64,000 nucleotides of DNA from Martelella lutilitoris (GTDB lineage: Bacteria > Pseudomonadota > Alphaproteobacteria > Rhizobiales > Rhizobiaceae). The notes under the pieces are model-generated. The model did no database searches. It saw nothing but the letters and a program-made list of their open reading frames with translations, and had not been told where the DNA came from. The position numbers and the translations under genes are program-made. Below are positions 1 through 64,000 of this stretch, in pieces. Where the stretch lies: the NCBI RefSeq assembly GCF_016598595.1, contig NZ_CP066786.1, forward strand, positions 3,309,501 to 3,373,500. Reading direction: 5' to 3'. Numbering within the stretch: position 1 is the first letter of the stretch; each line of letters opens with the position of its first letter.

Positions 1-550
1 CGCGAAGCGCTTCGATATAGCGGCCGGCAATGCCCTCCTCGTCGGCGATCGCAAGCAGCCTGTTGGCACGCGGATCACCGGCCGAATGCTGGGGATGGCC
101 AAGGCCCGGCACCTTCTGGCGTTCGGCCTTGAGCTGGGTCACGGCCTCCGTCGCCGCCTTCTCAATGTCGCCGTCAATCCGGTCGGCCGCTTCGACAACG
201 GATACGAGAAAACGACCGGCCTGTTCGGAAGAGCCGGCGACCACGCTGCCCATGCCGAGAATGCCGGCCGCCATCGCGCCCTGCCAGGCATCGGGCCCCG
301 CGGCAAGCGTCATGCGCGCGGCCTGGACGCTGGGGACGAGACCATGCTCGGCAATGGCGACAAGGCAGGAATCCATCATGCGGCGCTGGGCGGCATTCGG
401 CTTTTCACCGGTCACGAGCAGCCAGAAATAGTCGCTGAAATCGATTTTGCCGATCAGTTCGTTGCACAGGTCATGGCCGCGCACGGTGATGCTGTCTGCA
501 TCGGATTCAGCAATTGCAGTGAAGGCGCCGTCTTGTTTTCCAATTCGCAC
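1..550 (-). CDS. Citryl-CoA lyase / citrate synthase superfamily protein (3' end outside window)
   Basis: Reading the minus strand from a GTG at 550-548, preceded by GGGAG, gives about 183 residues with the citrate-synthase-fold signature VPGLGHPQHSAGDPRAN near residue 150. This resembles proteins annotated as citryl-CoA lyase, which cleave or form citryl-CoA-type thioesters. The N-terminus (ITVRGHDLCNELIGKIDF) also fits that subfamily rather than TCA-cycle citrate synthase, which has a longer N-terminal region. The gene runs off the left edge, so the catalytic Asp region is not visible. It is divergent from the IclR gene at 775, with a palindrome at 563-577 directly upstream. The real substrate is unknown; a C-C lyase acting after the LigAB ring cleavage is an inference from context. 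Confidence 0.75.
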   Translation of the reverse strand, partial: MRIGKQDGAFTAIAESDADSITVRGHDLCNELIGKIDFSDYFWLLVTGEKPNAAQRRMMDSCLVAIAEHGLVPSVQAARMTLAAGPDAWQGAMAAGILGMGSVVAGSSEQAGRFLVSVVEAADRIDGDIEKAATEAVTQLKAERQKVPGLGHPQHSAGDPRANRLLAIADEEGIAGRYIEALR

Positions 551-562
551 AACAAACTCCCT

Positions 563-577
563 TTTCGGTATGCGAAA
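563..577. promoter_or_regulatory. Palindromic operator candidate TTTCG-N5-CGAAA
   Basis: A perfect 5-5-5 palindrome (TTTCG GTATG CGAAA) sits 13 bp upstream of the GTG of the citryl-CoA-lyase-like gene, in the divergent region shared with an IclR regulator. A second arm, CCGAAAT at 591-597, makes a larger imperfect inverted repeat with TTTCGG at 563-568. The same 15-bp geometry recurs at 44301 and 50996, and imperfectly at 35367, 36438, 41989 and 52097. IclR-family operators are commonly palindromes of this size. Binding is inferred. Confidence 0.55.
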
Positions 578-774
578 TAATTTCCTCTTGCCGAAATCGT
601 AGAGAGCAATTAGTCTAGCGTCAAGTTGAAAGCGCAATGCCCGGTCAGGAGGATCGGCAAGCCGCCTTCATCGGGAGGAAGATCAGGTCCCGTACGGAGG
701 GAATGAGCCTTGTTTTCATTAAGCGGCTCACCCACTCTGGCGCCTTAGGGATCTTGTTCTTGAGGAAAACTGAC

Positions 775-1596
775 GTGGCTGAAATTCTGAAATTCGTCGA
801 AGACAGCGACAGGCCTGCCGAATTCGTGGAGGCGCTTGCCAAGGGGCTTGCGATCCTCGAATGCTTCGACGCCGCCCATTCCGAGATGACGCTGAGCGAG
901 GTGGCGCGCCGCGTCGGCCTTTCGCCGGCAGCCGCCCGCCGCAGCCTGATCACGCTGCAGACGCTCGGCTATGTCGGCCAGACCAACAAGCATTTTCACC
1001 TGCGTCCCAAGGTGATGACGCTGAGTTCGGCCTTCTATTTCTCCGCTCATATCGACGAGGTGCTGCAGCCCAATCTGAGGGCGCTGGTCGAACAGTTCGG
1101 CGACGCGTCTTCTGTGGGCACGCTGGACGGCGATCATGTGATCTATGTCGCCCATGTCTCTGTGCAGCGCGCCCGCCGCGCCGCCGCCGTCATCGGCGCG
1201 CGCTATCCGGCAGGCGCCACCTCGCTCGGCCGCGTGCTTCTCGCCGGACAGTCCGACGAAGCGCTGGAACATTATCTTCAGACCGCCAAGCTTGAGGCGC
1301 TGACCTCCAAGACGGTCACCGACCCCGTTGTCCTGCGCGAAAAGATCATGGCCGTCCGCGCGGATGGTTATGCGACGACCGTCGACCAGCTCGACTACGG
1401 CATCACCGCGCTTGCGGTTCCCATCAGGAATTTCGAAGGCCGCACGATCGCGGCGCTTAACACCTCGGGCTACACCGGCATGGTGACGCCCGAAAGCATG
1501 ATCGCGGAACGACTGCCCGCGCTCAGGGAAGCGGCATCGCATATCGCGCATGCCATGAGCCGGTATCCGGTTCTGCAATCGACAATGGGAACCTGA
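775..1596 (+). CDS. IclR family transcriptional regulator (PcaR/PobR-like)
   Basis: The product is 273 residues from a GTG at 775, chosen because GAGGAAA lies 6 nt upstream; the in-frame ATG at 637 would add 46 residues unlike the family. A winged helix-turn-helix covers roughly residues 20-80 (EALAKGLAILECF, then LTLSEVARRVGLSPAAARRS-type sequence), followed by the IclR effector-binding domain with the LGRVLLAG and TVDQLDYGITALAVPI motifs. Such proteins often control beta-ketoadipate or aromatic-acid catabolism. It is divergent from the citryl-CoA-lyase gene and 43 bp upstream of the amidohydrolase/LigBA operon, so control of both is likely. The effector is unknown. Confidence 0.88.
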   Translation: MAEILKFVEDSDRPAEFVEALAKGLAILECFDAAHSEMTLSEVARRVGLSPAAARRSLITLQTLGYVGQTNKHFHLRPKVMTLSSAFYFSAHIDEVLQPNLRALVEQFGDASSVGTLDGDHVIYVAHVSVQRARRAAAVIGARYPAGATSLGRVLLAGQSDEALEHYLQTAKLEALTSKTVTDPVVLREKIMAVRADGYATTVDQLDYGITALAVPIRNFEGRTIAALNTSGYTGMVTPESMIAERLPALREAASHIAHAMSRYPVLQSTMGT

Positions 1597-1639
1597 CCGA
1601 GGGACAGGTTTTCCGCGCAGGTTCAAGGGAGGAGAAACC

Positions 1640-3112
1640 ATGTGCAGGCTTTGTGACATTTCCAGACGCCATCTGCCCTACCCGAACTTCGGACCCACGG
1701 GCGGCGGCATGGGCGTATCGGCGTACGCCACGCCTGTTGCCGAGGGTGTACCGGAAGCATGCGGCCGTGAAGGCCAGCGCACGCTGATCAAGAACGGCAT
1801 CATCCTCTCCATGGATGACAGCGTCGGCGACTTCGAGAAGGGCGATATCCTGATCGAGGGATCGCGCATCATCGAGATTGCCGAGACCATTTCGGCGGAT
1901 GACGCCATCGTCATCGATGCTTCCGGCAAGATCGTCATGCCCGGCTTCATCGACACGCATCACCATCAGTTCGAGACCGCGCTGCGCGGCCAGCTCGCAA
2001 ACGCCATCCTCATCAATGACGGCCTGCCGGCGAACGCCCAGAATTACTACGAGACCGTGCTGCAGTCCTTCTCCCTCGTCTACCGACCGGAGGATGTCTA
2101 CATCAACGAACTCTTCGGCGCGCTGTCGCAGCTCGATGCCGGGGTGACGACGGTGATGGATGTGAGCCAGATCCACCACTCTCCCGCCCATTCGGATGCC
2201 GTGGTCTCGGCGCTGAAGGATTCGGGCCGCCGTTCCGTCTTCGGCTATTTCGAGGGCTGGGGCGATGACGCGCAATATCCGGGCGACGCGGCGCGGCTGC
2301 GCGAGCAGTATTTCTCCTCCGATGACCAGTTGCTGACCATGATCATGGGCGGCGAGATCTACCTGCCCTTCCACGAGCAATCCTGGAAGGTCGGGCGCGA
2401 CCTCGACCTGCCGATCGCCCTCCACGTCGTCGGCACGTTCGGCATGCAGCCGACCTTCGACGGGCTTGGCGCAAACGGCGCGTTCGGCGAGGACAATATC
2501 TTCATCCACATGACCGGCATGTCGGATGACGGCTGGAAATATGCCCGCGACGCCGGGGCCCATATCTCGCTGTCCGTGCCGATCGAGATGCAGATGCGCC
2601 ACGGCACGCCGCCAATCCAGAAGGCCATCGACTATGGCATGAGCCTTTCGCTCTCCACCGACGTGGAATGCACGATGACCGCGGATTTCTTCACCCAGAT
2701 GCGCGCCATGGTCACCATGCAGCGCATGTTCGCCAATGAAAAGGCGCTGGCGGGCGAGGAGTACCCCGCCCTTCTGACCGCCCGCCAGGCGATCCGCGCG
2801 GCCACGATAGGCGGCGCGGAGGGTCTGAAGCTCGACCGCCGCACCGGCTCGCTGACGCCGGGCAAGGATGCCGACATCATCCTGCTCGACGCCGAGGCGC
2901 TCAATGTCGCGCCGCTCAATAATGTGCCCGGCACGGTCGTCACCCTGATGGAGCGCTCGAATGTCGACAGCGTGCTGGTGGCGGGCAAGGTGCGCAAATG
3001 GCAGGGCAAGCTCGTCGGCGCGGACATCGCCCATCTGCGCGGCGAACTGGAAAAAAGCCGCGACTACATTTTCGAAAAGGCCGGGATTGCCCGCTCGCTG
3101 TTCGGCGACTGA
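1640..3112 (+). CDS. Metal-dependent amidohydrolase (TRZ/ATZ, SsnA-like)
   Basis: The product is 490 residues, starting at an ATG after a strong GGGAGGAG. The amidohydrolase layout is clear: N-terminal beta-sandwich (IKNGIILSMDD), the HxH metal motif in FIDTHHHQFE, later metal histidines (ALHVVGT and FIHMTGMS), the catalytic Asp in LSTDVECT, and the C-terminal LTPGKDADIILLD strand. This places it with the cytosine deaminase/chlorohydrolase group, which hydrolyses C-N or C-Cl bonds on rings. The roughly 45-residue N-terminal extension starts MCRLCDISRR and contains a CxxC of unknown purpose. It is the first gene of an operon with LigB- and LigA-like proteins, so it may prepare a ring substrate or open a lactone/lactam. 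No substrate can be named. Confidence 0.82.
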   Translation: MCRLCDISRRHLPYPNFGPTGGGMGVSAYATPVAEGVPEACGREGQRTLIKNGIILSMDDSVGDFEKGDILIEGSRIIEIAETISADDAIVIDASGKIVMPGFIDTHHHQFETALRGQLANAILINDGLPANAQNYYETVLQSFSLVYRPEDVYINELFGALSQLDAGVTTVMDVSQIHHSPAHSDAVVSALKDSGRRSVFGYFEGWGDDAQYPGDAARLREQYFSSDDQLLTMIMGGEIYLPFHEQSWKVGRDLDLPIALHVVGTFGMQPTFDGLGANGAFGEDNIFIHMTGMSDDGWKYARDAGAHISLSVPIEMQMRHGTPPIQKAIDYGMSLSLSTDVECTMTADFFTQMRAMVTMQRMFANEKALAGEEYPALLTARQAIRAATIGGAEGLKLDRRTGSLTPGKDADIILLDAEALNVAPLNNVPGTVVTLMERSNVDSVLVAGKVRKWQGKLVGADIAHLRGELEKSRDYIFEKAGIARSLFGD

Positions 3113-3202
3113 GGCCCGGCCGGAAACGAGGAAATGGCACCCGCGATAACCCTTGATTGAGGGCGCGCGGGCGCGAGAGGACATCCGCAAGAGGAGAGAG
3201 CA

Positions 3203-4063
3203 TTGGCAAAACTCGTTGCAACACTGGCGTCGACCCACCATCCCTTCTATCTGAAGGCGACCACGGCGCCGCCCGAACAACAAATGCCCGAGGCGCCGAC
3301 ATGGAAGCGCAAGATCGAGGCTTACCGGGAGACGCTGGCAAAGGCGGAACCGGATGTTCTTGTGATGATCGGCTCCGATCATTTCCACCAGATCTTCCTC
3401 GACAACTGCCCGCAATTCCTGATCGGCAAGGCGGAGCGTTATGACGCGACCTTCTATAACGAAGAGCGCGAATTCGGCATTCCGAAATATGTGCTTGAGG
3501 GCGACGAGCCCATGTCGCGCTTCATGCACCAGCACCTGATGAACCAGAACTTCGATTTCGCCTTTTCCAACGAGCTGAAGATCGACCATTCGATCATCTG
3601 CCCGATCATCACCGTCAGGCCGCAGAATGATCTGCCGGTCGTGCCGATCTACACAAACATCTTCGCGCCGCCCCTGCACACCCCGAAGCGGTTCTATGAA
3701 GTCGGCCGCGCGATCCGCAAGGCGATCGACGACTACCCGTCCGACAAACGCGTCGCCGCGATCGGCACGGGGCATCTGTCGCTCGAGCTCGGCGGCCCGC
3801 GCCAATTCATGGAAACGGGGCCGGATCCGGAATTCGACCGGCAGGCGATCGAATGGCTGAAGAGCGGCGATATCGACGCTATTCTCGAAAACGTCACCCA
3901 TGAGAGCATGGCCCAGAGCGGCAATGCCACCCATGGCTTCCTGAACTTCATCCTGATGCTTGGCGTGGCCGGCCCGGAAGGGGCGGACTATGTCGACAAT
4001 CTCGACCTGTTCCACACCATGGAAGCCTATTTCACCTGGTATCCCAAGGAGGCCGCGGCATGA
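3203..4063 (+). CDS. LigB-type class III extradiol ring-cleavage dioxygenase, catalytic subunit
   Basis: The product is 286 residues with a TTG start at 3203 after AAGAGGAGAGAG. Typical LigB-family metal-site residues are present: H12 in STHHPFY, H60/H62 in GSDHFHQ, and H191 in GTGHLSLELGG. Enzymes of this family use Fe(II) to cleave catecholic rings next to the two hydroxyls, as in protocatechuate 4,5- or gallate dioxygenase. The gene overlaps the LigA-like gene by ATGA, the normal LigB-LigA pairing for a heterotetramer. Odd point: near residue 245, where the family usually has a metal-ligand Glu before a hydrophobic helix, the sequence is NATHGFLNF, with no Glu. The substrate is unknown; gallate- or protocatechuate-like compounds are plausible. 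Confidence 0.85.
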   Translation: MAKLVATLASTHHPFYLKATTAPPEQQMPEAPTWKRKIEAYRETLAKAEPDVLVMIGSDHFHQIFLDNCPQFLIGKAERYDATFYNEEREFGIPKYVLEGDEPMSRFMHQHLMNQNFDFAFSNELKIDHSIICPIITVRPQNDLPVVPIYTNIFAPPLHTPKRFYEVGRAIRKAIDDYPSDKRVAAIGTGHLSLELGGPRQFMETGPDPEFDRQAIEWLKSGDIDAILENVTHESMAQSGNATHGFLNFILMLGVAGPEGADYVDNLDLFHTMEAYFTWYPKEAAA

Positions 4064-4431
4064 GCAAATATTACGTCAACAAGTTCCTCTATACGGTCGA
4101 CCGCGACCCGGAACTCTTGCAGCGCTATATCGACGAACCGCGCACCTTCGTCGCCACCTGGGAACAGTCGATCGGCCCGAAGCTTCTGGGCAATGACGTG
4201 GAAGCCTCGACGGTGCACAGCCTGACCCATGAAGAGCGGGAGGCGCTGGTCAACCATGACTATCAGGCGCTGTTCGAGATGGGCGCGCATTTCTTCCTCA
4301 ACCTGACGCTCTTCATCGGCATCTATGACGAACCCTATATGAACAGGAGCGGCCCGCTGTCGTTCCAGCGGGAAATGGCCGCAAAGCTGCAACACTGGCG
4401 CGGCAAGGACTATCCGAGCGTCGAAACCTGA
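4060..4431 (+). CDS. LigA-type small subunit of the extradiol dioxygenase
   Basis: The product is 123 residues and overlaps the LigB-like gene by 4 nt (ATGA), which implies translational coupling. The sequence (KFLYTVDRDPELLQRYID, then LTHEEREALVNHDYQALFEMGAHFF) matches the small helical LigA subunit of protocatechuate 4,5-dioxygenase-type enzymes, which covers the active site of LigB. The length fits a stand-alone LigA domain (about 120-140 residues). It is the last gene of the operon, with an intrinsic terminator 31 bp downstream. Confidence 0.85.
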   Translation: MSKYYVNKFLYTVDRDPELLQRYIDEPRTFVATWEQSIGPKLLGNDVEASTVHSLTHEEREALVNHDYQALFEMGAHFFLNLTLFIGIYDEPYMNRSGPLSFQREMAAKLQHWRGKDYPSVET

Positions 4432-4461
4432 AGCGCCTCTTCCATCCTCCTGCATGACTTG

Positions 4462-4499
4462 CCGGGCGCAGACGGGATGCGCCCGGTCTTTTTGTTCTT
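4462..4499 (+). terminator. Rho-independent terminator of the amidohydrolase-ligBA operon
   Basis: A perfect 9-bp stem, CCGGGCGCA at 4462-4470 and TGCGCCCGG at 4478-4486, with a 7-nt loop, is followed by TCTTTTTGTTCTT. It lies 31 bp after the LigA-like stop codon on the same strand. This is the clearest intrinsic terminator in the window. Confidence 0.9.
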
Positions 4500-4595
4500 C
4501 GCAGGACGCATTTCAGGCGCTGCGGCGTTGCCGCCTCCGGCCAATTATGCTCTGTGAGGCGAGGGAATGAGGCATGTGAAATCCGGGAGGACTGA

Positions 4596-5714
4596 ATGGA
4601 TCCGCTTCTTCGGCGCAAGGAACACTTCATCGAGCGCGACGCGGTCTGCGCGCTGATCGAAAAGCTTGCCGACAATCTCGTCAACATCAAGGACGAGACA
4701 GGCGAATTCCTGCTGAGGCTGGAGGACGGTCGGGTGATCGACACCAAGGGCTGGGCCGGCTGGGAATGGACCCACGGCATCGGCCTTTACGGCCTGCTGA
4801 AATACCGGGAGATGACCGGCAGCGCGCTGGCGCTCGACATCATCACCCGCTGGTTCTCCGATCGTCTGGCCGAGGGCACGCCGACGCGCAACGTCAATAC
4901 GGTCGCGCCCTTCCTCACGCTCGCCCATCTTTACGAAGAAACGAGAAATCCGGTCTGGCGTCCCTACCTGGAGAGCTGGGCCGAATGGGTGATGCATGAC
5001 ATGCCGAGAACCGAGGACGGCGGCATCCAGCACATCGTCTACAATTCGGTCAACCACCAGCAGATGTGGGACGACACGCTGATGATGACCGTGCTGCCGC
5101 TCGCCAAGATCGGTCTCGTGCTCGACCGGCCCGACTATATCGAGGAGGCGAAATACCAGTTCCTGATCCACACCCAGTATCTTGCCGACCGCAAGACCGG
5201 GCTCTGGTATCACGGCTGGACCTTTGACGGGAACCACAGCTTCGCCAATGCGCTCTGGGCGCGCGGCAACAGCTGGGTGACCATCGCCATTCCCGAATTT
5301 ATCGACATGCTCACGCTTCCGGAAAGCGATCCGGTCGCCCGCCACCTGATCGCCACCTATCGTCGCCAGGCGCGCATGCTGAAGGAGACACAGGCCCCGT
5401 CGGGCCTCTGGCACACGCTGATCGACGATCCTGAAAGCTATGAGGAAGCGTCAGCCGCCGCTGGCTTTGCCTACGGCCTCCTGAAAGGCGTGCGGATGCG
5501 CCTGATCGGCCCGGAATACCTCGAAACGGCAGAACGCGCCGTCAAGGGCGTGGTCGACAATATCAGCGATGACGGCGAGTTGCTGAACGTCTCCTTCGGC
5601 ACCGCGATCGGCGCGGACCTCGACCACTACCGGGAGATCAAGCTTACCTCCATGCCCTACGGCCAGGCGATGGCGATGTTCTGCCTCAGCGAATATCTCC
5701 GGCAATACCTGTAG
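4596..5714 (+). CDS. Glycoside hydrolase family 105/88: unsaturated rhamnogalacturonyl hydrolase-like
   Basis: The product is 372 residues, ATG after GGGAGG. It shows the (alpha/alpha)6-barrel signatures of GH105/GH88: WEWTHGIGLYGLLKY, the catalytic Asp region QMWDDTLMMTVLPLA, and YHGWTFDGNHSFANALWARGNSW. Family members such as YteR/YesR hydrate the unsaturated uronic acid left by rhamnogalacturonan or pectin lyases and release it from rhamnose. There is no signal peptide, so it probably works in the cytoplasm on imported disaccharides. It stands alone on the plus strand, convergent with the IclR regulator, close to an ABC importer and a GH78 rhamnosidase that fit the same substrate class. 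Confidence 0.85.
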   Translation: MDPLLRRKEHFIERDAVCALIEKLADNLVNIKDETGEFLLRLEDGRVIDTKGWAGWEWTHGIGLYGLLKYREMTGSALALDIITRWFSDRLAEGTPTRNVNTVAPFLTLAHLYEETRNPVWRPYLESWAEWVMHDMPRTEDGGIQHIVYNSVNHQQMWDDTLMMTVLPLAKIGLVLDRPDYIEEAKYQFLIHTQYLADRKTGLWYHGWTFDGNHSFANALWARGNSWVTIAIPEFIDMLTLPESDPVARHLIATYRRQARMLKETQAPSGLWHTLIDDPESYEEASAAAGFAYGLLKGVRMRLIGPEYLETAERAVKGVVDNISDDGELLNVSFGTAIGADLDHYREIKLTSMPYGQAMAMFCLSEYLRQYL

Positions 5715-5728
5715 GGCAATGCCGGCAG

Positions 5729-5751
5729 GAGCGGGAGCGAAGCCCCCGCTC
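5729..5751. terminator. Bidirectional hairpin between convergent genes
   Basis: GAGCGGG (5729-5735) pairs with CCCGCTC (5745-5751), and the arms extend inward with a short GC pair around a GAA loop. It lies between the ends of the GH105 gene and the IclR gene (stop at 5764). There is no U-run on either side, so it may block or stabilise transcripts rather than be a classic intrinsic terminator. Confidence 0.5.
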
Positions 5752-5763
5752 GCCTGAATGGCG

Positions 5764-6558
5764 TCAGGCGCTTTCGGCGACGTAACCGAGTGCCTGCGAG
5801 ACGTCATGGGTCGCCGTTTTCAAGAGCGCGACATAGTCATCCTTGCGGGCCTCGTCGAAGCGAAAAAGCGGGAAGGCGATGCTGATTGCCGCAATCGACT
5901 TGCCCACATGGTTGAGCACAGGTGCGGCGATGCAGCGCACGCCCGCCTCGCTCTCCTCGATCTCCTCCGCATAGCCGCCGGCGCGGACCGCGAGGAGCTC
6001 CTCGCGCAGCACCGCCTTGTCGGTTATCGTGTTGGGGGCGGTCACTTCCATCTGCATTTCCGCCAGCCTTTCCGCGATCTCCTCGTCGTCGCGGAAGGCA
6101 AGAAGCGCCTTGCCAAGCGAGGTCGAATGCAACGGATTGCGTTTGCCGAGCGTGGAGTTCATCGACAGGCTGTAGGTTGAATCATACTGGTGGATATAGA
6201 CGACGCGCTGCTCGCGCCCGTCGAGGATGCCGAGATTGATCGATTCCCCCGTGGCGCGCGACAGCCGGCCCATGGCCTTGTCGGCAACGCGCAGGATGTC
6301 GGCCTGGCTTTTCATCGTCTGGGCGGCGAGGCTGAACAGGCGCGGCGTCAGTTCGTAGCGTTCGCTGTCTTCATCCTGCGCCACATAGCCGAGCTCCATC
6401 ATCGTATGCAGCAGGCGGTGCGTGGTGCTTTTCGAGGTCATGGCGCAATGGGCGATCTCTGCCAGGGCGGCGCTGCGGCTTTCCGCCAGCGTCTCCAGCA
6501 CCGCAAAAACCTTAAGGACGGCGGCCACATTCTCCGTTTTCGGCCTGTTGTCTTTCAC
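5764..6558 (-). CDS. IclR family transcriptional regulator (KdgR-like)
   Basis: The product is 264 residues from a GTG at 6558, chosen for the GGAGG 6 nt upstream; upstream in-frame starts add a low-complexity leader (residues such as DATGGGGLA). The winged HTH (AALAEIAHCAMTSKSTTHRLLHTMMELGYV) is followed by the IclR ligand domain (HSTSLGKALLAF, then EEIEESEAGVRCIAAPVLN). It resembles KdgR-type regulators of pectin and rhamnose catabolism. It lies between GH105 and the sugar ABC operon, so both are likely targets. The palindrome at 12571-12594 upstream of the second binding-protein gene is a candidate site. Confidence 0.85.
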   Translation of the reverse strand: MKDNRPKTENVAAVLKVFAVLETLAESRSAALAEIAHCAMTSKSTTHRLLHTMMELGYVAQDEDSERYELTPRLFSLAAQTMKSQADILRVADKAMGRLSRATGESINLGILDGREQRVVYIHQYDSTYSLSMNSTLGKRNPLHSTSLGKALLAFRDDEEIAERLAEMQMEVTAPNTITDKAVLREELLAVRAGGYAEEIEESEAGVRCIAAPVLNHVGKSIAAISIAFPLFRFDEARKDDYVALLKTATHDVSQALGYVAESA

Positions 6559-6808
6559 TGCAAGTCCTCCACCACCTGTCGCATCCGTCCAATGCCGCTC
6601 GTCGCAATGCCGGGCAATGCCTTTTGTCAATTCGGGGACGCAGAGCTTTTAGTGTCTACCTGTCCCCCTGCCTAGCCTCAGAGACCGTGCAGCGACAAAA
6701 TACCTCAACCTGCGGAAGAAGACTCGCCTCCGAAGCCTCGCATGCGCCGGGCAGCGAGCCGGTGACCATCTTCCGCAGCCGGGTCGGGCCAGCCCGGCAT
6801 GTCGGCTA
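6559..6808. other. 250-bp gap between IclR gene and ABC ATPase gene
   Basis: No convincing gene is seen here. It holds the promoter side of the IclR gene (right of 6558) and the 3' end of the ABC operon. A GC-rich inverted repeat, GCCGGG ... CCCGGC, near 6778-6798 could fold after the ATPase gene stop on the minus strand. There is no U-tract. Confidence 0.4.
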
Positions 6809-7900
6809 TCAGACGAAGAGCGCCTCCTCAGTGTTGATGCGCTGGCCGTCCGCATCGAAGAGATGCTGATCGCCCGGATCGAAACCGACGCGGACCGTCT
6901 CGCCGACGCGATGCCTTTCCATCTGATGGGTCTGGAAAATAAGCGTCTTGCCGGATGGAAGATCGACGTGAACGATGGTTTCGCTACCGAGATATTCGAT
7001 GATGCGCACCCGCCCCTCTGTCTGGATCGCGCCGCTCTCCGGCTTGATCGCCTCAGGCCGCACGCAGACCGTGACGCGGCCATGGTCTTCGGAAAGCCCC
7101 GGCGGCAGCGGATGGGTTCCGAAATCATCGAGATCAAGCCTGCGTTCGGAGCCGGAGCCAGTAACCGTCGCCTCGATCATGTTGATCTTCGGCGAACCGA
7201 TAAAGCCGGCGACGAAAAGGTTTGCGGGTCTCGTGTAGAGTTCTTCCGGTGTCCCGACCTGTTCGATCTTGCCGGCGCGCAGCACCACGATCCGGGTCGC
7301 AAGCGTCATCGCCTCCACCTGGTCATGGGTCACATAGATCATCGTCGTCTTCAGCCGCTCGTAAAGGCTTGCCAGTTCGACGCGCATCTGCACACGAAGC
7401 TCGGCATCGAGGTTCGACAGAGGCTCGTCGAAGAGGAAGAGCTGCGGTTCGCGCACGATCGAGCGACCGATCGCGACACGCTGTTTCTGTCCGCCGGAGA
7501 GCTGGCGCGGTTTTCTGGCCATAAGCGGCTCGATCTGCAGGATGCGCGCCGCCTCGTCGACGCGGCGATCGATCTCGGCGCGGTCCATCTTCAGGTTCTG
7601 CAGACCGAAGGCGAGGTTCTTCCTGACACTCATATGCGGATAGAGCGCATAGGACTGGAACACCATGGAAAGCTCGCGCTTGGAGGCGGGAAGGTCATTC
7701 ACCACCTTGCCGTTGATGGCAATCGTGCCATCGGTAATCTCCTCAAGACCCGCGATCATGCGCAGGAGCGTCGACTTCCCGCAGCCCGAGGGGCCCACGA
7801 GGACGAGGAACTCGCCGTCATGGATTTCCAGGTTGAGGTCGTGCATCACCGACAGCGTGCCGTAGGACTTGCCGACTTTTCTGAGTTTGAGTTCAGCCAT
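6809..7900 (-). CDS. Sugar ABC transporter ATP-binding protein (MsmK/UgpC family)
   Basis: The product is 363 residues. Walker A GPSGCGKST (near 39-47), the signature LSGGQKQR, Walker B LFLFDEPLSNLD and the switch His in VTHDQ are intact. The C-terminal OB-fold/MalK regulatory domain (from about residue 240, VRPEAIKPESG) is typical of carbohydrate importer ATPases. It powers the importer encoded just upstream (two permeases 16 bp away, two binding proteins). ATPases of this class are often shared by several sugar importers in rhizobia. Confidence 0.93.
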   Translation of the reverse strand: MAELKLRKVGKSYGTLSVMHDLNLEIHDGEFLVLVGPSGCGKSTLLRMIAGLEEITDGTIAINGKVVNDLPASKRELSMVFQSYALYPHMSVRKNLAFGLQNLKMDRAEIDRRVDEAARILQIEPLMARKPRQLSGGQKQRVAIGRSIVREPQLFLFDEPLSNLDAELRVQMRVELASLYERLKTTMIYVTHDQVEAMTLATRIVVLRAGKIEQVGTPEELYTRPANLFVAGFIGSPKINMIEATVTGSGSERRLDLDDFGTHPLPPGLSEDHGRVTVCVRPEAIKPESGAIQTEGRVRIIEYLGSETIVHVDLPSGKTLIFQTHQMERHRVGETVRVGFDPGDQHLFDADGQRINTEEALFV

Positions 7901-7916
7901 TTTGTTCAGCTCCCAC

Positions 7917-8849
7917 TTACTTCATGCCCGATGTCGCGATGCCGCGAACGATGAGTTTCTGGAAGGCGATGAAGAAGATCACCACCGGCACCAGCGACAG
8001 CACCGACATGGCGAACATCTGCCCGAAGGCGGACTTGCCCTCCTGGTCGATGAACAGCCTGAGCGCCAGCGGCACGGTGTAGTTCTTGATGTCATTCAGA
8101 TAGATCAGCGGCGCCAGGAAGTCCTCCCAGACCCAGATCATCGAGAAGATGGCCGATGTTGCCAGCGCCGGCAGCGACAGCGGCAGGATCACGGCCCAGT
8201 AAATCTTGAAGGCCGAACAGCCATCGATCTGCGCCGCCTCGTCAAGCTCGCGCGGGATCTGCCGGAAAAACTGCACCATCAGGAAAATGAAGAAGCCGTC
8301 GGACGCCAGGAAGCGCGGCACGATCAGCGGCAGGTAGGTATCGACCCAGCCGAGCTTCAGAAACATCACATATTGGGGGATCAGGACGACGTGATAGGGG
8401 ATCATCAGCGTCATCATCATCAGCCCGAAGAACAGCCGTTTTCCGGTGAATTCCAGCCGCGCGAAGGCATAGGCCGCGAAAGAGCAGGAAAACAGGTTAC
8501 CGAGGACCGACAGCACCGTGACGATGGTCGAGTTGCGGTAGAAGATCGAGAAGGAAACGGGCAGCGCCTCCCATCCTCCGGTGTAGTTGCTCCAGTTGAA
8601 GGTTGACGGCCAGAGGCCGAGGCTTCCGAAGATCTCGTTTTCCGGCTTCAGCGAAGACGCCAGAAGCCAGAGCAGCGGATAGAGCATGATGAACGAGAAC
8701 ACGATCAGGAAGATATGCTTGAACAGCCGCGCCCGCCGCGCCCGCTTGTTCTTCGCCAGCCGGTATTCATGCGCGACGCGGGCCGCCTCGTCGCGCTCGG
8801 CCTCCAGTTCCGTCTCGGCCAGCGCGGCCTCAGTCGCGTTCATTTTCAT
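7917..8849 (-). CDS. Carbohydrate ABC transporter permease (MalG type)
   Basis: The product is 310 residues if started at the ATG 8849 (MKMNATEAA); another ATG at 8843 is possible, and the longer ORF from 8882 would lie deep inside the upstream permease gene. It has six predicted membrane segments, a charged N-terminal tail, and the EAA loop (PRELDEAAQIDGCSAFKIYWAVILPLSLPAL) that docks with the ATPase. It overlaps the MalF-type gene by about 20 nt, indicating coupled translation. It forms the membrane channel together with that protein. Confidence 0.9.
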   Translation of the reverse strand: MKMNATEAALAETELEAERDEAARVAHEYRLAKNKRARRARLFKHIFLIVFSFIMLYPLLWLLASSLKPENEIFGSLGLWPSTFNWSNYTGGWEALPVSFSIFYRNSTIVTVLSVLGNLFSCSFAAYAFARLEFTGKRLFFGLMMMTLMIPYHVVLIPQYVMFLKLGWVDTYLPLIVPRFLASDGFFIFLMVQFFRQIPRELDEAAQIDGCSAFKIYWAVILPLSLPALATSAIFSMIWVWEDFLAPLIYLNDIKNYTVPLALRLFIDQEGKSAFGQMFAMSVLSLVPVVIFFIAFQKLIVRGIATSGMK

Positions 8850-9723
8850 AATGCACCCAATATTTCGAGGTCGCGAAGGCAAGCGCGGTGAACAGGCCGA
8901 TGATCACCAGCAGCACCCAGGCAAGCGCCGAGGCATAGCCCATGCGGAAGAACTTGAAGGCCTCGTTGAAGAGATAGACGGTGTAGACCAGAAGGCTGTC
9001 GGCCGGCCCGCCAGTGCCGTTCGAGATGATGAAGGCGGGCGAGAAGATCTTGAACGCCTCGATGATCTGCAGCACCAGATTGAAGAATACGACCGGCGCC
9101 AGCATCGGCAGGGTGATGGCGTAGAACTTGCGGAAGCGCGGCGTCCCGTCGATATCCGCCGCCTCGTAAAGATCCTTCGGAATGCCGCGCAGCCCTGCCA
9201 GGAAGATCAGCATCGGCGCGCCGAACTGCCAGATCGCCAGCACGATCAACGTGTAGATCGAGGTTGAGGGATTGGTGATCCAGCCGATGCCCTGAATGCC
9301 GAAGACGGCCAGCACCTGGTTGACCACGCCGTCGATCGAAAACAGCTGCCGCCACAGGATCGCAATCGCGATGGACGCGCCGAGCAGAGACGGCAGGTAA
9401 AAGATCGCGCGATATAGTCCGATCGTCCTGAGCCCCTTGTCGAGCAGCATGGCGACGCCGAGCGCCATGATCAGCCGGAGCGGAACGGCGAAGACCACAT
9501 AATGGAAGGTGACTTCCAGCGTCTTCCAGAACCGGCGGTCGCGGGTGAACATGTAGATGTAATTGTCGAGCCCGGTCCAGCGCGGGTCGCCGACCATGTC
9601 ATAGCGCGTGAATGACAGATAGAGCGAGACCAGGATCGGACCGATGGCGAGCAGGAAGAACCCGATCAGCCAGGGCGCCAGGAACATGTACCCGGAAGCG
9701 TTGCGCGCTTTCGTATTCTTCAT
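8830..9723 (-). CDS. Carbohydrate ABC transporter permease (MalF/UgpA type)
   Basis: The product is 297 residues. It starts with a short cytoplasmic tail and the membrane segment YMFLAPWLIGFFLLAIGPIL, which is typical of UgpA/LacF-like permeases. The EAA loop is PKDLYEAADIDGTPRFRKFYAITLPMLAPV. It is separated from the binding-protein gene by a 61-bp gap holding a strong hairpin, which is likely to set a lower expression level than that of the binding protein. Confidence 0.92.
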   Translation of the reverse strand: MKNTKARNASGYMFLAPWLIGFFLLAIGPILVSLYLSFTRYDMVGDPRWTGLDNYIYMFTRDRRFWKTLEVTFHYVVFAVPLRLIMALGVAMLLDKGLRTIGLYRAIFYLPSLLGASIAIAILWRQLFSIDGVVNQVLAVFGIQGIGWITNPSTSIYTLIVLAIWQFGAPMLIFLAGLRGIPKDLYEAADIDGTPRFRKFYAITLPMLAPVVFFNLVLQIIEAFKIFSPAFIISNGTGGPADSLLVYTVYLFNEAFKFFRMGYASALAWVLLVIIGLFTALAFATSKYWVHYENERD

Positions 9724-9749
9724 CGAACCACTCTTTCAGACGTGAAGAG

Positions 9750-9777
9750 CCGGTCCCCGACGCAAAGCGGGGACCGG
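9750..9777. promoter_or_regulatory. Intercistronic stem-loop between binding protein and permease genes
   Basis: A perfect 10-bp stem (CCGGTCCCCG at 9750-9759, CGGGGACCGG at 9768-9777) with an 8-nt loop lies 7 bp after the binding-protein stop codon on the minus strand and about 27 bp before the permease start. There is no U-run. Such hairpins protect the 3' end of binding-protein mRNA in sugar ABC operons such as malE-malF. Confidence 0.7.
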
Positions 9778-9784
9778 TCCTTGA

Positions 9785-11065
9785 TCAGCGGGCGCGATCG
9801 ATGATCGCCTGGGCATCGTCAACGAACACTTCGGCCGCCTGCTGCGGCGCGATGTCGCCGAGCACCACATTGGTGGCGGCGCGGATGAAGGCATCGCGCA
9901 CTTCGCCGGCGCCCTTCGGCTCGGGCGGCGGCAGCGGGCCGACCTTGTCCTGGATGGCGTTGAAGTAATCCACCGAGACCTTTTCGGCCGGCGTGAAGTC
10001 GGGCGCCAGCGCCGCACGGACGTCCGGATTGGCCGGGATACCGCGTTCCAGGCCGAGGATCTTGGTCGCCTCCGGATTGTTGATCCAGTCGTTCATGTAC
10101 ATGATCGCGGCTTCCGGATCCTCGCTGTCGCGCGTCAGGCTCATGAACATCGAAGGCTTGATGAACTGGCCGGGATCGCCGCCTTCCTTGTGCGGCACCA
10201 TGGCGGCGCCGACCGGGTCCTGCATCAGCGCCTGAACGCCGACGATCTGGTTCGACCAGAAATTGGAGATCGCGGTATCGCCTGCGACGATGCCGACGTC
10301 GGACATCGGCAGGTTGGCATCAAGCGACTTGTCTGCGGAGCGAAGGACGCCGGCGTCTCTCAGATCGCGCCAGAACTGCCAGTAATCCGCGATGATATCC
10401 GGCGTGACGGTGACGTCGCCCTCGGGCCCGAAGAAACTGCTGCCGTTCTGACGGATCCAGACTTCGCAGACTTCGAGAACCACCGAGCAGTCGTCGGAGC
10501 CCTTGACCTTGCCGCCGGTCGCCTCGGTGATCGTCTTGCAGACATCGGCGAACTGGTCCCAGGTCCAGTTGATCACATCCGTGTCGGCAACACCGGCTTC
10601 CTCGAAGATCGTCTCGTTGTAGACGAAAACCTGGCTGTTGGAGCCGATATTGAGGGCGTAAAGCTTGCCGTCGACCATGCCGCCCTGCAGCGGCCCCTTG
10701 TCGAAATTCGAGAGATCAAGGCCGTTGCCGATGAAGGGATCGAGCTCCTGCAGCGCGCCGCGACGCACATATTCGAACAGGAAGCGGTAGTCCATCTGCA
10801 CCAGGTCGGCCATGTTGCGGCCCGCGGTCTGGGTGGCCATCTTGGTCCAGTAGTCGCCCCAGCCGATGGTCTCGCCCGACACGGAAATGCCAGGATGGTT
10901 CTTGTCAAAGACCTCGATCACCTCAAAGGTCCGCCTGTCGCGCTCGGGATTGCCCCACCAGAAATGGCGGATGCTGCGGTCCTGGGCAAGGGCCGGCAGC
11001 GGCAGGCCGGCGGCCAGCGCCAGTCCGCCCGTGGTGGTCAGAAATTTTCTACGTGAAACGGCCAT
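9785..11065 (-). CDS. Sugar ABC transporter substrate-binding protein 1 (Tat-exported)
   Basis: The product is 426 residues. The N-terminus MAVSRRKFL plus a hydrophobic stretch ending ALA-QD is a twin-arginine signal, so it is probably exported folded. The mature part is a family 1 extracellular solute-binding protein (periplasmic, captures a sugar or oligosaccharide). It is closely related to the next gene upstream: both share the RHFWWGNPERDRRTF and GETIGWGDYW segments and many further blocks along their length. The ATG follows GGAGGAG. Given the nearby GH78 and GH105, the ligand may be a rhamnose-containing oligosaccharide, which is inference. Confidence 0.9.
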   Translation of the reverse strand: MAVSRRKFLTTTGGLALAAGLPLPALAQDRSIRHFWWGNPERDRRTFEVIEVFDKNHPGISVSGETIGWGDYWTKMATQTAGRNMADLVQMDYRFLFEYVRRGALQELDPFIGNGLDLSNFDKGPLQGGMVDGKLYALNIGSNSQVFVYNETIFEEAGVADTDVINWTWDQFADVCKTITEATGGKVKGSDDCSVVLEVCEVWIRQNGSSFFGPEGDVTVTPDIIADYWQFWRDLRDAGVLRSADKSLDANLPMSDVGIVAGDTAISNFWSNQIVGVQALMQDPVGAAMVPHKEGGDPGQFIKPSMFMSLTRDSEDPEAAIMYMNDWINNPEATKILGLERGIPANPDVRAALAPDFTPAEKVSVDYFNAIQDKVGPLPPPEPKGAGEVRDAFIRAATNVVLGDIAPQQAAEVFVDDAQAIIDRAR

Positions 11066-11155
11066 AAACTCCTCCTTTTCATGGCAACGATGACCCAGTG
11101 AGAAAGGCGTCGGAACGCCGCGGGGTCAGGCAGTTTTTTTCGGGTAAACGCGCGC

Positions 11156-12439
11156 TCACATACGCGCGCGCTCAAGAATAGCCGTCGCGTCCTCCACAAA
11201 GCGCGCGGCTCCGTCTTCGGGCGAAACGTAGCCCAGGACGACATCTGTGCCCGTCCGCATGAAACTGTCCCTGACCTCTCCGACCCCTTTCGGCGCAGGA
11301 TTGGGCACGGGTCCGACCTTGCCCTGAATGCCGGCGTAATAATCGACGACCTTGGCTTCGGTATCGGAGAGCACCGGCATCAGCGCGTCGCGTCCCATGG
11401 CGCTCGGCGGAATACCGCGATCGATACCCAGTACCCGGATGGCATCCGGGCTCGACACCCAGTCATTGATATAGGCAAGCACGGCATCGATATTCTCGGC
11501 ATCGCGGGAAATCGAGAGGTACATCGACGGCAGTATATACTGTCCGTATGCCATGCCGGCGCGGCGCGGCACCATTGCCAGACCGACGGGGTCCTGCATC
11601 AGGCTTTGAACGGCCACGGCCTGATTGGCATAACGGAAGGTGGTCGCCGTGGTGCCGCTGACGATGCCGAGATCGCTCATCGGCTTGTCGACACGCACCG
11701 TCGCGTTCGGGCCCTCGATAATGCCCGCCTTGCGCAGGTCGGTCCAGAACCGCCAATAGGACCCGACGTCCTCGGCCGTCACCTGAAGCTCGCCGTCCTT
11801 CGAATAGAGATCATGGCCATTTTCGCGGCCCCAGACCTCGAAATTCTCGATATAAAGCGATAAATCCTCGCTGCCGGTGACGGCTCCTTCCGTCGCATCC
11901 GTAATCTTCTGGCAGGCATCGGCGAATGTATCCGTCGTCCAGCCGAACCTGTCGAACGCAACGCCCGCCTCGTCAAAAACGCGCTGGTTATAGGGAATAA
12001 CCTGGCTCGTCGCGCCGATATTGATACCATAGAGCATCCCGTCGACCATGCCGCTATCGAGCGCGCCTTCGTCATAGAAGCCCACATCGATGCCGTTTCC
12101 GAGATAGTCATCGAGCGGGACGAGCGCGCCGCGCTGAACATATTCGTGCAGGTAGATATAAGGCATCTGCACAATGTCAGCCATGTTCCGGCCGGCCGTC
12201 TGCGTCGCCATCTTGGCCCAGTAATCTCCCCAGCCGATGGTTTCGCCGGACACCGCAATATCGGAGTGGGCCTGCTGAAACCAGTCGATATAGGCGAAGG
12301 TGCGCCTGTCGCGCTCCGGATTGCCCCACCAGAAGTGGCGGATGCTCTTTTGCTGCGCCCAGGCCGGAGCAGCCGGCAAGCCGGCGCCAAGCGCCAAGCC
12401 GCCCGAAACCGTCAAGAAAGTCCTGCGAGAAACAACCAT
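11156..12439 (-). CDS. Sugar ABC transporter substrate-binding protein 2, tandem paralog (Tat-exported)
   Basis: The product is 427 residues with the Tat motif SRRTFL and a signal ending AWAQQ. It is a full-length paralog of the downstream binding protein, sharing RHFWWGNPERDRRTF, SGETIGWGDYW, ATQTAGRNMAD and the C-terminal VGEVRDSFMR/VVLGYVSPE blocks, but clearly diverged elsewhere, so it is an old tandem duplication. It lies first after the promoter region at 12440-12723. One permease pair serves both proteins, which suggests two related ligands delivered to one channel. Confidence 0.9.
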   Translation of the reverse strand: MVVSRRTFLTVSGGLALGAGLPAAPAWAQQKSIRHFWWGNPERDRRTFAYIDWFQQAHSDIAVSGETIGWGDYWAKMATQTAGRNMADIVQMPYIYLHEYVQRGALVPLDDYLGNGIDVGFYDEGALDSGMVDGMLYGINIGATSQVIPYNQRVFDEAGVAFDRFGWTTDTFADACQKITDATEGAVTGSEDLSLYIENFEVWGRENGHDLYSKDGELQVTAEDVGSYWRFWTDLRKAGIIEGPNATVRVDKPMSDLGIVSGTTATTFRYANQAVAVQSLMQDPVGLAMVPRRAGMAYGQYILPSMYLSISRDAENIDAVLAYINDWVSSPDAIRVLGIDRGIPPSAMGRDALMPVLSDTEAKVVDYYAGIQGKVGPVPNPAPKGVGEVRDSFMRTGTDVVLGYVSPEDGAARFVEDATAILERARM

Positions 12440-12570
12440 AACCCCTCCCTTTTGGAACGCACGGCAGCCACCGTCCCGTCGTTCAGCCGACCCACCGCTC
12501 CTCCCGGCGGGCCTTGTCCGACGTCATCCGTTCCAGCTTGGCCGCAAATTCAAACATGCGAACCATTTTT

Positions 12571-12594
12571 TTTGAAACGTCATTCCGTTTTAAA
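12571..12594. promoter_or_regulatory. Inverted repeat upstream of the binding-protein genes (candidate IclR/KdgR operator)
   Basis: TTTGAAACG (12571-12579) and CGTTTTAAA (12586-12594) form an inverted repeat matching at 8 of 9 positions across a 6-nt spacer, inside an AT-rich patch (12560-12600) that contrasts with the GC-rich surroundings. It lies about 130-155 bp upstream of the second binding-protein start. The TGAAAC half-site recalls KdgR-type operators. The regulator is inferred. Confidence 0.45.
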
Positions 12595-12723
12595 TTTACA
12601 CCACAGGAATTGACCGAATGCAAGTCGAAACTCGGCCTCTCCGGGGTTCGCTTGCATGCGGCAAGTTTTCGAACCCTGCGCTTGCCGCCATCGCGCGGAC
12701 AGAAGCGGCGCTCGGAAAAAAGA

Positions 12724-15378
12724 TCAGCCGGGAAGGACGAAACGGAAGCGGTGCGCGCCGGAAGCGAGGCGAAGATGACGCCCCGCAAACGGCGCATCGT
12801 CGACTGTCACGGCGCCAAGCCCCTCGGGCAGCTCGACATCCGCCGTGACGGAGGGCGGCAGGACCAGTTCCCATGCGCCGCTCTCTCCGTCGATCCGCCA
12901 GCGGCTTTCCACCGTGCCCGTGCGCGCCTCGTAGGCTGCCGTCACGTGGCCGATGCGGCGGTCGAAAACCGGGCGCGCCATGACGTGGGCGTAGCCCGGT
13001 CCCGCCTCGCTCCAGTCGATGCCGGCAAGGCGCGACCAGATCCACTCGCCGACCGCGCCATAGGCATAATGGTTGAAGGAGTTCATGTTCGGGCTCTGGA
13101 AGCCGCCTTCCGGCGTCCATCCGTCCCAGCGCTCCCAGATCGTCGTCGCTCCGTGGGCAATCGAAAAGCCCCAGGAGGGATAGGTTTCCTTCAGCAGCAG
13201 ATCGACCGCGCGCGCCGGCCCGATATGATCGGCAACCACCGGGCAGACATGGCGCACGCCAAGAAAGCCGGTCTGCAGGTGCCAGTCCGCCGCCTCGAAA
13301 AGCGCCTTGAGACGAGAGGCCGCAGCCCCGCGCAGGGCCTCGGGCAGGATGGCGAAGTCGAGCGCCAGCAGATAGGCCGTCTGCGTATCGGAGATCAGCC
13401 TGCCGTCGCGCCAATAAGCCTCGACAAAGGCCTTTCGCAGGCGCGCGCCCAATGCCGTCCAGCGAGCCCTGTCCCGCCCGGTCACGCTCGCGATCTTCTC
13501 CATCAGATCGGCGAGATGCACCCAGTAGGCGCTCGCCACCAGGAAGGGATCGGTCTTCGGGCCGACGTTCAGCCAGTCGCCGTAATTGTTGTTGTTGCGG
13601 TTGATGCGCAGGCCGTCCGGATTGGCGGCCTCGATATAGTCCATCCATGCCACGAAACGATCATAATTTCCGACAAGGAGATCCCGGTCGCCATAGCGCA
13701 TGAAATGATGCCAGGCCATGATGATTGGCGCATCGCCCCAGCCGGGCGCGCCGGGCTGGGGGGTCAGCCGATAGGGATTGAGCGGCTTGGTCGGCGCGAC
13801 ATCGGGAAAGGCCCCTTCCGGCGACTGTCCGTCGGCAAGATCCACCATCCATTTGTTGAGGAAGGCCTCGACATCCATGTTGTAGCCGGCCGTGCGCCAG
13901 AAAACCTGTGCATCCGCCGACCAGCCATAGCGCTCGTCGCGCTGCGGGCAATCGGTGGGAACGGAAAGGAAATTGCCGCGCTGGCCCCAGACGATATTCG
14001 ACAGAAGCTGATTGACCAGCGGGTTGCCGGTTTCGATCCTGCCGCGCACCGGCGTGTCGGTCTGGATGGCGATCGCGGTGATTTCCGGCTCGCTCTCCGC
14101 CGCGCCCTCGATGACGAGACCCGCATACTGGAAGCCCCGGAAGGTGAAGCGCGGCTTGAACGCCTCCTCGCCCTTGCCCCCGGCGATGTAGATATCCTCG
14201 TTCACCGCGTAGCGCATATTGTCGAGGTAGAGCGCGCCATCCTCGGCCAGCCGCTCGGCAAAGCGCAGGCGGAAGACGGTGCCTGCCGGAGCCTTCACCC
14301 TGAGTTCGGCATAGCCGGCAAGGTTTTGCGAGAAATCATAGATCCGCATGCCGCCCTTTTCGTGGAGGAAGCGACCTTCGAACCGCGCCACCTCGCGGGC
14401 GGGCTGCACGCGCTGTGCATCAATGAGCGGCGCGCCGGGCTCGGGGATGAAGGCCTCGACCGGTTGCCAGGCGGCCGCATCGAAACCGGCCTTGTCCCAG
14501 CCCTCGATCTCGAGGCGCGCATCATAGGCCTCACCGGCCAGGAAATCGCTGTAAAGGATCGGGCCTTGCGCTGTCTGCCAGCTTCCATCGCTGGTGATCT
14601 TCTCCACGCGCCCATCGGCATATTGCAGGTGGATCTGGCATTTGAAGGCCGGGCGGCCGCCATAGTGATTGCCGGCGCGACGCTGATTGTGGCCGATGCG
14701 ACCGGAATACCAGCCCTCGCCGAGGATCACGCCGATAACATTTTCGCCGGCAGCGAACATGTCCGTCACATCGAAGGTCTGGTATTCGACGCGGGTGTGG
14801 TAATCCGTCCAGCCCGGCGCCATCACATGGTCGCCAACGCGGGCGCCGTTGATGAAAAACTCGTAGAGACCGAGCGCCGTCACATAGGCAAGGACGCGCA
14901 CCGGCTTTTCGTCCAGTGCCACGGCCCGGCGCAGATAATCGGCAGGCCGCGCCTGAAACCGGTTGTCGTAGCGGTTGCCCTGCGGCACGTCGCGGCCGGC
15001 GGGCAGCACAAAATAGCGCGCTATCCACTCCGCTTCCCAGTCCTCGGCCCGAAGCCCGGTGAAAAAACGGACAGGCGGAGCGAAACCCGAACCCTGCCCG
15101 TCCTCGTCCCAAAGCGCGACCGACCACCAGACGGCGCGGTCGGAGGCGGGCGGCGCGCCGTCCCAGACCATCCCCGGCCAACTGCCCTCTCGCCTGCCGC
15201 TGTCGAAGAGGTCGCCCCGCCCCTCCGCCAGGTCATCAAGGTTGCTGCCCGCGACCACCCGGAAGGCCTGTTGCGCCTTCGCATCGCCGCTCAGGGTCCA
15301 CGAAAACCGCGGCAATTCGCCGTTCAGCCCGCTTGCGTCCTCAAGGGCCGCAACGCGCAGGTTCAAGGGTTTCAGCAT
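12724..15378 (-). CDS. Alpha-L-rhamnosidase, glycoside hydrolase family 78
   Basis: The product is 884 residues, as expected for a GH78 enzyme with N-terminal beta-sandwich domains, an (alpha/alpha)6 barrel and a C-terminal beta domain. Signatures include TDCPQRDERYGWSADAQVF (holding the acidic residues of the active site), TTIWERWDGWTPEGGF and NSFNHYAYGAVGEWIWSRLAGI. It removes terminal alpha-L-rhamnose from oligosaccharides or glycosides. There is no signal peptide, so it is probably cytoplasmic. It is 30 bp downstream of a GntR regulator gene and upstream of the ABC importer, which suits hydrolysis after import. Confidence 0.92.
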   Translation of the reverse strand: MLKPLNLRVAALEDASGLNGELPRFSWTLSGDAKAQQAFRVVAGSNLDDLAEGRGDLFDSGRREGSWPGMVWDGAPPASDRAVWWSVALWDEDGQGSGFAPPVRFFTGLRAEDWEAEWIARYFVLPAGRDVPQGNRYDNRFQARPADYLRRAVALDEKPVRVLAYVTALGLYEFFINGARVGDHVMAPGWTDYHTRVEYQTFDVTDMFAAGENVIGVILGEGWYSGRIGHNQRRAGNHYGGRPAFKCQIHLQYADGRVEKITSDGSWQTAQGPILYSDFLAGEAYDARLEIEGWDKAGFDAAAWQPVEAFIPEPGAPLIDAQRVQPAREVARFEGRFLHEKGGMRIYDFSQNLAGYAELRVKAPAGTVFRLRFAERLAEDGALYLDNMRYAVNEDIYIAGGKGEEAFKPRFTFRGFQYAGLVIEGAAESEPEITAIAIQTDTPVRGRIETGNPLVNQLLSNIVWGQRGNFLSVPTDCPQRDERYGWSADAQVFWRTAGYNMDVEAFLNKWMVDLADGQSPEGAFPDVAPTKPLNPYRLTPQPGAPGWGDAPIIMAWHHFMRYGDRDLLVGNYDRFVAWMDYIEAANPDGLRINRNNNNYGDWLNVGPKTDPFLVASAYWVHLADLMEKIASVTGRDRARWTALGARLRKAFVEAYWRDGRLISDTQTAYLLALDFAILPEALRGAAASRLKALFEAADWHLQTGFLGVRHVCPVVADHIGPARAVDLLLKETYPSWGFSIAHGATTIWERWDGWTPEGGFQSPNMNSFNHYAYGAVGEWIWSRLAGIDWSEAGPGYAHVMARPVFDRRIGHVTAAYEARTGTVESRWRIDGESGAWELVLPPSVTADVELPEGLGAVTVDDAPFAGRHLRLASGAHRFRFVLPG

Positions 15379-15408
15379 CTCTCTGCTCCCCGGATTTCGT
15401 GAATGATC

Positions 15409-16077
15409 TCAAAGTTGAAGCGCGCGGTTTCGGGCATTGCGCACATGCTTGTCCATCGCATCGATGGCGGCGATTCGGTCGCGTTTCTGGATGGCGTCGA
15501 TCACCGCCAGGTGATCGCCGAAGGCTTCCGGCAGCACGGTCTCGTTGAGCCGTATCCGGTCGAGCTTGATCAGGCGCATGCGGATGGCGTTGATGTTGTA
15601 GGCATTGCGCAAAAGCTCGTTGTCGGTGGCGGAGATCAGCAGGTTGTGGAAGCCGGTATCGATCTCCTGGCCGCGCGCCAGAAGCTCCGGCGTCGGCGCC
15701 TTTTTCACCGCCTCGACGATATCCATATGCAGCTTCCGCTGACTTTCAAGCACGGTGTCGGACATCTCCCTGACCGCGTGGATCACCGCCTCGCGCTCAA
15801 GGGCCGCGCGCATCTGGAACGTGTTGCGAATCATCGACAGGTCGATCGCCGGAATCAGGATGCCGCGCTGCGGCAGCACGCTGACGAGCCCCTCGGCCTG
15901 AAGCCGCGGCAGAAGCTCGCGCAGCGCGCCGATCGAAAGGTTCAGCATGTCCACCAGCGCACGCTGGGAGACCATCTGGCCGGGCCTGAGCTGCCCGCTC
16001 ATCAGCGCATCCTGAAAAAGGTCGTAGGCGGCGTCCTTGACGCCCGCCTGACCGGCCTCGGCCGCACCCTGTTTCAT
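15409..16077 (-). CDS. GntR family transcriptional regulator (FCD-type)
   Basis: The product is 222 residues from the ATG at 16077; GGAGGAAC lies upstream, and a GTG directly before it (16080) is an alternative. The winged HTH (SGQLRPGQMVSQRALVDMLN, with SIGALRELLPRLQAEGLV) is followed by an all-helical FCD effector domain. Such regulators usually bind a carboxylate or sugar acid with a metal in the FCD domain. It lies between the aldolase and rhamnosidase genes in one minus-strand array. The palindrome at 17055-17069 is a candidate site. Confidence 0.83.
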   Translation of the reverse strand: MKQGAAEAGQAGVKDAAYDLFQDALMSGQLRPGQMVSQRALVDMLNLSIGALRELLPRLQAEGLVSVLPQRGILIPAIDLSMIRNTFQMRAALEREAVIHAVREMSDTVLESQRKLHMDIVEAVKKAPTPELLARGQEIDTGFHNLLISATDNELLRNAYNINAIRMRLIKLDRIRLNETVLPEAFGDHLAVIDAIQKRDRIAAIDAMDKHVRNARNRALQL

Positions 16078-16122
16078 CACGCCCGTTCCTCCTTGCTTTC
16101 CCACCACGCCGAAGCATGCGTC

Positions 16123-17013
16123 TCATCCGGCAACCGGCTCGTCCGCGACGCGAACCTTCTGCATGACGTCCGAACCGGCCGGCGAAAGCGGCGGCACCGT
16201 TCGGCGGAAGGCATCGTCGCCGCGCATTTCCGCAACCAGCGCCTTCAACGCCGTGGCGCCGCCATGCGCATCCACGGCCTCGATCCGCCGACTGGCCCGA
16301 ACGCGCAACGCATCGGTAACCGGCCCGGAATAGAGCCTTACTGTATCAGCGGGATAGGGATTTGTCATACCACCGATCATACCAGCGCCGCCGGCGGCAA
16401 CCATTTCCGGCAGGATCCGGTCATCGCCGGTGAAGATCGACAATTGCGGAAAAGCCTCGATCAGCTTCAGGCCGTCGGCAAGGTTGCCGGTGGAATCCTT
16501 GATGCCGATGATGCGTTCTCCGAACCGCTCCAGCATGACCTCGACCAGCGGCACGTCGAATGTGACGCCGGAAAAGTGCGGGAAATTGTAAAGCACGATC
16601 TCGATATCCGGCGATCCGGCCCGCCTGATCATCGCCTCATAGAAGTCGGCAACCGCCTCGTTCGAGGACGGCGTGTAATAATAGGGCGGGATCACCAGCG
16701 CCGCGCGTGCGCCGACGTCCGCGATCGCCGCAAGCATGCCGCCGGCCTCATCGACGGCAGAGGCAACAACGCCCGGGATATGGCGTTTCATATCCATTCC
16801 GGCTGCGGCGAGCGCGCGCAAGGCGGCCGCCTTCTGACGGGTCGAGAAGGAAGCCCCCTCGCCCGTCGTGCCGAATTCGGAAACGAATGAACAGCCTTCG
16901 GCAAGCACGAATTCCATATGCGACTTGAGGCGCTGAACGTCGATTTCAAATTCGGGCGTCACCGGCGTGACGCACGCCCCCACAACGCCTCTGAGATCAC
17001 TGTCCGCCAGCAT
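16123..17013 (-). CDS. Dihydrodipicolinate synthase (DHDPS/NAL) family aldolase
   Basis: The product is 296 residues from the ATG at 17013, which follows GGAAAGG; an upstream ATG (17064) would add 17 residues and overlap the operator-like site. The class I aldolase residues are present: GTTGEG (49-54), Tyr142 in YNFP and the Schiff-base Lys172 in GIKDSTGN. Members cleave or make 2-keto-3-deoxy sugar acids, N-acetylneuraminate or dihydrodipicolinate with pyruvate. Given its place beside rhamnosidase and TRAP genes, a catabolic 2-keto-3-deoxy acid aldolase is more likely than lysine biosynthesis. Confidence 0.85.
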   Translation of the reverse strand: MLADSDLRGVVGACVTPVTPEFEIDVQRLKSHMEFVLAEGCSFVSEFGTTGEGASFSTRQKAAALRALAAAGMDMKRHIPGVVASAVDEAGGMLAAIADVGARAALVIPPYYYTPSSNEAVADFYEAMIRRAGSPDIEIVLYNFPHFSGVTFDVPLVEVMLERFGERIIGIKDSTGNLADGLKLIEAFPQLSIFTGDDRILPEMVAAGGAGMIGGMTNPYPADTVRLYSGPVTDALRVRASRRIEAVDAHGGATALKALVAEMRGDDAFRRTVPPLSPAGSDVMQKVRVADEPVAG

Positions 17014-17054
17014 GATATTCCTTTCCGCATATTGGTCAGATGCTTTATCCGACA

Positions 17055-17069
17055 ACTGATACAATCAGT
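17055..17069. promoter_or_regulatory. Perfect palindrome in the aldolase/TRAP divergent promoter (candidate GntR operator)
   Basis: ACTGAT-ACA-ATCAGT is a perfect 6-3-6 inverted repeat between the divergent aldolase and dctP-like genes, and a further ATCAGT half-site follows at 17076-17081. Palindromes with this short spacing are typical of GntR/FCD operators. The adjacent GntR gene (15409-16077) or the FadR-type gene (20611-21393) could bind it. Confidence 0.5.
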
Positions 17070-17169
17070 ATTTACATCAGTGATCGAAACCCGTAAAGTC
17101 CATTTTACCCGCCGGGACATTTTGCTACATGAGGAGCCCGGCTGACCTGACGTTTAGGGAGGAATGATT

Positions 17170-18159
17170 TTGAAGAAGTCACTTATCGCCAAGGCTCTGC
17201 TGTGCTCCGTATTCATCGCGGCGCCCGCCCTGGCCCAGGATCCGATCGAACTGAAGATGACCGTGCCGAGCGTGCCGACCGACCTGCACACCAAGGCGCT
17301 GCACGTCTTCGCTGAAGAAATCGAAAAGGAGATGCCGGGCGCTTTCGACGTGCAGATCTATGATTCGGGCTCGCTGTTCGGCCAGGGCGCCGATCTCGAC
17401 GCGCTGCAGCGCGGCAACGCGGAAATGACCTATGTGTCGTACCAGCTGATTGCCGACGCTCTGCCGCAATACGGCCTTCTGACGGCCGGCTACCTGTTCC
17501 AGAGCCCGGAACACTACCGCGCCTTCCTGGCAAGCGATATCGGAACGGAGTTCAAGCAGACTGTCTCCGACGAAATGGACATCAAGCTTCTCGACGCCTG
17601 CTATCTTGGTACGCGCCAGCTGAACCTGCGCGATGAGATGGACATCCAGACCCCGGACGATCTTGCCGGCGTGAAGCTGCGCATGCCAAGCTCGGATGCA
17701 TGGCTGTTCCTCGGCCAGGCGCTCGGCGCCAACCCGACGCCGCTGCCCTTCGGCGAGGTCTATCTCGGCCTCCAGACCGGCACGATCGATGCCCAGGACA
17801 ACCCGCTGCCGACCGTCGAGGCGGCGAAATTCTACGAAGTCACCGACCAGATCACGCTCACCTCGCATCTTGTCGACGCGATCAACTTCTCCGTCTCCAA
17901 CATCTTCTGGGATGAACTGGACGATGCGCAGAAGGAAGCCGTCACCAAGGCCGCCACGGCGGCCTGCGACTGGAACAATGCCGAGCGCGTGAAGGTGGAA
18001 CAGGACCTCGTTGCCTTCTTCGAAGGCGAAGGCCTGGTCGTCACGACGCCGGATGTCGACGCGTTCCGCGCCCATGTCCAGGAGGCCTACATGAATTCGC
18101 CGCGCGCGGCGGACTGGCCCGAAGGCTGGATCGAACAGATCAACCAGCTGGCCGAGTGA
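17170..18159 (+). CDS. TRAP transporter substrate-binding protein, DctP family
   Basis: The product is 329 residues from a TTG at 17170. AGGGAGG (17156-17162) is 7 nt from the TTG but only 1 nt from the ATG at 17164, so the TTG (MKKSLIAKALL...) is preferred. A Sec signal ends at APALAQD. DctP-family hallmarks are the substrate-carboxylate Arg in KLRMPSS and the GEVYLGLQTGTIDAQDNP block. It binds an organic acid or sugar acid in the periplasm and delivers it to the DctQ/DctM pair encoded 6 bp downstream. Confidence 0.92.
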   Translation: MKKSLIAKALLCSVFIAAPALAQDPIELKMTVPSVPTDLHTKALHVFAEEIEKEMPGAFDVQIYDSGSLFGQGADLDALQRGNAEMTYVSYQLIADALPQYGLLTAGYLFQSPEHYRAFLASDIGTEFKQTVSDEMDIKLLDACYLGTRQLNLRDEMDIQTPDDLAGVKLRMPSSDAWLFLGQALGANPTPLPFGEVYLGLQTGTIDAQDNPLPTVEAAKFYEVTDQITLTSHLVDAINFSVSNIFWDELDDAQKEAVTKAATAACDWNNAERVKVEQDLVAFFEGEGLVVTTPDVDAFRAHVQEAYMNSPRAADWPEGWIEQINQLAE

Positions 18160-18165
18160 TCCGCA

Positions 18166-18672
18166 ATGGCGGCCCGAGACAAAGCCAATGCCCTGCGAAA
18201 GTGGGGCATTTTTCTAAAAGGCGTCGCGGACACGATCGGCGCCCTGTTCTTTCTTTCGGCCTTTGTCGGCTTCATCATCCAGATCTTCTACCGCTACGTG
18301 ATGAACCGGCCGCTTCTGTGGATCGAGGAATTCACCATGATCGCCTTCGTCTGGGCGGTCTTCTGGGCGGCGGCGTTTTGCGTGCCGATCCGCGAGCACG
18401 TCTCCTTCGACGTTGTCTACGACATCGTCCCGGAGCGCACGCGGCGGCTTTTCACCATGTTTTCCATGGTCATGCTCATCGCCGCCTTCGCCCTGCTGAT
18501 CCCCTATACCTGGGACTATCTCGATTTTCTGACACGCAAGAAGAGCTCGGTTCTCCGCATTCCGATGAACCTGGTCTATGGCTGCTACCTGCTGTTCCTG
18601 TTCGGTTTTACCGTGCAGGCGATCTGGCGGCTCATGCGTCTTTTCGGGCCGAAATGGACCGAAGAGATCTGA
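18166..18672 (+). CDS. TRAP transporter small permease, DctQ family
   Basis: The product is 168 residues with four predicted membrane segments, including GALFFLSAFVGFIIQIFYRYV and FTMIAFVWAVFWAAAFCVPI, the usual DctQ architecture. The EEFTMIAFVW block is typical of the family. It lies 6 bp after the binding-protein gene and 15 bp before the large permease gene, so the three are co-transcribed. Confidence 0.9.
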   Translation: MAARDKANALRKWGIFLKGVADTIGALFFLSAFVGFIIQIFYRYVMNRPLLWIEEFTMIAFVWAVFWAAAFCVPIREHVSFDVVYDIVPERTRRLFTMFSMVMLIAAFALLIPYTWDYLDFLTRKKSSVLRIPMNLVYGCYLLFLFGFTVQAIWRLMRLFGPKWTEEI

Positions 18673-18687
18673 CGGGGGACTTTTGAC

Positions 18688-19992
18688 ATGGCATTTCTTT
18701 CCGAGCATGCGCTGATCGTCATGCTGGTCATCATGGTGACGATCACCATCACCGGGTTGCCCTTCGGCATCTCGATGATCGTCGCCAGCATCTTCTACCT
18801 GTTTCTCGCCGGCCGCGATGTCGGGCTTGCCGCCGAGAACGTTCTGAATGGTGTGTTCGGCAATTTCGTCGCGCTTGCCGTGCCCCTCTTCATCTTTGCC
18901 GCCAATGTGATGAACGAGGGCAAGATTTCCGACAGGCTGCTGGACTTCGCGCTCGCGGTCGTCGGCCGGCTTCCCGGCGGCCTGGCCCAGGTCAACATCT
19001 TCACCAGTCTGATCTTTTCCGGCATGAGCGGATCGGCGATTTCGGACGCCGCCGGCGTCGGCAAGATCATCACCGAGATGATGATGAAGGAGGGCCGCTA
19101 TCCGCGCGGGTTCGCCGGCGCGCTGACGGCCGCCTCCGCGGTCGTCGGGCCGATCTTCCCGCCGTCGATCCCGATGGTGTTCTATGCGCTGATCTCATCG
19201 ACGTCGGTCGGCGTACTCTTCCTCGGCGGCGTCGTGCCGGCGATCCTGATGTGCACCGTCATGGCGGTCGCCGTCGGCATCATGGCCAAGGTCCGCGGCT
19301 TCCCGATCGAACAGGCCGTGCCGCTCCGCGCCCTGCCGCTGATCATCATCCGCGCCTTCCCGGCGCTCTTGATGCCGATCATCCTGCTCGGCGGCATCTA
19401 TTCGGGCATCTTCACCCCGACCGAGGCAGCCGCCGTTTCGGCGCTCTACGCCCTTCTTCTGGCGGTCTTCGCCTATCGGGTGCTCGGCCTGCGTTCCTTC
19501 TGGAACGTGGTCGTCGCCAGCATGAAGACCACGGCGGTCGTCACCATGGTGCTCTGCGGCGCCTTCATCTTCAATTACGTGATCACCGTCGAGCGCGTGC
19601 CCCAGGCCGTCTTCCACCTGTTCGAGAGCTTCCAGCTGGAGACCTGGCAGTTTCTGATCCTGCTCAACATCCTCTACCTCCTGCTCGGCTGCATCCTCGA
19701 TGTCTCGACGATCATGCTGGTGGTCACCCCGCTGTTCATCCCCACGGCGGCAGCGCTCGGCATCGACCTCAATCATCTGGGCATCGTTTTGGTCTTCAAC
19801 ATGATGATCGGGCTGATCACCCCGCCCTACGGCATCCTTCTGTTCATCATCAAGGCACTGAACGGGATACCCTTGTCGGAGATGATCCGGGAGACCTGGT
19901 TCTTCATGGCGATCCTGATCACCATGCTGCTCGCGCTCACCTTCATCCCGAGCCTCAGCCTTTGGCTGCCGCGCGCCGCCGGCATGCTCTGA
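18688..19992 (+). CDS. TRAP transporter large permease, DctM family
   Basis: The product is 434 residues and highly hydrophobic, with about 12 membrane segments. It has the DctM motif block FSGMSGSAISDAAGVGKI, then the PPSIPMVFYALISSTSVGVLFLGG region and the C-terminal LITPPYGILLFIIK loop. It uses the ion gradient to import the solute bound by the DctP protein. It is the last gene of the TRAP operon and is followed by a RIME-like element with a perfect 17-bp hairpin. Confidence 0.93.
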   Translation: MAFLSEHALIVMLVIMVTITITGLPFGISMIVASIFYLFLAGRDVGLAAENVLNGVFGNFVALAVPLFIFAANVMNEGKISDRLLDFALAVVGRLPGGLAQVNIFTSLIFSGMSGSAISDAAGVGKIITEMMMKEGRYPRGFAGALTAASAVVGPIFPPSIPMVFYALISSTSVGVLFLGGVVPAILMCTVMAVAVGIMAKVRGFPIEQAVPLRALPLIIIRAFPALLMPIILLGGIYSGIFTPTEAAAVSALYALLLAVFAYRVLGLRSFWNVVVASMKTTAVVTMVLCGAFIFNYVITVERVPQAVFHLFESFQLETWQFLILLNILYLLLGCILDVSTIMLVVTPLFIPTAAALGIDLNHLGIVLVFNMMIGLITPPYGILLFIIKALNGIPLSEMIRETWFFMAILITMLLALTFIPSLSLWLPRAAGML

Positions 19993-20056
19993 GGGCATCT
20001 GGCAGCCCGCACGGCGAAAACGGCCGGTCCCGCGCCCCGGGGCCGGCACATGCATT

Positions 20057-20158
20057 TAGAGCGCCGTGCGTCCATTCGGACGCACGGCGCTCTAACCTAT
20101 TGAATCTACGCATCGTGCTTTCCGAAAATCGATTCCGATTTTCGGGCCGATGCGCTAG
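20057..20158 (+). repeat. RIME-like two-palindrome intergenic repeat, copy A
   Basis: First palindrome: a perfect 17-bp stem around an ATTC loop (20057-20094). Second: CCGAAAATCG-ATTC-CGATTTTCGG, flanked by an outer stem CGCATCG/CGATGCG. The element starts TAGAGCGCC and ends GCGCTAGG. Related copies lie at 41338, 44169 and 49866. It sits between convergent genes (dctM and VOC), where it could end both transcripts. The architecture resembles the RIME elements of Rhizobium and Sinorhizobium, recalled rather than searched. Confidence 0.85.
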
Positions 20159-20165
20159 GGAAAGC

Positions 20166-20594
20166 TCAGCGCTCGACGAGCTCGATCAGGATGCCGTCGG
20201 GATCGCGGCAGAAGGCAACCTTGCTGATGATGTCGCGGTTATAGGCCTGGCGCGGGGCTTCCACCATTTCCACGCCGGCCGCCTCCAGCCTTGCGTAAAG
20301 CGCCTCGACATCGTCGAAACGAAAGGTCAGGTGGCGAAGGCCGGCGCGTCCGGCGGCGACATCCTCGGCCTTGAGCGCGCCGGTCGCAGGCCCCATGATC
20401 TCCAGCATGCCGTTGCCGGCATCCAGAAAGCAGAGCTGATGGCCGGCCCTCTGCCGGTCGATCGGCGCGCCATCGGAGCGCTCGTCGCCGGAGCGACGGA
20501 CGACCAGTTTCAGGCCGAGCAGATCGACGTAGAAATTCAGGCTCTTGTCGATGTTGCTGACGGTCATGCCGACATGCTCGAAACCCTTCAGCAT
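20166..20594 (-). CDS. VOC/glyoxalase superfamily protein
   Basis: The product is 142 residues with two beta-alpha-beta-beta-beta modules. The four metal-ligand positions are visible: H7 (FEHVGMTV), a Glu in MLEIMGP, a His in LRHLTFRFDD and a Glu near the C-terminus (ILIELVER). This pattern suits lactoylglutathione-lyase-like lyases, isomerases and dioxygenases. It ends the minus-strand operon of two oxidoreductases and a FadR-type regulator, 16 bp from the regulator. The substrate is unknown. Confidence 0.8.
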   Translation of the reverse strand: MLKGFEHVGMTVSNIDKSLNFYVDLLGLKLVVRRSGDERSDGAPIDRQRAGHQLCFLDAGNGMLEIMGPATGALKAEDVAAGRAGLRHLTFRFDDVEALYARLEAAGVEMVEAPRQAYNRDIISKVAFCRDPDGILIELVER

Positions 20595-20610
20595 GGGCGC
20601 TCACACCTCC

Positions 20611-21393
20611 TCATTCTTCCGCTTCGCCGGATGAGAAGCGGCCAAGCTCATCGGCCCGCAGGAGCTCATCCGTGACATTGTTGATATGACGTTCCATGGC
20701 GTGGCGCGCGGCCTCGCCGTTGCGCATCTTCAGGCCGGCCACGATGGCGTAGTGATCGCCGATCCACAAGGCGCGGACCTTCGGCGCATGGATGTGACGA
20801 TGCACCCGGCTCCACATGCGCGATGTGTCCCGCTGGTCCCAGAGCGCCTGGATCATCGACAGGATGATCGCGTTGCCGGTCATGTTGGCGATGGTCAGGT
20901 GAAATTCACGGTCGCCTTTCTCGTTGAGGAACACCTCGTCGGTCTCGAGCTGCATGCGCTCGATGCATTCCTCAAGCTCCATGATGTCGTAGCGCGTGGC
21001 TCGTTCGGCCGCGAGAGCCGCCGCACTCGACTCCAGCGCCAGCCGTGCCTCCAGAAGCTCGAAAGGACCGGGACCGATATCGGTGTTGAGCGCGTCGAAG
21101 GACAGCGCGTTGACATGGGCCGGCAGCACGACGATGCCGGCGCGGCCGCGAACCTCGACAATGCCGCGCATTTCAAGCGCGATGACGGCCTCGCGCACGA
21201 CCGTGCGGCTGACCTCCAGTTGCTCGGCGAGTTCGCGTTCGGATGGCAGGTGCCAGCCGGGGCGGCCCTGATTCTCCTCGATCATCCGCGCGATCCGTCG
21301 CGCGACGACCTGATAGAGCCGCTTGGCGGCGAGCAGGCGCACCTTGCGGCCGCCGCCCGTGCCTTCTTCTTCGCCCTCTCGGTTCTCCGCCAC
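20611..21393 (-). CDS. FadR-type GntR transcriptional regulator (FCD domain)
   Basis: The product is up to 260 residues. The winged HTH is LPSERELAEQLEVSRTVVREAV with the ALEMRGIVEVRGRAGIVV wing. The FCD domain shows metal-site histidines (EFHLTIANMTGN, IGDHYAIVAGL, AMERHINNV). The N-terminal 18 residues (EEEGTGGG) are low complexity, so the true start may be slightly downstream. It is 7 bp after the Gfo/Idh/MocA gene and probably controls its own operon; the GACAGAC/GTCTGTC repeat at 23592-23623 is a candidate site. Confidence 0.85.
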   Translation of the reverse strand: MAENREGEEEGTGGGRKVRLLAAKRLYQVVARRIARMIEENQGRPGWHLPSERELAEQLEVSRTVVREAVIALEMRGIVEVRGRAGIVVLPAHVNALSFDALNTDIGPGPFELLEARLALESSAAALAAERATRYDIMELEECIERMQLETDEVFLNEKGDREFHLTIANMTGNAIILSMIQALWDQRDTSRMWSRVHRHIHAPKVRALWIGDHYAIVAGLKMRNGEAARHAMERHINNVTDELLRADELGRFSSGEAEE

Positions 21394-21400
21394 GGTCGGA

Positions 21401-22474
21401 CTATCCCAGTTCAGGCAGCCACGACCGGTAGAGCGGATGGTCTGCCGTGATCGGCATCGACGCAGGAAGACCGCTCCGGTCGGAATGGTAGGCCGCCGTC
21501 ACCAGCTCCAGAGAATTGCGCGCGTCCTGAAGTGTTACCGGCGGCGCGCCGCCTTCCGCAAGCGCATGATAGAACAATTCGAACTGGCGGGTGTAGCCGT
21601 CCTCGGTTTTCGGCATTTCGGCGAATGCCGCCTCCACCAGCTTCTGGTGCGCCTCGTCCTTCGCGATGAAGCGCCAGGGGTCGCGGCCCATCGTATAGGG
21701 TTCGTGGATACTCTCCGCCGTCACATTCTCGAAGCAGAAGCGCAGGCGCGAAATCTCCTTATGTGAGTTGAGCGTCATCGAAAGCGCCGCGAGCGAACCG
21801 TTCTTCATCCTGACGGCGAGCGCCATCGTATCCTCGGTCTCGATCTCATTGTTGAGCGTCGCGCCATAGGCAAAGACCTCGTCGCAGGGTCCGTGGATGT
21901 AATTCAGCATGTCATGGGCATGAATGGCATGGCCGACGAGGCCGCCTCCGAGCTCGGTCTTCCACTTGCCGCGCCAGTCGACGGCAAAATAGTCCGGCGC
22001 GCGCCACCAATGGGTCTCGATCGTGGTCATGAAGGCGCGTCCGGTCAGGCCAAGCTCCACCAGCCGCTTCAGTTTCTGCAGGCCCATGCCATAGCGATAC
22101 TGGAAGATCGGCATGATCGTGCGGCCGGTCGCTTTTGCGATCTCGGCCATCGCGTCGACATCGGCAACCGAACCGAACAGCGGCTTTTCGCAGATGACGT
22201 GCTTGCCCGCCTCGAGCGCCCGGCGGGCGAGATCGAAATGGCTGTGCGGCGGGGTGCAGATGTCGATGATATCGATGTCGTCGCGCGAAAACAGGGTTTC
22301 GGCGTTCTGGACATATTCGGGAATGCCGTATTTCTCGCAGAGGCCGCGGCCGCGATCCTCGTCGAGCGAGCAGAGCACCGGCACCTCGAACAGGTCCGCA
22401 TTCCATCCGAAACCGGTGAGATGGCGCTCGGCAATGCCCGCGCCGATCACGGCGACACGAAATTTCCTTGTCAT
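21401..22474 (-). CDS. Gfo/Idh/MocA family oxidoreductase A
   Basis: The product is 357 residues. The N-terminal Rossmann fold (AVIGAGIAERHLTGFGWN) binds NAD(P), and the EKP motif (VICEKPLFGS) near residue 95 holds the catalytic-domain lysine. The C-terminal domain has the GGGLVGHAIHAHDMLNYI block typical of sugar and inositol dehydrogenases. It is 24 bp downstream of a second member of the family, so the two may act in sequence on one polyol or sugar acid. The substrate cannot be read from the sequence. Confidence 0.88.
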   Translation of the reverse strand: MTRKFRVAVIGAGIAERHLTGFGWNADLFEVPVLCSLDEDRGRGLCEKYGIPEYVQNAETLFSRDDIDIIDICTPPHSHFDLARRALEAGKHVICEKPLFGSVADVDAMAEIAKATGRTIMPIFQYRYGMGLQKLKRLVELGLTGRAFMTTIETHWWRAPDYFAVDWRGKWKTELGGGLVGHAIHAHDMLNYIHGPCDEVFAYGATLNNEIETEDTMALAVRMKNGSLAALSMTLNSHKEISRLRFCFENVTAESIHEPYTMGRDPWRFIAKDEAHQKLVEAAFAEMPKTEDGYTRQFELFYHALAEGGAPPVTLQDARNSLELVTAAYHSDRSGLPASMPITADHPLYRSWLPELG

Positions 22475-22498
22475 GGCAGTCGTCTCTCCTGAACCCGT

Positions 22499-23509
<1,011 letters not shown>

Positions 23510-23591
23510 GCAGTCTCTCCTCCGTATTGCAGGGAAAGTCGCGCGAAAGCCCGGAACAGGGATCGTCCGAAGCGCGTCGCGCCTCCATCTG

Positions 23592-23623
23592 GACAGACCA
23601 GACAAGAAAGCCGTCTGTCTGTC
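23592..23623. promoter_or_regulatory. Inverted repeat upstream of the oxidoreductase operon (candidate FadR/GntR site)
   Basis: GACAGAC at 23592-23598 faces GTCTGTC at 23613-23619 (extended to GTCTGTCTGTC), and the left arm also reads CTGGACAGACCAG. It lies 83-114 bp upstream of the first oxidoreductase start. TGGTC-type palindromes are common for FCD regulators. No other feature is seen in 23510-23795. Confidence 0.35.
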
Positions 23624-23795
23624 AAGACGCACGCAGAAAAAGAGGCGCGGTGGACTTCACTCTTTTTCAAACCCTTTCCGGTTCAGGAACGCGCGGGAGA
23701 TAATGACCGCCGGGCGAGTCGCAAGATATTGGTCCGACCAAAAGCCGGCCGCGGCGCACCATCGCCGGCATGTCGCCCTTCGACAAGCGGTGGCG

Positions 23796-25247
23796 TCAGG
23801 ACGCGTCGGACGGACCTGCCTCGCCGATTGACGCCGGCTCCCCGCCGACATCGATTGCGAAGCCGTCGATGGGAAAGCCGTACAGCGTAAACTGCGAAAG
23901 GCCCAGCGCCGCGCGCAAAGTGGCGTTGACAAGATGGCACTGCAGGAGGGCGACGTCGAGATCGCGCTCGCTGTCGCTGCGCGCGACAAGCGCGTCATAA
24001 TAATCTTCTTCCGCATTCAGGAGATCAGTCAGATTGCGGGTTCCCAGATCGAAATACTGGCTTCTGTAAAGCGTTCTGGTTTCGTCGAGAAGCCGGGTCT
24101 GCGTCCCGGAGGACGCAATCAGTTCGCGCGCATTGGCCATCTCGGTCCCGGCATCGAGCGCTTCCAGCGTCGCCTTTCTGCGCGTCGTATCGAGACTGGC
24201 CTTGGCGACCGCCACGGCCTCTTCTGCGGCCTGACGGCCCGCCTCGATGGCGCCGCCCTGAAACAGGGTCGGCAGGACGTTGAAGTTCACCCCGACGCGA
24301 AACCCTTCATCATAGAGCGGCTGGCGACCGTAGGCCTCGGCGGCGATTCCGGGCAGGCGCGCCTTCCGGGCATCCTCATAGTCAAGCGTCGCCTGCGCGA
24401 CCTTCAGGTTCGCCAGCGCTATGTCGGGCAGGCTGCCGGCGATCGTCGTCGATGGCGTGCAGGTCCCGAGCGCGTCCAGCAGTTCGGCCTTCAGGCTCAC
24501 CGCGGCAGGCCCGGCATATTCACGAAGCTGGTTGGCCGCCCTGTCGCGCTCCGACTTCGTCTCGAGAAGGTCGTGGCGGGCCTGCTCGAGGCTGTTGGCC
24601 GCCGCCAGCACGTCCGACTGGGTGGTCGCGCCTGCCGTCGCGCGCTGCCCGATGAGATCGCTCAAAGCACTCAGGCGCTTCACCCTTTCCTCGCCGATAG
24701 CGACATTGTCGCGGTAGCGGCTGAATTCGGCATAGGCTTCAAGAACATCCATCAGGACGGCGTCGGCATCGCTCTGAAACTGCAGCACGGCCTCCTGCGC
24801 CGCGATATCGGCGCGTGCGACCTTGCGGTCGGTCCTGCCGAAATCGAACAGCATCTGGTTTGCCGACAGGACAAAGGACGGACCGTCGGCATCGCCGACG
24901 CCGCCGGTGACGCCGCCGCTGACCATCGGCAGATAACCGCCCTTGGCCACCTTGATATTGCCCGTCGCCTCGCGGATGGTCGCCGCGCGCTCCAGCATCT
25001 GCGGGCTTTGGTAGAGCGCAACCCTTACCAGCCCGTCGAGGCTCTGACCCGCAGCGGCTATATCCGCAGGCTGCTCCACCTCCGGCCGCTCCTCCCGGAT
25101 CGCGCCGGTTCTGTCTTCAAACGAGACCGATGGCCGTCCGCTTCCGGCTGTCGAGCAGCCTGCAAGGGCGGTCGACAGACTCAGAAGAAGCGCGAACGAC
25201 AACATCTGTGCGGCGGTCGCCGCACAGTGCCTATTCCGATTTTTCAC
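23796..25247 (-). CDS. TolC family outer-membrane channel, lipoprotein (type I secretion)
   Basis: The product is 483 residues. A lipobox (LSTALAGC) follows a hydrophobic signal, so it is probably lipid-anchored in the outer membrane. Two coiled-coil-rich outer membrane efflux domains follow, for example ALYQSPQMLERAATIREATG and LDETRTLYRSQYFDLGTRNLTDLLNAEEDYYDALV, the latter being typical of TolC/LapE proteins. It forms the exit duct for the HlyD/ABC pair encoded upstream on the same strand. It is the last gene of the adhesin-secretion cluster, with a 155-bp gap before it that contains the short palindrome TTACC-TAT-GGTAA (25362-25374). Confidence 0.9.
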   Translation of the reverse strand: MKNRNRHCAATAAQMLSFALLLSLSTALAGCSTAGSGRPSVSFEDRTGAIREERPEVEQPADIAAAGQSLDGLVRVALYQSPQMLERAATIREATGNIKVAKGGYLPMVSGGVTGGVGDADGPSFVLSANQMLFDFGRTDRKVARADIAAQEAVLQFQSDADAVLMDVLEAYAEFSRYRDNVAIGEERVKRLSALSDLIGQRATAGATTQSDVLAAANSLEQARHDLLETKSERDRAANQLREYAGPAAVSLKAELLDALGTCTPSTTIAGSLPDIALANLKVAQATLDYEDARKARLPGIAAEAYGRQPLYDEGFRVGVNFNVLPTLFQGGAIEAGRQAAEEAVAVAKASLDTTRRKATLEALDAGTEMANARELIASSGTQTRLLDETRTLYRSQYFDLGTRNLTDLLNAEEDYYDALVARSDSERDLDVALLQCHLVNATLRAALGLSQFTLYGFPIDGFAIDVGGEPASIGEAGPSDAS

Positions 25248-25402
25248 TGCATTTCCACATCATGATGCGCTGAGGCGTTCCTCAAGGCATATGTCTCACA
25301 TCTGCGATTTTGCCCCCGAGCGGAACACAGGCACAGATTGCTGCGGGAAAGCGACGAATCATTACCTATGGTAACATAGTCGGAAAAATGCAACCCTACA
25401 AC

Positions 25403-25813
25403 TCAGTTGCGGCTGACCATCAGTTCGCGGCATTGCGGCCTGCGCCAGACGGTCTCGTCAACCTGCTGTGCATTGCCGAACAGAACCTTGTACTGGCAGA
25501 CGAGTTCGCCATCATCGGCCGTCACGAATTTGAGGTTGTAATCCCAGGTCGCCTTGTTGCCGCGACGCGTTACCTTGATCGGTTCGCCCAGAAGCGCGGC
25601 GACCTTGTCCTGGCCGACGCCGATTTCCACCTGGCGGACGAGATCGACGGTTACCGGCTTGCCGTTCCGCACGAAATAGGCGTCAAGCTCCGTCAGCGAC
25701 GGCGCCACGCTTTCGAACCGCATCTTCGGATTGTGCACGTCCAGCATTCCGGCGAACGCAGCGCCCGAGGTGATGAGGCCGGCCAGCGCCGCGGTGAAAA
25801 TCATCTTCAGCAT
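25403..25813 (-). CDS. Periplasmic BamE/SmpA-OmlA-like small protein
   Basis: The product is 136 residues with a Sec signal ending AAFAGM. After about residue 60 the pattern VEIGVGQDKVAALLGEPIKVTRRGNKATWDYNLKF matches the BamE/OmlA fold, in which a helix after G-x-x-x-x-V-xx-LLG-xP precedes beta strands. There is no lipobox cysteine, unlike BamE itself. It lies inside the type I secretion cluster, between the HlyD and TolC genes. A role in assembling the outer-membrane duct or handling the adhesin is inferred from location only. The ATG follows AGGAGAC. Confidence 0.6.
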   Translation of the reverse strand: MLKMIFTAALAGLITSGAAFAGMLDVHNPKMRFESVAPSLTELDAYFVRNGKPVTVDLVRQVEIGVGQDKVAALLGEPIKVTRRGNKATWDYNLKFVTADDGELVCQYKVLFGNAQQVDETVWRRPQCRELMVSRN

Positions 25814-25868
25814 TTCTGTCTCCTTTTGGGTTTTGGATTGATGTCGAGGCCTTCCCGCAGGCGGGCGG

Positions 25869-27050
25869 TCAGCGCTCGCGCAGGGCTTCCCGGCCCCGGT
25901 TGAGGGGTTTGACGAGATAGTCCCAGATGGTCTTCTCGCCTGTCCTGATATCGACGGTGGCGATCATGCCGGGCGTTATCGGAAAGCGCTTGCCGGAAGC
26001 GTTCTCGAGCGCGTCCGAGGCCGTGCGGATATAGACGCGATAGTAGAGATTTTCCGGATTGATCTCGTCGCGGATCGTGTCGGGCGAAATGCTCTCGACC
26101 GTGCCTTCGAGCCCGCCATAGACCGAATAGTCATAAGCTGTGATCTTCACCAGAGCCTCTTGTCCCGGATGAATGAAGGCAATGTCGCGCGGGGAAATAC
26201 GGGCTTCGATCAGCAACTGGTCATTGAGCGGCACGATGGTCATGACCGCGCCGTTCGGAGACACGACGCCGCCGATCGTCGTCACCGCGACGTCCTTGAT
26301 GATCCCGTGAACCGGCGAAAGGATCGTCGTGTGATCGATCGTGTCCTCAAGCCCGTGGAGCGTCGACAGAAGGGACTGGACCTCAGCCTGCGCCTCGGCC
26401 GGCTTCTCGCCGCTTTCGATGACGTATCTGGCGCGCAGGTCGTCCATCTTCAGCTTGATATCGCCGCGATCGCGCTTCAGCCTGATCAGTTCGACCTTGC
26501 TCGCCGCCCCCGTCTCCACCAGAGGCGCCGTCAGCCTGAGCTGCTCGTCGATCAGCGCCATGTCCGCTTCCATATCGGCGAGCGATTCACGGTAGCTGCC
26601 CTGACGCGCGACAAACAAGGCTTCCTCGGAGGCCCTGAGCTCTGGATAGCCATCCAGCGCCTCGGGAAAGTGCACGACTTCGGCGCCGGTCACTTCGGTC
26701 TGAAGGCGCGCGGCCTGCGCGAGCGAGGCCCGATAGCGCGCCGCGGTCTCGTCGTATTCGGCCTGGGCGCGGGTCGGATCGAGCCGCGCGAGCACCTGCC
26801 CCTTGTCGACGATGTCGCCGGCGCTGACATCGAGTTCGGCGAGGATACCGCCGTCGAAGGACTGGATCATCTGTTCGTGCGAAAGCGGCACGACCGTTCC
26901 CGGCCCGGAGGACACTTCCTCGACCGAAAAAACATAGGCCCAGGCGAAGAAGGCGCCGAGGACGAGCGTCAGCACAAGCACGACCCGGCTCGCGCCGCTG
27001 GCGCTCATCTCATCGCCGGATATCAGATCATCATAAGCGCTCGAGGTCAC
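25869..27050 (-). CDS. HlyD family periplasmic adaptor of type I secretion (LapC-like)
   Basis: The product is 393 residues. One N-terminal membrane segment (VVLVLTLVLGAFFAWAYVFSV) is followed by a lipoyl half (GTVVPLSHEQMIQSFDGGIL), a long coiled-coil hairpin (about 95-235) and the second lipoyl half plus beta barrel (ILSPVHGIIKDVAVTTIGGVV). It bridges the ABC exporter and the TolC duct. It overlaps the exporter gene by 4 nt. Confidence 0.92.
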   Translation of the reverse strand: MTSSAYDDLISGDEMSASGASRVVLVLTLVLGAFFAWAYVFSVEEVSSGPGTVVPLSHEQMIQSFDGGILAELDVSAGDIVDKGQVLARLDPTRAQAEYDETAARYRASLAQAARLQTEVTGAEVVHFPEALDGYPELRASEEALFVARQGSYRESLADMEADMALIDEQLRLTAPLVETGAASKVELIRLKRDRGDIKLKMDDLRARYVIESGEKPAEAQAEVQSLLSTLHGLEDTIDHTTILSPVHGIIKDVAVTTIGGVVSPNGAVMTIVPLNDQLLIEARISPRDIAFIHPGQEALVKITAYDYSVYGGLEGTVESISPDTIRDEINPENLYYRVYIRTASDALENASGKRFPITPGMIATVDIRTGEKTIWDYLVKPLNRGREALRER

Positions 27051-29233
27051 TTCGCGCCCTCCCTGCGCCTGGTTGCGGCGGTCGCCTCGCCATTGCGCAG
27101 GCGCGCGAGGATGTTGTCGCGCGCGCCGTCCATGATGATCCGGCCGTTGGACACCACGATCAACCGGTCCACGAGGGTGAGAACCGACGGCTTGTGCGTC
27201 GCGACGAGCAGCGTGGTGCCCGCGCCAAGTGCGCCAAGGGCCGCGAGCACCTTCTGCTCGGCCGTCTCATCAAGCGCCGAGGTGGGCTCGTCGAGGAGGA
27301 CAACGGACGGTTCGCGCAACAGCAGACGCGAAAGGATGAGGGCCTGACGCTGGCCGCCGGAAAGGCCGATGCCGCCCTCCTGTATCTGCCGATCGAGGCC
27401 CTCGGGCGTGGCGCGAATAAATTCCCAGGCGCCAGTGCGCTCGAGGGCCTCAATCAGCTCCTCGTCGCGGGCACTGGGCGCGCCGAGGCATAGGTTTTCT
27501 CGGACCGTGCCGTAAAACAGCCGCGCATTCTGGCCGGCAAGACCAATGTGGCGACGAAGGTCCGCGGGATCGACATGGCCGATATTGACGCCATCGACCA
27601 GCACGGTGCCCGAGCGCGGTTCCATCAGCCCCGAAAGGCCCTGCAGCAGGGTCGACTTGCCGGCGCCGTTGCGTCCGATGATGCCGATCTTCGAACCTGC
27701 CGCGATCTTCAGTTCGTCGATGGTCAGAACCGGCTCCTTCTCGTAGGCAAAGACCGCATTCTTGAAGTGGAAGTCGCCCTCGATAACCGGCTTGTGAATG
27801 CGCTTTGCATTATCGGGATGATCGACCGGCAGCATCATGATCTTGTCGAGGCTTTCGCCGGTGATCTTGGCCTGCTGCCAGCGATTGAGAATCTGAGTCA
27901 CGCTTGCAAGCGGGGCCAGCATGCGCGTCGACAGCATGGCGGCGGCAACCAGCGCGCCCGTCGTCATGTCGCCGAACATCACCGCCGGCGCGCCGGCCGC
28001 GACAACGGCGATATAAACCATGCCCTGAACGGTTTGCGTCCAGTTGCCGAGCGTGCCGACGAGGTCGCGCAGCTTCATGCCGCTGTCGGCGTTGACCGCA
28101 TTGTAGTGGTTCCAGTGGTTCTGGAACCGGTCCTCGGCCTGCAAGAGCTTGATATCGTCAAGCCCCTGGACGGCCTCGACCAGCATGGCGTTGCGCAGCG
28201 CGGATTCGCGCATATTGGCCTTGGCAAGCCGGTGCAGCTTCTTTTGAGACAGGATGCCGGGCGCAATCAGAAGCACGACGGCCACGGCCGGCACCCAGAC
28301 CAGATTGCCGGCGACCCACCAGAAGATCGCGCAGAACAGAAGAAAGAAGGGAATGTCCGCAATCGCCGCAATCGCCGACGAGGTCATCATCTCGCGCACG
28401 TGCTCCAGCTCGCGAAGCTGGGCGATAAAGGTGCCGGTCGCCTGCGGACGGGCCGTGTTCTTGACCCTCAGCGCATGGCCGAACACCTTGTCTGAGATGC
28501 GCAGGTCGGCGCGCTTGCCCAGAACATCGGTGATCTTCATGCGCATCTGGCGCATCACGAAAGCGAATATGACAGCGATAAGCGCGCCGCCGCCGAGCAC
28601 GAACAGCGTCGGATAGGATTGTGCGGGCACCACCCGGTCATAGACCTGCATGGAGAAGATGACGCTGGCGAGCGCAAGGACATTGGCCGCAAGCGACGCC
28701 AGCATGATCGAGACATAGGGCCTCAAATCGGACAGAACGATCGAACGCAGCCAGTGCTTGCTGTAAGGTTCGATATAGGCGTCGATCCGCCCGTCCGGCA
28801 TGCCGCCGGCCGGACGAACGACCGCAACAAGTTCGATGCGATCTGCAAGCGCCCCGATTGCGGTATCGGAGGCAAGACCGCCATCGCCAGAAAAGGTCAG
28901 CGCGAAGTGTTCCCCATTGCGCTTGCCTGCGACCGCGACCTGGCCATCCTTGAAGACCAGAATGACCGGCAGGCGCATCTGCGTGATCTTCCTGATATCC
29001 GTGTCGATGAACCTGACGGCCATGCCGGCCTGGCGCGCAAGCCTGCCGAACCGCCCTTTCCTGTCGTCGTGGCCGTCCCATGCATCGGCGAGCCGTAGCT
29101 GTTCCGGCGAACAGTCGATCCGGTAGTGAGCGGCGACCGCCAGCAGCGCCTCGATCCACCGGGCCGAAACGGCCCCGGCTTCAAGCCCGGCCTCGCCGCC
29201 TTGATCGCGATCTTTGTTGATGTGGATATTCAT
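27047..29233 (-). CDS. Type I secretion ABC exporter with C39-like N-terminal domain (LapB-like)
   Basis: The product is 728 residues. Residues 25-150 form a C39-peptidase-like domain (LAVAAHYRIDCSPEQLRLA) without the peptidase's catalytic Cys motif, as in HlyB/LapB exporters that recruit but do not cleave their substrate. Six membrane helices follow (about 165-430). The ATPase has Walker A GIIGRNGAGKST, signature LSGGQRQ and Walker B VVLLDEPTSALDE. It exports the adhesin encoded just upstream, across an 87-bp gap with a strong hairpin. Confidence 0.93.
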   Translation of the reverse strand: MNIHINKDRDQGGEAGLEAGAVSARWIEALLAVAAHYRIDCSPEQLRLADAWDGHDDRKGRFGRLARQAGMAVRFIDTDIRKITQMRLPVILVFKDGQVAVAGKRNGEHFALTFSGDGGLASDTAIGALADRIELVAVVRPAGGMPDGRIDAYIEPYSKHWLRSIVLSDLRPYVSIMLASLAANVLALASVIFSMQVYDRVVPAQSYPTLFVLGGGALIAVIFAFVMRQMRMKITDVLGKRADLRISDKVFGHALRVKNTARPQATGTFIAQLRELEHVREMMTSSAIAAIADIPFFLLFCAIFWWVAGNLVWVPAVAVVLLIAPGILSQKKLHRLAKANMRESALRNAMLVEAVQGLDDIKLLQAEDRFQNHWNHYNAVNADSGMKLRDLVGTLGNWTQTVQGMVYIAVVAAGAPAVMFGDMTTGALVAAAMLSTRMLAPLASVTQILNRWQQAKITGESLDKIMMLPVDHPDNAKRIHKPVIEGDFHFKNAVFAYEKEPVLTIDELKIAAGSKIGIIGRNGAGKSTLLQGLSGLMEPRSGTVLVDGVNIGHVDPADLRRHIGLAGQNARLFYGTVRENLCLGAPSARDEELIEALERTGAWEFIRATPEGLDRQIQEGGIGLSGGQRQALILSRLLLREPSVVLLDEPTSALDETAEQKVLAALGALGAGTTLLVATHKPSVLTLVDRLIVVSNGRIIMDGARDNILARLRNGEATAATRRREGAK

Positions 29234-29264
29234 CGGCGTGCACGGCTTTCAGGAACGGGATTCT

Positions 29265-29289
29265 GCAGCCGGGGCATCGTCCCGGCTGC
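29265..29289. promoter_or_regulatory. Stem-loop between the adhesin and exporter genes
   Basis: A perfect 9-bp stem, GCAGCCGGG (29265-29273) and CCCGGCTGC (29281-29289), with a 7-nt loop lies 31 bp after the adhesin stop and about 30 bp before the exporter start on the minus strand. Without a U-run it may stabilise the adhesin mRNA or attenuate read-through, giving less exporter than substrate. Confidence 0.6.
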
Positions 29290-29320
29290 TGCAAATGCCT
29301 TGTCTACAGAGACCGGGGGC

Positions 29321-32300
29321 TCACCCCACCAGCATGGTGTGATGGTCGAGTTCGTCGAGATCAACGCTGAACGTGCCGGCATCGGCGATGGATCCGCCGT
29401 CGGTCGCCGCGCTCGCGTGGCTTTCCTCGGGCAGATAGGCATCAAGGCTTTCGTTCGTATCCTCATAGACGAGACTGGCGATCCCGATGTCCTCCGCCGC
29501 ATCCTCGGGAGCGGCATCCTCGCCTGTCGGCTCTGCATCGAGGGCGGCAAGGCCGAGCGTTTCGACGGAAAGGTCCTCAGCCTCGCCATTGTCGAAAGCC
29601 ATGCCGCGCGCGGCGGCGCCGGACATATCGCTTTGAACGTCGATCGTCAGGGAAGCCGCGCTGGTATCGCCGCTGTCATCCGTCAGGACATAGTCGAAGG
29701 TTTCCAGCCCGGCGCCCGTCTCGGCGTCGGCCTTGTAGGTCCAGTCGCCGGTCTCGAAGTCGAAGATCAGCTTGCCGCCCTGGTCGGTTTCCACGTTGAG
29801 GATGGACCCGTTGCCCGCGGCAACGCCGTGGCTGTCGGTGATGCCGTTCAGATCATAGGTGTAGGTCTCGCCATCGACCGCGATCGACAGGATGCGTCCG
29901 CCGTCGATCCCCAGAAGATCGTCATCCGCCGTGCCCGCGACGCCGTCGGCGCCATGCAGCACGTTGCCGGACACATCGACCTCCTTGAGCAGATCGAGCA
30001 GCGAGTCGACCAGAACGTCGAAGTTCGAGACCTCCACGACGTGATTATCGCCGTCGGCCTGATCGACATCCTGCAGGCGTTCCACGCTGATGCCCTGGCC
30101 GATGCCGACCGTCTGCACCGTGATATCGTTGTCCGCGACAAAATCATCCCAGGCGGCGGCAGTGGCGCCGGTCAGCGAATGGTCGACCTGCCAGCCATTA
30201 TTGCCCCAGTGCTGCTGCGTCTGCTCGGTGGGTTCGCCGTCGCTCATGAAGAAGACGCGGTTGTCATACCCGTCAAGCGGCGCGTAGGTCTCCATCGTCT
30301 TCTGAATCCCGGCCGTATAGTCGGTCCCGCCATTATAGGGACGGCTCGACGACCATGCGTCGACCTGGGCGGCGAAGGCATCATAGCTCGTGAACGACAC
30401 GGAGGAACGCGCGTCCGACGAGAATGCCACAAGCTGGATCTGCACGTCGCCGGTCGTGCCCTCGAAGAAGGCCTGACCCGCCGTCTTGACCGCGCTCAGC
30501 ATGGCCTGGGCTTCGGTGTTGTTGACGCTGCCGCTGAAGTCGAGAACGAAGGCGATGTTGAAGTTCCCGTCGCTCTTGAAGTCGTCGCCGGCAAGCGTCA
30601 GACTCATATCGTCGTCATTGGCGAGCGGCGCGGTGCGGGCAAAGCCCTCGGTATCCGCGCCTTCGGCGCCGAGATTGCCCACCGTATCGGTATAGCTCCC
30701 GTCGGCAACCGTGACGGTGACATCGCCCCCGGCCTTTTCGGGCGTGACCGTCGCCGTCCAGGTGGTGTCGTTGATCCTGACGAGGTTCGAGAGCGAGCCA
30801 TTGGCAACGGCGACATCGCCGGCCTCAAAGCCGGTCACGGCTTCGGAGAAGGTGAAGGTGACCGTGCCGGTCTGGCCTTCGTTGACGATATCGACAACGA
30901 CGGAGGGACCGTCGACATCGAAGCTCTCGCTGTCCGTGCCTTCAGAGCCCTCATTGCCGGCCGTATCCGTGTAGGAACCGTCGGCGACGGTGGCCGTCAC
31001 CTCGCCATTGCCCGTCGGCGTGATCGTGACCGTCCAGACCTGATTGCCGTCGGCATCCTCCGACCATGCGCCATCCGTGCCGAGATCGGCATTCTCAAGC
31101 GCCAGATCGGTTGCCGGGTCGAAGCTCGCGCGGTCGGTATCCGGCGAGAAGGTCAGAACCAGTTCGCCGTCCTGGCCGTTGTCGGTGATGACGACGCCGA
31201 CCTCGGGGGCGGTACGGTCGAAGGTCTCGACATCCGAACCCTGCGCACCGGCATTGCCGGCAAGGTCGGTGTAGGAGGCGTCGGCCACGGAAACCGTGAC
31301 ATCGCCGGTCGCGGCCGGGGTCACCGTCGCCGTCCAGGTGGTGTCGTTGATCCTGACGAGGTTCGAGAGCGAGCCGTTGGCAACGGAGACATCGCCGGCC
31401 TCAAAGCCGGTCACGGCTTCGGAGAAGGTGAAGGTGACCGTGCCGGTCTGGCCTTCGTTGACGATATCGACAACGACGGAGGGACCGTCGACATCGAAGC
31501 TCTCGCTGTCCGTGCCTTCAGAGCCCTCATTGCCGGCCATATCCGTGTAGGAACCGTCGGCGACGGTGGCCGTCACCTCGCCATTGCCCGTCGGCGTGAT
31601 CGTGACCGTCCAGACCTGATTGCCGTCGGCATCCTCCGACCATGCGCCATCCGTGCCGAGATCGGCATTCTCAAGCGCCAGATCGGTTGCCGGGTCGAAG
31701 CTCGCGCGATCCGTATCCGGCGAGAAGGTCAGCACCAGTTCGCCGTCCTGGCCGTTGTCGGTGATGACGACGCCGACCGTCGGGGCCGTGCGGTCGAAGG
31801 CCTCGACATCCGAGCCCTGCGTGCCGGCATTGCCGGCAAGGTCGGTGTAGGAGCCGTCGGCCACGGAAACCGTGACATCGCCGGTCGCGGCCGGGGTCAC
31901 CGTCGCCGTCCAGGTGGTGTCGTTGATCCTGACGAGGTTCGAGAGCGAGCCGTTGGCAACGGAGACATCGCCGGCCTCAAAGCCGGTCACGGCTTCGGAG
32001 AAGGTGAAGGTGACCGTGCCGGTCTGGCCTTCGTTGACGATATCGACAACGACGGAGGGACCGTCGACATCGAAGCGCTCGCTGTCCGTGCCTTCAGAGC
32101 CGTCATTGCCGGCCGTATCCGTGTAGGAACCGTCGGCGACGGTGGCCGTCACCTCGCCATTGCCCGTCGGCGTGATCGTGACCGTCCAGACCTGATTGCC
32201 GTCGGCATCCTCCGACCATGCGCCATCCGTGCCGAGATCGGCATTCTCCAGCGCCAGATCGGCAGCCGGGTCGAAGCTCGCGCGATCCGTATCCGGCGAG

Positions 32301-33079
32301 AAGGTCAGCACCAGTTCGCCATCATGGCCGTTGTCGGTGATGACGACGCCGACCTCGGGGGCGGTGCGGTCGAAGGTTGCCGATTCCGTGTCGGAAATCG
32401 GGTTGCCGTCACCATCGACAACAGGATTGCCGTTTTCGTCCGTGACGATCCCGACGAAATCGACATCACCCTCGTCAATTCCCTCACGCGGGATATCGTG
32501 GGTCCAACTGCCGTCGTCCTTGACGGGAATCGGATCGGATACGACCGTCTCGCCGTTCTCGTCCGGATAGCTTATCACGACATAGTCCCCGGAGCTGCGA
32601 CCGCTGACGGTGACATGGCCGGCGGCCGGATTGTCGGCGACGGCTTCGACATCAAGAACCGGGAATTCGGTGGCGGCCGCTTCTTCGCCACCGCCGCCTG
32701 AAAAGGCCAGACCGCCTGCAGACGCGGCGCCGAGTCCGCCAAGAGCTCCGAAGGGAAAGGGCGATGCGCCGTTTGCGCCGATCTCGGCGAAGGCGAAATC
32801 GCTCCACGGGCCGGAATACTGCCCCCACCAGGCGATACCGTCATCGTCAACGAGGACCAGTTCGTTACGCTCGTCATCGAAGTCGACGAAGAAATCGCCA
32901 ATGACGATGGTCTCGCCGGCGGCAGTGACAATGACGAGGTCATCGCCGTTCTGCTCGAACGAAACGAGGCTTTCCGGAGCGATCGGGAGTTTTACAACAG
33001 ACGCCTCGTCAAGTTGAAGATTAAGGACCGACTGACGATGCTGAGAACCATCATGCTTGTCGACAATGATTGCGTCCAT
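29321..33079 (-). CDS. Large secreted Ig-repeat adhesin with vWA domain (type I secretion substrate)
   Basis: The product is 1252 residues, strongly acidic, and has no signal peptide. Residues 1-100 resemble the prefix region of BapA-like adhesins (LVSFEQNGDDLVIV, GETIVIGDFF), and a Gly-rich stretch (about 110-130) follows. Residues 140-235 form a first Ig-like unit, and about 240-815 hold three near-identical 192-residue blocks, each of two Ig-like domains (SPDTDRASF... and FSEAVTGFEAGDVSVANG...). A vWA domain spans about 838-1030 with an intact MIDAS start, DFSGSVN, near 846. A further beta domain (about 1035-1160) and a C-terminal tail (ESLDAYLP, then VDLDELDHHTMLVG) fit a type I secretion signal. 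No RTX GGxGxD repeats are seen. It is first in the cluster with exporter, adaptor and TolC. Surface attachment or biofilm function is inferred. Confidence 0.88.
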   Translation of the reverse strand: MDAIIVDKHDGSQHRQSVLNLQLDEASVVKLPIAPESLVSFEQNGDDLVIVTAAGETIVIGDFFVDFDDERNELVLVDDDGIAWWGQYSGPWSDFAFAEIGANGASPFPFGALGGLGAASAGGLAFSGGGGEEAAATEFPVLDVEAVADNPAAGHVTVSGRSSGDYVVISYPDENGETVVSDPIPVKDDGSWTHDIPREGIDEGDVDFVGIVTDENGNPVVDGDGNPISDTESATFDRTAPEVGVVITDNGHDGELVLTFSPDTDRASFDPAADLALENADLGTDGAWSEDADGNQVWTVTITPTGNGEVTATVADGSYTDTAGNDGSEGTDSERFDVDGPSVVVDIVNEGQTGTVTFTFSEAVTGFEAGDVSVANGSLSNLVRINDTTWTATVTPAATGDVTVSVADGSYTDLAGNAGTQGSDVEAFDRTAPTVGVVITDNGQDGELVLTFSPDTDRASFDPATDLALENADLGTDGAWSEDADGNQVWTVTITPTGNGEVTATVADGSYTDMAGNEGSEGTDSESFDVDGPSVVVDIVNEGQTGTVTFTFSEAVTGFEAGDVSVANGSLSNLVRINDTTWTATVTPAATGDVTVSVADASYTDLAGNAGAQGSDVETFDRTAPEVGVVITDNGQDGELVLTFSPDTDRASFDPATDLALENADLGTDGAWSEDADGNQVWTVTITPTGNGEVTATVADGSYTDTAGNEGSEGTDSESFDVDGPSVVVDIVNEGQTGTVTFTFSEAVTGFEAGDVAVANGSLSNLVRINDTTWTATVTPEKAGGDVTVTVADGSYTDTVGNLGAEGADTEGFARTAPLANDDDMSLTLAGDDFKSDGNFNIAFVLDFSGSVNNTEAQAMLSAVKTAGQAFFEGTTGDVQIQLVAFSSDARSSVSFTSYDAFAAQVDAWSSSRPYNGGTDYTAGIQKTMETYAPLDGYDNRVFFMSDGEPTEQTQQHWGNNGWQVDHSLTGATAAAWDDFVADNDITVQTVGIGQGISVERLQDVDQADGDNHVVEVSNFDVLVDSLLDLLKEVDVSGNVLHGADGVAGTADDDLLGIDGGRILSIAVDGETYTYDLNGITDSHGVAAGNGSILNVETDQGGKLIFDFETGDWTYKADAETGAGLETFDYVLTDDSGDTSAASLTIDVQSDMSGAAARGMAFDNGEAEDLSVETLGLAALDAEPTGEDAAPEDAAEDIGIASLVYEDTNESLDAYLPEESHASAATDGGSIADAGTFSVDLDELDHHTMLVG
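30627..32360 (-). repeat. Three tandem 576-bp repeats in the adhesin gene
   Basis: Units run about 32360-31785, 31784-31209 and 31208-30627 (the last has two extra codons near its end). Long stretches are identical between units at base level, with only scattered substitutions, so the array arose recently or is kept uniform by recombination. Each unit encodes about 192 residues, two Ig-like domains. Copy number may vary between strains and may be collapsed in short-read assemblies. Confidence 0.9.
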
Positions 33080-33133
33080 GAGACTGCTCCTTCAATGCTG
33101 CCATTTGCTAGCGCTATCACACCGTTAAGATGC

Positions 33134-33329
33134 AATTTCGCAAAATTTTCAGGCGCGTGTTTATTGTTGTGGAGACCCGCGTGGCGTCTTGTGACCTGCC
33201 ACTTTTGCGGGGGTGAGTAATCCAAACTCGCGCTTTGAGCAAGTGACCTATGCCAGTTTTTATGAACGCCAGATGAATTATTTGCGAAATTATAAGCCTG
33301 TGTTTTTGAAAGAATAAACTTGCGAAATT
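33134..33329. promoter_or_regulatory. Triplicate TTTGCGAAATT motif upstream of the adhesin gene
   Basis: AATTTCGCAAA at 33134-33144 (reverse orientation), TTTGCGAAATT at 33281-33291 and CTTGCGAAATT at 33319-33329. The last two are direct repeats 38 bp apart. An 11-base word (one copy with a single mismatch) occurring three times in under 200 bp is not expected by chance and suggests a regulator-binding array for adhesin expression. The regulator is unknown. Confidence 0.5.
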
Positions 33330-33693
33330 GACTTGCATCAAAGACAGAACGCCCGCAATACGGGCACTTTTCGCCGTGGTGGCCAATCGAATGATTGAAA
33401 ACGCGAGACCGAAATCCGAGTTCGCTGACCACGGTCGGTTTCAGAGTGCGACAAAATGTCCCACCTCGAGACCGCCTCTTTTTCAGCCACCATTTCAGGT
33501 TGCATACAAGTCGGCATCTTGACGCAATTCAAGTAAGCTTTGGCGCACAAAATACATGCATTGCCCAGACACTGCGGCAGTGGGAAGCGGTCGAAATGTG
33601 AACGTGGACTTATCCAGCGGCCCGTCCCTTCTCGTGGCGGGATAGAACATTCGGATGGCAGGGGCCCGGAACAGTATCTCTGATTCGCAACAG

Positions 33694-33745
33694 CCTAAAG
33701 CGCATCCAGAAAAAGTGGAGACCCGTTTTCCGTCCGGAGGCAAGG
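33694..33745. repeat. Degraded rhizobial intergenic repeat fragment
   Basis: The stretch CTAAAGCGCATCCAGAAAAA, followed by GTGGAGACCCGTTTTCCG, contains facing GAAAA and TTTTC arms. It resembles, from memory, a dispersed palindromic repeat common in Rhizobiales intergenic regions. It is imperfect and single in this window. Confidence 0.35.
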
Positions 33746-33807
33746 AAACGCAGAGCGGAAAAACAAAAGGTTAGAGCGTGTTCGAAATGCCAAGCTCTAG
33801 TCCGTCA

Positions 33808-34563
33808 TCACCCCGGGGGGGATGACGTGCGCGCCTCCGCCAGCCTTTCGGCACGCGCCACCCGCAGGGACGGGGCCGGATGGGAGGCGACAAAGGTCTC
33901 TCCGCCGGGCCCTGCCCGTTCGTAGGCCTGCATGGCCTTCAGGAAACGGGCAAGTGCAGCGGGATCATATCCGGCCTGCGCCAGCAAACCGATTGCCAGG
34001 GCATCGGCCTCAAGCTCCTGCTGCCGGGAAAAGGCAGCGATGCTGGCACTGCCTTTTGCGAGAAGCGCGCGCACGTCGTCGCTGTTGCCGATCGCCTGCC
34101 GGATATCCGCGCTGGAGACCGCCGCACCGACCCCGAAACGCGCCCGGGCCTCCGCGTGCCCGGAGAGAATATGCGCCATCTCATGGGCGATCACGGCGGC
34201 GGTTTCGCTTTCATCGCCAGTCAGCGTCAGAAGCTTGCGCGTCAGGTAAATGTATCCGCCCGGAGCGAAATAGGCGTTGGCAATCGTGGTATCCAGAACA
34301 AGCACGGTGACGGGCATGCCGCCCGACGCCTCCGAAAGCCGGTCGCCAATCGCGGCCAGGTCGCGCGACAGGACGGCGTTCCTGTAGAGGCCGCCGCTCT
34401 CCCGCTCCAGGCGACTGCGGACGGCAGCCGCCGCGCCGCTGCTGTCCGACGAGGAGGGAGCGCGCAAACCGGACTGGCAGCCGGCGAGAAGGATCAACAG
34501 GAAAAGGCCGGCGAGCCGCCGGCAGAACGAATCTCGGCCGTTCTGAGGCATGCAACACATCAT
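33808..34563 (-). CDS. M48 family zinc metalloprotease, lipoprotein
   Basis: The product is 251 residues. A hydrophobic signal with lipobox LILLAGC predicts a lipid-anchored periplasmic protein. The zinc motif HEMAHILSGH (HExxH) and the downstream Glu in RQQELEADALAIGLL are the M48/gluzincin ligands. M48 lipoproteins of this size (BepA/LoiP relatives) act in outer-membrane protein quality control. The ATG overlaps the end of the IclR gene by 4 nt, so it may be read through from that gene. It is the last gene before the adhesin control region. Confidence 0.9.
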   Translation of the reverse strand: MMCCMPQNGRDSFCRRLAGLFLLILLAGCQSGLRAPSSSDSSGAAAAVRSRLERESGGLYRNAVLSRDLAAIGDRLSEASGGMPVTVLVLDTTIANAYFAPGGYIYLTRKLLTLTGDESETAAVIAHEMAHILSGHAEARARFGVGAAVSSADIRQAIGNSDDVRALLAKGSASIAAFSRQQELEADALAIGLLAQAGYDPAALARFLKAMQAYERAGPGGETFVASHPAPSLRVARAERLAEARTSSPPG

Positions 34564-35342
34564 GCAAGCGTACTGCGATTGAGGCGCGCGAGATCGCGCG
34601 TGATTTCCTCCGATGCCGTCTTCAGCACGGCGGAGTAGCGCTCGTGCGCTTCCTGCTGGGAGGCGAAGGCCGAGCGGAAATAGGTCAGGCCGAGACTTGC
34701 CACCACACGGCCGCCATCATTGAAAACCGGCACCGCGATCGTGTCGGAATTGCGCGGCTCCACATGGGCTGCGCGGGTCGCATAACCACGCATCCTCGTC
34801 ATCGCCACCAACCGGCTGATCTTGTCGGGATGCCGCGCCAGTTCGTTTTCCGGGTCGCCGGACGTTCTCAGCATGCGGATGATCAGTTCCAGCTCCTCTT
34901 CGGGCGTGAACGCCAGATAGGCAAGACCGAGCCCGCGCGTGATCAAAGGCAGGCGCATGTTGACGGTCTTGTGAAAGGGCGAGACCGAACTGTCGGGAAC
35001 GGTGCTCATGCGCACCACCACGGCGTCACGATCGAGCAGCGCGATAGAGACGGGCCACTGGTGCTTGCGGGTCACGGCCACGGCCCAGGGCCGCCCGGCC
35101 TCCACCACCATTGGCTCCTTGTGGTAACCGGAACTCAGCGAGGCGACGAGGGCGCTGAGCTGGTAGCCGCCGACGCGCGGATCGTTCTCGACATATCCGG
35201 CCAGTTCAAGCGTGCGCAGGATGCGGACCAGCGTTGGCTTGGGAAGGCCCGTACGCTCATGCAGATGGGCAATGGAGGTGTAGGGCTGCAGGTTCATTTC
35301 CTGCAGCACGCGCAGTCCGCGCTCGATCGACCGGATGCTCAC
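34560..35342 (-). CDS. IclR family transcriptional regulator (MhpR-like), likely regulator of the catabolic island
   Basis: The product is 260 residues from the GTG at 35342, supported by GGAGGAG 5 nt upstream. The winged HTH (TSIAHLHERTGLPKPTLVRILRTLELAGYV) is followed by the effector domain (MRLPLITRGLGLAYLAF, then DTIAVPVFNDGGRVVASLGLTYF). It resembles MhpR-like activators of aromatic-acid degradation. It is divergent from the DUF6282-like gene, with a TTTCG-N5-CGGAA palindrome in the shared 113-bp promoter; related palindromes precede most other units to 52 kb. Confidence 0.88.
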   Translation of the reverse strand: MSIRSIERGLRVLQEMNLQPYTSIAHLHERTGLPKPTLVRILRTLELAGYVENDPRVGGYQLSALVASLSSGYHKEPMVVEAGRPWAVAVTRKHQWPVSIALLDRDAVVVRMSTVPDSSVSPFHKTVNMRLPLITRGLGLAYLAFTPEEELELIIRMLRTSGDPENELARHPDKISRLVAMTRMRGYATRAAHVEPRNSDTIAVPVFNDGGRVVASLGLTYFRSAFASQQEAHERYSAVLKTASEEITRDLARLNRSTLA

Positions 35343-35366
35343 AATATCTCCTCCCAGAGGCCGGCA

Positions 35367-35381
35367 TTTCGCCTGCCGGAA
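35367..35381. promoter_or_regulatory. Operator candidate TTTCG-N5-CGGAA in the IclR/DUF6282 divergent promoter
   Basis: TTTCG CCTGC CGGAA sits 25 bp upstream of the IclR GTG and 75 bp upstream of the DUF6282-like gene. It keeps the 5-5-5 layout of the exact sites at 563, 44301 and 50996, with one mismatch in the right arm. The site at 52097 has the same right arm and nearly the same spacer. Confidence 0.5.
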
Positions 35382-35455
35382 CACATCGGGTTTGCAAGTT
35401 GAGGGCGCGCGTTGTCAAGCCCTATACCCGTCTTGTTCGAAGGAAGGAGAACTGC

Positions 35456-36394
35456 ATGGCAACGGCGAACAATCGCGCGGAGGCGCGCGCCCTGATCTCA
35501 ACGATCGACGACGCCGTCGTCGACGGACTGATGAAGGGAGCGGTCGATCTTCACGTTCATTCCGGACCGTCGACGATGGCCCGTCAGCTCGATCATTTCC
35601 AGGCGGTGGAACAGGCCGCCGCCGCCGGCATGCGCGGGATCATGTTCAAGGATCATCACTATTCCGTCGCGCCGTTCCTGCCGATCATGGAACGCGTGCT
35701 CGGCCATCTGGACGTGGCCATGTTCGGCGGGCTGGTTTTGAACAACACGACCGGCGGGCTCAATCCCTTCGTCGTCGATGCCCAGCTCAACCAGGGCGCC
35801 CGGCTGGTCTGGATGCCGACCGCGCAATCGGCCAATCACATCCGCAGCTCCCATCGCAAGACACGGCTTGCCTCCAATGTTCAGCTCAAGGCGTCCCCCG
35901 GCATCACCGTCGTCGACGCTTACGGCGAGATCCTCGACCCGGTAAAGGAGATCCTCGATTCGATCGCCGCCTTCGATGCCATCCTGTCCTCCGGCCACCT
36001 GCATGTCTGGGAAATCTGGAAGCTATTCAGGGAAGCGCGCAAGCGCGGCGTCAAGCGCCTTCTGGTCAATCACCCTATGTACGGGCTGCATTTCACCTAT
36101 GAGGACATCACCGAAATGGCCGAATTCGGCGCCGTGATAGAGCAATCGGCCTGCCTCTACGTGGATTCGCGCTTCAACGTATTTTCGCCGCAGGAGTTGA
36201 AAGAGCATGTTCTGGCCGCCGGCGTCGCGCATTCCTCGATCGGCTCCGATCTCGGTCAGGTCGACAATCCCTCGCCCGTGGAAGGGCTGCGCCAGGCGAT
36301 CAAGCTTCTGCTCGCCCTCGGCTTCACCGAGGAAGAGGTACGCCTGATGGTGCGCGACAATCCGGCGAAACTGGTCGGCCTCGACCCCGCCTGA
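35456..36394 (+). CDS. DUF6282-like metal-dependent hydrolase (PHP/amidohydrolase-like)
   Basis: The product is 312 residues from the ATG at 35456, after GGAAGGAG; the longer ORF upstream has no family-like sequence. It begins with the metal motif DLHVHSGPS (HxH), followed by MFKDHHYSV, a His in SSGHLHVWEI, LLVNHPMYGLHFTYEDI and SSIGSDLGQVDNPSPVEGL near the end. This order fits a TIM-barrel metal hydrolase of the group annotated DUF6282, for which I know no established reaction. It opens the plus-strand catabolic array, so a ring- or lactone-hydrolysing role is possible. Confidence 0.65.
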   Translation: MATANNRAEARALISTIDDAVVDGLMKGAVDLHVHSGPSTMARQLDHFQAVEQAAAAGMRGIMFKDHHYSVAPFLPIMERVLGHLDVAMFGGLVLNNTTGGLNPFVVDAQLNQGARLVWMPTAQSANHIRSSHRKTRLASNVQLKASPGITVVDAYGEILDPVKEILDSIAAFDAILSSGHLHVWEIWKLFREARKRGVKRLLVNHPMYGLHFTYEDITEMAEFGAVIEQSACLYVDSRFNVFSPQELKEHVLAAGVAHSSIGSDLGQVDNPSPVEGLRQAIKLLLALGFTEEEVRLMVRDNPAKLVGLDPA

Positions 36395-36437
36395 GAACGG
36401 CATAACCGACGGATGATCCGAACGATCACGCCATCCC

Positions 36438-36452
36438 TTTCGTGTCGCGGAC
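36438..36452. promoter_or_regulatory. Weak operator candidate TTTCG-N5-CGGAC before the FAH gene
   Basis: TTTCG TGTCG CGGAC lies 60-74 bp upstream of the FAH-family start, in a 117-bp gap. It matches the 5-5-5 layout with two deviations in the right arm. It is the weakest member of the set and is included because of its position. Confidence 0.3.
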
Positions 36453-36511
36453 GGGCGCCGGAACACGACTTTTGAAGAACCAGAAAGCCCGCGCACGCGA
36501 AGGAGACCGCC

Positions 36512-37498
36512 GTGAAACTTGCAACCATCAACCATCAGGGAAAGCCTGTTCTCGCCATCAGAAAGGGCGACGCGACCGTTCTTCTGGCGGAGCTTTACGA
36601 AAGCGCCGGGCTCGGATCGGCGCCCGCGGACTTGAACTGCTTCATCGAGGGCGGTGAAGCCGAAATCGCCCGGGCGCGCGAAGCGCTTGAGAAAGGCGAA
36701 GCGTCCCCGCTTGACGAGGCTTCGATCGACTGGCTGCCGCCGCAGCCCCGACCTTCCAAGATCCTCGGCGTCGCCTTCAACAATATGGGCATCCGCAAGT
36801 CCGCCCATCGCGATCCGGGCGTGCCGAATTTTTTCCTGAAGGCGCCGTCCTGCCTGACCGGCCACAACAAGCCGATCATCATGGAAGACTATTACGGCGA
36901 GACCATACCGGAACTGGAACTTGCCGCCGTCATCGGTAAACGCTGCAGCAGGATATCGGTCGAGGAGGCGAAGGACGCGATCTTCGGCTTCACCATCATC
37001 AACGACGTCACCTCCCACGGCATGAAGTTCGGCATGGATTCGATCGCGACGACACGCGAGCCCGATCTTCTGCGGCCGCATCACCTTGCCTGGCGCGACC
37101 GGCATGGCGAGGACGACCGCGATGTCTATTTCGTCTACCACACCCGCTCCAAGGCTTCCGACACATTCGGGCCGATGGGCCCCTTCATCACCACGGCCGA
37201 CGAAGTTGAAAACCCGGACGCGCTTGCGGTGAAGGGCTGGTTCGACGGAGAACCCTTCGCCGTCGACAGCACCGCGAGTTACCGCTTCAAGGTCGCCGAG
37301 GTCATCGCCGAAGCCAGCCGCTTCTTCACCCTGGAGCCCGGCGATGTCTTCTGCTTCGGCACCTCGGCGAAAGGTGTCGGCAATTTTCCGAATGGCCACC
37401 GCTCGGTAAACATGCACAAACTGGCCGGCACGATCGATATCGAGATCGAGGGGCTCGGCAGGTTGTCCAATCCGGTTGTCCATAACTGGAAAGACTGA
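36512..37498 (+). CDS. Fumarylacetoacetate hydrolase (FAH) family protein
   Basis: The product is 328 residues with a GTG start after AAGGAGA. The FAH C-terminal fold is recognisable: metal-binding acidic residues in PELELAAVIGKRC and a later Asp in TIINDVTSHGMKF, then MGPFITTADEVENPDALAVKGWFDGE and LEPGDVFCFGTSAKGVG. Family members hydrolyse C-C bonds of diketo acids or hydrate, decarboxylate or open 2-keto acids in aromatic meta-cleavage pathways. It lies between the DUF6282-like and quinone-oxidoreductase-like genes. The exact reaction is unknown. Confidence 0.87.
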   Translation: MKLATINHQGKPVLAIRKGDATVLLAELYESAGLGSAPADLNCFIEGGEAEIARAREALEKGEASPLDEASIDWLPPQPRPSKILGVAFNNMGIRKSAHRDPGVPNFFLKAPSCLTGHNKPIIMEDYYGETIPELELAAVIGKRCSRISVEEAKDAIFGFTIINDVTSHGMKFGMDSIATTREPDLLRPHHLAWRDRHGEDDRDVYFVYHTRSKASDTFGPMGPFITTADEVENPDALAVKGWFDGEPFAVDSTASYRFKVAEVIAEASRFFTLEPGDVFCFGTSAKGVGNFPNGHRSVNMHKLAGTIDIEIEGLGRLSNPVVHNWKD

Positions 37499-37552
37499 CG
37501 AGCGGAGGAGACAGGCGACGGCGTGATGGCCAAAAGGGGGGACGTGAGCGTA

Positions 37553-38587
37553 ATGCGGGTGGTGGAATTCAACGGCGCGGGGGGACCGGACGTGCTCGAC
37601 ATCGTCGAACGACCCCTCCCCGATCCCGGAGCGGGCGAAGTCCGGATCCGGGTTTACGCGGCGGGCGTCAACCGGCCGGATATCCAGCAAAGGCGTGGGC
37701 TCTATCCGCCGCCGCCGGACGCCTCCCCGATCCCCGGCCTTGATGTCTCGGGCATTGTCGACGCGGTTGGCCCGGACGTGGCCGGGCTCTCTCCCGGCGA
37801 TGCCGTCTGCGCGCTGACCAATGGCGGCGGCTACGCCGAATATTGCGTCGTGCCTGCGCTCCAGTGCATGCCGGTTCCGCGCGGGCTGAGCTTTGTCGAA
37901 GCCGCATCGCTGCCGGAAGTCTATTTTACCGCCTGGAACAACATCATCTGGCTTGGACGACTCGGCGAAGGCGAGAGCCTGCTTGTGCAGGGCGGCACCA
38001 GCGGCGTCGGCATGGCCGCGATCCAGATCGCTCGCAAATTGCGCAACGCCCATGTTTTCGCGACCGCCGGCACGGAGGAGAAATTGTCCGTCTGCCTTCA
38101 GACAGGCGCGCACCATGCCGTCAGCTACAAGGGTGCCTGGGACGCCGAACTGAGGGCGCTCACCGACGGGTTCGACGTGATCCTCGATGCGCAGGCCGGG
38201 CCGTACACGCAACGGCAGCTCGACCTTCTGAGGCCGGATGGACGGCTTGTCTTTATCGCCAGTCATCTCGGCGAGACGGCCGAGGTCAATATCCGCCAGA
38301 TCGTCCGGCGGAGACTGACGCTGACCGGCTCGACCCTTCGTCCGCGTCCGCCCGCCTACAAGGGCCGGATCGCCGCCGAACTGGTCCGCGATGTCTGGCC
38401 GCTTCTGGAAACGGGTGAAATGACGACCCGGATCCATCAGGTCTTCGCCTTCGCCGACGTCAGGTCCGCCCATCAGCTGATGGATGAAAACAGGCAGATC
38501 GGCAAAGTGGTTCTGGCCGTCAATGCCGAATGCGCCGAAACCATCGGGCGTGCCCGCAACAAGGAAAAAACTGATGCTGATCGTTGA
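37553..38587 (+). CDS. NADPH:quinone oxidoreductase / zinc-independent alcohol dehydrogenase family (PIG3-like)
   Basis: The product is 344 residues from the ATG at 37553 (AGGGGGGA about 10 nt upstream); GTG 37523, ATG 37526 and GTG 37544 are alternatives. The medium-chain reductase fold shows VYAAGVNRPDIQQRRGLYP, LDVSGIVDAVGPDV, and the nucleotide-binding LLVQGGTSGVGMAAIQIA. Zinc-ligand cysteines are absent, as in QOR/PIG3 enzymes. It probably reduces a C=C or quinone with NADPH. It overlaps the next gene by 14 nt. Confidence 0.87.
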   Translation: MRVVEFNGAGGPDVLDIVERPLPDPGAGEVRIRVYAAGVNRPDIQQRRGLYPPPPDASPIPGLDVSGIVDAVGPDVAGLSPGDAVCALTNGGGYAEYCVVPALQCMPVPRGLSFVEAASLPEVYFTAWNNIIWLGRLGEGESLLVQGGTSGVGMAAIQIARKLRNAHVFATAGTEEKLSVCLQTGAHHAVSYKGAWDAELRALTDGFDVILDAQAGPYTQRQLDLLRPDGRLVFIASHLGETAEVNIRQIVRRRLTLTGSTLRPRPPAYKGRIAAELVRDVWPLLETGEMTTRIHQVFAFADVRSAHQLMDENRQIGKVVLAVNAECAETIGRARNKEKTDADR

Positions 38588-39044
38588 CCACGCCCGTGAT
38601 CTCGCTGCCCATGAGGGACAATTGCTCGGCCGCTCGGCCTGGATGACCGTGACACAGGAGGCAATCGACGACTATGCCCGGCTGACGGGCGACGATCACT
38701 GGATCCATGTGGATGTGGAGCGTGCCGCGCGCGAGATGCCCGGCGGCAAGACCATTGCCCACGGTCTTTTCATCATCTCGCTACAGCCGGCGCTCCAGCG
38801 CGAGATCTACCAGATCAGGGCGCGCGGGCGCGGGCTGAACTACGGCTATGACCGGATGCGGTTCATCGCCCCCGTTCCGGTGGAAAGCCGTATCCGGCTC
38901 GCCCTCACGCTTGTCGCCGCCGAGCCGCATGCGCTGGGAACGCGGATCGTCAACGACGCCGTGATCGAGCTGGAGGGCTCCGAAAAGCCCGCCATCGCCA
39001 CCCGCCATATCGTACTCATCGAAAACGATCCGGGAGACAGTTGA
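38574..39044 (+). CDS. MaoC-like (R)-specific enoyl-CoA hydratase, copy 1
   Basis: The product is 156 residues from the ATG at 38574 inside the end of the previous gene. The hot-dog fold motif DYARLTGDDHWIHVDVERA holds the catalytic Asp/His pair, and GKTIAHGLFIISL follows. It would hydrate or dehydrate an acyl-CoA produced by the CoA ligase encoded next, with which it overlaps by ATGA. A second MaoC gene lies at 41464, so the pathway may include two hydration steps. Confidence 0.87.
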   Translation: MLIVDHARDLAAHEGQLLGRSAWMTVTQEAIDDYARLTGDDHWIHVDVERAAREMPGGKTIAHGLFIISLQPALQREIYQIRARGRGLNYGYDRMRFIAPVPVESRIRLALTLVAAEPHALGTRIVNDAVIELEGSEKPAIATRHIVLIENDPGDS

Positions 39045-40588
39045 TGAACGAGGCCAGCAAGCCGGCTGCGCACCAGGAAGGCGAACTCGTTGCCGCTATC
39101 CTGCGCCACGGTCTTGAGCAGCCGGAGGCGCCGGCGCTGACCTGCAACGGCGAAACGATGAGCCAGGCAGAACTCCGCAGCGCCGTGCTGGCCGTTGCGG
39201 GCGCGATCACCCAGCATTGCGACGGCGCGGTCGGGCGGATAGCGCTTCTGGGAACGGCCGGCCTGGGGCTGACGACAGCCTATCTCGGCATCATCGCGGC
39301 GGGCGGTACGGCCGTGCCCCTGCCCGCCTCGGCACACCGCGACGCGCTTGCCGGCATGCTGAAAGACTGCGACCCCGCGCTCATCTTCGTGCAGGATGGC
39401 TATGCAGATCTGTTGCCGGCGGAGATGACCGCGCGCATCATCCCGCTCGAGGCGACGCCGGCAGGCGGCGTGCCGCGCGATTTTCTCGCCGGAACGGAGC
39501 CGCTGACGGCCCCGGTGATCCCGGCGCCCGAGGCGCCGTTCAATATCATCTACTCCTCCGGCACCACCGGGAGGGCCAAGGGCATCGTTCACGCGCACGC
39601 GATGCGATACCGGCAGGCGGCGCGGACGCTTTTCGGGCTTGGCCCCGAAAGCACGATGCTTCTGGCGACGCCGCTTTATTCCAACACCACGCTGATGCCC
39701 ATGCTTTCGGCGCTGTTCCACGCAAGCCATGTCGTGCTGATGCCGAAATTCGACGCGGAAACCTATCTTGCGCTTGCCGAGCGATACGGCGCGACCCACA
39801 CCATGCTGGTGCCGGTCCAGTATCAGCGCATTCTGGCAGCGACGAGCTTCGGCAAGCGCGACCTGTCGTCCTTCAGGGTCAAGCAGTGCACCGGCGCGCC
39901 GCTTCCGGCTGCAGCAAAGCGCGCCATCACCGAACAATGGCCGGGCGATTTCTTCGAGGTCTACGGCCTGACGGAAGGCGGCTGCACCTGCATTCTCGAT
40001 GCCGCCCGCCACCCCGAAAAGGCGCATACCGTGGGCAAGCCGGCAGCGGGAAACATCATCCGCATCATCGATGACGACGGCAAGGACGTGCCGCCCGGCG
40101 GGCGCGGCGAGGTTGTCGGCCGTTCGGCGATGATGATGTCGGGCTATTTCCGCAATGAGGAGGCAAACCGCGCCTTCTACTGGCGCGACGCCGAGGACCG
40201 GCTTTTTCACCGCACCGGCGATATCGGCATGTTCGACGAGGACGGGTTCCTCGTCCTGCTGGATCGCAAGAAGGACATGATCATTTCCGGCGGCTTCAAT
40301 ATCTATGCCTCGGACCTAGAGGAAAAGCTGCTCGCCCATCCCGATGTCATAGAGGCCGCCGTGATCGCGGTCCCGAGCGAGAAATGGGGCGAGACGCCGC
40401 TCGGCTTCGTGGTCGCGAAACCGGGCGCGACGATCGAGCCGGAGGCGCTGCGCGACTGGGTCAATGACCGGCTGGGGCGCATGCAGAAGGTCTCGGCGGT
40501 AGAGCTCCGCGAAACGCTTCCGCGCAACAGCGGCGGTAAGGTGCTGAAGCAGGAACTGCGCAAGCCCTACTGGGATAAGACGCCATGA
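39041..40588 (+). CDS. AMP-dependent acyl-CoA synthetase (ANL superfamily)
   Basis: The product is 515 residues. ANL motifs are complete: IIYSSGTTGRAKGIVH, YGLTEGG, HRTGDIGMFDEDGF, GGFNIYASDLEEKL and the catalytic Lys in SGGKVLKQEL. It activates a carboxylic acid to its CoA thioester through an acyl-adenylate. Both ends overlap neighbours by ATGA, so it is tightly coupled with the MaoC and SDR genes. The acid is probably the compound imported by the TRAP or TTT system downstream; its identity is not readable from the sequence. Confidence 0.92.
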   Translation: MMNEASKPAAHQEGELVAAILRHGLEQPEAPALTCNGETMSQAELRSAVLAVAGAITQHCDGAVGRIALLGTAGLGLTTAYLGIIAAGGTAVPLPASAHRDALAGMLKDCDPALIFVQDGYADLLPAEMTARIIPLEATPAGGVPRDFLAGTEPLTAPVIPAPEAPFNIIYSSGTTGRAKGIVHAHAMRYRQAARTLFGLGPESTMLLATPLYSNTTLMPMLSALFHASHVVLMPKFDAETYLALAERYGATHTMLVPVQYQRILAATSFGKRDLSSFRVKQCTGAPLPAAAKRAITEQWPGDFFEVYGLTEGGCTCILDAARHPEKAHTVGKPAAGNIIRIIDDDGKDVPPGGRGEVVGRSAMMMSGYFRNEEANRAFYWRDAEDRLFHRTGDIGMFDEDGFLVLLDRKKDMIISGGFNIYASDLEEKLLAHPDVIEAAVIAVPSEKWGETPLGFVVAKPGATIEPEALRDWVNDRLGRMQKVSAVELRETLPRNSGGKVLKQELRKPYWDKTP

Positions 40589-41340
40589 GCGAACAGGCCC
40601 CTCCCTTGAGCGGACGCATCGCCGTGGTCACGGGTGCGACAAGCGGCATCGGTCGCGCCTCGGCGATCCGCCTCGCGGATCTCGGCGCCACCATCGTCGC
40701 CGGCTATCACAGCCGAAGCGCGGCTGCCGAAGACCTGGTCGCATCGCTTCCCGGCGAAAATCACATTGCGCTGCGGATCGCGCTCGAGACGAGCGATACC
40801 ATCGCCGAGGCCGCCCGGGCAGTCGAAAAGGCTTTCGGCCATGTCGATATACTGGTCAATAATGGCGGCGCGACCGAAGCCGTGCCGGCCAATGATCTTG
40901 ACGGCCTGACCGACGAGATGTTCGACAGGATCACGCGGATCAACCTGCGCGGCCCGTTTGCCGTCACCCGGGCTTTCAGGCCGCTTCTCGCGCGCGGGGA
41001 GGATGCCGTTGTGGTCAACATCTCTTCGATCGCCGCGCGCACCGGCGTCGGCTCCAATCTCGCCTATTGCGCGGCAAAGGCCGGGCTCGACGCATTGACG
41101 ATCGGGCTTGCGAAGGTGCTAGCGCCGGATATCCGGGTGTTTTCCGTATCACCCGCCGGCGTTGATACCGACTTCGTGCCGGGACGTCCGCGCGCGCGGC
41201 TGGAGGCGACGGCGAAGCAGACGCCGCTTGCCAAGATCACCAGCGCCGACGATGTGGCCCGCGCCGTCATCGCCTGCGTCACGCTCATGACCAGTTCGAC
41301 GGGCATCGTCATCCCGGTCGATGAAGGGCGGCACCTATAG
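40585..41340 (+). CDS. Short-chain dehydrogenase/reductase (3-oxoacyl reductase-like)
   Basis: The product is 251 residues. It has TGATSGIG for cofactor binding, the NNGG motif, Ser in NISSIAARTG and YCAAK as the catalytic Tyr/Lys. The sequence AGYHSRS after the second strand suggests NADP(H) preference. In context it may oxidise the hydroxyacyl-CoA made by a MaoC hydratase. Its TAG stop codon (41338-41340) is also the first three bases of a RIME-like repeat. Confidence 0.9.
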   Translation: MSEQAPPLSGRIAVVTGATSGIGRASAIRLADLGATIVAGYHSRSAAAEDLVASLPGENHIALRIALETSDTIAEAARAVEKAFGHVDILVNNGGATEAVPANDLDGLTDEMFDRITRINLRGPFAVTRAFRPLLARGEDAVVVNISSIAARTGVGSNLAYCAAKAGLDALTIGLAKVLAPDIRVFSVSPAGVDTDFVPGRPRARLEATAKQTPLAKITSADDVARAVIACVTLMTSSTGIVIPVDEGRHL

Positions 41341-41443
41341 AGCGCCGTGCGTCCATTCGGACGCACAAAGGACGCTCTAACTTATTGAATCTGAGCATCG
41401 TGCTTCCGAAAATCGATTCCGATTTTCGGGCCGATGCGCTAGG
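41338..41443 (+). repeat. RIME-like repeat, copy B
   Basis: About 106 bp, starting with the TAG stop codon of the SDR gene. The first palindrome is imperfect (GTGCGTCC-ATTC-GGACGCAC core, with AAAGGA inserted in the right arm). The second palindrome (CCGAAAATCG-ATTC-CGATTTTCGG) is intact, and the element ends GCGCTAGG. It lies between convergent SDR and MaoC genes. Confidence 0.85.
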
Positions 41444-41463
41444 GCCCTGCCCAGAAGCGTTCC

Positions 41464-41916
41464 CTATTCTGCCCGGGGCCTGCAGGGCACCTGTCCGAGC
41501 GCGATCATCGTCATCACGGCTTCGCCATCCTGATTGGTCACCGTCACCTCGGTCTTGATAACGCCGAATTCCGGTCGGCGCTGGTGCGGCTCTGTCGCAA
41601 TCACCTTGCGGGTCGTGGTCAGCCTGTCGCCCGGACGCACCGGACGCCGCCAGCGCAACTGCTCGATGCCGAGGCCGACCATAGGCGTTTCGCCATAGCC
41701 GCCCGCTTCCACGAAGAGCCGCATGGAAAGCGCCGCGACCTGCCATCCGCTGGCGATGAGGCCGCCGAAGCGCCCTTCCGCGGCCTTTTCGGGATCGACA
41801 TGCATGGGCTGCGGATCATACTCGCGGGCATAGCGGATAATCTCGTCCTCGGACAAGGTGATGGTTCTGCTTGTCCATGTCTCGCCAATGGCAAAGTCTT
41901 CGAAGTAACGGCGCAT
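41464..41916 (-). CDS. MaoC-like hydratase, copy 2
   Basis: The product is 150 residues from the ATG at 41916, with GGAGAAAA directly upstream; the ORF extends to 42060 but without a family match. The motif EIIRYAREYDPQPMHVDPEKA is the MaoC catalytic segment, and GLIASGWQVAALSMRLFVEAG follows. It is on the opposite strand to the catabolic array and divergent from the aldehyde dehydrogenase gene, sharing a promoter region with a TTTCG-type palindrome. Confidence 0.88.
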   Translation of the reverse strand: MRRYFEDFAIGETWTSRTITLSEDEIIRYAREYDPQPMHVDPEKAAEGRFGGLIASGWQVAALSMRLFVEAGGYGETPMVGLGIEQLRWRRPVRPGDRLTTTRKVIATEPHQRRPEFGVIKTEVTVTNQDGEAVMTMIALGQVPCRPRAE

Positions 41917-41988
41917 TTTTCTCCGGTCTCCCAATATGCTCTTCGGTGGTTCTAGCGCCGGCGCGGCCTTTCGGCAAAAGGACGACGG

Positions 41989-42003
41989 TTTCGTTCCGCG
42001 AGA
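41989..42003. promoter_or_regulatory. Operator candidate TTTCG-N5-CGAGA between maoC and aldehyde dehydrogenase genes
   Basis: TTTCG TTCCG CGAGA in the 168-bp divergent region. It is nested in a longer perfect inverted repeat, GTTTCGT (41988-41994) and ACGAAAC (42003-42009), with an 8-nt spacer. Either arrangement could serve an IclR dimer or tetramer. Confidence 0.5.
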
Positions 42004-42084
42004 CGAAACGGCTGCGCGACCCCATTGCGGCGCGTCAGCCGCCGGATAGAGTTCCAGCACTTACCGGAGGAGGGAAGCGGCAGG

Positions 42085-43512
42085 ATGAATGCTCTGGATT
42101 TTCTGATCGACGGATGCTGGCGGCGACCGGCGCGCGCAAGGTCCATACCGATTATCAACCCGGCCAACGAACAGGAGATCGGCGTTGTCAGCCTTGGCAG
42201 CGCCGAGGATGTCGACATGGCGGTCGAAGCCGCACGCCGCGCCTTTGCCGTCTGGTCGCAGAGCGAACGCGAGGAACGCCTTTTCATTCTCGGGCGTATC
42301 ATCGAGGGCTTCCGGGCGCGCCTGCCCGAGCTTGCACGGCTGATGACCATGGAAATGGGCGTGCCGATAACCTTCTCGATCGAACGTCAGGCCACGGTCG
42401 CGCTCTTCCACTTCGAGGAGGTTATCCGGGTGCTGGCGGATTACCGCTTCGAGCGCCGAGAAGAGACCGGCATCCTCCGCAGGGAACCGATCGGCGTCTG
42501 CGGTCTGATCACGCCCTGGAACTGGCCGCTCAATCAGATCGCCTCCAAGGTCGCCCCGGCAATTGCGACCGGCTGCACCATGGTGCTGAAGCCCAGCGAG
42601 ATCGCCCCGCTCAGCGCCACGGCGCTTGCCGAAATCATCGATGACGCCGGACTGCCCGCCGGCGTCTTCAATCTCGTCCACGGCGACGGACCGACCGTCG
42701 GAGAGGCAATCGCCCGCCACCCGGATGTCGACATGGTCTCGATCACCGGCTCGACCAATGCCGGCATCCGCGTCGCCGAGCTGGCCGCGAAAACGATCAA
42801 GCGCGTCGCGCAGGAGCTTGGCGGCAAATCGGCCAACATCATCCTGCCCGACGCCGATCTTCCGGCGGCGGTGAAGGCCGGCGTTCATGCCTGCAACACC
42901 AATGGCGGCCAGAACTGCCAGTCGCCGACCCGCATGCTGGTGCCGCGCCGGCATCGCGACGAGGCCATCGAAGCCGCCTGCGAGGCGATCTCAGAGATCA
43001 GGCTCGGCGATCCGATGGCCCCCGAAACGACGATGGGCCCGCTCGTGAGCCAGACCCAGTTCGACAAGGTTCAGGCGCTGATCGCCTCCGGCATTAAGGA
43101 AGGCGCGACGCTCGTCGCCGGCGGCCCCGGCCGTCCGGCCGAATGCAATGCCGGCTATTTCGTCCGGCCGACCGTGTTCGCCGATGTCACGCCTTCAATG
43201 CGCATCGCGCGCGAGGAAATCTTCGGGCCTGTGCTTTCGATGATGTTTTATGACAGCGAGGACGAAGCCGTCGAGATTGCCAATGACACGCCTTTCGGCC
43301 TTGCCGGTTTCGTCCAATCGAAAGACCTTGACCATGCGCGTGTGGTTGCCAATCAAATCCGCGCCGGCCGCGTCTATCTCAACGGCGCGCCGTTTGACCG
43401 CAGCCTGCCGTTCGGCGGATATAAACAGTCGGGCAATGGCCGCGAGTTCGGTCTGTTCGGTTTCGAGGAATATCTGGAGGTCAAGGCGATCCTTGGCTAT
43501 CCGGCCGCCTGA
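42085..43512 (+). CDS. NAD(P)-dependent aldehyde dehydrogenase
   Basis: The product is 475 residues from the ATG at 42085; GGAGGAGGGA lies upstream. ALDH hallmarks: ITPWNWPLNQIASKVAPAIATG (cofactor binding), FTGS-equivalent SITGSTNAG, general-base Glu in RVAQELGGKSANI, catalytic Cys in NGGQNCQSPTR, and EEIFGPVLSMM. It oxidises an aldehyde to an acid. It is followed 35 bp later by the SnoaL-like gene and is likely part of the same degradation pathway. Confidence 0.93.
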   Translation: MNALDFLIDGCWRRPARARSIPIINPANEQEIGVVSLGSAEDVDMAVEAARRAFAVWSQSEREERLFILGRIIEGFRARLPELARLMTMEMGVPITFSIERQATVALFHFEEVIRVLADYRFERREETGILRREPIGVCGLITPWNWPLNQIASKVAPAIATGCTMVLKPSEIAPLSATALAEIIDDAGLPAGVFNLVHGDGPTVGEAIARHPDVDMVSITGSTNAGIRVAELAAKTIKRVAQELGGKSANIILPDADLPAAVKAGVHACNTNGGQNCQSPTRMLVPRRHRDEAIEAACEAISEIRLGDPMAPETTMGPLVSQTQFDKVQALIASGIKEGATLVAGGPGRPAECNAGYFVRPTVFADVTPSMRIAREEIFGPVLSMMFYDSEDEAVEIANDTPFGLAGFVQSKDLDHARVVANQIRAGRVYLNGAPFDRSLPFGGYKQSGNGREFGLFGFEEYLEVKAILGYPAA

Positions 43513-43547
43513 GGGGTCGGCCATTCACAATGCGAGGGAGGGGATCC

Positions 43548-44171
43548 ATGCAGCCAGACACCAACAAACGCCTGACGGCGATGCTCGATCGCGAGGAGCT
43601 CTACGACCTTGCACGCCGCGAGCGGTTTGCCCGCGACCAGCGCCGCTTCGAGGTGATGCGGGACTGCTTTCACGACGACGCCTATGTGCGCACCAGCTGG
43701 TATGACGGCCATGGCGGGGACGCCTATGTCGAGGCCACGCGCAAATTCATGGAAAAGGTCGGCAACGGCAAGCACTGGGTGTTTCCGGCCTTTGCCCAGG
43801 TGAAAGGCGACAGGGCCACAATCGAGAGCCCGGCCATGATCTTCAACCGGGCGACGCTCGGCGATGTCCAGATCGATTTTCACGTCTTCTGCCGCTACTT
43901 CTCCCGCGCGGTGCGTCAGGACGGAACCTGGAAACTCTCAAGCTTCGAGGTCCTGTTCGAACGGGATATCCTGCGCCCGGTCAATCCGGCGGAGATCCCG
44001 CCCATCGACTGGGACAAGCTGCGGGCCTTCAGGCCGTCCTATTGTTTCCTGTCCTATCTTCAGGCCAGCCGGGGCATCGACGTCAACCAGAACCTCCTCG
44101 GCGACGATCGGCCGGATGAACTCGCCGCATTTCATGAGGGGGAAGTGGAATGGCTTGAAGGCCTGACCTAG
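43548..44171 (+). CDS. SnoaL-like / NTF2-fold protein
   Basis: The product is 207 residues from the ATG at 43548 after GGGAGGGG. The early segment DREELYDLARRERFARDQRRFEVMRDCFHDDAYVRTSWYDG is the typical start of SnoaL-like ring-modifying or ring-hydroxylating-dioxygenase-beta-like folds, and the strands FPAFAQVKGDRATIES and DGTWKLSSFEVLFERD follow. Members may be isomerases, dehydratases or accessory subunits. The stop codon TAG (44169-44171) is the first three bases of a RIME-like repeat. Confidence 0.75.
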   Translation: MQPDTNKRLTAMLDREELYDLARRERFARDQRRFEVMRDCFHDDAYVRTSWYDGHGGDAYVEATRKFMEKVGNGKHWVFPAFAQVKGDRATIESPAMIFNRATLGDVQIDFHVFCRYFSRAVRQDGTWKLSSFEVLFERDILRPVNPAEIPPIDWDKLRAFRPSYCFLSYLQASRGIDVNQNLLGDDRPDELAAFHEGEVEWLEGLT

Positions 44172-44274
44172 AGCGCTGCGCGTCCATTCGGACGCACAAA
44201 AGACGTTCTAACCTATTGAATCTACGCATCTTGCTTTCCGATAATCGATTCCGATTTTCGGGCCGATGCTCTAG
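44169..44274 (+). repeat. RIME-like repeat, copy C
   Basis: About 106 bp, starting with the stop codon of the SnoaL-like gene. Small changes relative to the other copies include CTGCGCG for CCGTGCG in the left arm and CCGATAATCG in the second palindrome. It lies between two plus-strand genes, 257 bp before the TAXI binding-protein start, so here it separates rather than terminates convergent units. Confidence 0.85.
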
Positions 44275-44300
44275 CGCAATCCGTGCGCCAGGCAGGAGCA

Positions 44301-44315
44301 TTTCGTCAAGCGAAA
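44301..44315. promoter_or_regulatory. Palindromic operator candidate TTTCG-N5-CGAAA upstream of the TAXI-TRAP genes
   Basis: An exact 5-5-5 palindrome (TTTCG TCAAG CGAAA) about 215-230 bp upstream of the TAXI binding-protein start, just after the RIME copy. The rest of 44275-44531 shows no gene. It matches the sites at 563 and 50996 exactly in both arms. Confidence 0.55.
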
Positions 44316-44531
44316 CGCAGACCCTTTGAAATTTATGCGCTGCGGCATTGGCCTTAGTTTGCGTGATAGAGGAGTTGGGCCGAAATGGCTGGCGACATTG
44401 CCGGCACGGCACACCGGACACCATGCGCATTTCAGTCACCGGCGGCGAACGGCCCAAGCGGTCATGGCCAGGCGGGCCTGCCGTCCGGGGCGCGCTTCCG
44501 CGAAATCTTGAAGGATGGAGGAGGACATTCC

Positions 44532-45674
44532 ATGAGAAAACTAGCAAGCCTGGCGCTTGGCGTCATCTGCCTTTTCGCAGGCGGGGCGATGGCGCAGGAC
44601 GACACCGTCACCCTGCCGAAGACGCTGGTGTGGACGAGCTTCGACACCGGCAGCCTCGGCTATAACCAGTCTATAGCCGTCGGCAAGGCGCTTGAAGATG
44701 CCTACGGCATCTCGCTTCGCGTTCTGCCGGCGAGCACGGACCTTTCGCGCATCGCGCCTGCCCGGGAAGGCCGCGTACCCTTCGCGCTGGCCGGAAGCGA
44801 CGCCTTTTATGCCTTCGAAGGCGTGCTGAGCTACGCAACGCCCGATCTCGGACCGCAGAAGCTGACGGCCGTGATCCTCGCCGGCGCGGACAACGGCGTC
44901 GCCATGGGCGTCGCCGCCAATCAGGATATCAACAGCATCGCGGACCTGAAGGGCAAGAAGATCGGATGGGTCGTCAGTTCGCCGTCGCTGCAGTCCAATG
45001 TCCGGGCGTTCCTCGCCTTCGGCGGGCTCACTGTCGATGATGTCGAACTTGTCGAGCAGCCGAGCTATGGCGGCGCATGGCAGGCCTTTACCAACGGCCA
45101 GATCGACGCGATGACGGCCGTTACCAGCGGCAGCGGCGTTCTCGAGCAGGCGGCGGCCTCGCCGCAGGGCCTCAAATGGCTGCCAATGCCCTTCTCAGAT
45201 ACCGAAGGCTGGAACCGCCTTCAGGCCGTCAACCCGCATTTCGGCCAGCGCAAGGCGACCGTCGGCGTCGACATCGATGCGGAGCACCCGCTGGAATGCG
45301 CCGGCGTTCCCTATCCGGCGCTGATCACCTACACGGCCTCGCCGGACCTCGTCTACAATGTCACCAAGGCGATCGACCTGCAGGCGCCGGTCTACAGCAA
45401 GATGCAATCCGGCACGTCCGGGTGGGCGGCCGATTCGGAAGTGTTCGACTGGGTCGTGCCGTTCAACGAGGCCGCTGTCAGATATTACAGGGAAGCCGGC
45501 GTCTGGACCGACGAGGACCAGAAGCACAATGACAATCTTGTCGCCCGCGCGAAGGTCCTGCAGGAGGCCTGGAGCAAGATGAATGGCGAGAGCGGCGACG
45601 ATTTCAGCGAAAAGTGGATGAAAGTGCGTGCCGATACGCTCGAAGCGGCCGGTTTTCCGGCCTATTTCAGGTAG
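44532..45674 (+). CDS. TAXI family TRAP transporter solute-binding protein
   Basis: The product is 380 residues from the ATG at 44532 (GGAGGAGG upstream). A Sec signal ends GGAMAQDD. The TAXI fold shows TLVWTSFDTGSLGYNQSIAVGKAL, the DLKGKKIGWVVSSPS lobe hinge and QAFTNGQIDAMTAVTSGS. It captures a periplasmic acid and hands it to the fused permease encoded 6 bp downstream. It resembles longer TAXI proteins of marine and rhizobial bacteria. The ligand is unknown. Confidence 0.88.
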   Translation: MRKLASLALGVICLFAGGAMAQDDTVTLPKTLVWTSFDTGSLGYNQSIAVGKALEDAYGISLRVLPASTDLSRIAPAREGRVPFALAGSDAFYAFEGVLSYATPDLGPQKLTAVILAGADNGVAMGVAANQDINSIADLKGKKIGWVVSSPSLQSNVRAFLAFGGLTVDDVELVEQPSYGGAWQAFTNGQIDAMTAVTSGSGVLEQAAASPQGLKWLPMPFSDTEGWNRLQAVNPHFGQRKATVGVDIDAEHPLECAGVPYPALITYTASPDLVYNVTKAIDLQAPVYSKMQSGTSGWAADSEVFDWVVPFNEAAVRYYREAGVWTDEDQKHNDNLVARAKVLQEAWSKMNGESGDDFSEKWMKVRADTLEAAGFPAYFR

Positions 45675-45680
45675 TCGCGC

Positions 45681-47672
45681 ATGCCGGTCATAGACAACAA
45701 CACGCAGGGAGGCGAGGCGGTTTCAGCCCGCCGCCGCGCCTCATTGACATCGGCCGTCGTGCGCGTCCTGACGGTCCTGCTTCTGCTCCTGGGCATAAAC
45801 CAGACCTTCAACCTCGGGTCGCGCTTTCATATGACCCTGCTGGAGAACCAGTATTTCTACGCGGTGCTGGCGCTCGCGATCCCGATGGTTTTTCTTCTGT
45901 TACCCGGTTTTCGCTCCCCTCGCCCGCAGACGCCGGGCGTGCTCGACTGGGCGCTTGCGGCCATCACATTCGTGACGCTCTGCTATTTCATTTTCCATGC
46001 CTACGACATCGTGCTCCTCGGCTGGGAAATGTCGCCGCCATCCGCCGCCGTCTTTGCCAGCGCGGCTCTCTGGCTGGTCATGCTGGACGCGGGCCGTCGG
46101 GCGGGCGGGCTGATCCTCGGCATGATCGTCCTTTTCTTCTCGACCTATCCGCTGTTTGCCGACAAGCTGCCGGGACCGATCTCGGCCTTCAGTTCCCCGT
46201 TCAGATATGTGGCGGCCTATCACGCGATGAGCCTTGAAAGCATTCTCGGCATCCCGCTGAAGGCCTTCGCGAACCTCGTCTTCGGCTTCGTCGTCTTCGG
46301 CGCGGCGCTTGAACATACCGGCGCCGGGCGTTTCTTCATCAACCTCGCCTTCGCGCTTCTCGGGCATGTGCGCGGCGGTCCGGCCAAGGTTGCAATCCTT
46401 TCCAGCGGCCTGATGGGGTCGCTGAGCGGCAGCGTGGTCACCAATGTGCTGACGACCGGCGTGATGACCATTCCGGCCATGCGCAAGGTCGGCATGAAGG
46501 ACACGGTCGCCGCGGGCATCGAGACCTGTGCCTCGACCGGCGGCGTGCTGATGCCCCCGGTGATGGGCGCGGCCGCCTTCGTCATGGCGGATTTTCTGCA
46601 GGTGCCCTATGCGACGATCGCCCTTGCCGCCGCCATTCCCGCCGCGCTCTATTTCTTCGGCCTTTTCATCCAGATCGACGCGCGCGCCGCGCGCGAGGGT
46701 CTGAGCGGGCTTTCCGCCGAAGAACTGCCGGACCTGAAACAGACGCTCAAGGAAGGCTGGCACCATGTCTTCGCCTTCGCGCTGCTGACGGTCATGCTGC
46801 TCGTTCTGAAAAACGAACAATACGCGCCGTTCTATGCGACGGCGGCGCTTCTGGCCGTGAACCAGATCGTCTCCAGGTCCGATCGCTGGGGACGCAAGGA
46901 ACTGCTGCATTTCATCGACAGCCTCGGGCGTCTCTTCGCCACGCTCGCAGCAACGCTTGCCGCCGTCGGCATGATCGTCGGCGGGTTGTCGATGACCGGG
47001 CTTGCCGGAACGCTCGTCAACGACCTTCTGAGCATTGCCGGCGATTCGCCCCTGCTTCTGCTCATCATGGGCGCGCTGACCAGCCTTGTCCTCGGCACGG
47101 GCATGACAGCGACGGCCTGTTACATCTTTCTGGCCGTGATGCTGGCCCCGGCGCTCATCCAGGTCGGGTTCGACCCGATGGCCTCGCATCTTTTCATCTT
47201 CTACTGGGGCATGCTGTCCTTCATCACGCCGCCGGTGGCGCTCGGCGCCTTCGCCGCCGCCTCGGTTGCCAAGACCCCGCCGATGCGCACCGGTTTCGAA
47301 GCGATGAAGATCGGCAGCATCGTCTATTTCATCCCGTTCTTCTTCGTGTTCGATCCGGCGCTGATCGGGCACGCGGGCTGGCAGAGCATCCTTCTCTCCT
47401 CGGGCCTTGCCCTTTTCGGCGTGTGGATGTTCGCAAGCGGCGTCCAGGGCTACATCATGGGCATCGGTCCGGTCTTTTCCGACCGTCCCTATGTCTGGGT
47501 GCTGCGGCTTCCGCTGCTTGTCGGCGCGGTGCTGATCGCGCTTCCGGGCGAAGCCGTTCCGGGGTTCGGCGATCTGGAGCTTCTGGCTGCCGGGCTGGCG
47601 ATCATGGCGCCGGTCATCATCGCCGCCTTCATCCTCAACCGGCGCGGTCTCGGAAGGGTCCGGCCGGCCTGA
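45681..47672 (+). CDS. TRAP transporter fused permease (DctQ-DctM fusion)
   Basis: The product is 663 residues, the normal size for the TAXI-type fused permease. The first about 170 residues hold four helices equivalent to the small DctQ subunit; the rest is a DctM-like domain with LMGSLSGSVVTNVLTTGVMTIPAM, CASTGGVLMPPVMGAAAFVMAD and FITPPVALGAFAAASVA. It moves the TAXI-bound solute inward using an ion gradient. It is followed by a gap containing a strong hairpin and then the convergent tctA gene. Confidence 0.92.
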   Translation: MPVIDNNTQGGEAVSARRRASLTSAVVRVLTVLLLLLGINQTFNLGSRFHMTLLENQYFYAVLALAIPMVFLLLPGFRSPRPQTPGVLDWALAAITFVTLCYFIFHAYDIVLLGWEMSPPSAAVFASAALWLVMLDAGRRAGGLILGMIVLFFSTYPLFADKLPGPISAFSSPFRYVAAYHAMSLESILGIPLKAFANLVFGFVVFGAALEHTGAGRFFINLAFALLGHVRGGPAKVAILSSGLMGSLSGSVVTNVLTTGVMTIPAMRKVGMKDTVAAGIETCASTGGVLMPPVMGAAAFVMADFLQVPYATIALAAAIPAALYFFGLFIQIDARAAREGLSGLSAEELPDLKQTLKEGWHHVFAFALLTVMLLVLKNEQYAPFYATAALLAVNQIVSRSDRWGRKELLHFIDSLGRLFATLAATLAAVGMIVGGLSMTGLAGTLVNDLLSIAGDSPLLLLIMGALTSLVLGTGMTATACYIFLAVMLAPALIQVGFDPMASHLFIFYWGMLSFITPPVALGAFAAASVAKTPPMRTGFEAMKIGSIVYFIPFFFVFDPALIGHAGWQSILLSSGLALFGVWMFASGVQGYIMGIGPVFSDRPYVWVLRLPLLVGAVLIALPGEAVPGFGDLELLAAGLAIMAPVIIAAFILNRRGLGRVRPA

Positions 47673-47824
47673 ACCCGCCCCGGCACGCATGGACAGGTCG
47701 GAGCCGTGCAGATGATCTCCGGATCACCTGCGCGGCTTTCTTCTTCGGCGTGACATGATGCGCAATGCGAATGACCATCACCATCGCTCCCGGTCCGGCG
47801 CAGACACACGCGGCCGAAACGCGA

Positions 47825-47856
47825 ATGCGCCCGGGGAGGAACTCCGCCGGGCGCAT
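47825..47856. terminator. Long bidirectional hairpin between convergent TRAP and TctA genes
   Basis: ATGCGCCCGG (47825-47834) pairs perfectly with CCGGGCGCAT (47847-47856), and the interior continues as GGAG-GAA-CTCC with one bulged G, giving a roughly 14-bp stem and a 3-nt loop. It lies 31 bp from the tctA stop, so it can block transcription from both sides. There is no U-run. The rest of 47673-47886 shows no gene. Confidence 0.65.
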
Positions 47857-47886
47857 CGAAACGTCCTTGAGCGAGGATCGGAGCGC

Positions 47887-49407
47887 TCAGTCCTCCACCG
47901 GCTCGGGATCCTTGTTCTTCCGCTTTCTCGGACCGAGAAAGACGATAGAGACGACCGACAGCGCCAGAAGGACGAGCGCGATCGGATGCTGCAGCACGAT
48001 CCAGGGATCGCCCCGGCTGATCAGGATCGACTGGACCAGTTTCGATTCCAGCTCCGGCGTCAGCACATAGCCGATGATGAAGGCGACCACGGAAAAGCCG
48101 AACTGCTGCATGAAATAGCCCATCACGCCGAAGGCCAGCATGATGTAGATGCCGAACATGCCGCCCGTGGTGACGTAGGCGCCGGTGGTGCAGAGCAGCA
48201 GGGCCGTCGGATAGACCACGGAGTTGGGCGCCGCGATCGCCAGCGACCAGATGCGCATGCCGATCTGGCCGACGCCGAGATTGCAGAAATTGGCAATCAG
48301 CATGGCGCCGAAGAGCCCGTAGATCAACCTTCCCTGCTCCTCGAACAGAAGCGGACCGGGCTGCACGCCGTGGATGATGAAGGCGCTGACAAGGAGGGCG
48401 GCGGCGATATTGCCGGGAATGCCGAGCGTCAGCAGCGGAATGAGATTGGCGCCGACGACCGCCGAATTGGCCGCCTCCGAAGCCGCGATGCCGCGCGGGT
48501 CACCCTTGCCGAAACTCTCCGGATCCTTCGCCTGCTGCTTGGTGACCGAGTAGGACAGAAAGCCGGCCGTTGCAGAGCCGAGCCCCGGAATGGCGCCAAT
48601 GACCGTGCCGATCGCCCAGGCGCGGATCGCCACATATTTGTTGGCCAGAAGCTCGCTCAGCGTCACGCCCTTGTCTTCCGGATTGTCCGAGCGTACGCGG
48701 ATCGGCGAGGCGGTGCGCGTGGCGCGCGTGGTGGCTGCGATCTGGCGGAAGATTTCCGAAACGGCGAGAAGCCCGATCGACATCGCCGTCAGCGGCAGGC
48801 CGTCATAGAGATCGAGCATGCCGAAGGTGAAGCGCGGTGTGCCCATGGCCGGATCAATGCCGACCGAGGCGAACAGAAAACCGAGCGCCGCCGCCATCAG
48901 CCCCTTGGTCATCGAAGTGCCGACCAGGCCCGTGATGACCGTGAAGGCGAGGATCATCAGTGCGGTGATCTCGATCGGCCCCATGCGCAGCGCCACAAGG
49001 GCGAGCGGCGCCGAGATCGTGATCAGCACGATGTCGCTCGAAAGATCGCCGAAGACGGAATAGTAGAGCGCGTATTTCATCGCCTTCATCGGCTTGCCCT
49101 TTTTGGCCATGGGGTGGCCGTCAAGCGCGGTCGCCGCTGACTCGGGCGTGCCGGGCGTGTTGATCAGGATCGCCGGGATGGCGCCACCCACCGTTCCGCC
49201 CTTGTTGACGCTGATCAGAAAGGCAAGCGCCGTGAGCGTATCGAGCGTGTAGGTCAGCGGAATGGCAATCGCCAGCGCCATCAGCAGCGTCATGCCGGGA
49301 ATTGCCCCGACGATCTGGCCGACGGCCACGCCGAGGATGATGTAGAGCAGGTTGGTGAGGGTCAGGGCGTCGGTCAGCCCGCCGATAATCGTGGTCAAGT
49401 CAGGCAT
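47887..49407 (-). CDS. tctA: Tripartite tricarboxylate transporter large permease TctA
   Basis: The product is 506 residues, as expected for TctA. Early segments LYIILGVAVGQIVGAIPGMTLLMALAIAIPLTY and GGTVGGAIPAILINTPGTPESAATALDG are the family signature. There are about 12 membrane helices and a basic C-terminal tail. With TctB it imports the carboxylate bound by TctC. It is the last gene of the tctCBA set, 10 bp after tctB. Confidence 0.93.
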   Translation of the reverse strand: MPDLTTIIGGLTDALTLTNLLYIILGVAVGQIVGAIPGMTLLMALAIAIPLTYTLDTLTALAFLISVNKGGTVGGAIPAILINTPGTPESAATALDGHPMAKKGKPMKAMKYALYYSVFGDLSSDIVLITISAPLALVALRMGPIEITALMILAFTVITGLVGTSMTKGLMAAALGFLFASVGIDPAMGTPRFTFGMLDLYDGLPLTAMSIGLLAVSEIFRQIAATTRATRTASPIRVRSDNPEDKGVTLSELLANKYVAIRAWAIGTVIGAIPGLGSATAGFLSYSVTKQQAKDPESFGKGDPRGIAASEAANSAVVGANLIPLLTLGIPGNIAAALLVSAFIIHGVQPGPLLFEEQGRLIYGLFGAMLIANFCNLGVGQIGMRIWSLAIAAPNSVVYPTALLLCTTGAYVTTGGMFGIYIMLAFGVMGYFMQQFGFSVVAFIIGYVLTPELESKLVQSILISRGDPWIVLQHPIALVLLALSVVSIVFLGPRKRKNKDPEPVED

Positions 49408-49417
49408 AGCATTGCTT

Positions 49418-49846
49418 TCAGAAGGGCAGCGATGGCAATGGACGACCCATCACGATCACGAAAACGAACCACGTTCCTGCCGGAACCAGCACAATTGTCG
49501 TGGCCAGCCACATATACCGGCGCTCGAACATGAAGGCGCATACGGCCGCCATCAGCGCAATTGCCGACGGGAGAAAACCCGCAAGCGGCATGACGAAGGC
49601 GGCCGCGAGCACCAGGGCCGCGAGAGCCGCGAGACGCGCGAACTCATACCAGCTGAAATTTGTCGGCTGCGCCCTGGCGAGAAGCTGGACAAGGCCGAGA
49701 AAAATGAACAGCCATGCCGCAATCTTCGGAAACAGCGAGGGATCAATCGGCCCCGGCTGGCTCGTGACCTGCAACGGAATCAGGAAAAAAAGGAGGAAGC
49801 CGCCGAAAACGATGCTGGCTCCCCCGATCAGGCGTTCAAAATACAT
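49418..49846 (-). CDS. tctB: Tripartite tricarboxylate transporter small permease TctB
   Basis: The product is 142 residues with about four membrane helices (LIGGASIVFGGFLLFFLIPL, FPKIAAWLFIFLGLVQLL). The size and the N-terminal pattern fit TctB. It is separated from tctC by an 80-bp gap holding a shortened RIME-like element (copy D) and sits 10 bp before tctA. Confidence 0.85.
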   Translation of the reverse strand: MYFERLIGGASIVFGGFLLFFLIPLQVTSQPGPIDPSLFPKIAAWLFIFLGLVQLLARAQPTNFSWYEFARLAALAALVLAAAFVMPLAGFLPSAIALMAAVCAFMFERRYMWLATTIVLVPAGTWFVFVIVMGRPLPSLPF

Positions 49847-49865
49847 TGAACAGCGTCCCTTTTTG

Positions 49866-49925
49866 CTAGCGCATCAATAGGTTAGAGCATCCTTTGTGCG
49901 GCCGAATGGACGCACGGCGCTCCAG
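49866..49925 (-). repeat. RIME-like repeat, copy D, lacking the second palindrome
   Basis: Read on the minus strand it runs TGGAGCGCCGTGCGTCC, an ATTC loop, the right arm with AAAGGA, then CTCTAACCTATTGATGCGCT and AG. The part equivalent to the second palindrome is missing; the ends TATTGA and TGCGCTAG are joined directly. It begins 2 bp after the tctC stop codon, inside the tctCBA operon, where it may cause partial termination or stabilise tctC mRNA. Confidence 0.75.
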
Positions 49926-49926
49926 G

Positions 49927-50883
49927 TTACTTGCCGAGATACGCCTTGTAGAACTGGGCGCTTTTCGCGATCTTGTCAGTAGTTCCCTTGGGACCCAGGT
50001 TCAGCGGCTCGTTCTCGAGACGCGTCATCAGTTCGCCGTAGCCATCGGAATTGACGGCCTCGTCCAGCGCTTCTTCCAGGCAGGTCTTGATCGCCGGATC
50101 AACGCCCTTGGGCACCATGAAGATCGTCTGTCCCTCGATCGTCGCGTCAAGCCCGCCCTCGATCAGGGTCGGGGAGTCCGGTGCATAGGGCGTGCGGGCA
50201 TCGGTCAGCGACGCGAGTTGGTTCATCGCCCCGGCCTTTATCTGCTGGACATGCTGGGTGCCCTGGGTGGTGGCGTCCACATGGCCGCCAAGCGCGGACT
50301 GCAGCGCATCCGCCGCACCCTTGCTCGGAACCGCGATCAGGTTGACGTCGTAATGCTTGGCCAGCTGGTCGACCAGGATTTCCTGGCTCTTGCCGCCGAC
50401 GGAAATCGTCGCGCCGTTATTGTCTTTTGCGAAGGCGATGAATTCGTCCAGCGTCTGGTAGGGGCGGTCGACGAGCGAGACCAGACCGTAATTGATCTGC
50501 ATCGCCGTGCCCAGATAGTCGAAACTTTCGTAGGTATAGGGTGTGTCCGAATTCTCGTAAGGGTTGAGCGCCACCGTGCCCGTGGCCGCCACGCCGACGG
50601 AATAGCCGTCGGGCTTCATGTTCATGAGCGTCGCCGACATCACGCCGCCGCCGGCGCCCGGCTTGTTGTCGACAATAACGGTCCAGCCCTGCTGCGCCTC
50701 CAGCTCGGCAGCGATGGAGCGGGCAATCGCATCCGAGCCGCCGCCCGCGCCGTAGCCGACGAGCATCTGGATCGGCTTTGCGGGATAGCCGTCCGGGCAG
50801 TTCGCGGCGAAGGCGGCGAATGGCGATACCGCTACCGACAGCCCCAGGGCGGTCGTTCCAAGAATGATATCTGCTGTTTTCAT
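49927..50883 (-). CDS. tctC: Tripartite tricarboxylate transporter substrate-binding protein TctC (Bug family)
   Basis: The product is 318 residues from the ATG at 50883, which has GGAGGAAAAC directly upstream; the longer ORF to 51018 is not supported. A Sec signal ends FAAFAANC. The Bug-family start YPAKPIQMLVGYGAGGGSDAIARSIA and the GKPGAG-like DNKPGAGGGVM motif are clear. It binds a carboxylate in the periplasm. A perfect TTTCG-N5-CGAAA palindrome lies 113-127 bp upstream. Confidence 0.93.
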   Translation of the reverse strand: MKTADIILGTTALGLSVAVSPFAAFAANCPDGYPAKPIQMLVGYGAGGGSDAIARSIAAELEAQQGWTVIVDNKPGAGGGVMSATLMNMKPDGYSVGVAATGTVALNPYENSDTPYTYESFDYLGTAMQINYGLVSLVDRPYQTLDEFIAFAKDNNGATISVGGKSQEILVDQLAKHYDVNLIAVPSKGAADALQSALGGHVDATTQGTQHVQQIKAGAMNQLASLTDARTPYAPDSPTLIEGGLDATIEGQTIFMVPKGVDPAIKTCLEEALDEAVNSDGYGELMTRLENEPLNLGPKGTTDKIAKSAQFYKAYLGK

Positions 50884-50995
50884 GTTTTCCTCCAAAACAC
50901 GCGAACCGTACCGTCTCCCTCGTGGCGGTTCGCTCTTCTCCCGATAGCCTTGCCTAGCAACCGCGACCTGAGATGGAAACGGCGCGCGGAGTCCG

Positions 50996-51010
50996 TTTCG
51001 CCTGACGAAA
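50996..51010. promoter_or_regulatory. Palindromic operator candidate TTTCG-N5-CGAAA upstream of tctC
   Basis: An exact 5-5-5 palindrome (TTTCG CCTGA CGAAA) in the 131-bp gap between the alpha/beta hydrolase stop and tctC. It shares both arms with the sites at 563 and 44301, linking the TTT transporter to the IclR-controlled island. Confidence 0.55.
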
Positions 51011-51014
51011 TACC

Positions 51015-52016
51015 TCACCGCGCCAGAAATGCCTCCATTTCCGCAAGCATAGCATCGCGCCCGTGCTCGGGCCGGTCGAAAAGGATGTAATGCGTGGTGC
51101 CGCCCGGCTCCCAGTAAAACACCTCCCCGGCATTGATCAGGTCGCCGACGAGGGCATCCATATCGTCCTTCTGGCTGAGCGTATCGAATTCCGGCCGGAC
51201 GATCATGACCCGCGCATAGACCTGGTTAGCGTTGACGAGCCTATGGCCAATGCCCATCAGGAAAAGGTCCTCGAGCATGCCGTTGGGGCTGCGATAGGTT
51301 GGGGGATCGCGGTCCCTCGCCGTCGGATCGCCGTCGATCAGGGCCTGTTCGAAGGCCCTGACGATCGCCGGATCGCGCCAGGCGGCTTTGTCCTCGATCG
51401 GGATCTGCCGGTCCCAGTCGCGGGTCAGCATGTCGACCGCGTTGAAGGTGTAGTTGCCGAAATGCGGCCGGTTGAAATGGCCCGGTCGCGCCGGATCCTC
51501 CCATTGCGAGCCGTGGCAGAATTTCGGATGCCCGCCGGCGGCGCCGTAGACCATGTTGTAGAGAACGAGGTGGCTCGCCTTTTCCGGCCACAGAGCGGCA
51601 AAGGCCATGACGCAGGTGCCGCCGACGCCCCAGCCGAACAGGCCGACCGAGGAAAAGCCCGATACCGCGCAAAGGTGGTCGACCGCCGCCTCCAGATCGC
51701 GGACGATCTCGAGCGTGCGCACAAGCGGCTTCGTCGGCGTCGGCGGCAGGTCCATCTCCGCCGGACGCTCGGACCGGCCGAAGCCGCGCGCATCGACGAT
51801 GTAGCAGCGATGGCCGCGCGCGGCGAGATCGGCGGCAAGCGAACCGTGCGGGACATCGAGATCATATTCAGAAAGCCCGGGAATGCGGGTCCCGTGCATC
51901 AGGATCATCGGGCGCGCCGGCGTGCCTGCTGCCGCATCGAACACCTCTCGGATCGCAATGCGCACGCCATCGCGCGTCTTCAGAAAAAAATCCCTGCGCC
52001 TGATCGTCCCGGACAT
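51015..52016 (-). CDS. Alpha/beta hydrolase-fold protein lacking the nucleophile serine
   Basis: The product is 333 residues from the ATG at 52016, with AAGGAGAGG upstream; the longer ORF start is not supported. The fold is clear (PMILMHGTRIPGLSEYDLDVP oxyanion region, CYIVDARGFGRSERP, and a late His in GGTTHYIL or EHGRD). At the nucleophile elbow the sequence is LFGWGVGGTC, with Gly where the usual G-x-S-x-G has Ser; the codon is GGC, one base from the Ser codon AGC. It may be inactive, use another nucleophile, or act in binding. It lies between the lacI-type gene and tctC. Confidence 0.85.
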   Translation of the reverse strand: MSGTIRRRDFFLKTRDGVRIAIREVFDAAAGTPARPMILMHGTRIPGLSEYDLDVPHGSLAADLAARGHRCYIVDARGFGRSERPAEMDLPPTPTKPLVRTLEIVRDLEAAVDHLCAVSGFSSVGLFGWGVGGTCVMAFAALWPEKASHLVLYNMVYGAAGGHPKFCHGSQWEDPARPGHFNRPHFGNYTFNAVDMLTRDWDRQIPIEDKAAWRDPAIVRAFEQALIDGDPTARDRDPPTYRSPNGMLEDLFLMGIGHRLVNANQVYARVMIVRPEFDTLSQKDDMDALVGDLINAGEVFYWEPGGTTHYILFDRPEHGRDAMLAEMEAFLAR

Positions 52017-52096
52017 GCCTTTTCCTCTCCTTGAAATGCGGGTGCGACCCTGTCTAGCGGGCGCGGAGCCTGCTCCGCACCTTTCAAGACACGGCG

Positions 52097-52111
52097 TTTC
52101 GCCAGCCGGAA
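52097..52111. promoter_or_regulatory. Operator candidate TTTCG-N5-CGGAA upstream of the alpha/beta hydrolase gene
   Basis: TTTCG CCAGC CGGAA in the 120-bp gap after the LacI gene, 81-95 bp upstream of the hydrolase start. It is nearly identical to the site at 35367 (TTTCG CCTGC CGGAA), including the spacer. Confidence 0.5.
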
Positions 52112-52136
52112 ACAGGCGCACGGCCTGCCGGAACCG

Positions 52137-53111
52137 TCAGGCGGGAGCCGGCCCGGTCGACTGCCGCTCGATGATGCGGCAGGGAACATGCAGACGCAGA
52201 GGACAGTCGGGAAAATCCTGGTTGGTGATGCGCTGGTGCAGGACCCGTGTTGCCATCCTGCCGATGTCGACGCCCGGCACCTTCACCGTGGTCAGTTGCG
52301 GCAGGATCTGCTGGGCAGCGGAGTAGTCGCCGAAGCCGACCACGGACGCATCACGCGGGATCCGGTAGCCGCGCGCCAGAAGCTCGGAGATCACCGTCAG
52401 CGCCAGACCGTCATGGGCGCAGAAAAAGGCGGTCGGCTTTTCATCCGCCGCCGCCAGCCGGTCGAAGGCCTCTCCGAAATCCCGCCCCTCTTCCGTAATG
52501 AGGTCATGCAGAACGACGCCGGGCTCGCGTTCGCAGACCTCGCGCAATCCGTAAAGCCGTTCCATGCGTCCCCTATAGCTCGGATCGCCGTGAACATAGA
52601 TGATCCGGCGATGCCCGAGCTTCAGGAGAAAACGGCCGACGGCGGAACCGGCCTCATGGTCGGTCGCGCCGACCTGATCGACAGGCTCCAGCGGCTCCAG
52701 CCAGCTGTTGCGCACGATCGGAATGTCGGCATGATGCAATCGTTTGAGGTTCTCCTGGCTGTGCAGCCCGACAATCAGAATGCCGCTGCACTCCTCCGCC
52801 AGCGCCTCGAGTTCCATGCCGTTGCGCGTGCTGCGAATGCGCAGGGCATAGCCAAGCAACTGGGCCTCGCGCTGGACGCCGTTCTGGATCTGCATATGGA
52901 GTTCGGTGTTGGTGATATCGTTATCATCGAAGACGACGCCGAGCACGCGGCTGCTGGACGCGGTCTTGCGGTAGCCGAGGCGCACGGCCGTCTCGTTGAC
53001 CTTCAGCCGCGTGGCCTCGCTGACGCCGCTCTTGCCCGAAAGCGCGCGCGACACCGCGAATTTCGAAAGTCCGGTTTCATCGGCGATGGTCTGGATCGTT
53101 ACGCGCGACAC
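52137..53111 (-). CDS. LacI family transcriptional regulator
   Basis: The product is 324 residues. The N-terminal HTH (VTIQTIADETGLSKFAVSRALSGKSGVSEATR) and hinge (VRLGYRKT) are followed by a periplasmic-binding-protein-like effector domain. The Pro/Ala-rich C-terminus is short. It is divergent from the ABC operon starting at 53272, whose sugar ligand is the probable effector. The shared gap has a TAACGCTTTA stretch (53187-53196) that could be a degenerate LacI half-palindrome, but it is not convincing. Confidence 0.9.
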   Translation of the reverse strand: MSRVTIQTIADETGLSKFAVSRALSGKSGVSEATRLKVNETAVRLGYRKTASSSRVLGVVFDDNDITNTELHMQIQNGVQREAQLLGYALRIRSTRNGMELEALAEECSGILIVGLHSQENLKRLHHADIPIVRNSWLEPLEPVDQVGATDHEAGSAVGRFLLKLGHRRIIYVHGDPSYRGRMERLYGLREVCEREPGVVLHDLITEEGRDFGEAFDRLAAADEKPTAFFCAHDGLALTVISELLARGYRIPRDASVVGFGDYSAAQQILPQLTTVKVPGVDIGRMATRVLHQRITNQDFPDCPLRLHVPCRIIERQSTGPAPA

Positions 53112-53271
53112 GGGGGCTCCTCACATTCATGCGGCATTATGGCCCGAAAGGGCGCGCGATGCCACGATTCAAAAAAACCTGAACCTAACGCTTTACATAA
53201 CAAAACTTCTATTTCAAGCTAGTTGTTAGTCGATGAAGGATAACGGAGCATCGACAGTAGGAGGAAAATCC

Positions 53272-55197
53272 ATGAGGAATTTGAGCCGCAGAGCTTTTCT
53301 CGCGGCAGGGACGGCGTTTGCCGCTCTGCTGGCGCTGCCCGCCTGGGCTGAAATGGAATACAAGTCGCCCAATCTGGAAGAAGCGGTTCAGGCCGGCGAT
53401 CTTCCCCCGCTTGCCGAGCGCCTGCCGGAAAACCCGCTGGTGATCACCCCCCGCGACCAGCCGGGCAGGCAGGGCGGCACATGGAACCATGCGCTGGTCG
53501 GCGGCGGGTCGCTGTCCATGCTGGTGCGCTATCAGGGCTATGAGCCGATGGTGCGCTTCACGCCCGACTGGTCCGGCGTCACGCCCAATGTCGCCGAATC
53601 CTTCGAGGTCAACGAGGATTCCACCGAATATACCTTCACCCTGCGCAAGGGCATGAAGTGGTCGGACGGCGAGCCCTACACCACCGAGGATGTAAAGTTC
53701 TGGTATGAGGACGTTTTCCAGAACCCCGAACTGACCATCGGCGATCAGGCTTTCTGGTATTCCGCCGACGGCTCGGTTGCCGAACTGGAAGTGGTCGACG
53801 ACCAGACCTTCAAGGTCAAATTCGCGCAGCCGAACGGCTTCTTCGCCCAGCAACTCGCCTGGGCGCAGCAGGACCAGATCACCCGCACGCCGAAGCATTA
53901 CCTCAAGCAGTTCCACATCAAGTACAATCCGGATGCCAACGAACTCGCCAAGGAGCGCGGCTATGAAAGCTGGGTGGCGTTGTTCCAGCGCGAATGCGGC
54001 GTGCAGCAGGACAATGACTTCTTCCAGAACTCCAACCGTCCGACGCTGAATGCCTGGAAGTTCACGATCGCGCCCGGCGAGGACACCGAACGGGCCGTTG
54101 CCGTGCGCAATCCCTATTACTGGAAGGTCGATACCGAAGGCACGCAACTGCCCTATTTCGATGAGATCAACTACCAGATGGTCGGCGATCCGGAAGTGCT
54201 TCTCCTGAAGACGCTGCAGGGCGAGATCGACATGATGGACCAGTATATCGCAACGCCCGCCAACAAGCCGGTGCTCTACGATGCGCAGGAAAGCGGCGAT
54301 TTCCACTTCTACACGCTGAAGGAAACCGCGGCCAATGTGATGGTTTTCCAGCTCAACCTGAACCACACCGATCCGGTCAAGAACGCGCTCTACAACAATC
54401 GCGATTTCCGCGTGGCGCTGTCCCACGCGATCGATCGCCAGTCGATGATCGAGGCGGTCTTCGTCGGCCAGGGCGCGCCGGCGCAACCCTCGATCGTGGA
54501 AGGCGATCCCCTTTACGTCGAGCGGCTCGCCAAGCAGTACACGGAATACGATCCGGAAAAGGCGAATGCGATCCTGGACGAGATCCTGCCCAACAAGGAC
54601 AGCGAAGGCTTTCGGCTCGATTCCGAGGGCCGGCGCGTGACGATCATCTTCGAGATCGATCAGGTGCGCACCACCTTCCTCGACATGTTCCAGCTTGCGA
54701 TACCGAACTTCCGCGATGTCGGCATCGATGCGCAGATCCGCACCATGGACCGCTCGCTCTGGGAAACCCGCGTGCGCCATGGCCGCGAGTTCGATGCAAC
54801 GGCCCACCAGTTCGGCGCAAACAGCGGCGTCGCGGCGATGCTCGATCCGCGCTACTTCGTGCCGTTCAACACCAATGCGCTCTATGCCCAGGGTTGGGCC
54901 CTGCACTTCAACCAGCCGGACAATGACGCCGCCATCGAGCCGCCGGAAGATGTGAAGGCGCAGCAGGCGCTCTACAAGAAACTGCTGGCCACCGGTGATC
55001 AGGACAAGCAGCACGAAATCATGCTGGAACTGCTGAACAATGCCGCCGACCAGTTCCTCGTCTTCGGCGTCAGCCTGCCCCCGGATGGTTACGGTGTGAT
55101 CAAGAACGACATGGTCAACACCATGCCGGTCATGCCCAACTCGTTCGGCTGGCCGACGCCCGGTCCATCGGCGCCGGAGCAATTCTTCAAGAACTGA
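53272..55197 (+). CDS. ABC transporter substrate-binding protein, family 5 (dipeptide/oligosaccharide type), Tat-exported
   Basis: The product is 641 residues from the ATG at 53272 (TAGGAGG upstream). The signal contains SRRAFLAAG, a twin-arginine motif, and ends AWAEME. The SBP_bac_5 fold is clear (MVRFTPDWSGVTPNVAESFEVNEDSTEYTFTLRKGMKWSDGEP, then NNRDFRVALSHAIDRQSM). The length is above the roughly 500-550 of peptide-binding members and fits the group found beside glycoside hydrolases. The ligand is probably an oligosaccharide, given the neighbouring GH genes and LacI regulator. Confidence 0.9.
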   Translation: MRNLSRRAFLAAGTAFAALLALPAWAEMEYKSPNLEEAVQAGDLPPLAERLPENPLVITPRDQPGRQGGTWNHALVGGGSLSMLVRYQGYEPMVRFTPDWSGVTPNVAESFEVNEDSTEYTFTLRKGMKWSDGEPYTTEDVKFWYEDVFQNPELTIGDQAFWYSADGSVAELEVVDDQTFKVKFAQPNGFFAQQLAWAQQDQITRTPKHYLKQFHIKYNPDANELAKERGYESWVALFQRECGVQQDNDFFQNSNRPTLNAWKFTIAPGEDTERAVAVRNPYYWKVDTEGTQLPYFDEINYQMVGDPEVLLLKTLQGEIDMMDQYIATPANKPVLYDAQESGDFHFYTLKETAANVMVFQLNLNHTDPVKNALYNNRDFRVALSHAIDRQSMIEAVFVGQGAPAQPSIVEGDPLYVERLAKQYTEYDPEKANAILDEILPNKDSEGFRLDSEGRRVTIIFEIDQVRTTFLDMFQLAIPNFRDVGIDAQIRTMDRSLWETRVRHGREFDATAHQFGANSGVAAMLDPRYFVPFNTNALYAQGWALHFNQPDNDAAIEPPEDVKAQQALYKKLLATGDQDKQHEIMLELLNNAADQFLVFGVSLPPDGYGVIKNDMVNTMPVMPNSFGWPTPGPSAPEQFFKN

Positions 55198-55233
55198 TCG
55201 GCAGAAACCTCTGTCACCTTCGACCGACCAAGG

Positions 55234-55259
55234 GCCGGCCCGTTCCTCCACGGGCCGGC
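55234..55259. promoter_or_regulatory. Intercistronic stem-loop after the family 5 binding-protein gene
   Basis: A perfect 10-bp stem, GCCGGCCCGT (55234-55243) and ACGGGCCGGC (55250-55259), with loop TCCTCC, lies 36 bp after the stop codon and 32 bp before the next gene. There is no U-run. As at 9750-9777 it probably stabilises the binding-protein mRNA or attenuates read-through. Confidence 0.65.
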
Positions 55260-55291
55260 ACCAGCCCCGCCTTACCTAACGGAACCGACAC

Positions 55292-57400
55292 ATGAAGCCC
55301 ATCGACCCGATCGCAGCCGCCAGTCTCAGAACGCCGGACTGGTATAAGACCGCCACCCGCTGGACCCAGCTCACGCTGGTCGAGAACGACCCGGTCAAGT
55401 TCGAACCGGACTTCTGGATCGATGTGTTCCAACGCACCCGGTCCAACGCGGTCTGCCTTTCCGCCGGCGGCTATATCGGCTTTTATCCCTCCAAGATCCC
55501 GCTGCATTATGTCAGCAAATATCTCGGCGACAGCGATCCTTTCGGTCGCCTCGTCGATGGCGCGCGATCGCTCGGCATGCATGTCATGGCCCGCGTCGAT
55601 CCGCACGCCATTCATCAGGATGCCGCCGAGGCGCATCCCGAATGGATCGCGGTCGACAAGGACGGCAATCCCCGCCGCCACTGGGCCTTTCCCGATGTCT
55701 GGGTCACCTGCGCCTATGGCGATTACAACAACGTCTTCATGCCAAACGTGGTGAAGGAAATCACCCGCGACTACGATATCGACGCGATCTTCGCCAATCG
55801 CTGGCAAGGCCATGGCGTTTGCTATTGCGAGAGCTGCAGGACCCGCTTCAAGGGCGCCACCGGCTTCGATCTGCCGATGGTGAGCGACGTCAACGATCCC
55901 GCATGGCGGGCGTGGTCCGGCTGGCGCCGCGATGTGCTGACCCGGATGGTCATCGCCTGGGACAACGACGTCAAGGCGATCCGCCCGCATGCCAGCTTCA
56001 TTCCCAATATGGGCGGTGAATCGCTGATGGAATTCGATATCGGCCTGATCGAGAAACACTGCCCCTTTCTGGTCGTCGACCATCAGGGCCGGCGCGGGCT
56101 GGAGCCGATCTGGCTTGCCGGCCGCAACGCCAAGCGGATGCGCGCCACCTTCCGCGACCGCCCTGTGGTGCTGATCACCTCGATCGGGCCGGAGGAGCAA
56201 TATCGCTGGAAGGATTCCGTCACTGCCGGGGCGGAAATCGAAAGCTGGATCGCCAATGGCGTCACCCACGGCATGCTGCCCTGGTTTACCAAGTTCAACG
56301 GCGTGGTGCCGGATGAGCGCTGGGTCGCCCCCGTCGCCACCGGTTTCGAAAAGCACGAGAAGCTCCAGGCGATGCTTGAGGCAACGACGCCGACCGCCGA
56401 GATCGCGATCATCGACCCCACCACGACGCTGAAGAACTGGGCGCGCGACGAGCGCCGGCAGGCCGAGGGCGATGATCTCGGCTTCTATCATGCCCTGATC
56501 GAGGCGAAGCTGCCCTTCGAATTCCTCTCCGACGAGGCGATGACGGCGGAAAGCCTGGATCGCTTCAAGTTGGTCATTCTCGCCAATGCCTCCAACCTGT
56601 CCGATGCCCAATGCGCGCTCCTGCGCGACTATGCCGCGCGCGGCGGCAGCCTGATCGCCGCCCATGAAACGGCGATGCGCGATGAAAGCGGCAATGCGCG
56701 CGACGCATTCGCGCTTGGCGACGTGTTCGGGGTGAAGCGAACAGCGCTGGCGCGCGGGCCGGTCAAGAACAGTTATATCGTCCTTTCCGGCGACCACCCG
56801 CTCACGCAGGGCTATGAAGGCGCCGGGCGGATCATCGGCGGCACCAAGCTTGCAGAGGTCGAAACCGTTGCGGGCACCGAGACGCCGCTCCTCAGCATTC
56901 CGGACTTTCCGGATTTGCCGATGGAGGAAGTCTACCCCCGCGAGGAGCCGCGCGGCGCCGCGGTCGTCACCCGCGAAACCGAGGCCGGCGGCCGCACGGT
57001 CTATATCCCGTGGAATATCGGCAGCATCTTCTGGGAGGTGCTCGCCGCCGACCACCAGCGGCTGATCGAAAATGCCGTGCGCTGGGCGATGGGCGGCACG
57101 CCGCGTGTCAGCGTTTCCGGGCACTCGGTGCTGGATATCGCGGTGCGCGAGAGCGGCGACACGCTCGCCGTTCTGCTGTTCAACCTCACCAATCCGATGA
57201 TGTTCAAGGGGCCGACGCGATCGATCTATCCCGTTGGCCCGCACACGGTCTCGGTCGCGATCCCCAAGGGTCGGTCCGTCCGGGACGCGAAATTGCTGAT
57301 CGCCGGCAAGACGGCCGAATACCGGACAACGGGCGACACGGTGGAGGTCGATGTTCCCGAAATCGACCTTCTGGAAACGGTCGAGGTCCACTGGTCATGA
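55292..57400 (+). CDS. Uncharacterised glycoside-hydrolase-like protein (GHL6/beta-galactosidase-like, three domains)
   Basis: The product is 702 residues with no signal peptide. The N-terminal part (about 1-350) is a TIM-barrel-like domain with WTQLTLVENDPVKFEP, VMARVDPHAIHQDAAEAHPEW and a CYCESCRTRF cysteine cluster, features I associate with the hypothetical glycosyl hydrolase 6 group. The middle part (about 375-600) resembles the beta-galactosidase trimerisation/amidotransferase-like domain (LVILANASNLSDAQCALLRDYAARGGSLIAAHE). The C-terminus is a beta domain. It lies between binding protein and permease genes, so a cytoplasmic role on the imported sugar is likely. The catalytic residues and substrate are not established. 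Confidence 0.7.
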   Translation: MKPIDPIAAASLRTPDWYKTATRWTQLTLVENDPVKFEPDFWIDVFQRTRSNAVCLSAGGYIGFYPSKIPLHYVSKYLGDSDPFGRLVDGARSLGMHVMARVDPHAIHQDAAEAHPEWIAVDKDGNPRRHWAFPDVWVTCAYGDYNNVFMPNVVKEITRDYDIDAIFANRWQGHGVCYCESCRTRFKGATGFDLPMVSDVNDPAWRAWSGWRRDVLTRMVIAWDNDVKAIRPHASFIPNMGGESLMEFDIGLIEKHCPFLVVDHQGRRGLEPIWLAGRNAKRMRATFRDRPVVLITSIGPEEQYRWKDSVTAGAEIESWIANGVTHGMLPWFTKFNGVVPDERWVAPVATGFEKHEKLQAMLEATTPTAEIAIIDPTTTLKNWARDERRQAEGDDLGFYHALIEAKLPFEFLSDEAMTAESLDRFKLVILANASNLSDAQCALLRDYAARGGSLIAAHETAMRDESGNARDAFALGDVFGVKRTALARGPVKNSYIVLSGDHPLTQGYEGAGRIIGGTKLAEVETVAGTETPLLSIPDFPDLPMEEVYPREEPRGAAVVTRETEAGGRTVYIPWNIGSIFWEVLAADHQRLIENAVRWAMGGTPRVSVSGHSVLDIAVRESGDTLAVLLFNLTNPMMFKGPTRSIYPVGPHTVSVAIPKGRSVRDAKLLIAGKTAEYRTTGDTVEVDVPEIDLLETVEVHWS

Positions 57401-57443
57401 TAGTGTCTGAAACCACAAGGACAGCACGGACGGGAGGACGCTG

Positions 57444-58433
57444 ATGCTGCGCTATATCATCATGCGGATCATATACATGATCCCGACCCTGTTCGGCATT
57501 TCCATCATTGCCTTCGTCATCATCCAGCTTCCGCCGGGCGACTATGTCACCTCGCTGATCGCCTCGATGAGCGACAGCGGCCAGGCCTTCGATCCGACGG
57601 AGATCGCGCGCTTGAGGGAAATCTACGGCTTCGATGATCCGATCTATGTCCAGTACTACAAGTGGATTTCCGGCATTCTGCTGCATGGCGATTTCGGCCA
57701 GTCCTTCGAGTGGAAGCGGCCGGTCAGCGAACTGATCTGGGAGCGCATGGGCGCAACGCTTGCCGTCTCGGTCGCCTCGCTGCTGTTCGTCTGGGCGGTG
57801 TCGCTGCCGATCGGCATCTATTCGGCGGTCAAGCGTCATTCGCTTGGCGACCACGTGTTCACTTTCTTCGGCTTTCTCGGTCTGGCGATCCCGAACTTCA
57901 TCCTGGCGCTGACGCTGATGTATTTTTCCTACAAGGTGATGGGCCAGAGCGTCGGCGGGCTGTTCTCGCCGGAATATGCCCATGCGGAATGGTCCTGGGG
58001 CAAGTTTGTCGACCTTCTGGCGCATCTGTGGATCCCGGTCGTGGTGATCGGCACGGCGGGCACCGCCTCGCTGATCCGGATATTGCGCGCCAACCTGACG
58101 GACGAGCTCAACAAGCCCTATTACATCACCGCCCGCGCCAAGGGTCTGCACCCGACCAAGGCGCTCATCAAATATCCGGTGCGCATCGCCCTCAACCCCT
58201 TCGTCTCGGCGATCGGCTGGGTGCTGCCCAACCTGATCTCGGGCGTCACGATCACCGCGATCGTTCTCAACCTGCCGACGGCCGGGCCGCTGCTTTTGCG
58301 CGCGCTGATCTCGCAGGACATGTATCTCGCCGGATCCTTCATTCTCCTCATGGGCGTTCTCACGCTGATCGGCATGCTGGTGTCCGACATCCTGCTCGCC
58401 ATGCTCGATCCCCGGATAAGGTTTGACCAATGA
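57444..58433 (+). CDS. ABC transporter permease, DppB/OppB type
   Basis: The product is 329 residues, ATG after GGGAGGACG. The N-terminus MLRYIIMRIIYMIPTLFGISIIAFVIIQLPPGD is typical of OppB/DppB. The EAA-like loop NKPYYITARAKGLHPTKALIKYPVRIALNP docks with the ATPase. It overlaps the next permease gene by ATGA. It forms the channel for the family 5 binding protein. Confidence 0.93.
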   Translation: MLRYIIMRIIYMIPTLFGISIIAFVIIQLPPGDYVTSLIASMSDSGQAFDPTEIARLREIYGFDDPIYVQYYKWISGILLHGDFGQSFEWKRPVSELIWERMGATLAVSVASLLFVWAVSLPIGIYSAVKRHSLGDHVFTFFGFLGLAIPNFILALTLMYFSYKVMGQSVGGLFSPEYAHAEWSWGKFVDLLAHLWIPVVVIGTAGTASLIRILRANLTDELNKPYYITARAKGLHPTKALIKYPVRIALNPFVSAIGWVLPNLISGVTITAIVLNLPTAGPLLLRALISQDMYLAGSFILLMGVLTLIGMLVSDILLAMLDPRIRFDQ

Positions 58434-59629
58434 GCGACAACATTTTCCAGGAAACCGCGCTGCATGAGCCGACGCACCATCATGGGCTCGATCGTCCCGC
58501 GATCACGCCGCTGAAAAAGGGCGTCACCAGCGATACCGACGCGGCGGCCGGCCAGTGGACGCTGATCTGGCACAAATTCGCCAAGGACAGGCTCGCGATC
58601 ATTGCCGGGATCGTCATTCTGAGCCTTTACCTGATCGGCATCTTCGCCGAGTTCCTCGCGCCTAACCTGGCCCAATCCGCCCGCCCGCAATATTCCTACG
58701 CCCCGCCGCAGACGATTTCCTTCTTCGTCGAGGACGAGAACGGCGACAGGAAATTCCTGCCACATGTGAAGGGCTACAGCGTCACGGTGGACCAGGCGTC
58801 GCTGCGCCGCTCCTTCGTCGTTGATGACAGCAAGGTGGTGCCGATCGGCTTCTTCGTTCGCGGGCCGGAATACAAGATGTGGGGGCTGTTTCCCTCCGAT
58901 CTGCATCTGGTGGGCCCCTTGAAGGCGAACGACCCGTTCTACCTGCTCGGCGCCGACAAGCTCGGCCGTGATCTCTTCAGCCGGGTGATCTACGGCACGC
59001 GGGTCTCGATGTCGATCGGCCTGATCGGGGTGTGCATCAGCCTGATCCTCGGCGTGGTGATGGGCGCGCTGTCGGGCTATTACGGCGGCTGGGTGGATCT
59101 TCTGATCCAGCGCATCATCGAGATCATCTCGGCGATGCCGACCATCCCGCTCTGGCTCGGCCTTGCCGCCGCCATTCCGGTGTCGCTCGCGCCGCTCAAG
59201 GTCTATTTCCTGATCACGCTGATCGTATCGCTCCTCGGCTGGACCTCGCTTGCCCGCGAGGTGCGCGGACGCTTCTTCGCGCTTCGGGGCGACGACTTCG
59301 TCACCGCCGCCAGGCTCGACGGCTCCAACGAGCGCCGCATCATCTTCCGCCACATCCTGCCGTCGCTGACGAGCCATATCCTCGCCGTCGTCACGCTGGC
59401 GCTGCCGACCATGATCGTGGCCGAAACGGCGTTGTCCTTCCTCGGCGTCGGGCTGAAGCCGCCGGTCGTCTCCTGGGGCGTGCTGCTGCAGGATGCGCAG
59501 AACATCCGCACCATCTCGACGGCCCCGTGGCTCTTGATCTGGCCCGCCGGCGCGGTCGTGATCGCGGTGCTCTCCTTCAACTTCCTCGGCGACGGCCTGC
59601 GCGATGCCGCCGATCCCTACGATAGCTGA
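58430..59629 (+). CDS. ABC transporter permease, DppC/OppC type with extended periplasmic region
   Basis: The product is 399 residues, about 100 longer than typical DppC. The extra length lies between the first helix (LAIIAGIVILSLYLIGIFAEF) and GADKLGRDLFSRVIYGTRVS, a periplasmic insertion of roughly 130 residues, similar in position to that of YejE-type permeases. The EAA loop (DDFVTAARLDGSNERRIIFRHILPSL) is intact. It pairs with the OppB-type protein and may contact the large binding protein through the insertion. Confidence 0.92.
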   Translation: MSDNIFQETALHEPTHHHGLDRPAITPLKKGVTSDTDAAAGQWTLIWHKFAKDRLAIIAGIVILSLYLIGIFAEFLAPNLAQSARPQYSYAPPQTISFFVEDENGDRKFLPHVKGYSVTVDQASLRRSFVVDDSKVVPIGFFVRGPEYKMWGLFPSDLHLVGPLKANDPFYLLGADKLGRDLFSRVIYGTRVSMSIGLIGVCISLILGVVMGALSGYYGGWVDLLIQRIIEIISAMPTIPLWLGLAAAIPVSLAPLKVYFLITLIVSLLGWTSLAREVRGRFFALRGDDFVTAARLDGSNERRIIFRHILPSLTSHILAVVTLALPTMIVAETALSFLGVGLKPPVVSWGVLLQDAQNIRTISTAPWLLIWPAGAVVIAVLSFNFLGDGLRDAADPYDS

Positions 59630-59633
59630 GGCG

Positions 59634-61361
59634 ATGACCATGACCACACCCCAGACCATCGTTCACGATCATCCGGGCTTCGGCGACGCGGTGCTATCGG
59701 TGAAGAACCTCTCCATCGATTTTCACCTGCGCCAGCACATCCTGCATGCGGTGCGCAACGTCACCTTCGATCTGCACCGCGGCAAGACGCTGGCGCTGGT
59801 CGGCGAGAGCGGCTCCGGCAAGTCGGTGACCGCGCGGGCGCTGCTGAAGATCGTCGACAAGGCGGCGCGCATCACCAGCGGCACGATCGTGCTCAATACC
59901 GATGGCAAACCTGTCAATATCCACGCGCTGCCGGATGAGGGCAAGGAAATCCGCGCGATCCGCGGCGGCCGCATATCGCTGATCTTCCAGGAGCCGATGA
60001 GCTCGCTCTCGCCGGTCCACACGATCGGCGACCAGATCATCGAGGCGCTGCGGCTCCATCGCAACATGAGCAAGGCGGAAGCGCGGGCGGAGACGATCAG
60101 CCTGCTGTCGCAGGTGGAAATCCCGAACCCGGAGGCGATGATCGACCGCTACACCTTTGAGTTCTCCGGCGGCATGCGCCAACGGGCCATGATCGCCATG
60201 TCGCTCGCCTGCGATCCCGATATCCTGATCGCCGATGAACCGACGACGGCGCTCGACGTGACCACCCAGGCCGAAATCCTCGACCTGATCAAGCGTCTGC
60301 AGGTGGAACGCGGCATGGCCATGCTGCTGATCACCCACGATCTCGGCGTCGTCGCCGAGGTCGCCGACGAGGTGGCGGTGATGCGCTTCGGCGTGATCGT
60401 CGAGCGCGGCCCGGTGGACGAAATCTTCTACAACGCGAAACACCCCTATACCCGCCAGCTCCTGTCCTCGACCGTGCGGCTGGAAAAGCCGCGCGTGGCG
60501 GATGAAGCTCGCGAGGCGGCGAAGGATGACGTGGTGCTGTCGGTGCGCAACCTCACCAAGGTGTTCGGCGCCGGCGCGGGCAAGAAGGGCTTTATCCTCA
60601 AAGCCGTGGATGATGTTTCATTCGACCTGAAGCGCGGCGAAAATCTCGGCATCGTCGGTGAGAGCGGTTCGGGCAAGACCACGATGGGCCGGTTGATTCT
60701 CCGCGTCCTCGACCCGACCTCCGGCTCGGTCACCTACCGCCCCGGCGATGGCACAGAGACCGAGGTGACGACGCTCGACAAGCAGGGGCTGCGCAATTTT
60801 CACAGCCAGGTCCGGCTGGTGTTCCAGGACCCCTTCGCCTCGCTCAATCCGCGCATGACGGTGCGGCAGGTGGTGGCCGACCCGCTGGTGGTGCAGGGCA
60901 AGCTGTCGGGCCGGGAGATCGAGCAGAAGGTCGGCGACCTGCTGGAACTCGTCGGCCTCGACCGTTCCGCGATGGAGCGTTATCCGCATGCGTTTTCGGG
61001 CGGTCAGCGGCAGCGCATCGGCATTGCCCGTGCACTGGCGCTCGATCCGAAGGTGATCATCGCCGATGAGGCGACCTCGGCGCTCGACGTCTCGATCCGG
61101 GCGCAGATCCTCGATTTGCTGCTCGACCTGCAGAAGCGCCTCGATCTCTCCTACATCTTCATCGCCCACGATATCTCGGTGGTCCGCTATTTCTGCGACC
61201 GGGTGGCGGTGATGCATCGGGGGAAGCTGGTGGAGCTCGGCAGCGCCGAACAGATATGCACCGCGCCGGAGGAGGACTACACCCGCAGCCTGATCTCCGC
61301 CGTTCCAAATCCGGACCCGCGCAACAAGCGCATGCTGCACCGAACCAGATTTATTGCCTGA
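59634..61361 (+). CDS. ABC transporter ATP-binding protein with two fused nucleotide-binding domains
   Basis: The product is 575 residues, starting at ATG 59634 (a second ATG follows two codons later). Both domains are complete: Walker [10 protein letters not shown] and GESGSGKTT, signatures SGGMRQR and SGGQRQR, Walker [12 protein letters not shown] and [11 protein letters not shown], each followed by the Opp/Dpp-type C-terminal YTRQLLSS and YTRSLISA segments. It is a DppD-DppF fusion like GsiA/YejF, so a single gene powers the importer. It starts 4 bp after the OppC-type gene. Confidence 0.94.
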
Positions 61362-61372
61362 GGAGTTTTCGA

Positions 61373-62149
61373 ATGCCGAAATTCGCCGCCAATCTTTCGT
61401 TTCTCTACGCCGACCTGCCGTTCCTCGACCGCATCGCCGCAGCCGCAAAGGATGGTTTTCCGGCCGTCGAATATGTCGGCCCCTATGACTTTCCGGAGGA
61501 AGACATTGCCGCCGCGCTGAAGGCGGCCCACGTCAAGCAGGCGCTGTTCAACCTGCCGGCCGGCGACTGGGCCGGCGGCGAGCGCGGCATCGGCTGCCTG
61601 CCGGACCGGGTGGAGGAGTTCAAGGCGGGCGTGGACAAGGCGATTTCCTATGCCAAGGCGCTCGGCTGCTCCAAGATCAACTGCCTCGCCGGTATCGCGC
61701 CCAACGGCGTTGCGCCCGAAACGCTCGAGCAAACGCTGGTCGAAAACCTGAAATACGCCGCGCCGCGTCTCGACGAAGCCGGCATCAAGCTGCTGCTGGA
61801 GCCGATCAACCTGCGTGACATTCCGGGCTTCTTCGTTTCGACCACGGATCACGCCGAGCGGATTCTCGATGCCGTCGGCTCGGACAACCTGTTCATCCAG
61901 TACGACATCTATCACACCCAGATCATGCAGGGCGACCTTGCCGAGACCTACAGGCGGCTCAAGGCGAAGATCGCCCATGTGCAGCTTGCCGACAATCCCG
62001 GCCGCCATGAGCCGGGCACGGGCGAAATCAATTATCCCTATCTTTTCAATATGCTGGACGCGGAAGGTTATGACGGCTTCATCGGCTGCGAATACAAACC
62101 TTCGGCCGGCACAAGCGAAGGCCTCGGCTGGATGAAGCCCTGGCGCTAA
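61373..62149 (+). CDS. Hydroxypyruvate isomerase family sugar isomerase (Hyi/OtnI-like)
   Basis: The product is 258 residues from the ATG at 61373. The xylose-isomerase-like TIM barrel has the two metal-site glutamates in LLLEPINLRDIPGFF and IGCEYKP, plus HVQLADNPGRHEPGTGEI, the signature of hydroxypyruvate or 2-oxotetronate isomerases. It interconverts hydroxypyruvate and tartronate semialdehyde (or acts on the 2-oxotetronate phosphate equivalent). It is directly followed by a tartronate-semialdehyde-reductase-like gene, which strongly supports the assignment. Confidence 0.88.
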   Translation: MPKFAANLSFLYADLPFLDRIAAAAKDGFPAVEYVGPYDFPEEDIAAALKAAHVKQALFNLPAGDWAGGERGIGCLPDRVEEFKAGVDKAISYAKALGCSKINCLAGIAPNGVAPETLEQTLVENLKYAAPRLDEAGIKLLLEPINLRDIPGFFVSTTDHAERILDAVGSDNLFIQYDIYHTQIMQGDLAETYRRLKAKIAHVQLADNPGRHEPGTGEINYPYLFNMLDAEGYDGFIGCEYKPSAGTSEGLGWMKPWR

Positions 62150-62160
62150 GGAGTGAGCAC

Positions 62161-63030
62161 ATGAAAATCGGATTTATCGGCCTCGGCCTCATGGGCCGTC
62201 CCATGGCGGCGCATCTCATCGACGCCGGCCACGCGCTCTACATCAACCGAGTGAAGCCGGTCTCGGAATTCCTCGTCGAAAAGGGCGCCACGGCCTGCGA
62301 TACGCCGAAGGCCGTCGCGGAAGCCGCCGACATCATCATCACCATCGTGCCGGACACGCCGGATGTGGAGGCCGTCCTCTTTGGCGAGAACGGCGTCGCG
62401 GAGGGCCTTTCCAAGGGCAAGATGGTCATCGACATGAGCTCGATCTCCCCGGTCGAGACCAAGACGTTTGCCGAAAGGGTCGCGGCAAAGGGCTGCGGCT
62501 ATCTCGATGCGCCGGTCTCCGGCGGCGAGGTCGGGGCCAAGAACGCGGCGCTGACGATAATGGTCGGCGGCTCGGAAGCCGATTTCGAGCGCGGCAGGCC
62601 CTTGTTTGAGGCGATGGGCAAGACCATCACCCATGTCGGCCCGGTCGGCGATGGCCAGACCGCCAAGGTCGCCAACCAGATCATTGTCGGCCTGACCATC
62701 GAAGCGGTCGCGGAAGGCCTGCTGTTCGCCAAGAAGGCGGGAGCGGACCCGGCCAAGGTGCGCGAGGCGCTGATGGGCGGGTTCGCCGGCTCGACGATCA
62801 TGAAGGTCCATGGCGAACGGATGATCGAGCGCACCTTCGATCCCGGCTTCCGCATCTGCCTGCACCGCAAGGACATGGCGCTCGCCGTCAACGCCGCCCG
62901 CGATATCGGCCTCGCTTTGCCGAACGCGGCCTCGACCGAGCAACTGATGAATGCCGCGATCGCCCGGGGCGACGGCGACAAGGACCATTCGGCGCTGATC
63001 CGGACGCTGGAGGCGCTTGCGGGGTTGTGA
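62161..63030 (+). CDS. 2-hydroxy-3-oxopropionate (tartronate semialdehyde) reductase, GarR/GlxR-like
   Basis: The product is 289 residues. It has GFIGLGLMGRPMA for NAD(P) binding, DAPVSGGEVGAKNAALTIMVGG for substrate binding, the catalytic Lys in GDGQTAKVANQI and KDMALAVNAARDIGLALPNA. It reduces tartronate semialdehyde to D-glycerate. It starts 11 bp after the isomerase gene, giving hydroxypyruvate to tartronate semialdehyde to glycerate. Why this pair sits in an oligosaccharide operon is unclear. Confidence 0.9.
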   Translation: MKIGFIGLGLMGRPMAAHLIDAGHALYINRVKPVSEFLVEKGATACDTPKAVAEAADIIITIVPDTPDVEAVLFGENGVAEGLSKGKMVIDMSSISPVETKTFAERVAAKGCGYLDAPVSGGEVGAKNAALTIMVGGSEADFERGRPLFEAMGKTITHVGPVGDGQTAKVANQIIVGLTIEAVAEGLLFAKKAGADPAKVREALMGGFAGSTIMKVHGERMIERTFDPGFRICLHRKDMALAVNAARDIGLALPNAASTEQLMNAAIARGDGDKDHSALIRTLEALAGL

Positions 63031-63111
63031 GCCGGCGATTTCCGCCCTCAGGCGCAGGTTAATCGCATCCTGCTTTGCGGCTTGCTCCCAAAACTCTCTC
63101 CCGCCTGCGAG

Positions 63112-63214
63112 AGAGATGCCCCGAAAGGGGCAGTGAGGGTGAAGCAGCGTTTCAAAACGTGAGGGCGTTCAAGGGGATACTCTTCCCCCTCACTGTCGCT
63201 TTCGCGACATCTCT
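63112..63214. repeat. Inverted pair of covarying hairpin repeats (rhizobial intergenic repeat)
   Basis: AGAGATG-CCCC-GAAA-GGGG-CAGTGAGGG (63112-63139) and, inverted, AGAGATG-TCGC-GAAA-GCGA-CAGTGAGGG (63187-63214). The flanks are identical and the 4-bp stems differ by paired changes, keeping a GAAA tetraloop hairpin. Together they can form a long cruciform. They fill most of the 317-bp gap 63031-63347, which has no gene. From memory this type is widespread in Rhizobiaceae intergenic DNA. Confidence 0.75.
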
Positions 63215-63347
63215 CCCCTCCGGGGCGAGAAGGTTTGGGGGCTCTGCGGTGAAGCCAACCCCGGTCGGCGTCACATCCCTCTGACGCAAGTCGGGGCAGG
63301 CACAGGTCAAAGCCGCCGCCCTTCCGAGATAATATGATGAGGACATC

Positions 63348-64000
63348 ATGACGAAAATACCGATGCAGACGCCGTTCGGGGCGGTCTATTTCCGCAAGTC
63401 GAACCCGCCGCGCGAGGACTGGGAGCGCGATTACGGCGTCGCGGCAGAGGACGGGCTGAACGTCTTCCGCCACTGGTTCATGTGGAGCGCGATCGAGCGG
63501 CGGCCCGGCTTCTACGACTGGGAGGAGTATGACCGCCAGATGGACCTCGCCGCCGAAAACGGCATCAAGACGATCATCGCCGAACTGACCCATACCGTGC
63601 CGGACTGGGCCTATCGCAAATATGCCCATGCCCGCCAGATGCGCGCCGATGGCAGCGAGCTTCCGGCGATCATGGGCGTGTCGGCTGCCACCGGCGGTTT
63701 TGCGCCGAATGGCGGCGGCGCGGGATCGCTGACGATGAACTGCCCGGAAGTGAAGGAGGCGGCCGGCGCCTTCCTGACCGCGCTCGCGGAGCGCTACAAG
63801 GGCCATCCCGGCCTTCTCGGATACGACGTCTGGAACGAGTGCAATTATGCGCCCTCCGTCGACTACAACCCGCACACCAAGGCCGCCTTCTGCGTCTGGC
63901 TGCAGGAAAAATACGGCGATCTCGATACGCTGGCGAAGGCCTGGTATCGCTATTCCTACGCCGAATGGGACGATATCGAGCCGCCGCGCCAGATCGCGCC
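63348..64000 (+). CDS. Beta-galactosidase, glycoside hydrolase family 42 (3' end outside window)
   Basis: The first 217 residues, from the ATG at 63348. The GH42 TIM barrel is clear: FGAVYFRKSNPPREDWERDYGVAAEDGLNVFRHWFMWSAIERRPG, and the acid/base Glu in GYDVWNECNY. There is no signal peptide, so it is cytoplasmic. It hydrolyses beta-galactosides, possibly those imported by the ABC system upstream. The nucleophile region and trimerisation domain lie beyond the window. Confidence 0.92.
   Translation, partial: MTKIPMQTPFGAVYFRKSNPPREDWERDYGVAAEDGLNVFRHWFMWSAIERRPGFYDWEEYDRQMDLAAENGIKTIIAELTHTVPDWAYRKYAHARQMRADGSELPAIMGVSAATGGFAPNGGGAGSLTMNCPEVKEAAGAFLTALAERYKGHPGLLGYDVWNECNYAPSVDYNPHTKAAFCVWLQEKYGDLDTLAKAWYRYSYAEWDDIEPPRQIA

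Follow-up and report, generated by a model that had tools for sequence, protein, structure and literature searches.

Genes of the island and candidate operators

The window, by which we mean the whole 64-kb stretch of DNA analysed here, contains an island of catabolic and transport genes together with a regulator gene of the IclR family:

34560..35342, minus strand: IclR-family regulator, the proposed operator binder (Pfam PF01614, IclR_C, 41.1 bits, cut-off 24; PF09339, HTH_IclR, 39.9 bits, cut-off 22)
35456..36394, plus strand: DUF6282 protein, gene 1 of the core operon (Pfam PF19799)
36512..41340, plus strand: FAH-family protein, zinc-type quinone oxidoreductase (QOR), MaoC, AMP-dependent CoA ligase and SDR (Pfam)
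41464..41916, minus strand: MaoC2 (Pfam PF01575)
42085..44171, plus strand: aldehyde dehydrogenase (ALDH) and SnoaL-like protein (Pfam PF00171, PF13577)
44532..47672, plus strand: TAXI-type solute-binding protein and fused TRAP permease (both TIGR02122 and TIGR02123 exceed their cut-offs)
47887..50883, minus strand: tctC-tctB-tctA tripartite tricarboxylate transporter (Pfam PF03401, PF07331, PF01970)
51015..52016, minus strand: alpha/beta hydrolase (ABH; Pfam PF00561)

Of 13 Martelella genomes, the same seven contain the genes for IclR, DUF6282 (at least 90% identity) and SnoaL. We take COG2030, COG3181 and COG3333 to be MaoC, TctC and TctA.

A preliminary description of this DNA had proposed that the IclR protein controls the island through six intergenic sites resembling TTTCG-N5-CGAAA. 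All six strings are present and intergenic according to our gene calls, those at 44301 and 50996 being exact, those at 35367, 41989 and 52097 having one mismatch each and that at 36438 having two. When the window was scanned with a matrix made from 16 sites in IclR promoters of other genera (15 from iclR/DUF6282 promoters and one, from locus L047, from an iclR/QOR promoter), the top five sites were those at 50996, 44301, 35367, 41994 and 52097. Five of the six proposed sites are thus retained as candidate operators, which face six target promoters plus iclR. They are listed below as palindromes without strand, with their counterparts in three close Martelella loci (L012-L014) and three Martelella genomes with broken-up islands (G001, G006 and G007):

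35366..35382: operator 1, ATTTCGCCTGCCGGAAC, between iclR and the DUF6282 gene; matrix score 20.3
41993..42009: operator 2, GTTCCGCGAGACGAAAC, between MaoC2 and ALDH; score 20.3; aligned with L012-L014
44300..44316: operator 3, ATTTCGTCAAGCGAAAC, before TAXI-TRAP; score 21.7; kept in L012-L014 and in the relocated block of G001, G006 and G007
50995..51011: operator 4, GTTTCGCCTGACGAAAT, before tctCBA; score 23.1, the best of the window; kept in L012-L014, G001, G006 and G007
52096..52112: operator 5, GTTTCGCCAGCCGGAAA, before the alpha/beta hydrolase, the weakest of the five; score 16.6; kept in L014, G001, G006 and G007 (of the three close loci, L014 is the one compared here, L012 stopping short of the ABH gene and L013 breaking off at it)

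The pattern RTTYCGN5CGRAAY fits four of the five, and the fifth (52097) fits it except for the last base. By score, operator 5 is unremarkable genome-wide, as outside the window coding matches reach 18.6 and noncoding ones 16.9, 16.3 and 16.0. The site between MaoC2 and ALDH had been placed at 41989 in the wrong register, since 41994-42008 scores 20.3 against 12.5 for the overlapping weaker register, which is not conserved (L013 and L014 keep the 41994 register only). The string at 36438, which had been assigned to FAH, scores 3.4, does not fit the degenerate pattern and was rejected as an operator, and the folds of four stretches (z-scores −0.13 to −0.02) gave no support for an RNA hairpin there. 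The block around 36438 is conserved in the window and L012-L014, which are four close Martelella genomes, and reads differently in L015-L017. The matrix scan supports no separate operator for the FAH gene and none inside 36512..41340, a block that is probably read through from the DUF6282 promoter. Two further exact copies of the palindrome, absent from the preliminary description, occur in the window outside the island, at 563 (score 14.5) and 61367 (13.5).

Clustering and conservation of the palindrome

The proposed strings could simply be common intergenic words or members of a repeat family. Indeed, when up to two mismatches are allowed, the window shows no excess of TTTCG-N5-CGAAA (42 matches against 35.1 expected, with at least 42 in 14 of 100 shuffles), and three repeat copies (41338-41445, 44169-44277 and 49874-49927) sit between island genes, although none of them overlaps an operator. 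Stricter patterns behave differently from that loose definition. TTYCGN5CGRAA occurs 49 times in the 4.79-Mb genome (53 for the reversed control), and five of these matches fall within 35367-52111, which is 17 kb or 0.35% of the genome, against 0.17 expected (binomial P 9e-7). The corresponding figures are 8 in the genome (control 6) with 4 in the island (P 1e-8) for RTTYCGN5CGRAAY, and 12 (control 6) with 2 in the island (P 8e-4) for exact TTTCG-N5-CGAAA, and a version of the pattern with a 6-base spacer, used as spacer control, has 15 matches in the same genome and none in the window. All five island matches to TTYCGN5CGRAA are intergenic and 35 of the 42 outside the window are coding (one genome match, L095, falls where no gene was called), as judged by a simple codon-usage gene caller trained on 18 island genes that misplaces some genes. 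Sites of this kind are therefore not equally common elsewhere or inside coding regions.

The same contrast was found with this gene caller across 24 loci, where 61 noncoding matches scoring at least 16 (in 82 kb, matrix training sites included) stand against 3 coding ones (in 396 kb), and column-permuted matrices gave a mean of 0.84 noncoding matches. One of the three coding matches (L059) is a mis-call, because it is sited in the aligned IclR upstream region, and the other two (L058, in a 680-codon call) may be mis-calls as well, because L056 has sites between genes. Motif counts per Martelella genome do not separate those with the IclR gene (8 to 15) from those without it (6 to 15) and are uninformative, because chance matches dominate.

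Orthologous promoters also keep the sites. The palindrome is present in 25 of 29 aligned IclR upstream regions (the window plus 28 loci, leaving out the duplicates L037-L039, L041 and short copies, and also L036, L048, L049, L060 and L061), and is missing from the four most distant of them (45-48% identity). Away from the IclR promoter there are 36 further matches scoring at least 16, in 17 of the 23 other loci; no second site was found in the remaining six, three of which are the broken-up Martelella islands. In these three (G001, G006 and G007), the blocks for the transporters and for ALDH-MaoC-ABH sit at a distance of about 180-330 kb or on a different contig, and every relocated block retains its operators, so that the palindrome looks like a genuine shared switch. 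G006 has 15 pattern matches and, among the ten listed, four are at promoters of the system and six are coding. This persistence contradicts an origin by chance or from repeats and, with the clustering and the conservation across genera, leaves that explanation a negligible probability.

The sites could also be used by another regulator, either an IclR paralogue or the LacI-type protein encoded at 52137-53111. There are further IclR genes in the genome, one of them at 637-1596 with the similar palindrome at 563, and the LacI gene adjoins the island. However, the site accompanies the iclR gene in 25 of the 29 aligned regions, a scan of nine genes flanking the relocated blocks of G006 revealed no ordinary transcription regulator, and among the compared relative loci LacI was found only in L043 (54% identity), a weak argument because most loci end before or near the LacI position. 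We consider this alternative very improbable. One of the nine G006 flanking genes encodes an Ada-like methyltransferase that has an AraC-type domain. The persistence of the sites in orthologous promoters and their rarity elsewhere are what we would expect of one IclR regulon across the island, as was originally proposed, with the protein at 34560-35342 as the presumed binder.

Promoter geometry and probable mode of control

The operators lie at an almost fixed distance from predicted promoter elements, given below with positions counted from the operator centre:

35399..35427, plus strand: predicted DUF6282 promoter, TTGAGG (35399-35404), 17 bp, CTATAC (35422-35427)
35413..35418, minus strand: predicted iclR -35 element TTGACA (22 of 25 regions carry GTCAA at +38 to +40; the presumed -10 is weak)
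41949..41977, minus strand: predicted MaoC2 promoter, TTGCCG and TAGAAC (TA at +47)
42025..42052, plus strand: predicted ALDH promoter, TTGCGG and TAGAGT (TA at +46; conserved in L012-L014)
44332..44360, plus strand: predicted TAXI promoter, TTTATG and TAGTTT (TA at +47)
50951..50979, minus strand: predicted tctC promoter, TTTCCA and TAGGCA (TA at +47; conserved in L012-L014)
52051..52056, minus strand: predicted alpha/beta hydrolase -10, TAGACA (TA at +48)

All six target promoters of the window have TA at +46 to +49. One of the comparisons behind the TA positions listed above used 23 of 27 site sequences. Among 25 motif-bearing regions of the iclR/DUF6282 type, 21 have TTGW at +24/25 and 19 have YTA at +46 to +48; the other six lack YTA at the expected place. 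Counted over the range +45 to +48, YTA occurs in 11 of 17 DUF6282 promoters, in 20 of 43 other promoters and in none of 14 in the iclR direction; some of the 23 other promoters that miss it were probably read in the wrong direction.

In front of each of the six target promoters the operator lies upstream of the predicted -35, centred near -60 and free of promoter overlap, and this position and spacing suggest activation. Operator 1 lies downstream of the predicted iclR start point, and the regulator therefore probably limits its own synthesis. We propose, with a probability of about 0.75, that the IclR protein controls one catabolic regulon through its six target promoters, together with its own gene, mostly as an activator. 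As an oligomer it would bind the 17-bp palindrome RTTYCG-N5-CGRAAY, and the target units would be DUF6282-FAH-QOR-MaoC-CoA ligase-SDR, ALDH-SnoaL, MaoC2, TAXI-TRAP, tctCBA and the alpha/beta hydrolase. When loaded with its effector, probably the imported carboxylate or an intermediate, the regulator would most likely recruit RNA polymerase at these predicted sigma70-type promoters. The same regulon and operators could instead work by repression, IclR holding the target promoters off until it is released by an inducer from the pathway. Repressors are numerous in the IclR family, which also includes activators and dual regulators (PMC8222616), and the site facing iclR is positioned for repression. 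The non-overlapping position of the site at the six target promoters, whose start points are predicted, makes this rather unlikely, and we favour activation.

Relation to known IclR systems and implications

The IclR protein is closest to NCBIfam models of the PRK09834 type, which we take to represent MhpR of E. coli, although it falls just below the cut-off of the MhpR-type equivalog NF007342 (249.7 vs 251). MhpR acts as an activator, its operator having its centre near -58. The sequence of that operator given in PMC8222616, GGTGCACCTGGTGCACA, differs from those described here. PcaU, PcaR and PobR resemble this system in being IclR-type proteins that regulate the catabolism of aromatic acids and in having palindromes that contain CG (PMC8222616), and the protein described here is far from their model TIGR02431 (92.6 bits, cut-off 284.75). 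In PMC8222616 the group 1 IclR motif is a 17-bp odd-length palindrome with arms GKTYCR and YGRAMC and an A/T-rich centre (W3). Our operators share with it the length of 17, the arms GTTYCR...YGRAAC, the palindromy and the nearby catabolic and transport genes, and the A that replaces G as first base in some arms corresponds to its WTT subgroup. Their three middle bases (CTG, CAA, CTG, GAG and CAG), in contrast, do not conform to the W3 centre. The same source also links COG2030, COG3181 and COG3333 to aromatic metabolism. Our literature search retrieved no paper with the term DUF6282, none with both IclR and Martelella, and none combining four of five island terms. From its sequence, this would be a new regulon of a known kind when set against the group 1 motif of PMC8222616, a study of 181 groups.

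A motif spotted by eye has thus become a testable regulon with five defined operators, in which DUF6282, a family of unknown function, and two carboxylate transporters are tied to one regulator. The three genomes with a broken-up island are natural experiments, where distant genes that form part of one system can be recognised by their operators. As a tentative reading, to which we give slightly less than an even chance, the operator could mark an undescribed CoA-dependent carboxylate pathway around DUF6282, common to several alphaproteobacterial genera, in which a single activator module, rather than gene order, keeps the parts together. If so, this module would be almost fixed in its layout (operator centre, then TTG at +24/25 and a TA-type -10 at +46 to +49), joining enzymes with exchangeable transporters, and scans for it would reveal additional pathway members wherever they lie in a genome.

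Definition of the proposed operator and sites in the window

The preliminary description had ascribed the island to one IclR regulator on the basis of six TTTCG-N5-CGAAA-like palindromes, and each of these strings is indeed found at its coordinate in the window (3309501-3373500 of contig 1; genome 4.79 Mb). With up to two mismatches allowed, this motif is not enriched there (42 matches vs 35.1 expected, a count reached by 14 of 100 shuffles). Genome-wide there are 12 exact copies, two of them in the island (reversed control, 6), and 285 one-mismatch copies (reversed control, 196).

Near-identical loci occur in the named relatives Martelella lutilitoris, M. radicis and M. mediterranea, which places the host in Martelella. 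We have defined the operator independently of the window. Alignment of the IclR upstream regions of the window and 28 relative loci revealed the palindrome TTYC(G/A)-N5-CGRA(A/T) in 25 of 29; the IclR proteins of the other four present 45-48% identity. A symmetrical matrix of 16 distinct sites, exclusively from non-Martelella genera (15 iclR/DUF6282 promoters and one iclR/QOR), gave these top five scores in the window:

35367, iclR/DUF6282, 20.3
41994, MaoC2/aldehyde dehydrogenase (ALDH), 20.3
44301, TAXI-TRAP transporter, 21.7
50996, tctCBA, 23.1
52097, alpha/beta hydrolase (ABH), 16.6

They are followed by 563 (14.5), 61367 (13.5) and 3473 (13.1). Five of the six proposed operators are thus supported, one of them moved from 41989 to 41994: the two registers overlap in the ALDH/MaoC promoter, and 41994 is the conserved one, as the left arm of 41989 is gone in two compared loci (L013 and L014). 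The sixth, 36438, scores 3.4 and was ruled out as an operator. A block at 36438-36464, between DUF6282 and FAH, is kept in four close Martelella genomes; it is not an operator, and a hairpin reading is unsupported. Separately, the window has another IclR gene at 637-1596, preceded by the exact palindrome TTTCGGTATGCGAAA at 563-577, which is also listed at 8858 of compared locus L116. The site is unchanged in a compared genome, G002, where the product of this second IclR gene is 96% identical; that regulator perhaps uses it as an operator for itself, with a motif of the same class.

Frequency and conservation of the proposed operator

TTYCGN5CGRAA occurs 49 times genome-wide vs 53 for its reversed control, so most matches are due to chance. 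Five, however, lie within 35367-52111 (0.17 expected, binomial P 9e-7), all intergenic and each upstream of a gene, and outside the window 35 of 42 are coding and seven noncoding, five of the latter in promoter position (Fisher P 5e-4); such sites are therefore not equally common elsewhere. The longer RTTYCGN5CGRAAY is found eight times, four in the island (P 1e-8) and four in coding sequence. Because matrix scores outside the window reach 18.6 in coding (match L094) and 16.9, 16.3 and 16.0 in noncoding sequence (L082, L095 and L070), the weak ABH operator is not distinguishable by score alone.

In 24 loci, scores of at least 16 were reached by 61 noncoding (82 kb) vs 3 coding (396 kb) matches, training sites counted in, while column-permuted matrices gave a mean of 0.84 noncoding matches, one run of 100 reaching 33. 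With the IclR promoter excluded, 36 of 59 matches are left in the 23 other loci, spread over 17 of them, before MaoC2, ALDH, SnoaL- or TctC-type, TAXI and other genes, even where the transporter is only distantly related to that of the window (TctC 25-29%, TAXI 46-49% identity). Orthologous promoters thus keep the sites, within and beyond the IclR upstream regions. Two relatives carry two operators within one promoter region (L044, 2012 and 2051, 39 bp apart; L056, 5233 and 5259, 26 bp), possibly for higher-order binding.

Promoter geometry and proposed regulation

Counted from the operator centre, the 25 motif-bearing regions present TTGW at +24/25 (21 regions), GTCAA at +38 to +40 (22) and YTA at +46 to +48 (19), which correspond to these predicted elements:

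DUF6282 promoter, TTGAGG-17-CTATAC
iclR -35, GTCAA as read on the opposite strand

In other promoters, 20 of the 43 non-redundant directions have YTA within +45 to +48, every other 4-base bin holding at most 4, and in the iclR direction 0 of 14 do; the target promoters of the window have TA at +46 to +49 in 6/6. Relative to predicted start points, the operator centre lies near -60, upstream of -35 elements that deviate from TTGACA, as expected for an activator, and the operator facing iclR lies downstream of the predicted start point, as expected for self-repression. The IclR protein would activate its target promoters from this position and repress its own gene. No operator is supported for the genes from FAH to SDR, which are probably transcribed by read-through from DUF6282. 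An intergenic repeat (41338-41445, 44169-44277 and 49874-49927; 49 to about 108 nt, 87-94% alike, one copy inverted) lies between transcription units.

Regulator class and broken-up islands

The regulator belongs to the IclR family by Pfam, scoring slightly under the NF007342 cut-off and far under that of PcaR/PcaU/PobR. We take COG2030, COG3181 and COG3333 to be MaoC, TctC and TctA, respectively. In a published study, these COGs are tied to aromatic metabolism in IclR regulogs (PMC8222616), which fits a CoA-ligase pathway supplied by carboxylate transporters. The group 1 IclR motif given there, GKTYCRYW3-4RYGRAMC, agrees with the island operators in its arms but not in its A/T centre (PMC8222616). 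FAH relatives with solved structures include a 4-hydroxyphenylacetate-pathway isomerase/decarboxylase and maleylpyruvate hydrolase; a sequence search for such relatives of DUF6282 found none.

Of 13 Martelella genomes, the same seven contain IclR, DUF6282 (at least 90% identity) and SnoaL. In G006 the system is split over three places: the core operon lies at 0.69 Mb, the TAXI-TRAP genes are found at 0.88 Mb and a SnoaL/ALDH/MaoC2/ABH/tctCBA block follows at 1.02 Mb. The relocated blocks keep sites that score 20.0 (TAXI), 21.0 (ALDH/MaoC2), 16.9 (ABH) and 23.1 (tctC); among 10 of 15 pattern matches listed, the six beyond the system promoters are all coding. Nine genes scanned beside these blocks include no ordinary transcription regulator, and one encodes an Ada-like methyltransferase with an AraC-type domain. 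In G007 and G001, TAXI-TRAP and the ALDH-to-tctA genes form a single second block (∼224 kb from the core and on another contig, respectively) that keeps all four sites (G007/G001: TAXI 22.4/21.0, ALDH/MaoC2 23.4/21.0, ABH 16.6/16.9, tctC 22.7/23.1). G006 also has a second, paralogous cluster (L061) that combines an IclR gene (38% identity) and three DUF6282 genes (39-43%) with TAXI, TRAP and ABH. In its promoters, TTTCATAGTGTGAAA and TTTCACAATGTGAAA represent a related palindrome whose arm has A in place of G.

Judged by sequence evidence, the central proposal of one IclR regulon holds for the island once one site is discarded and another shifted. The regulon itself is new and its type already known; of most interest is the near-constant spacing between operator and promoter, which persists where the island is broken up.
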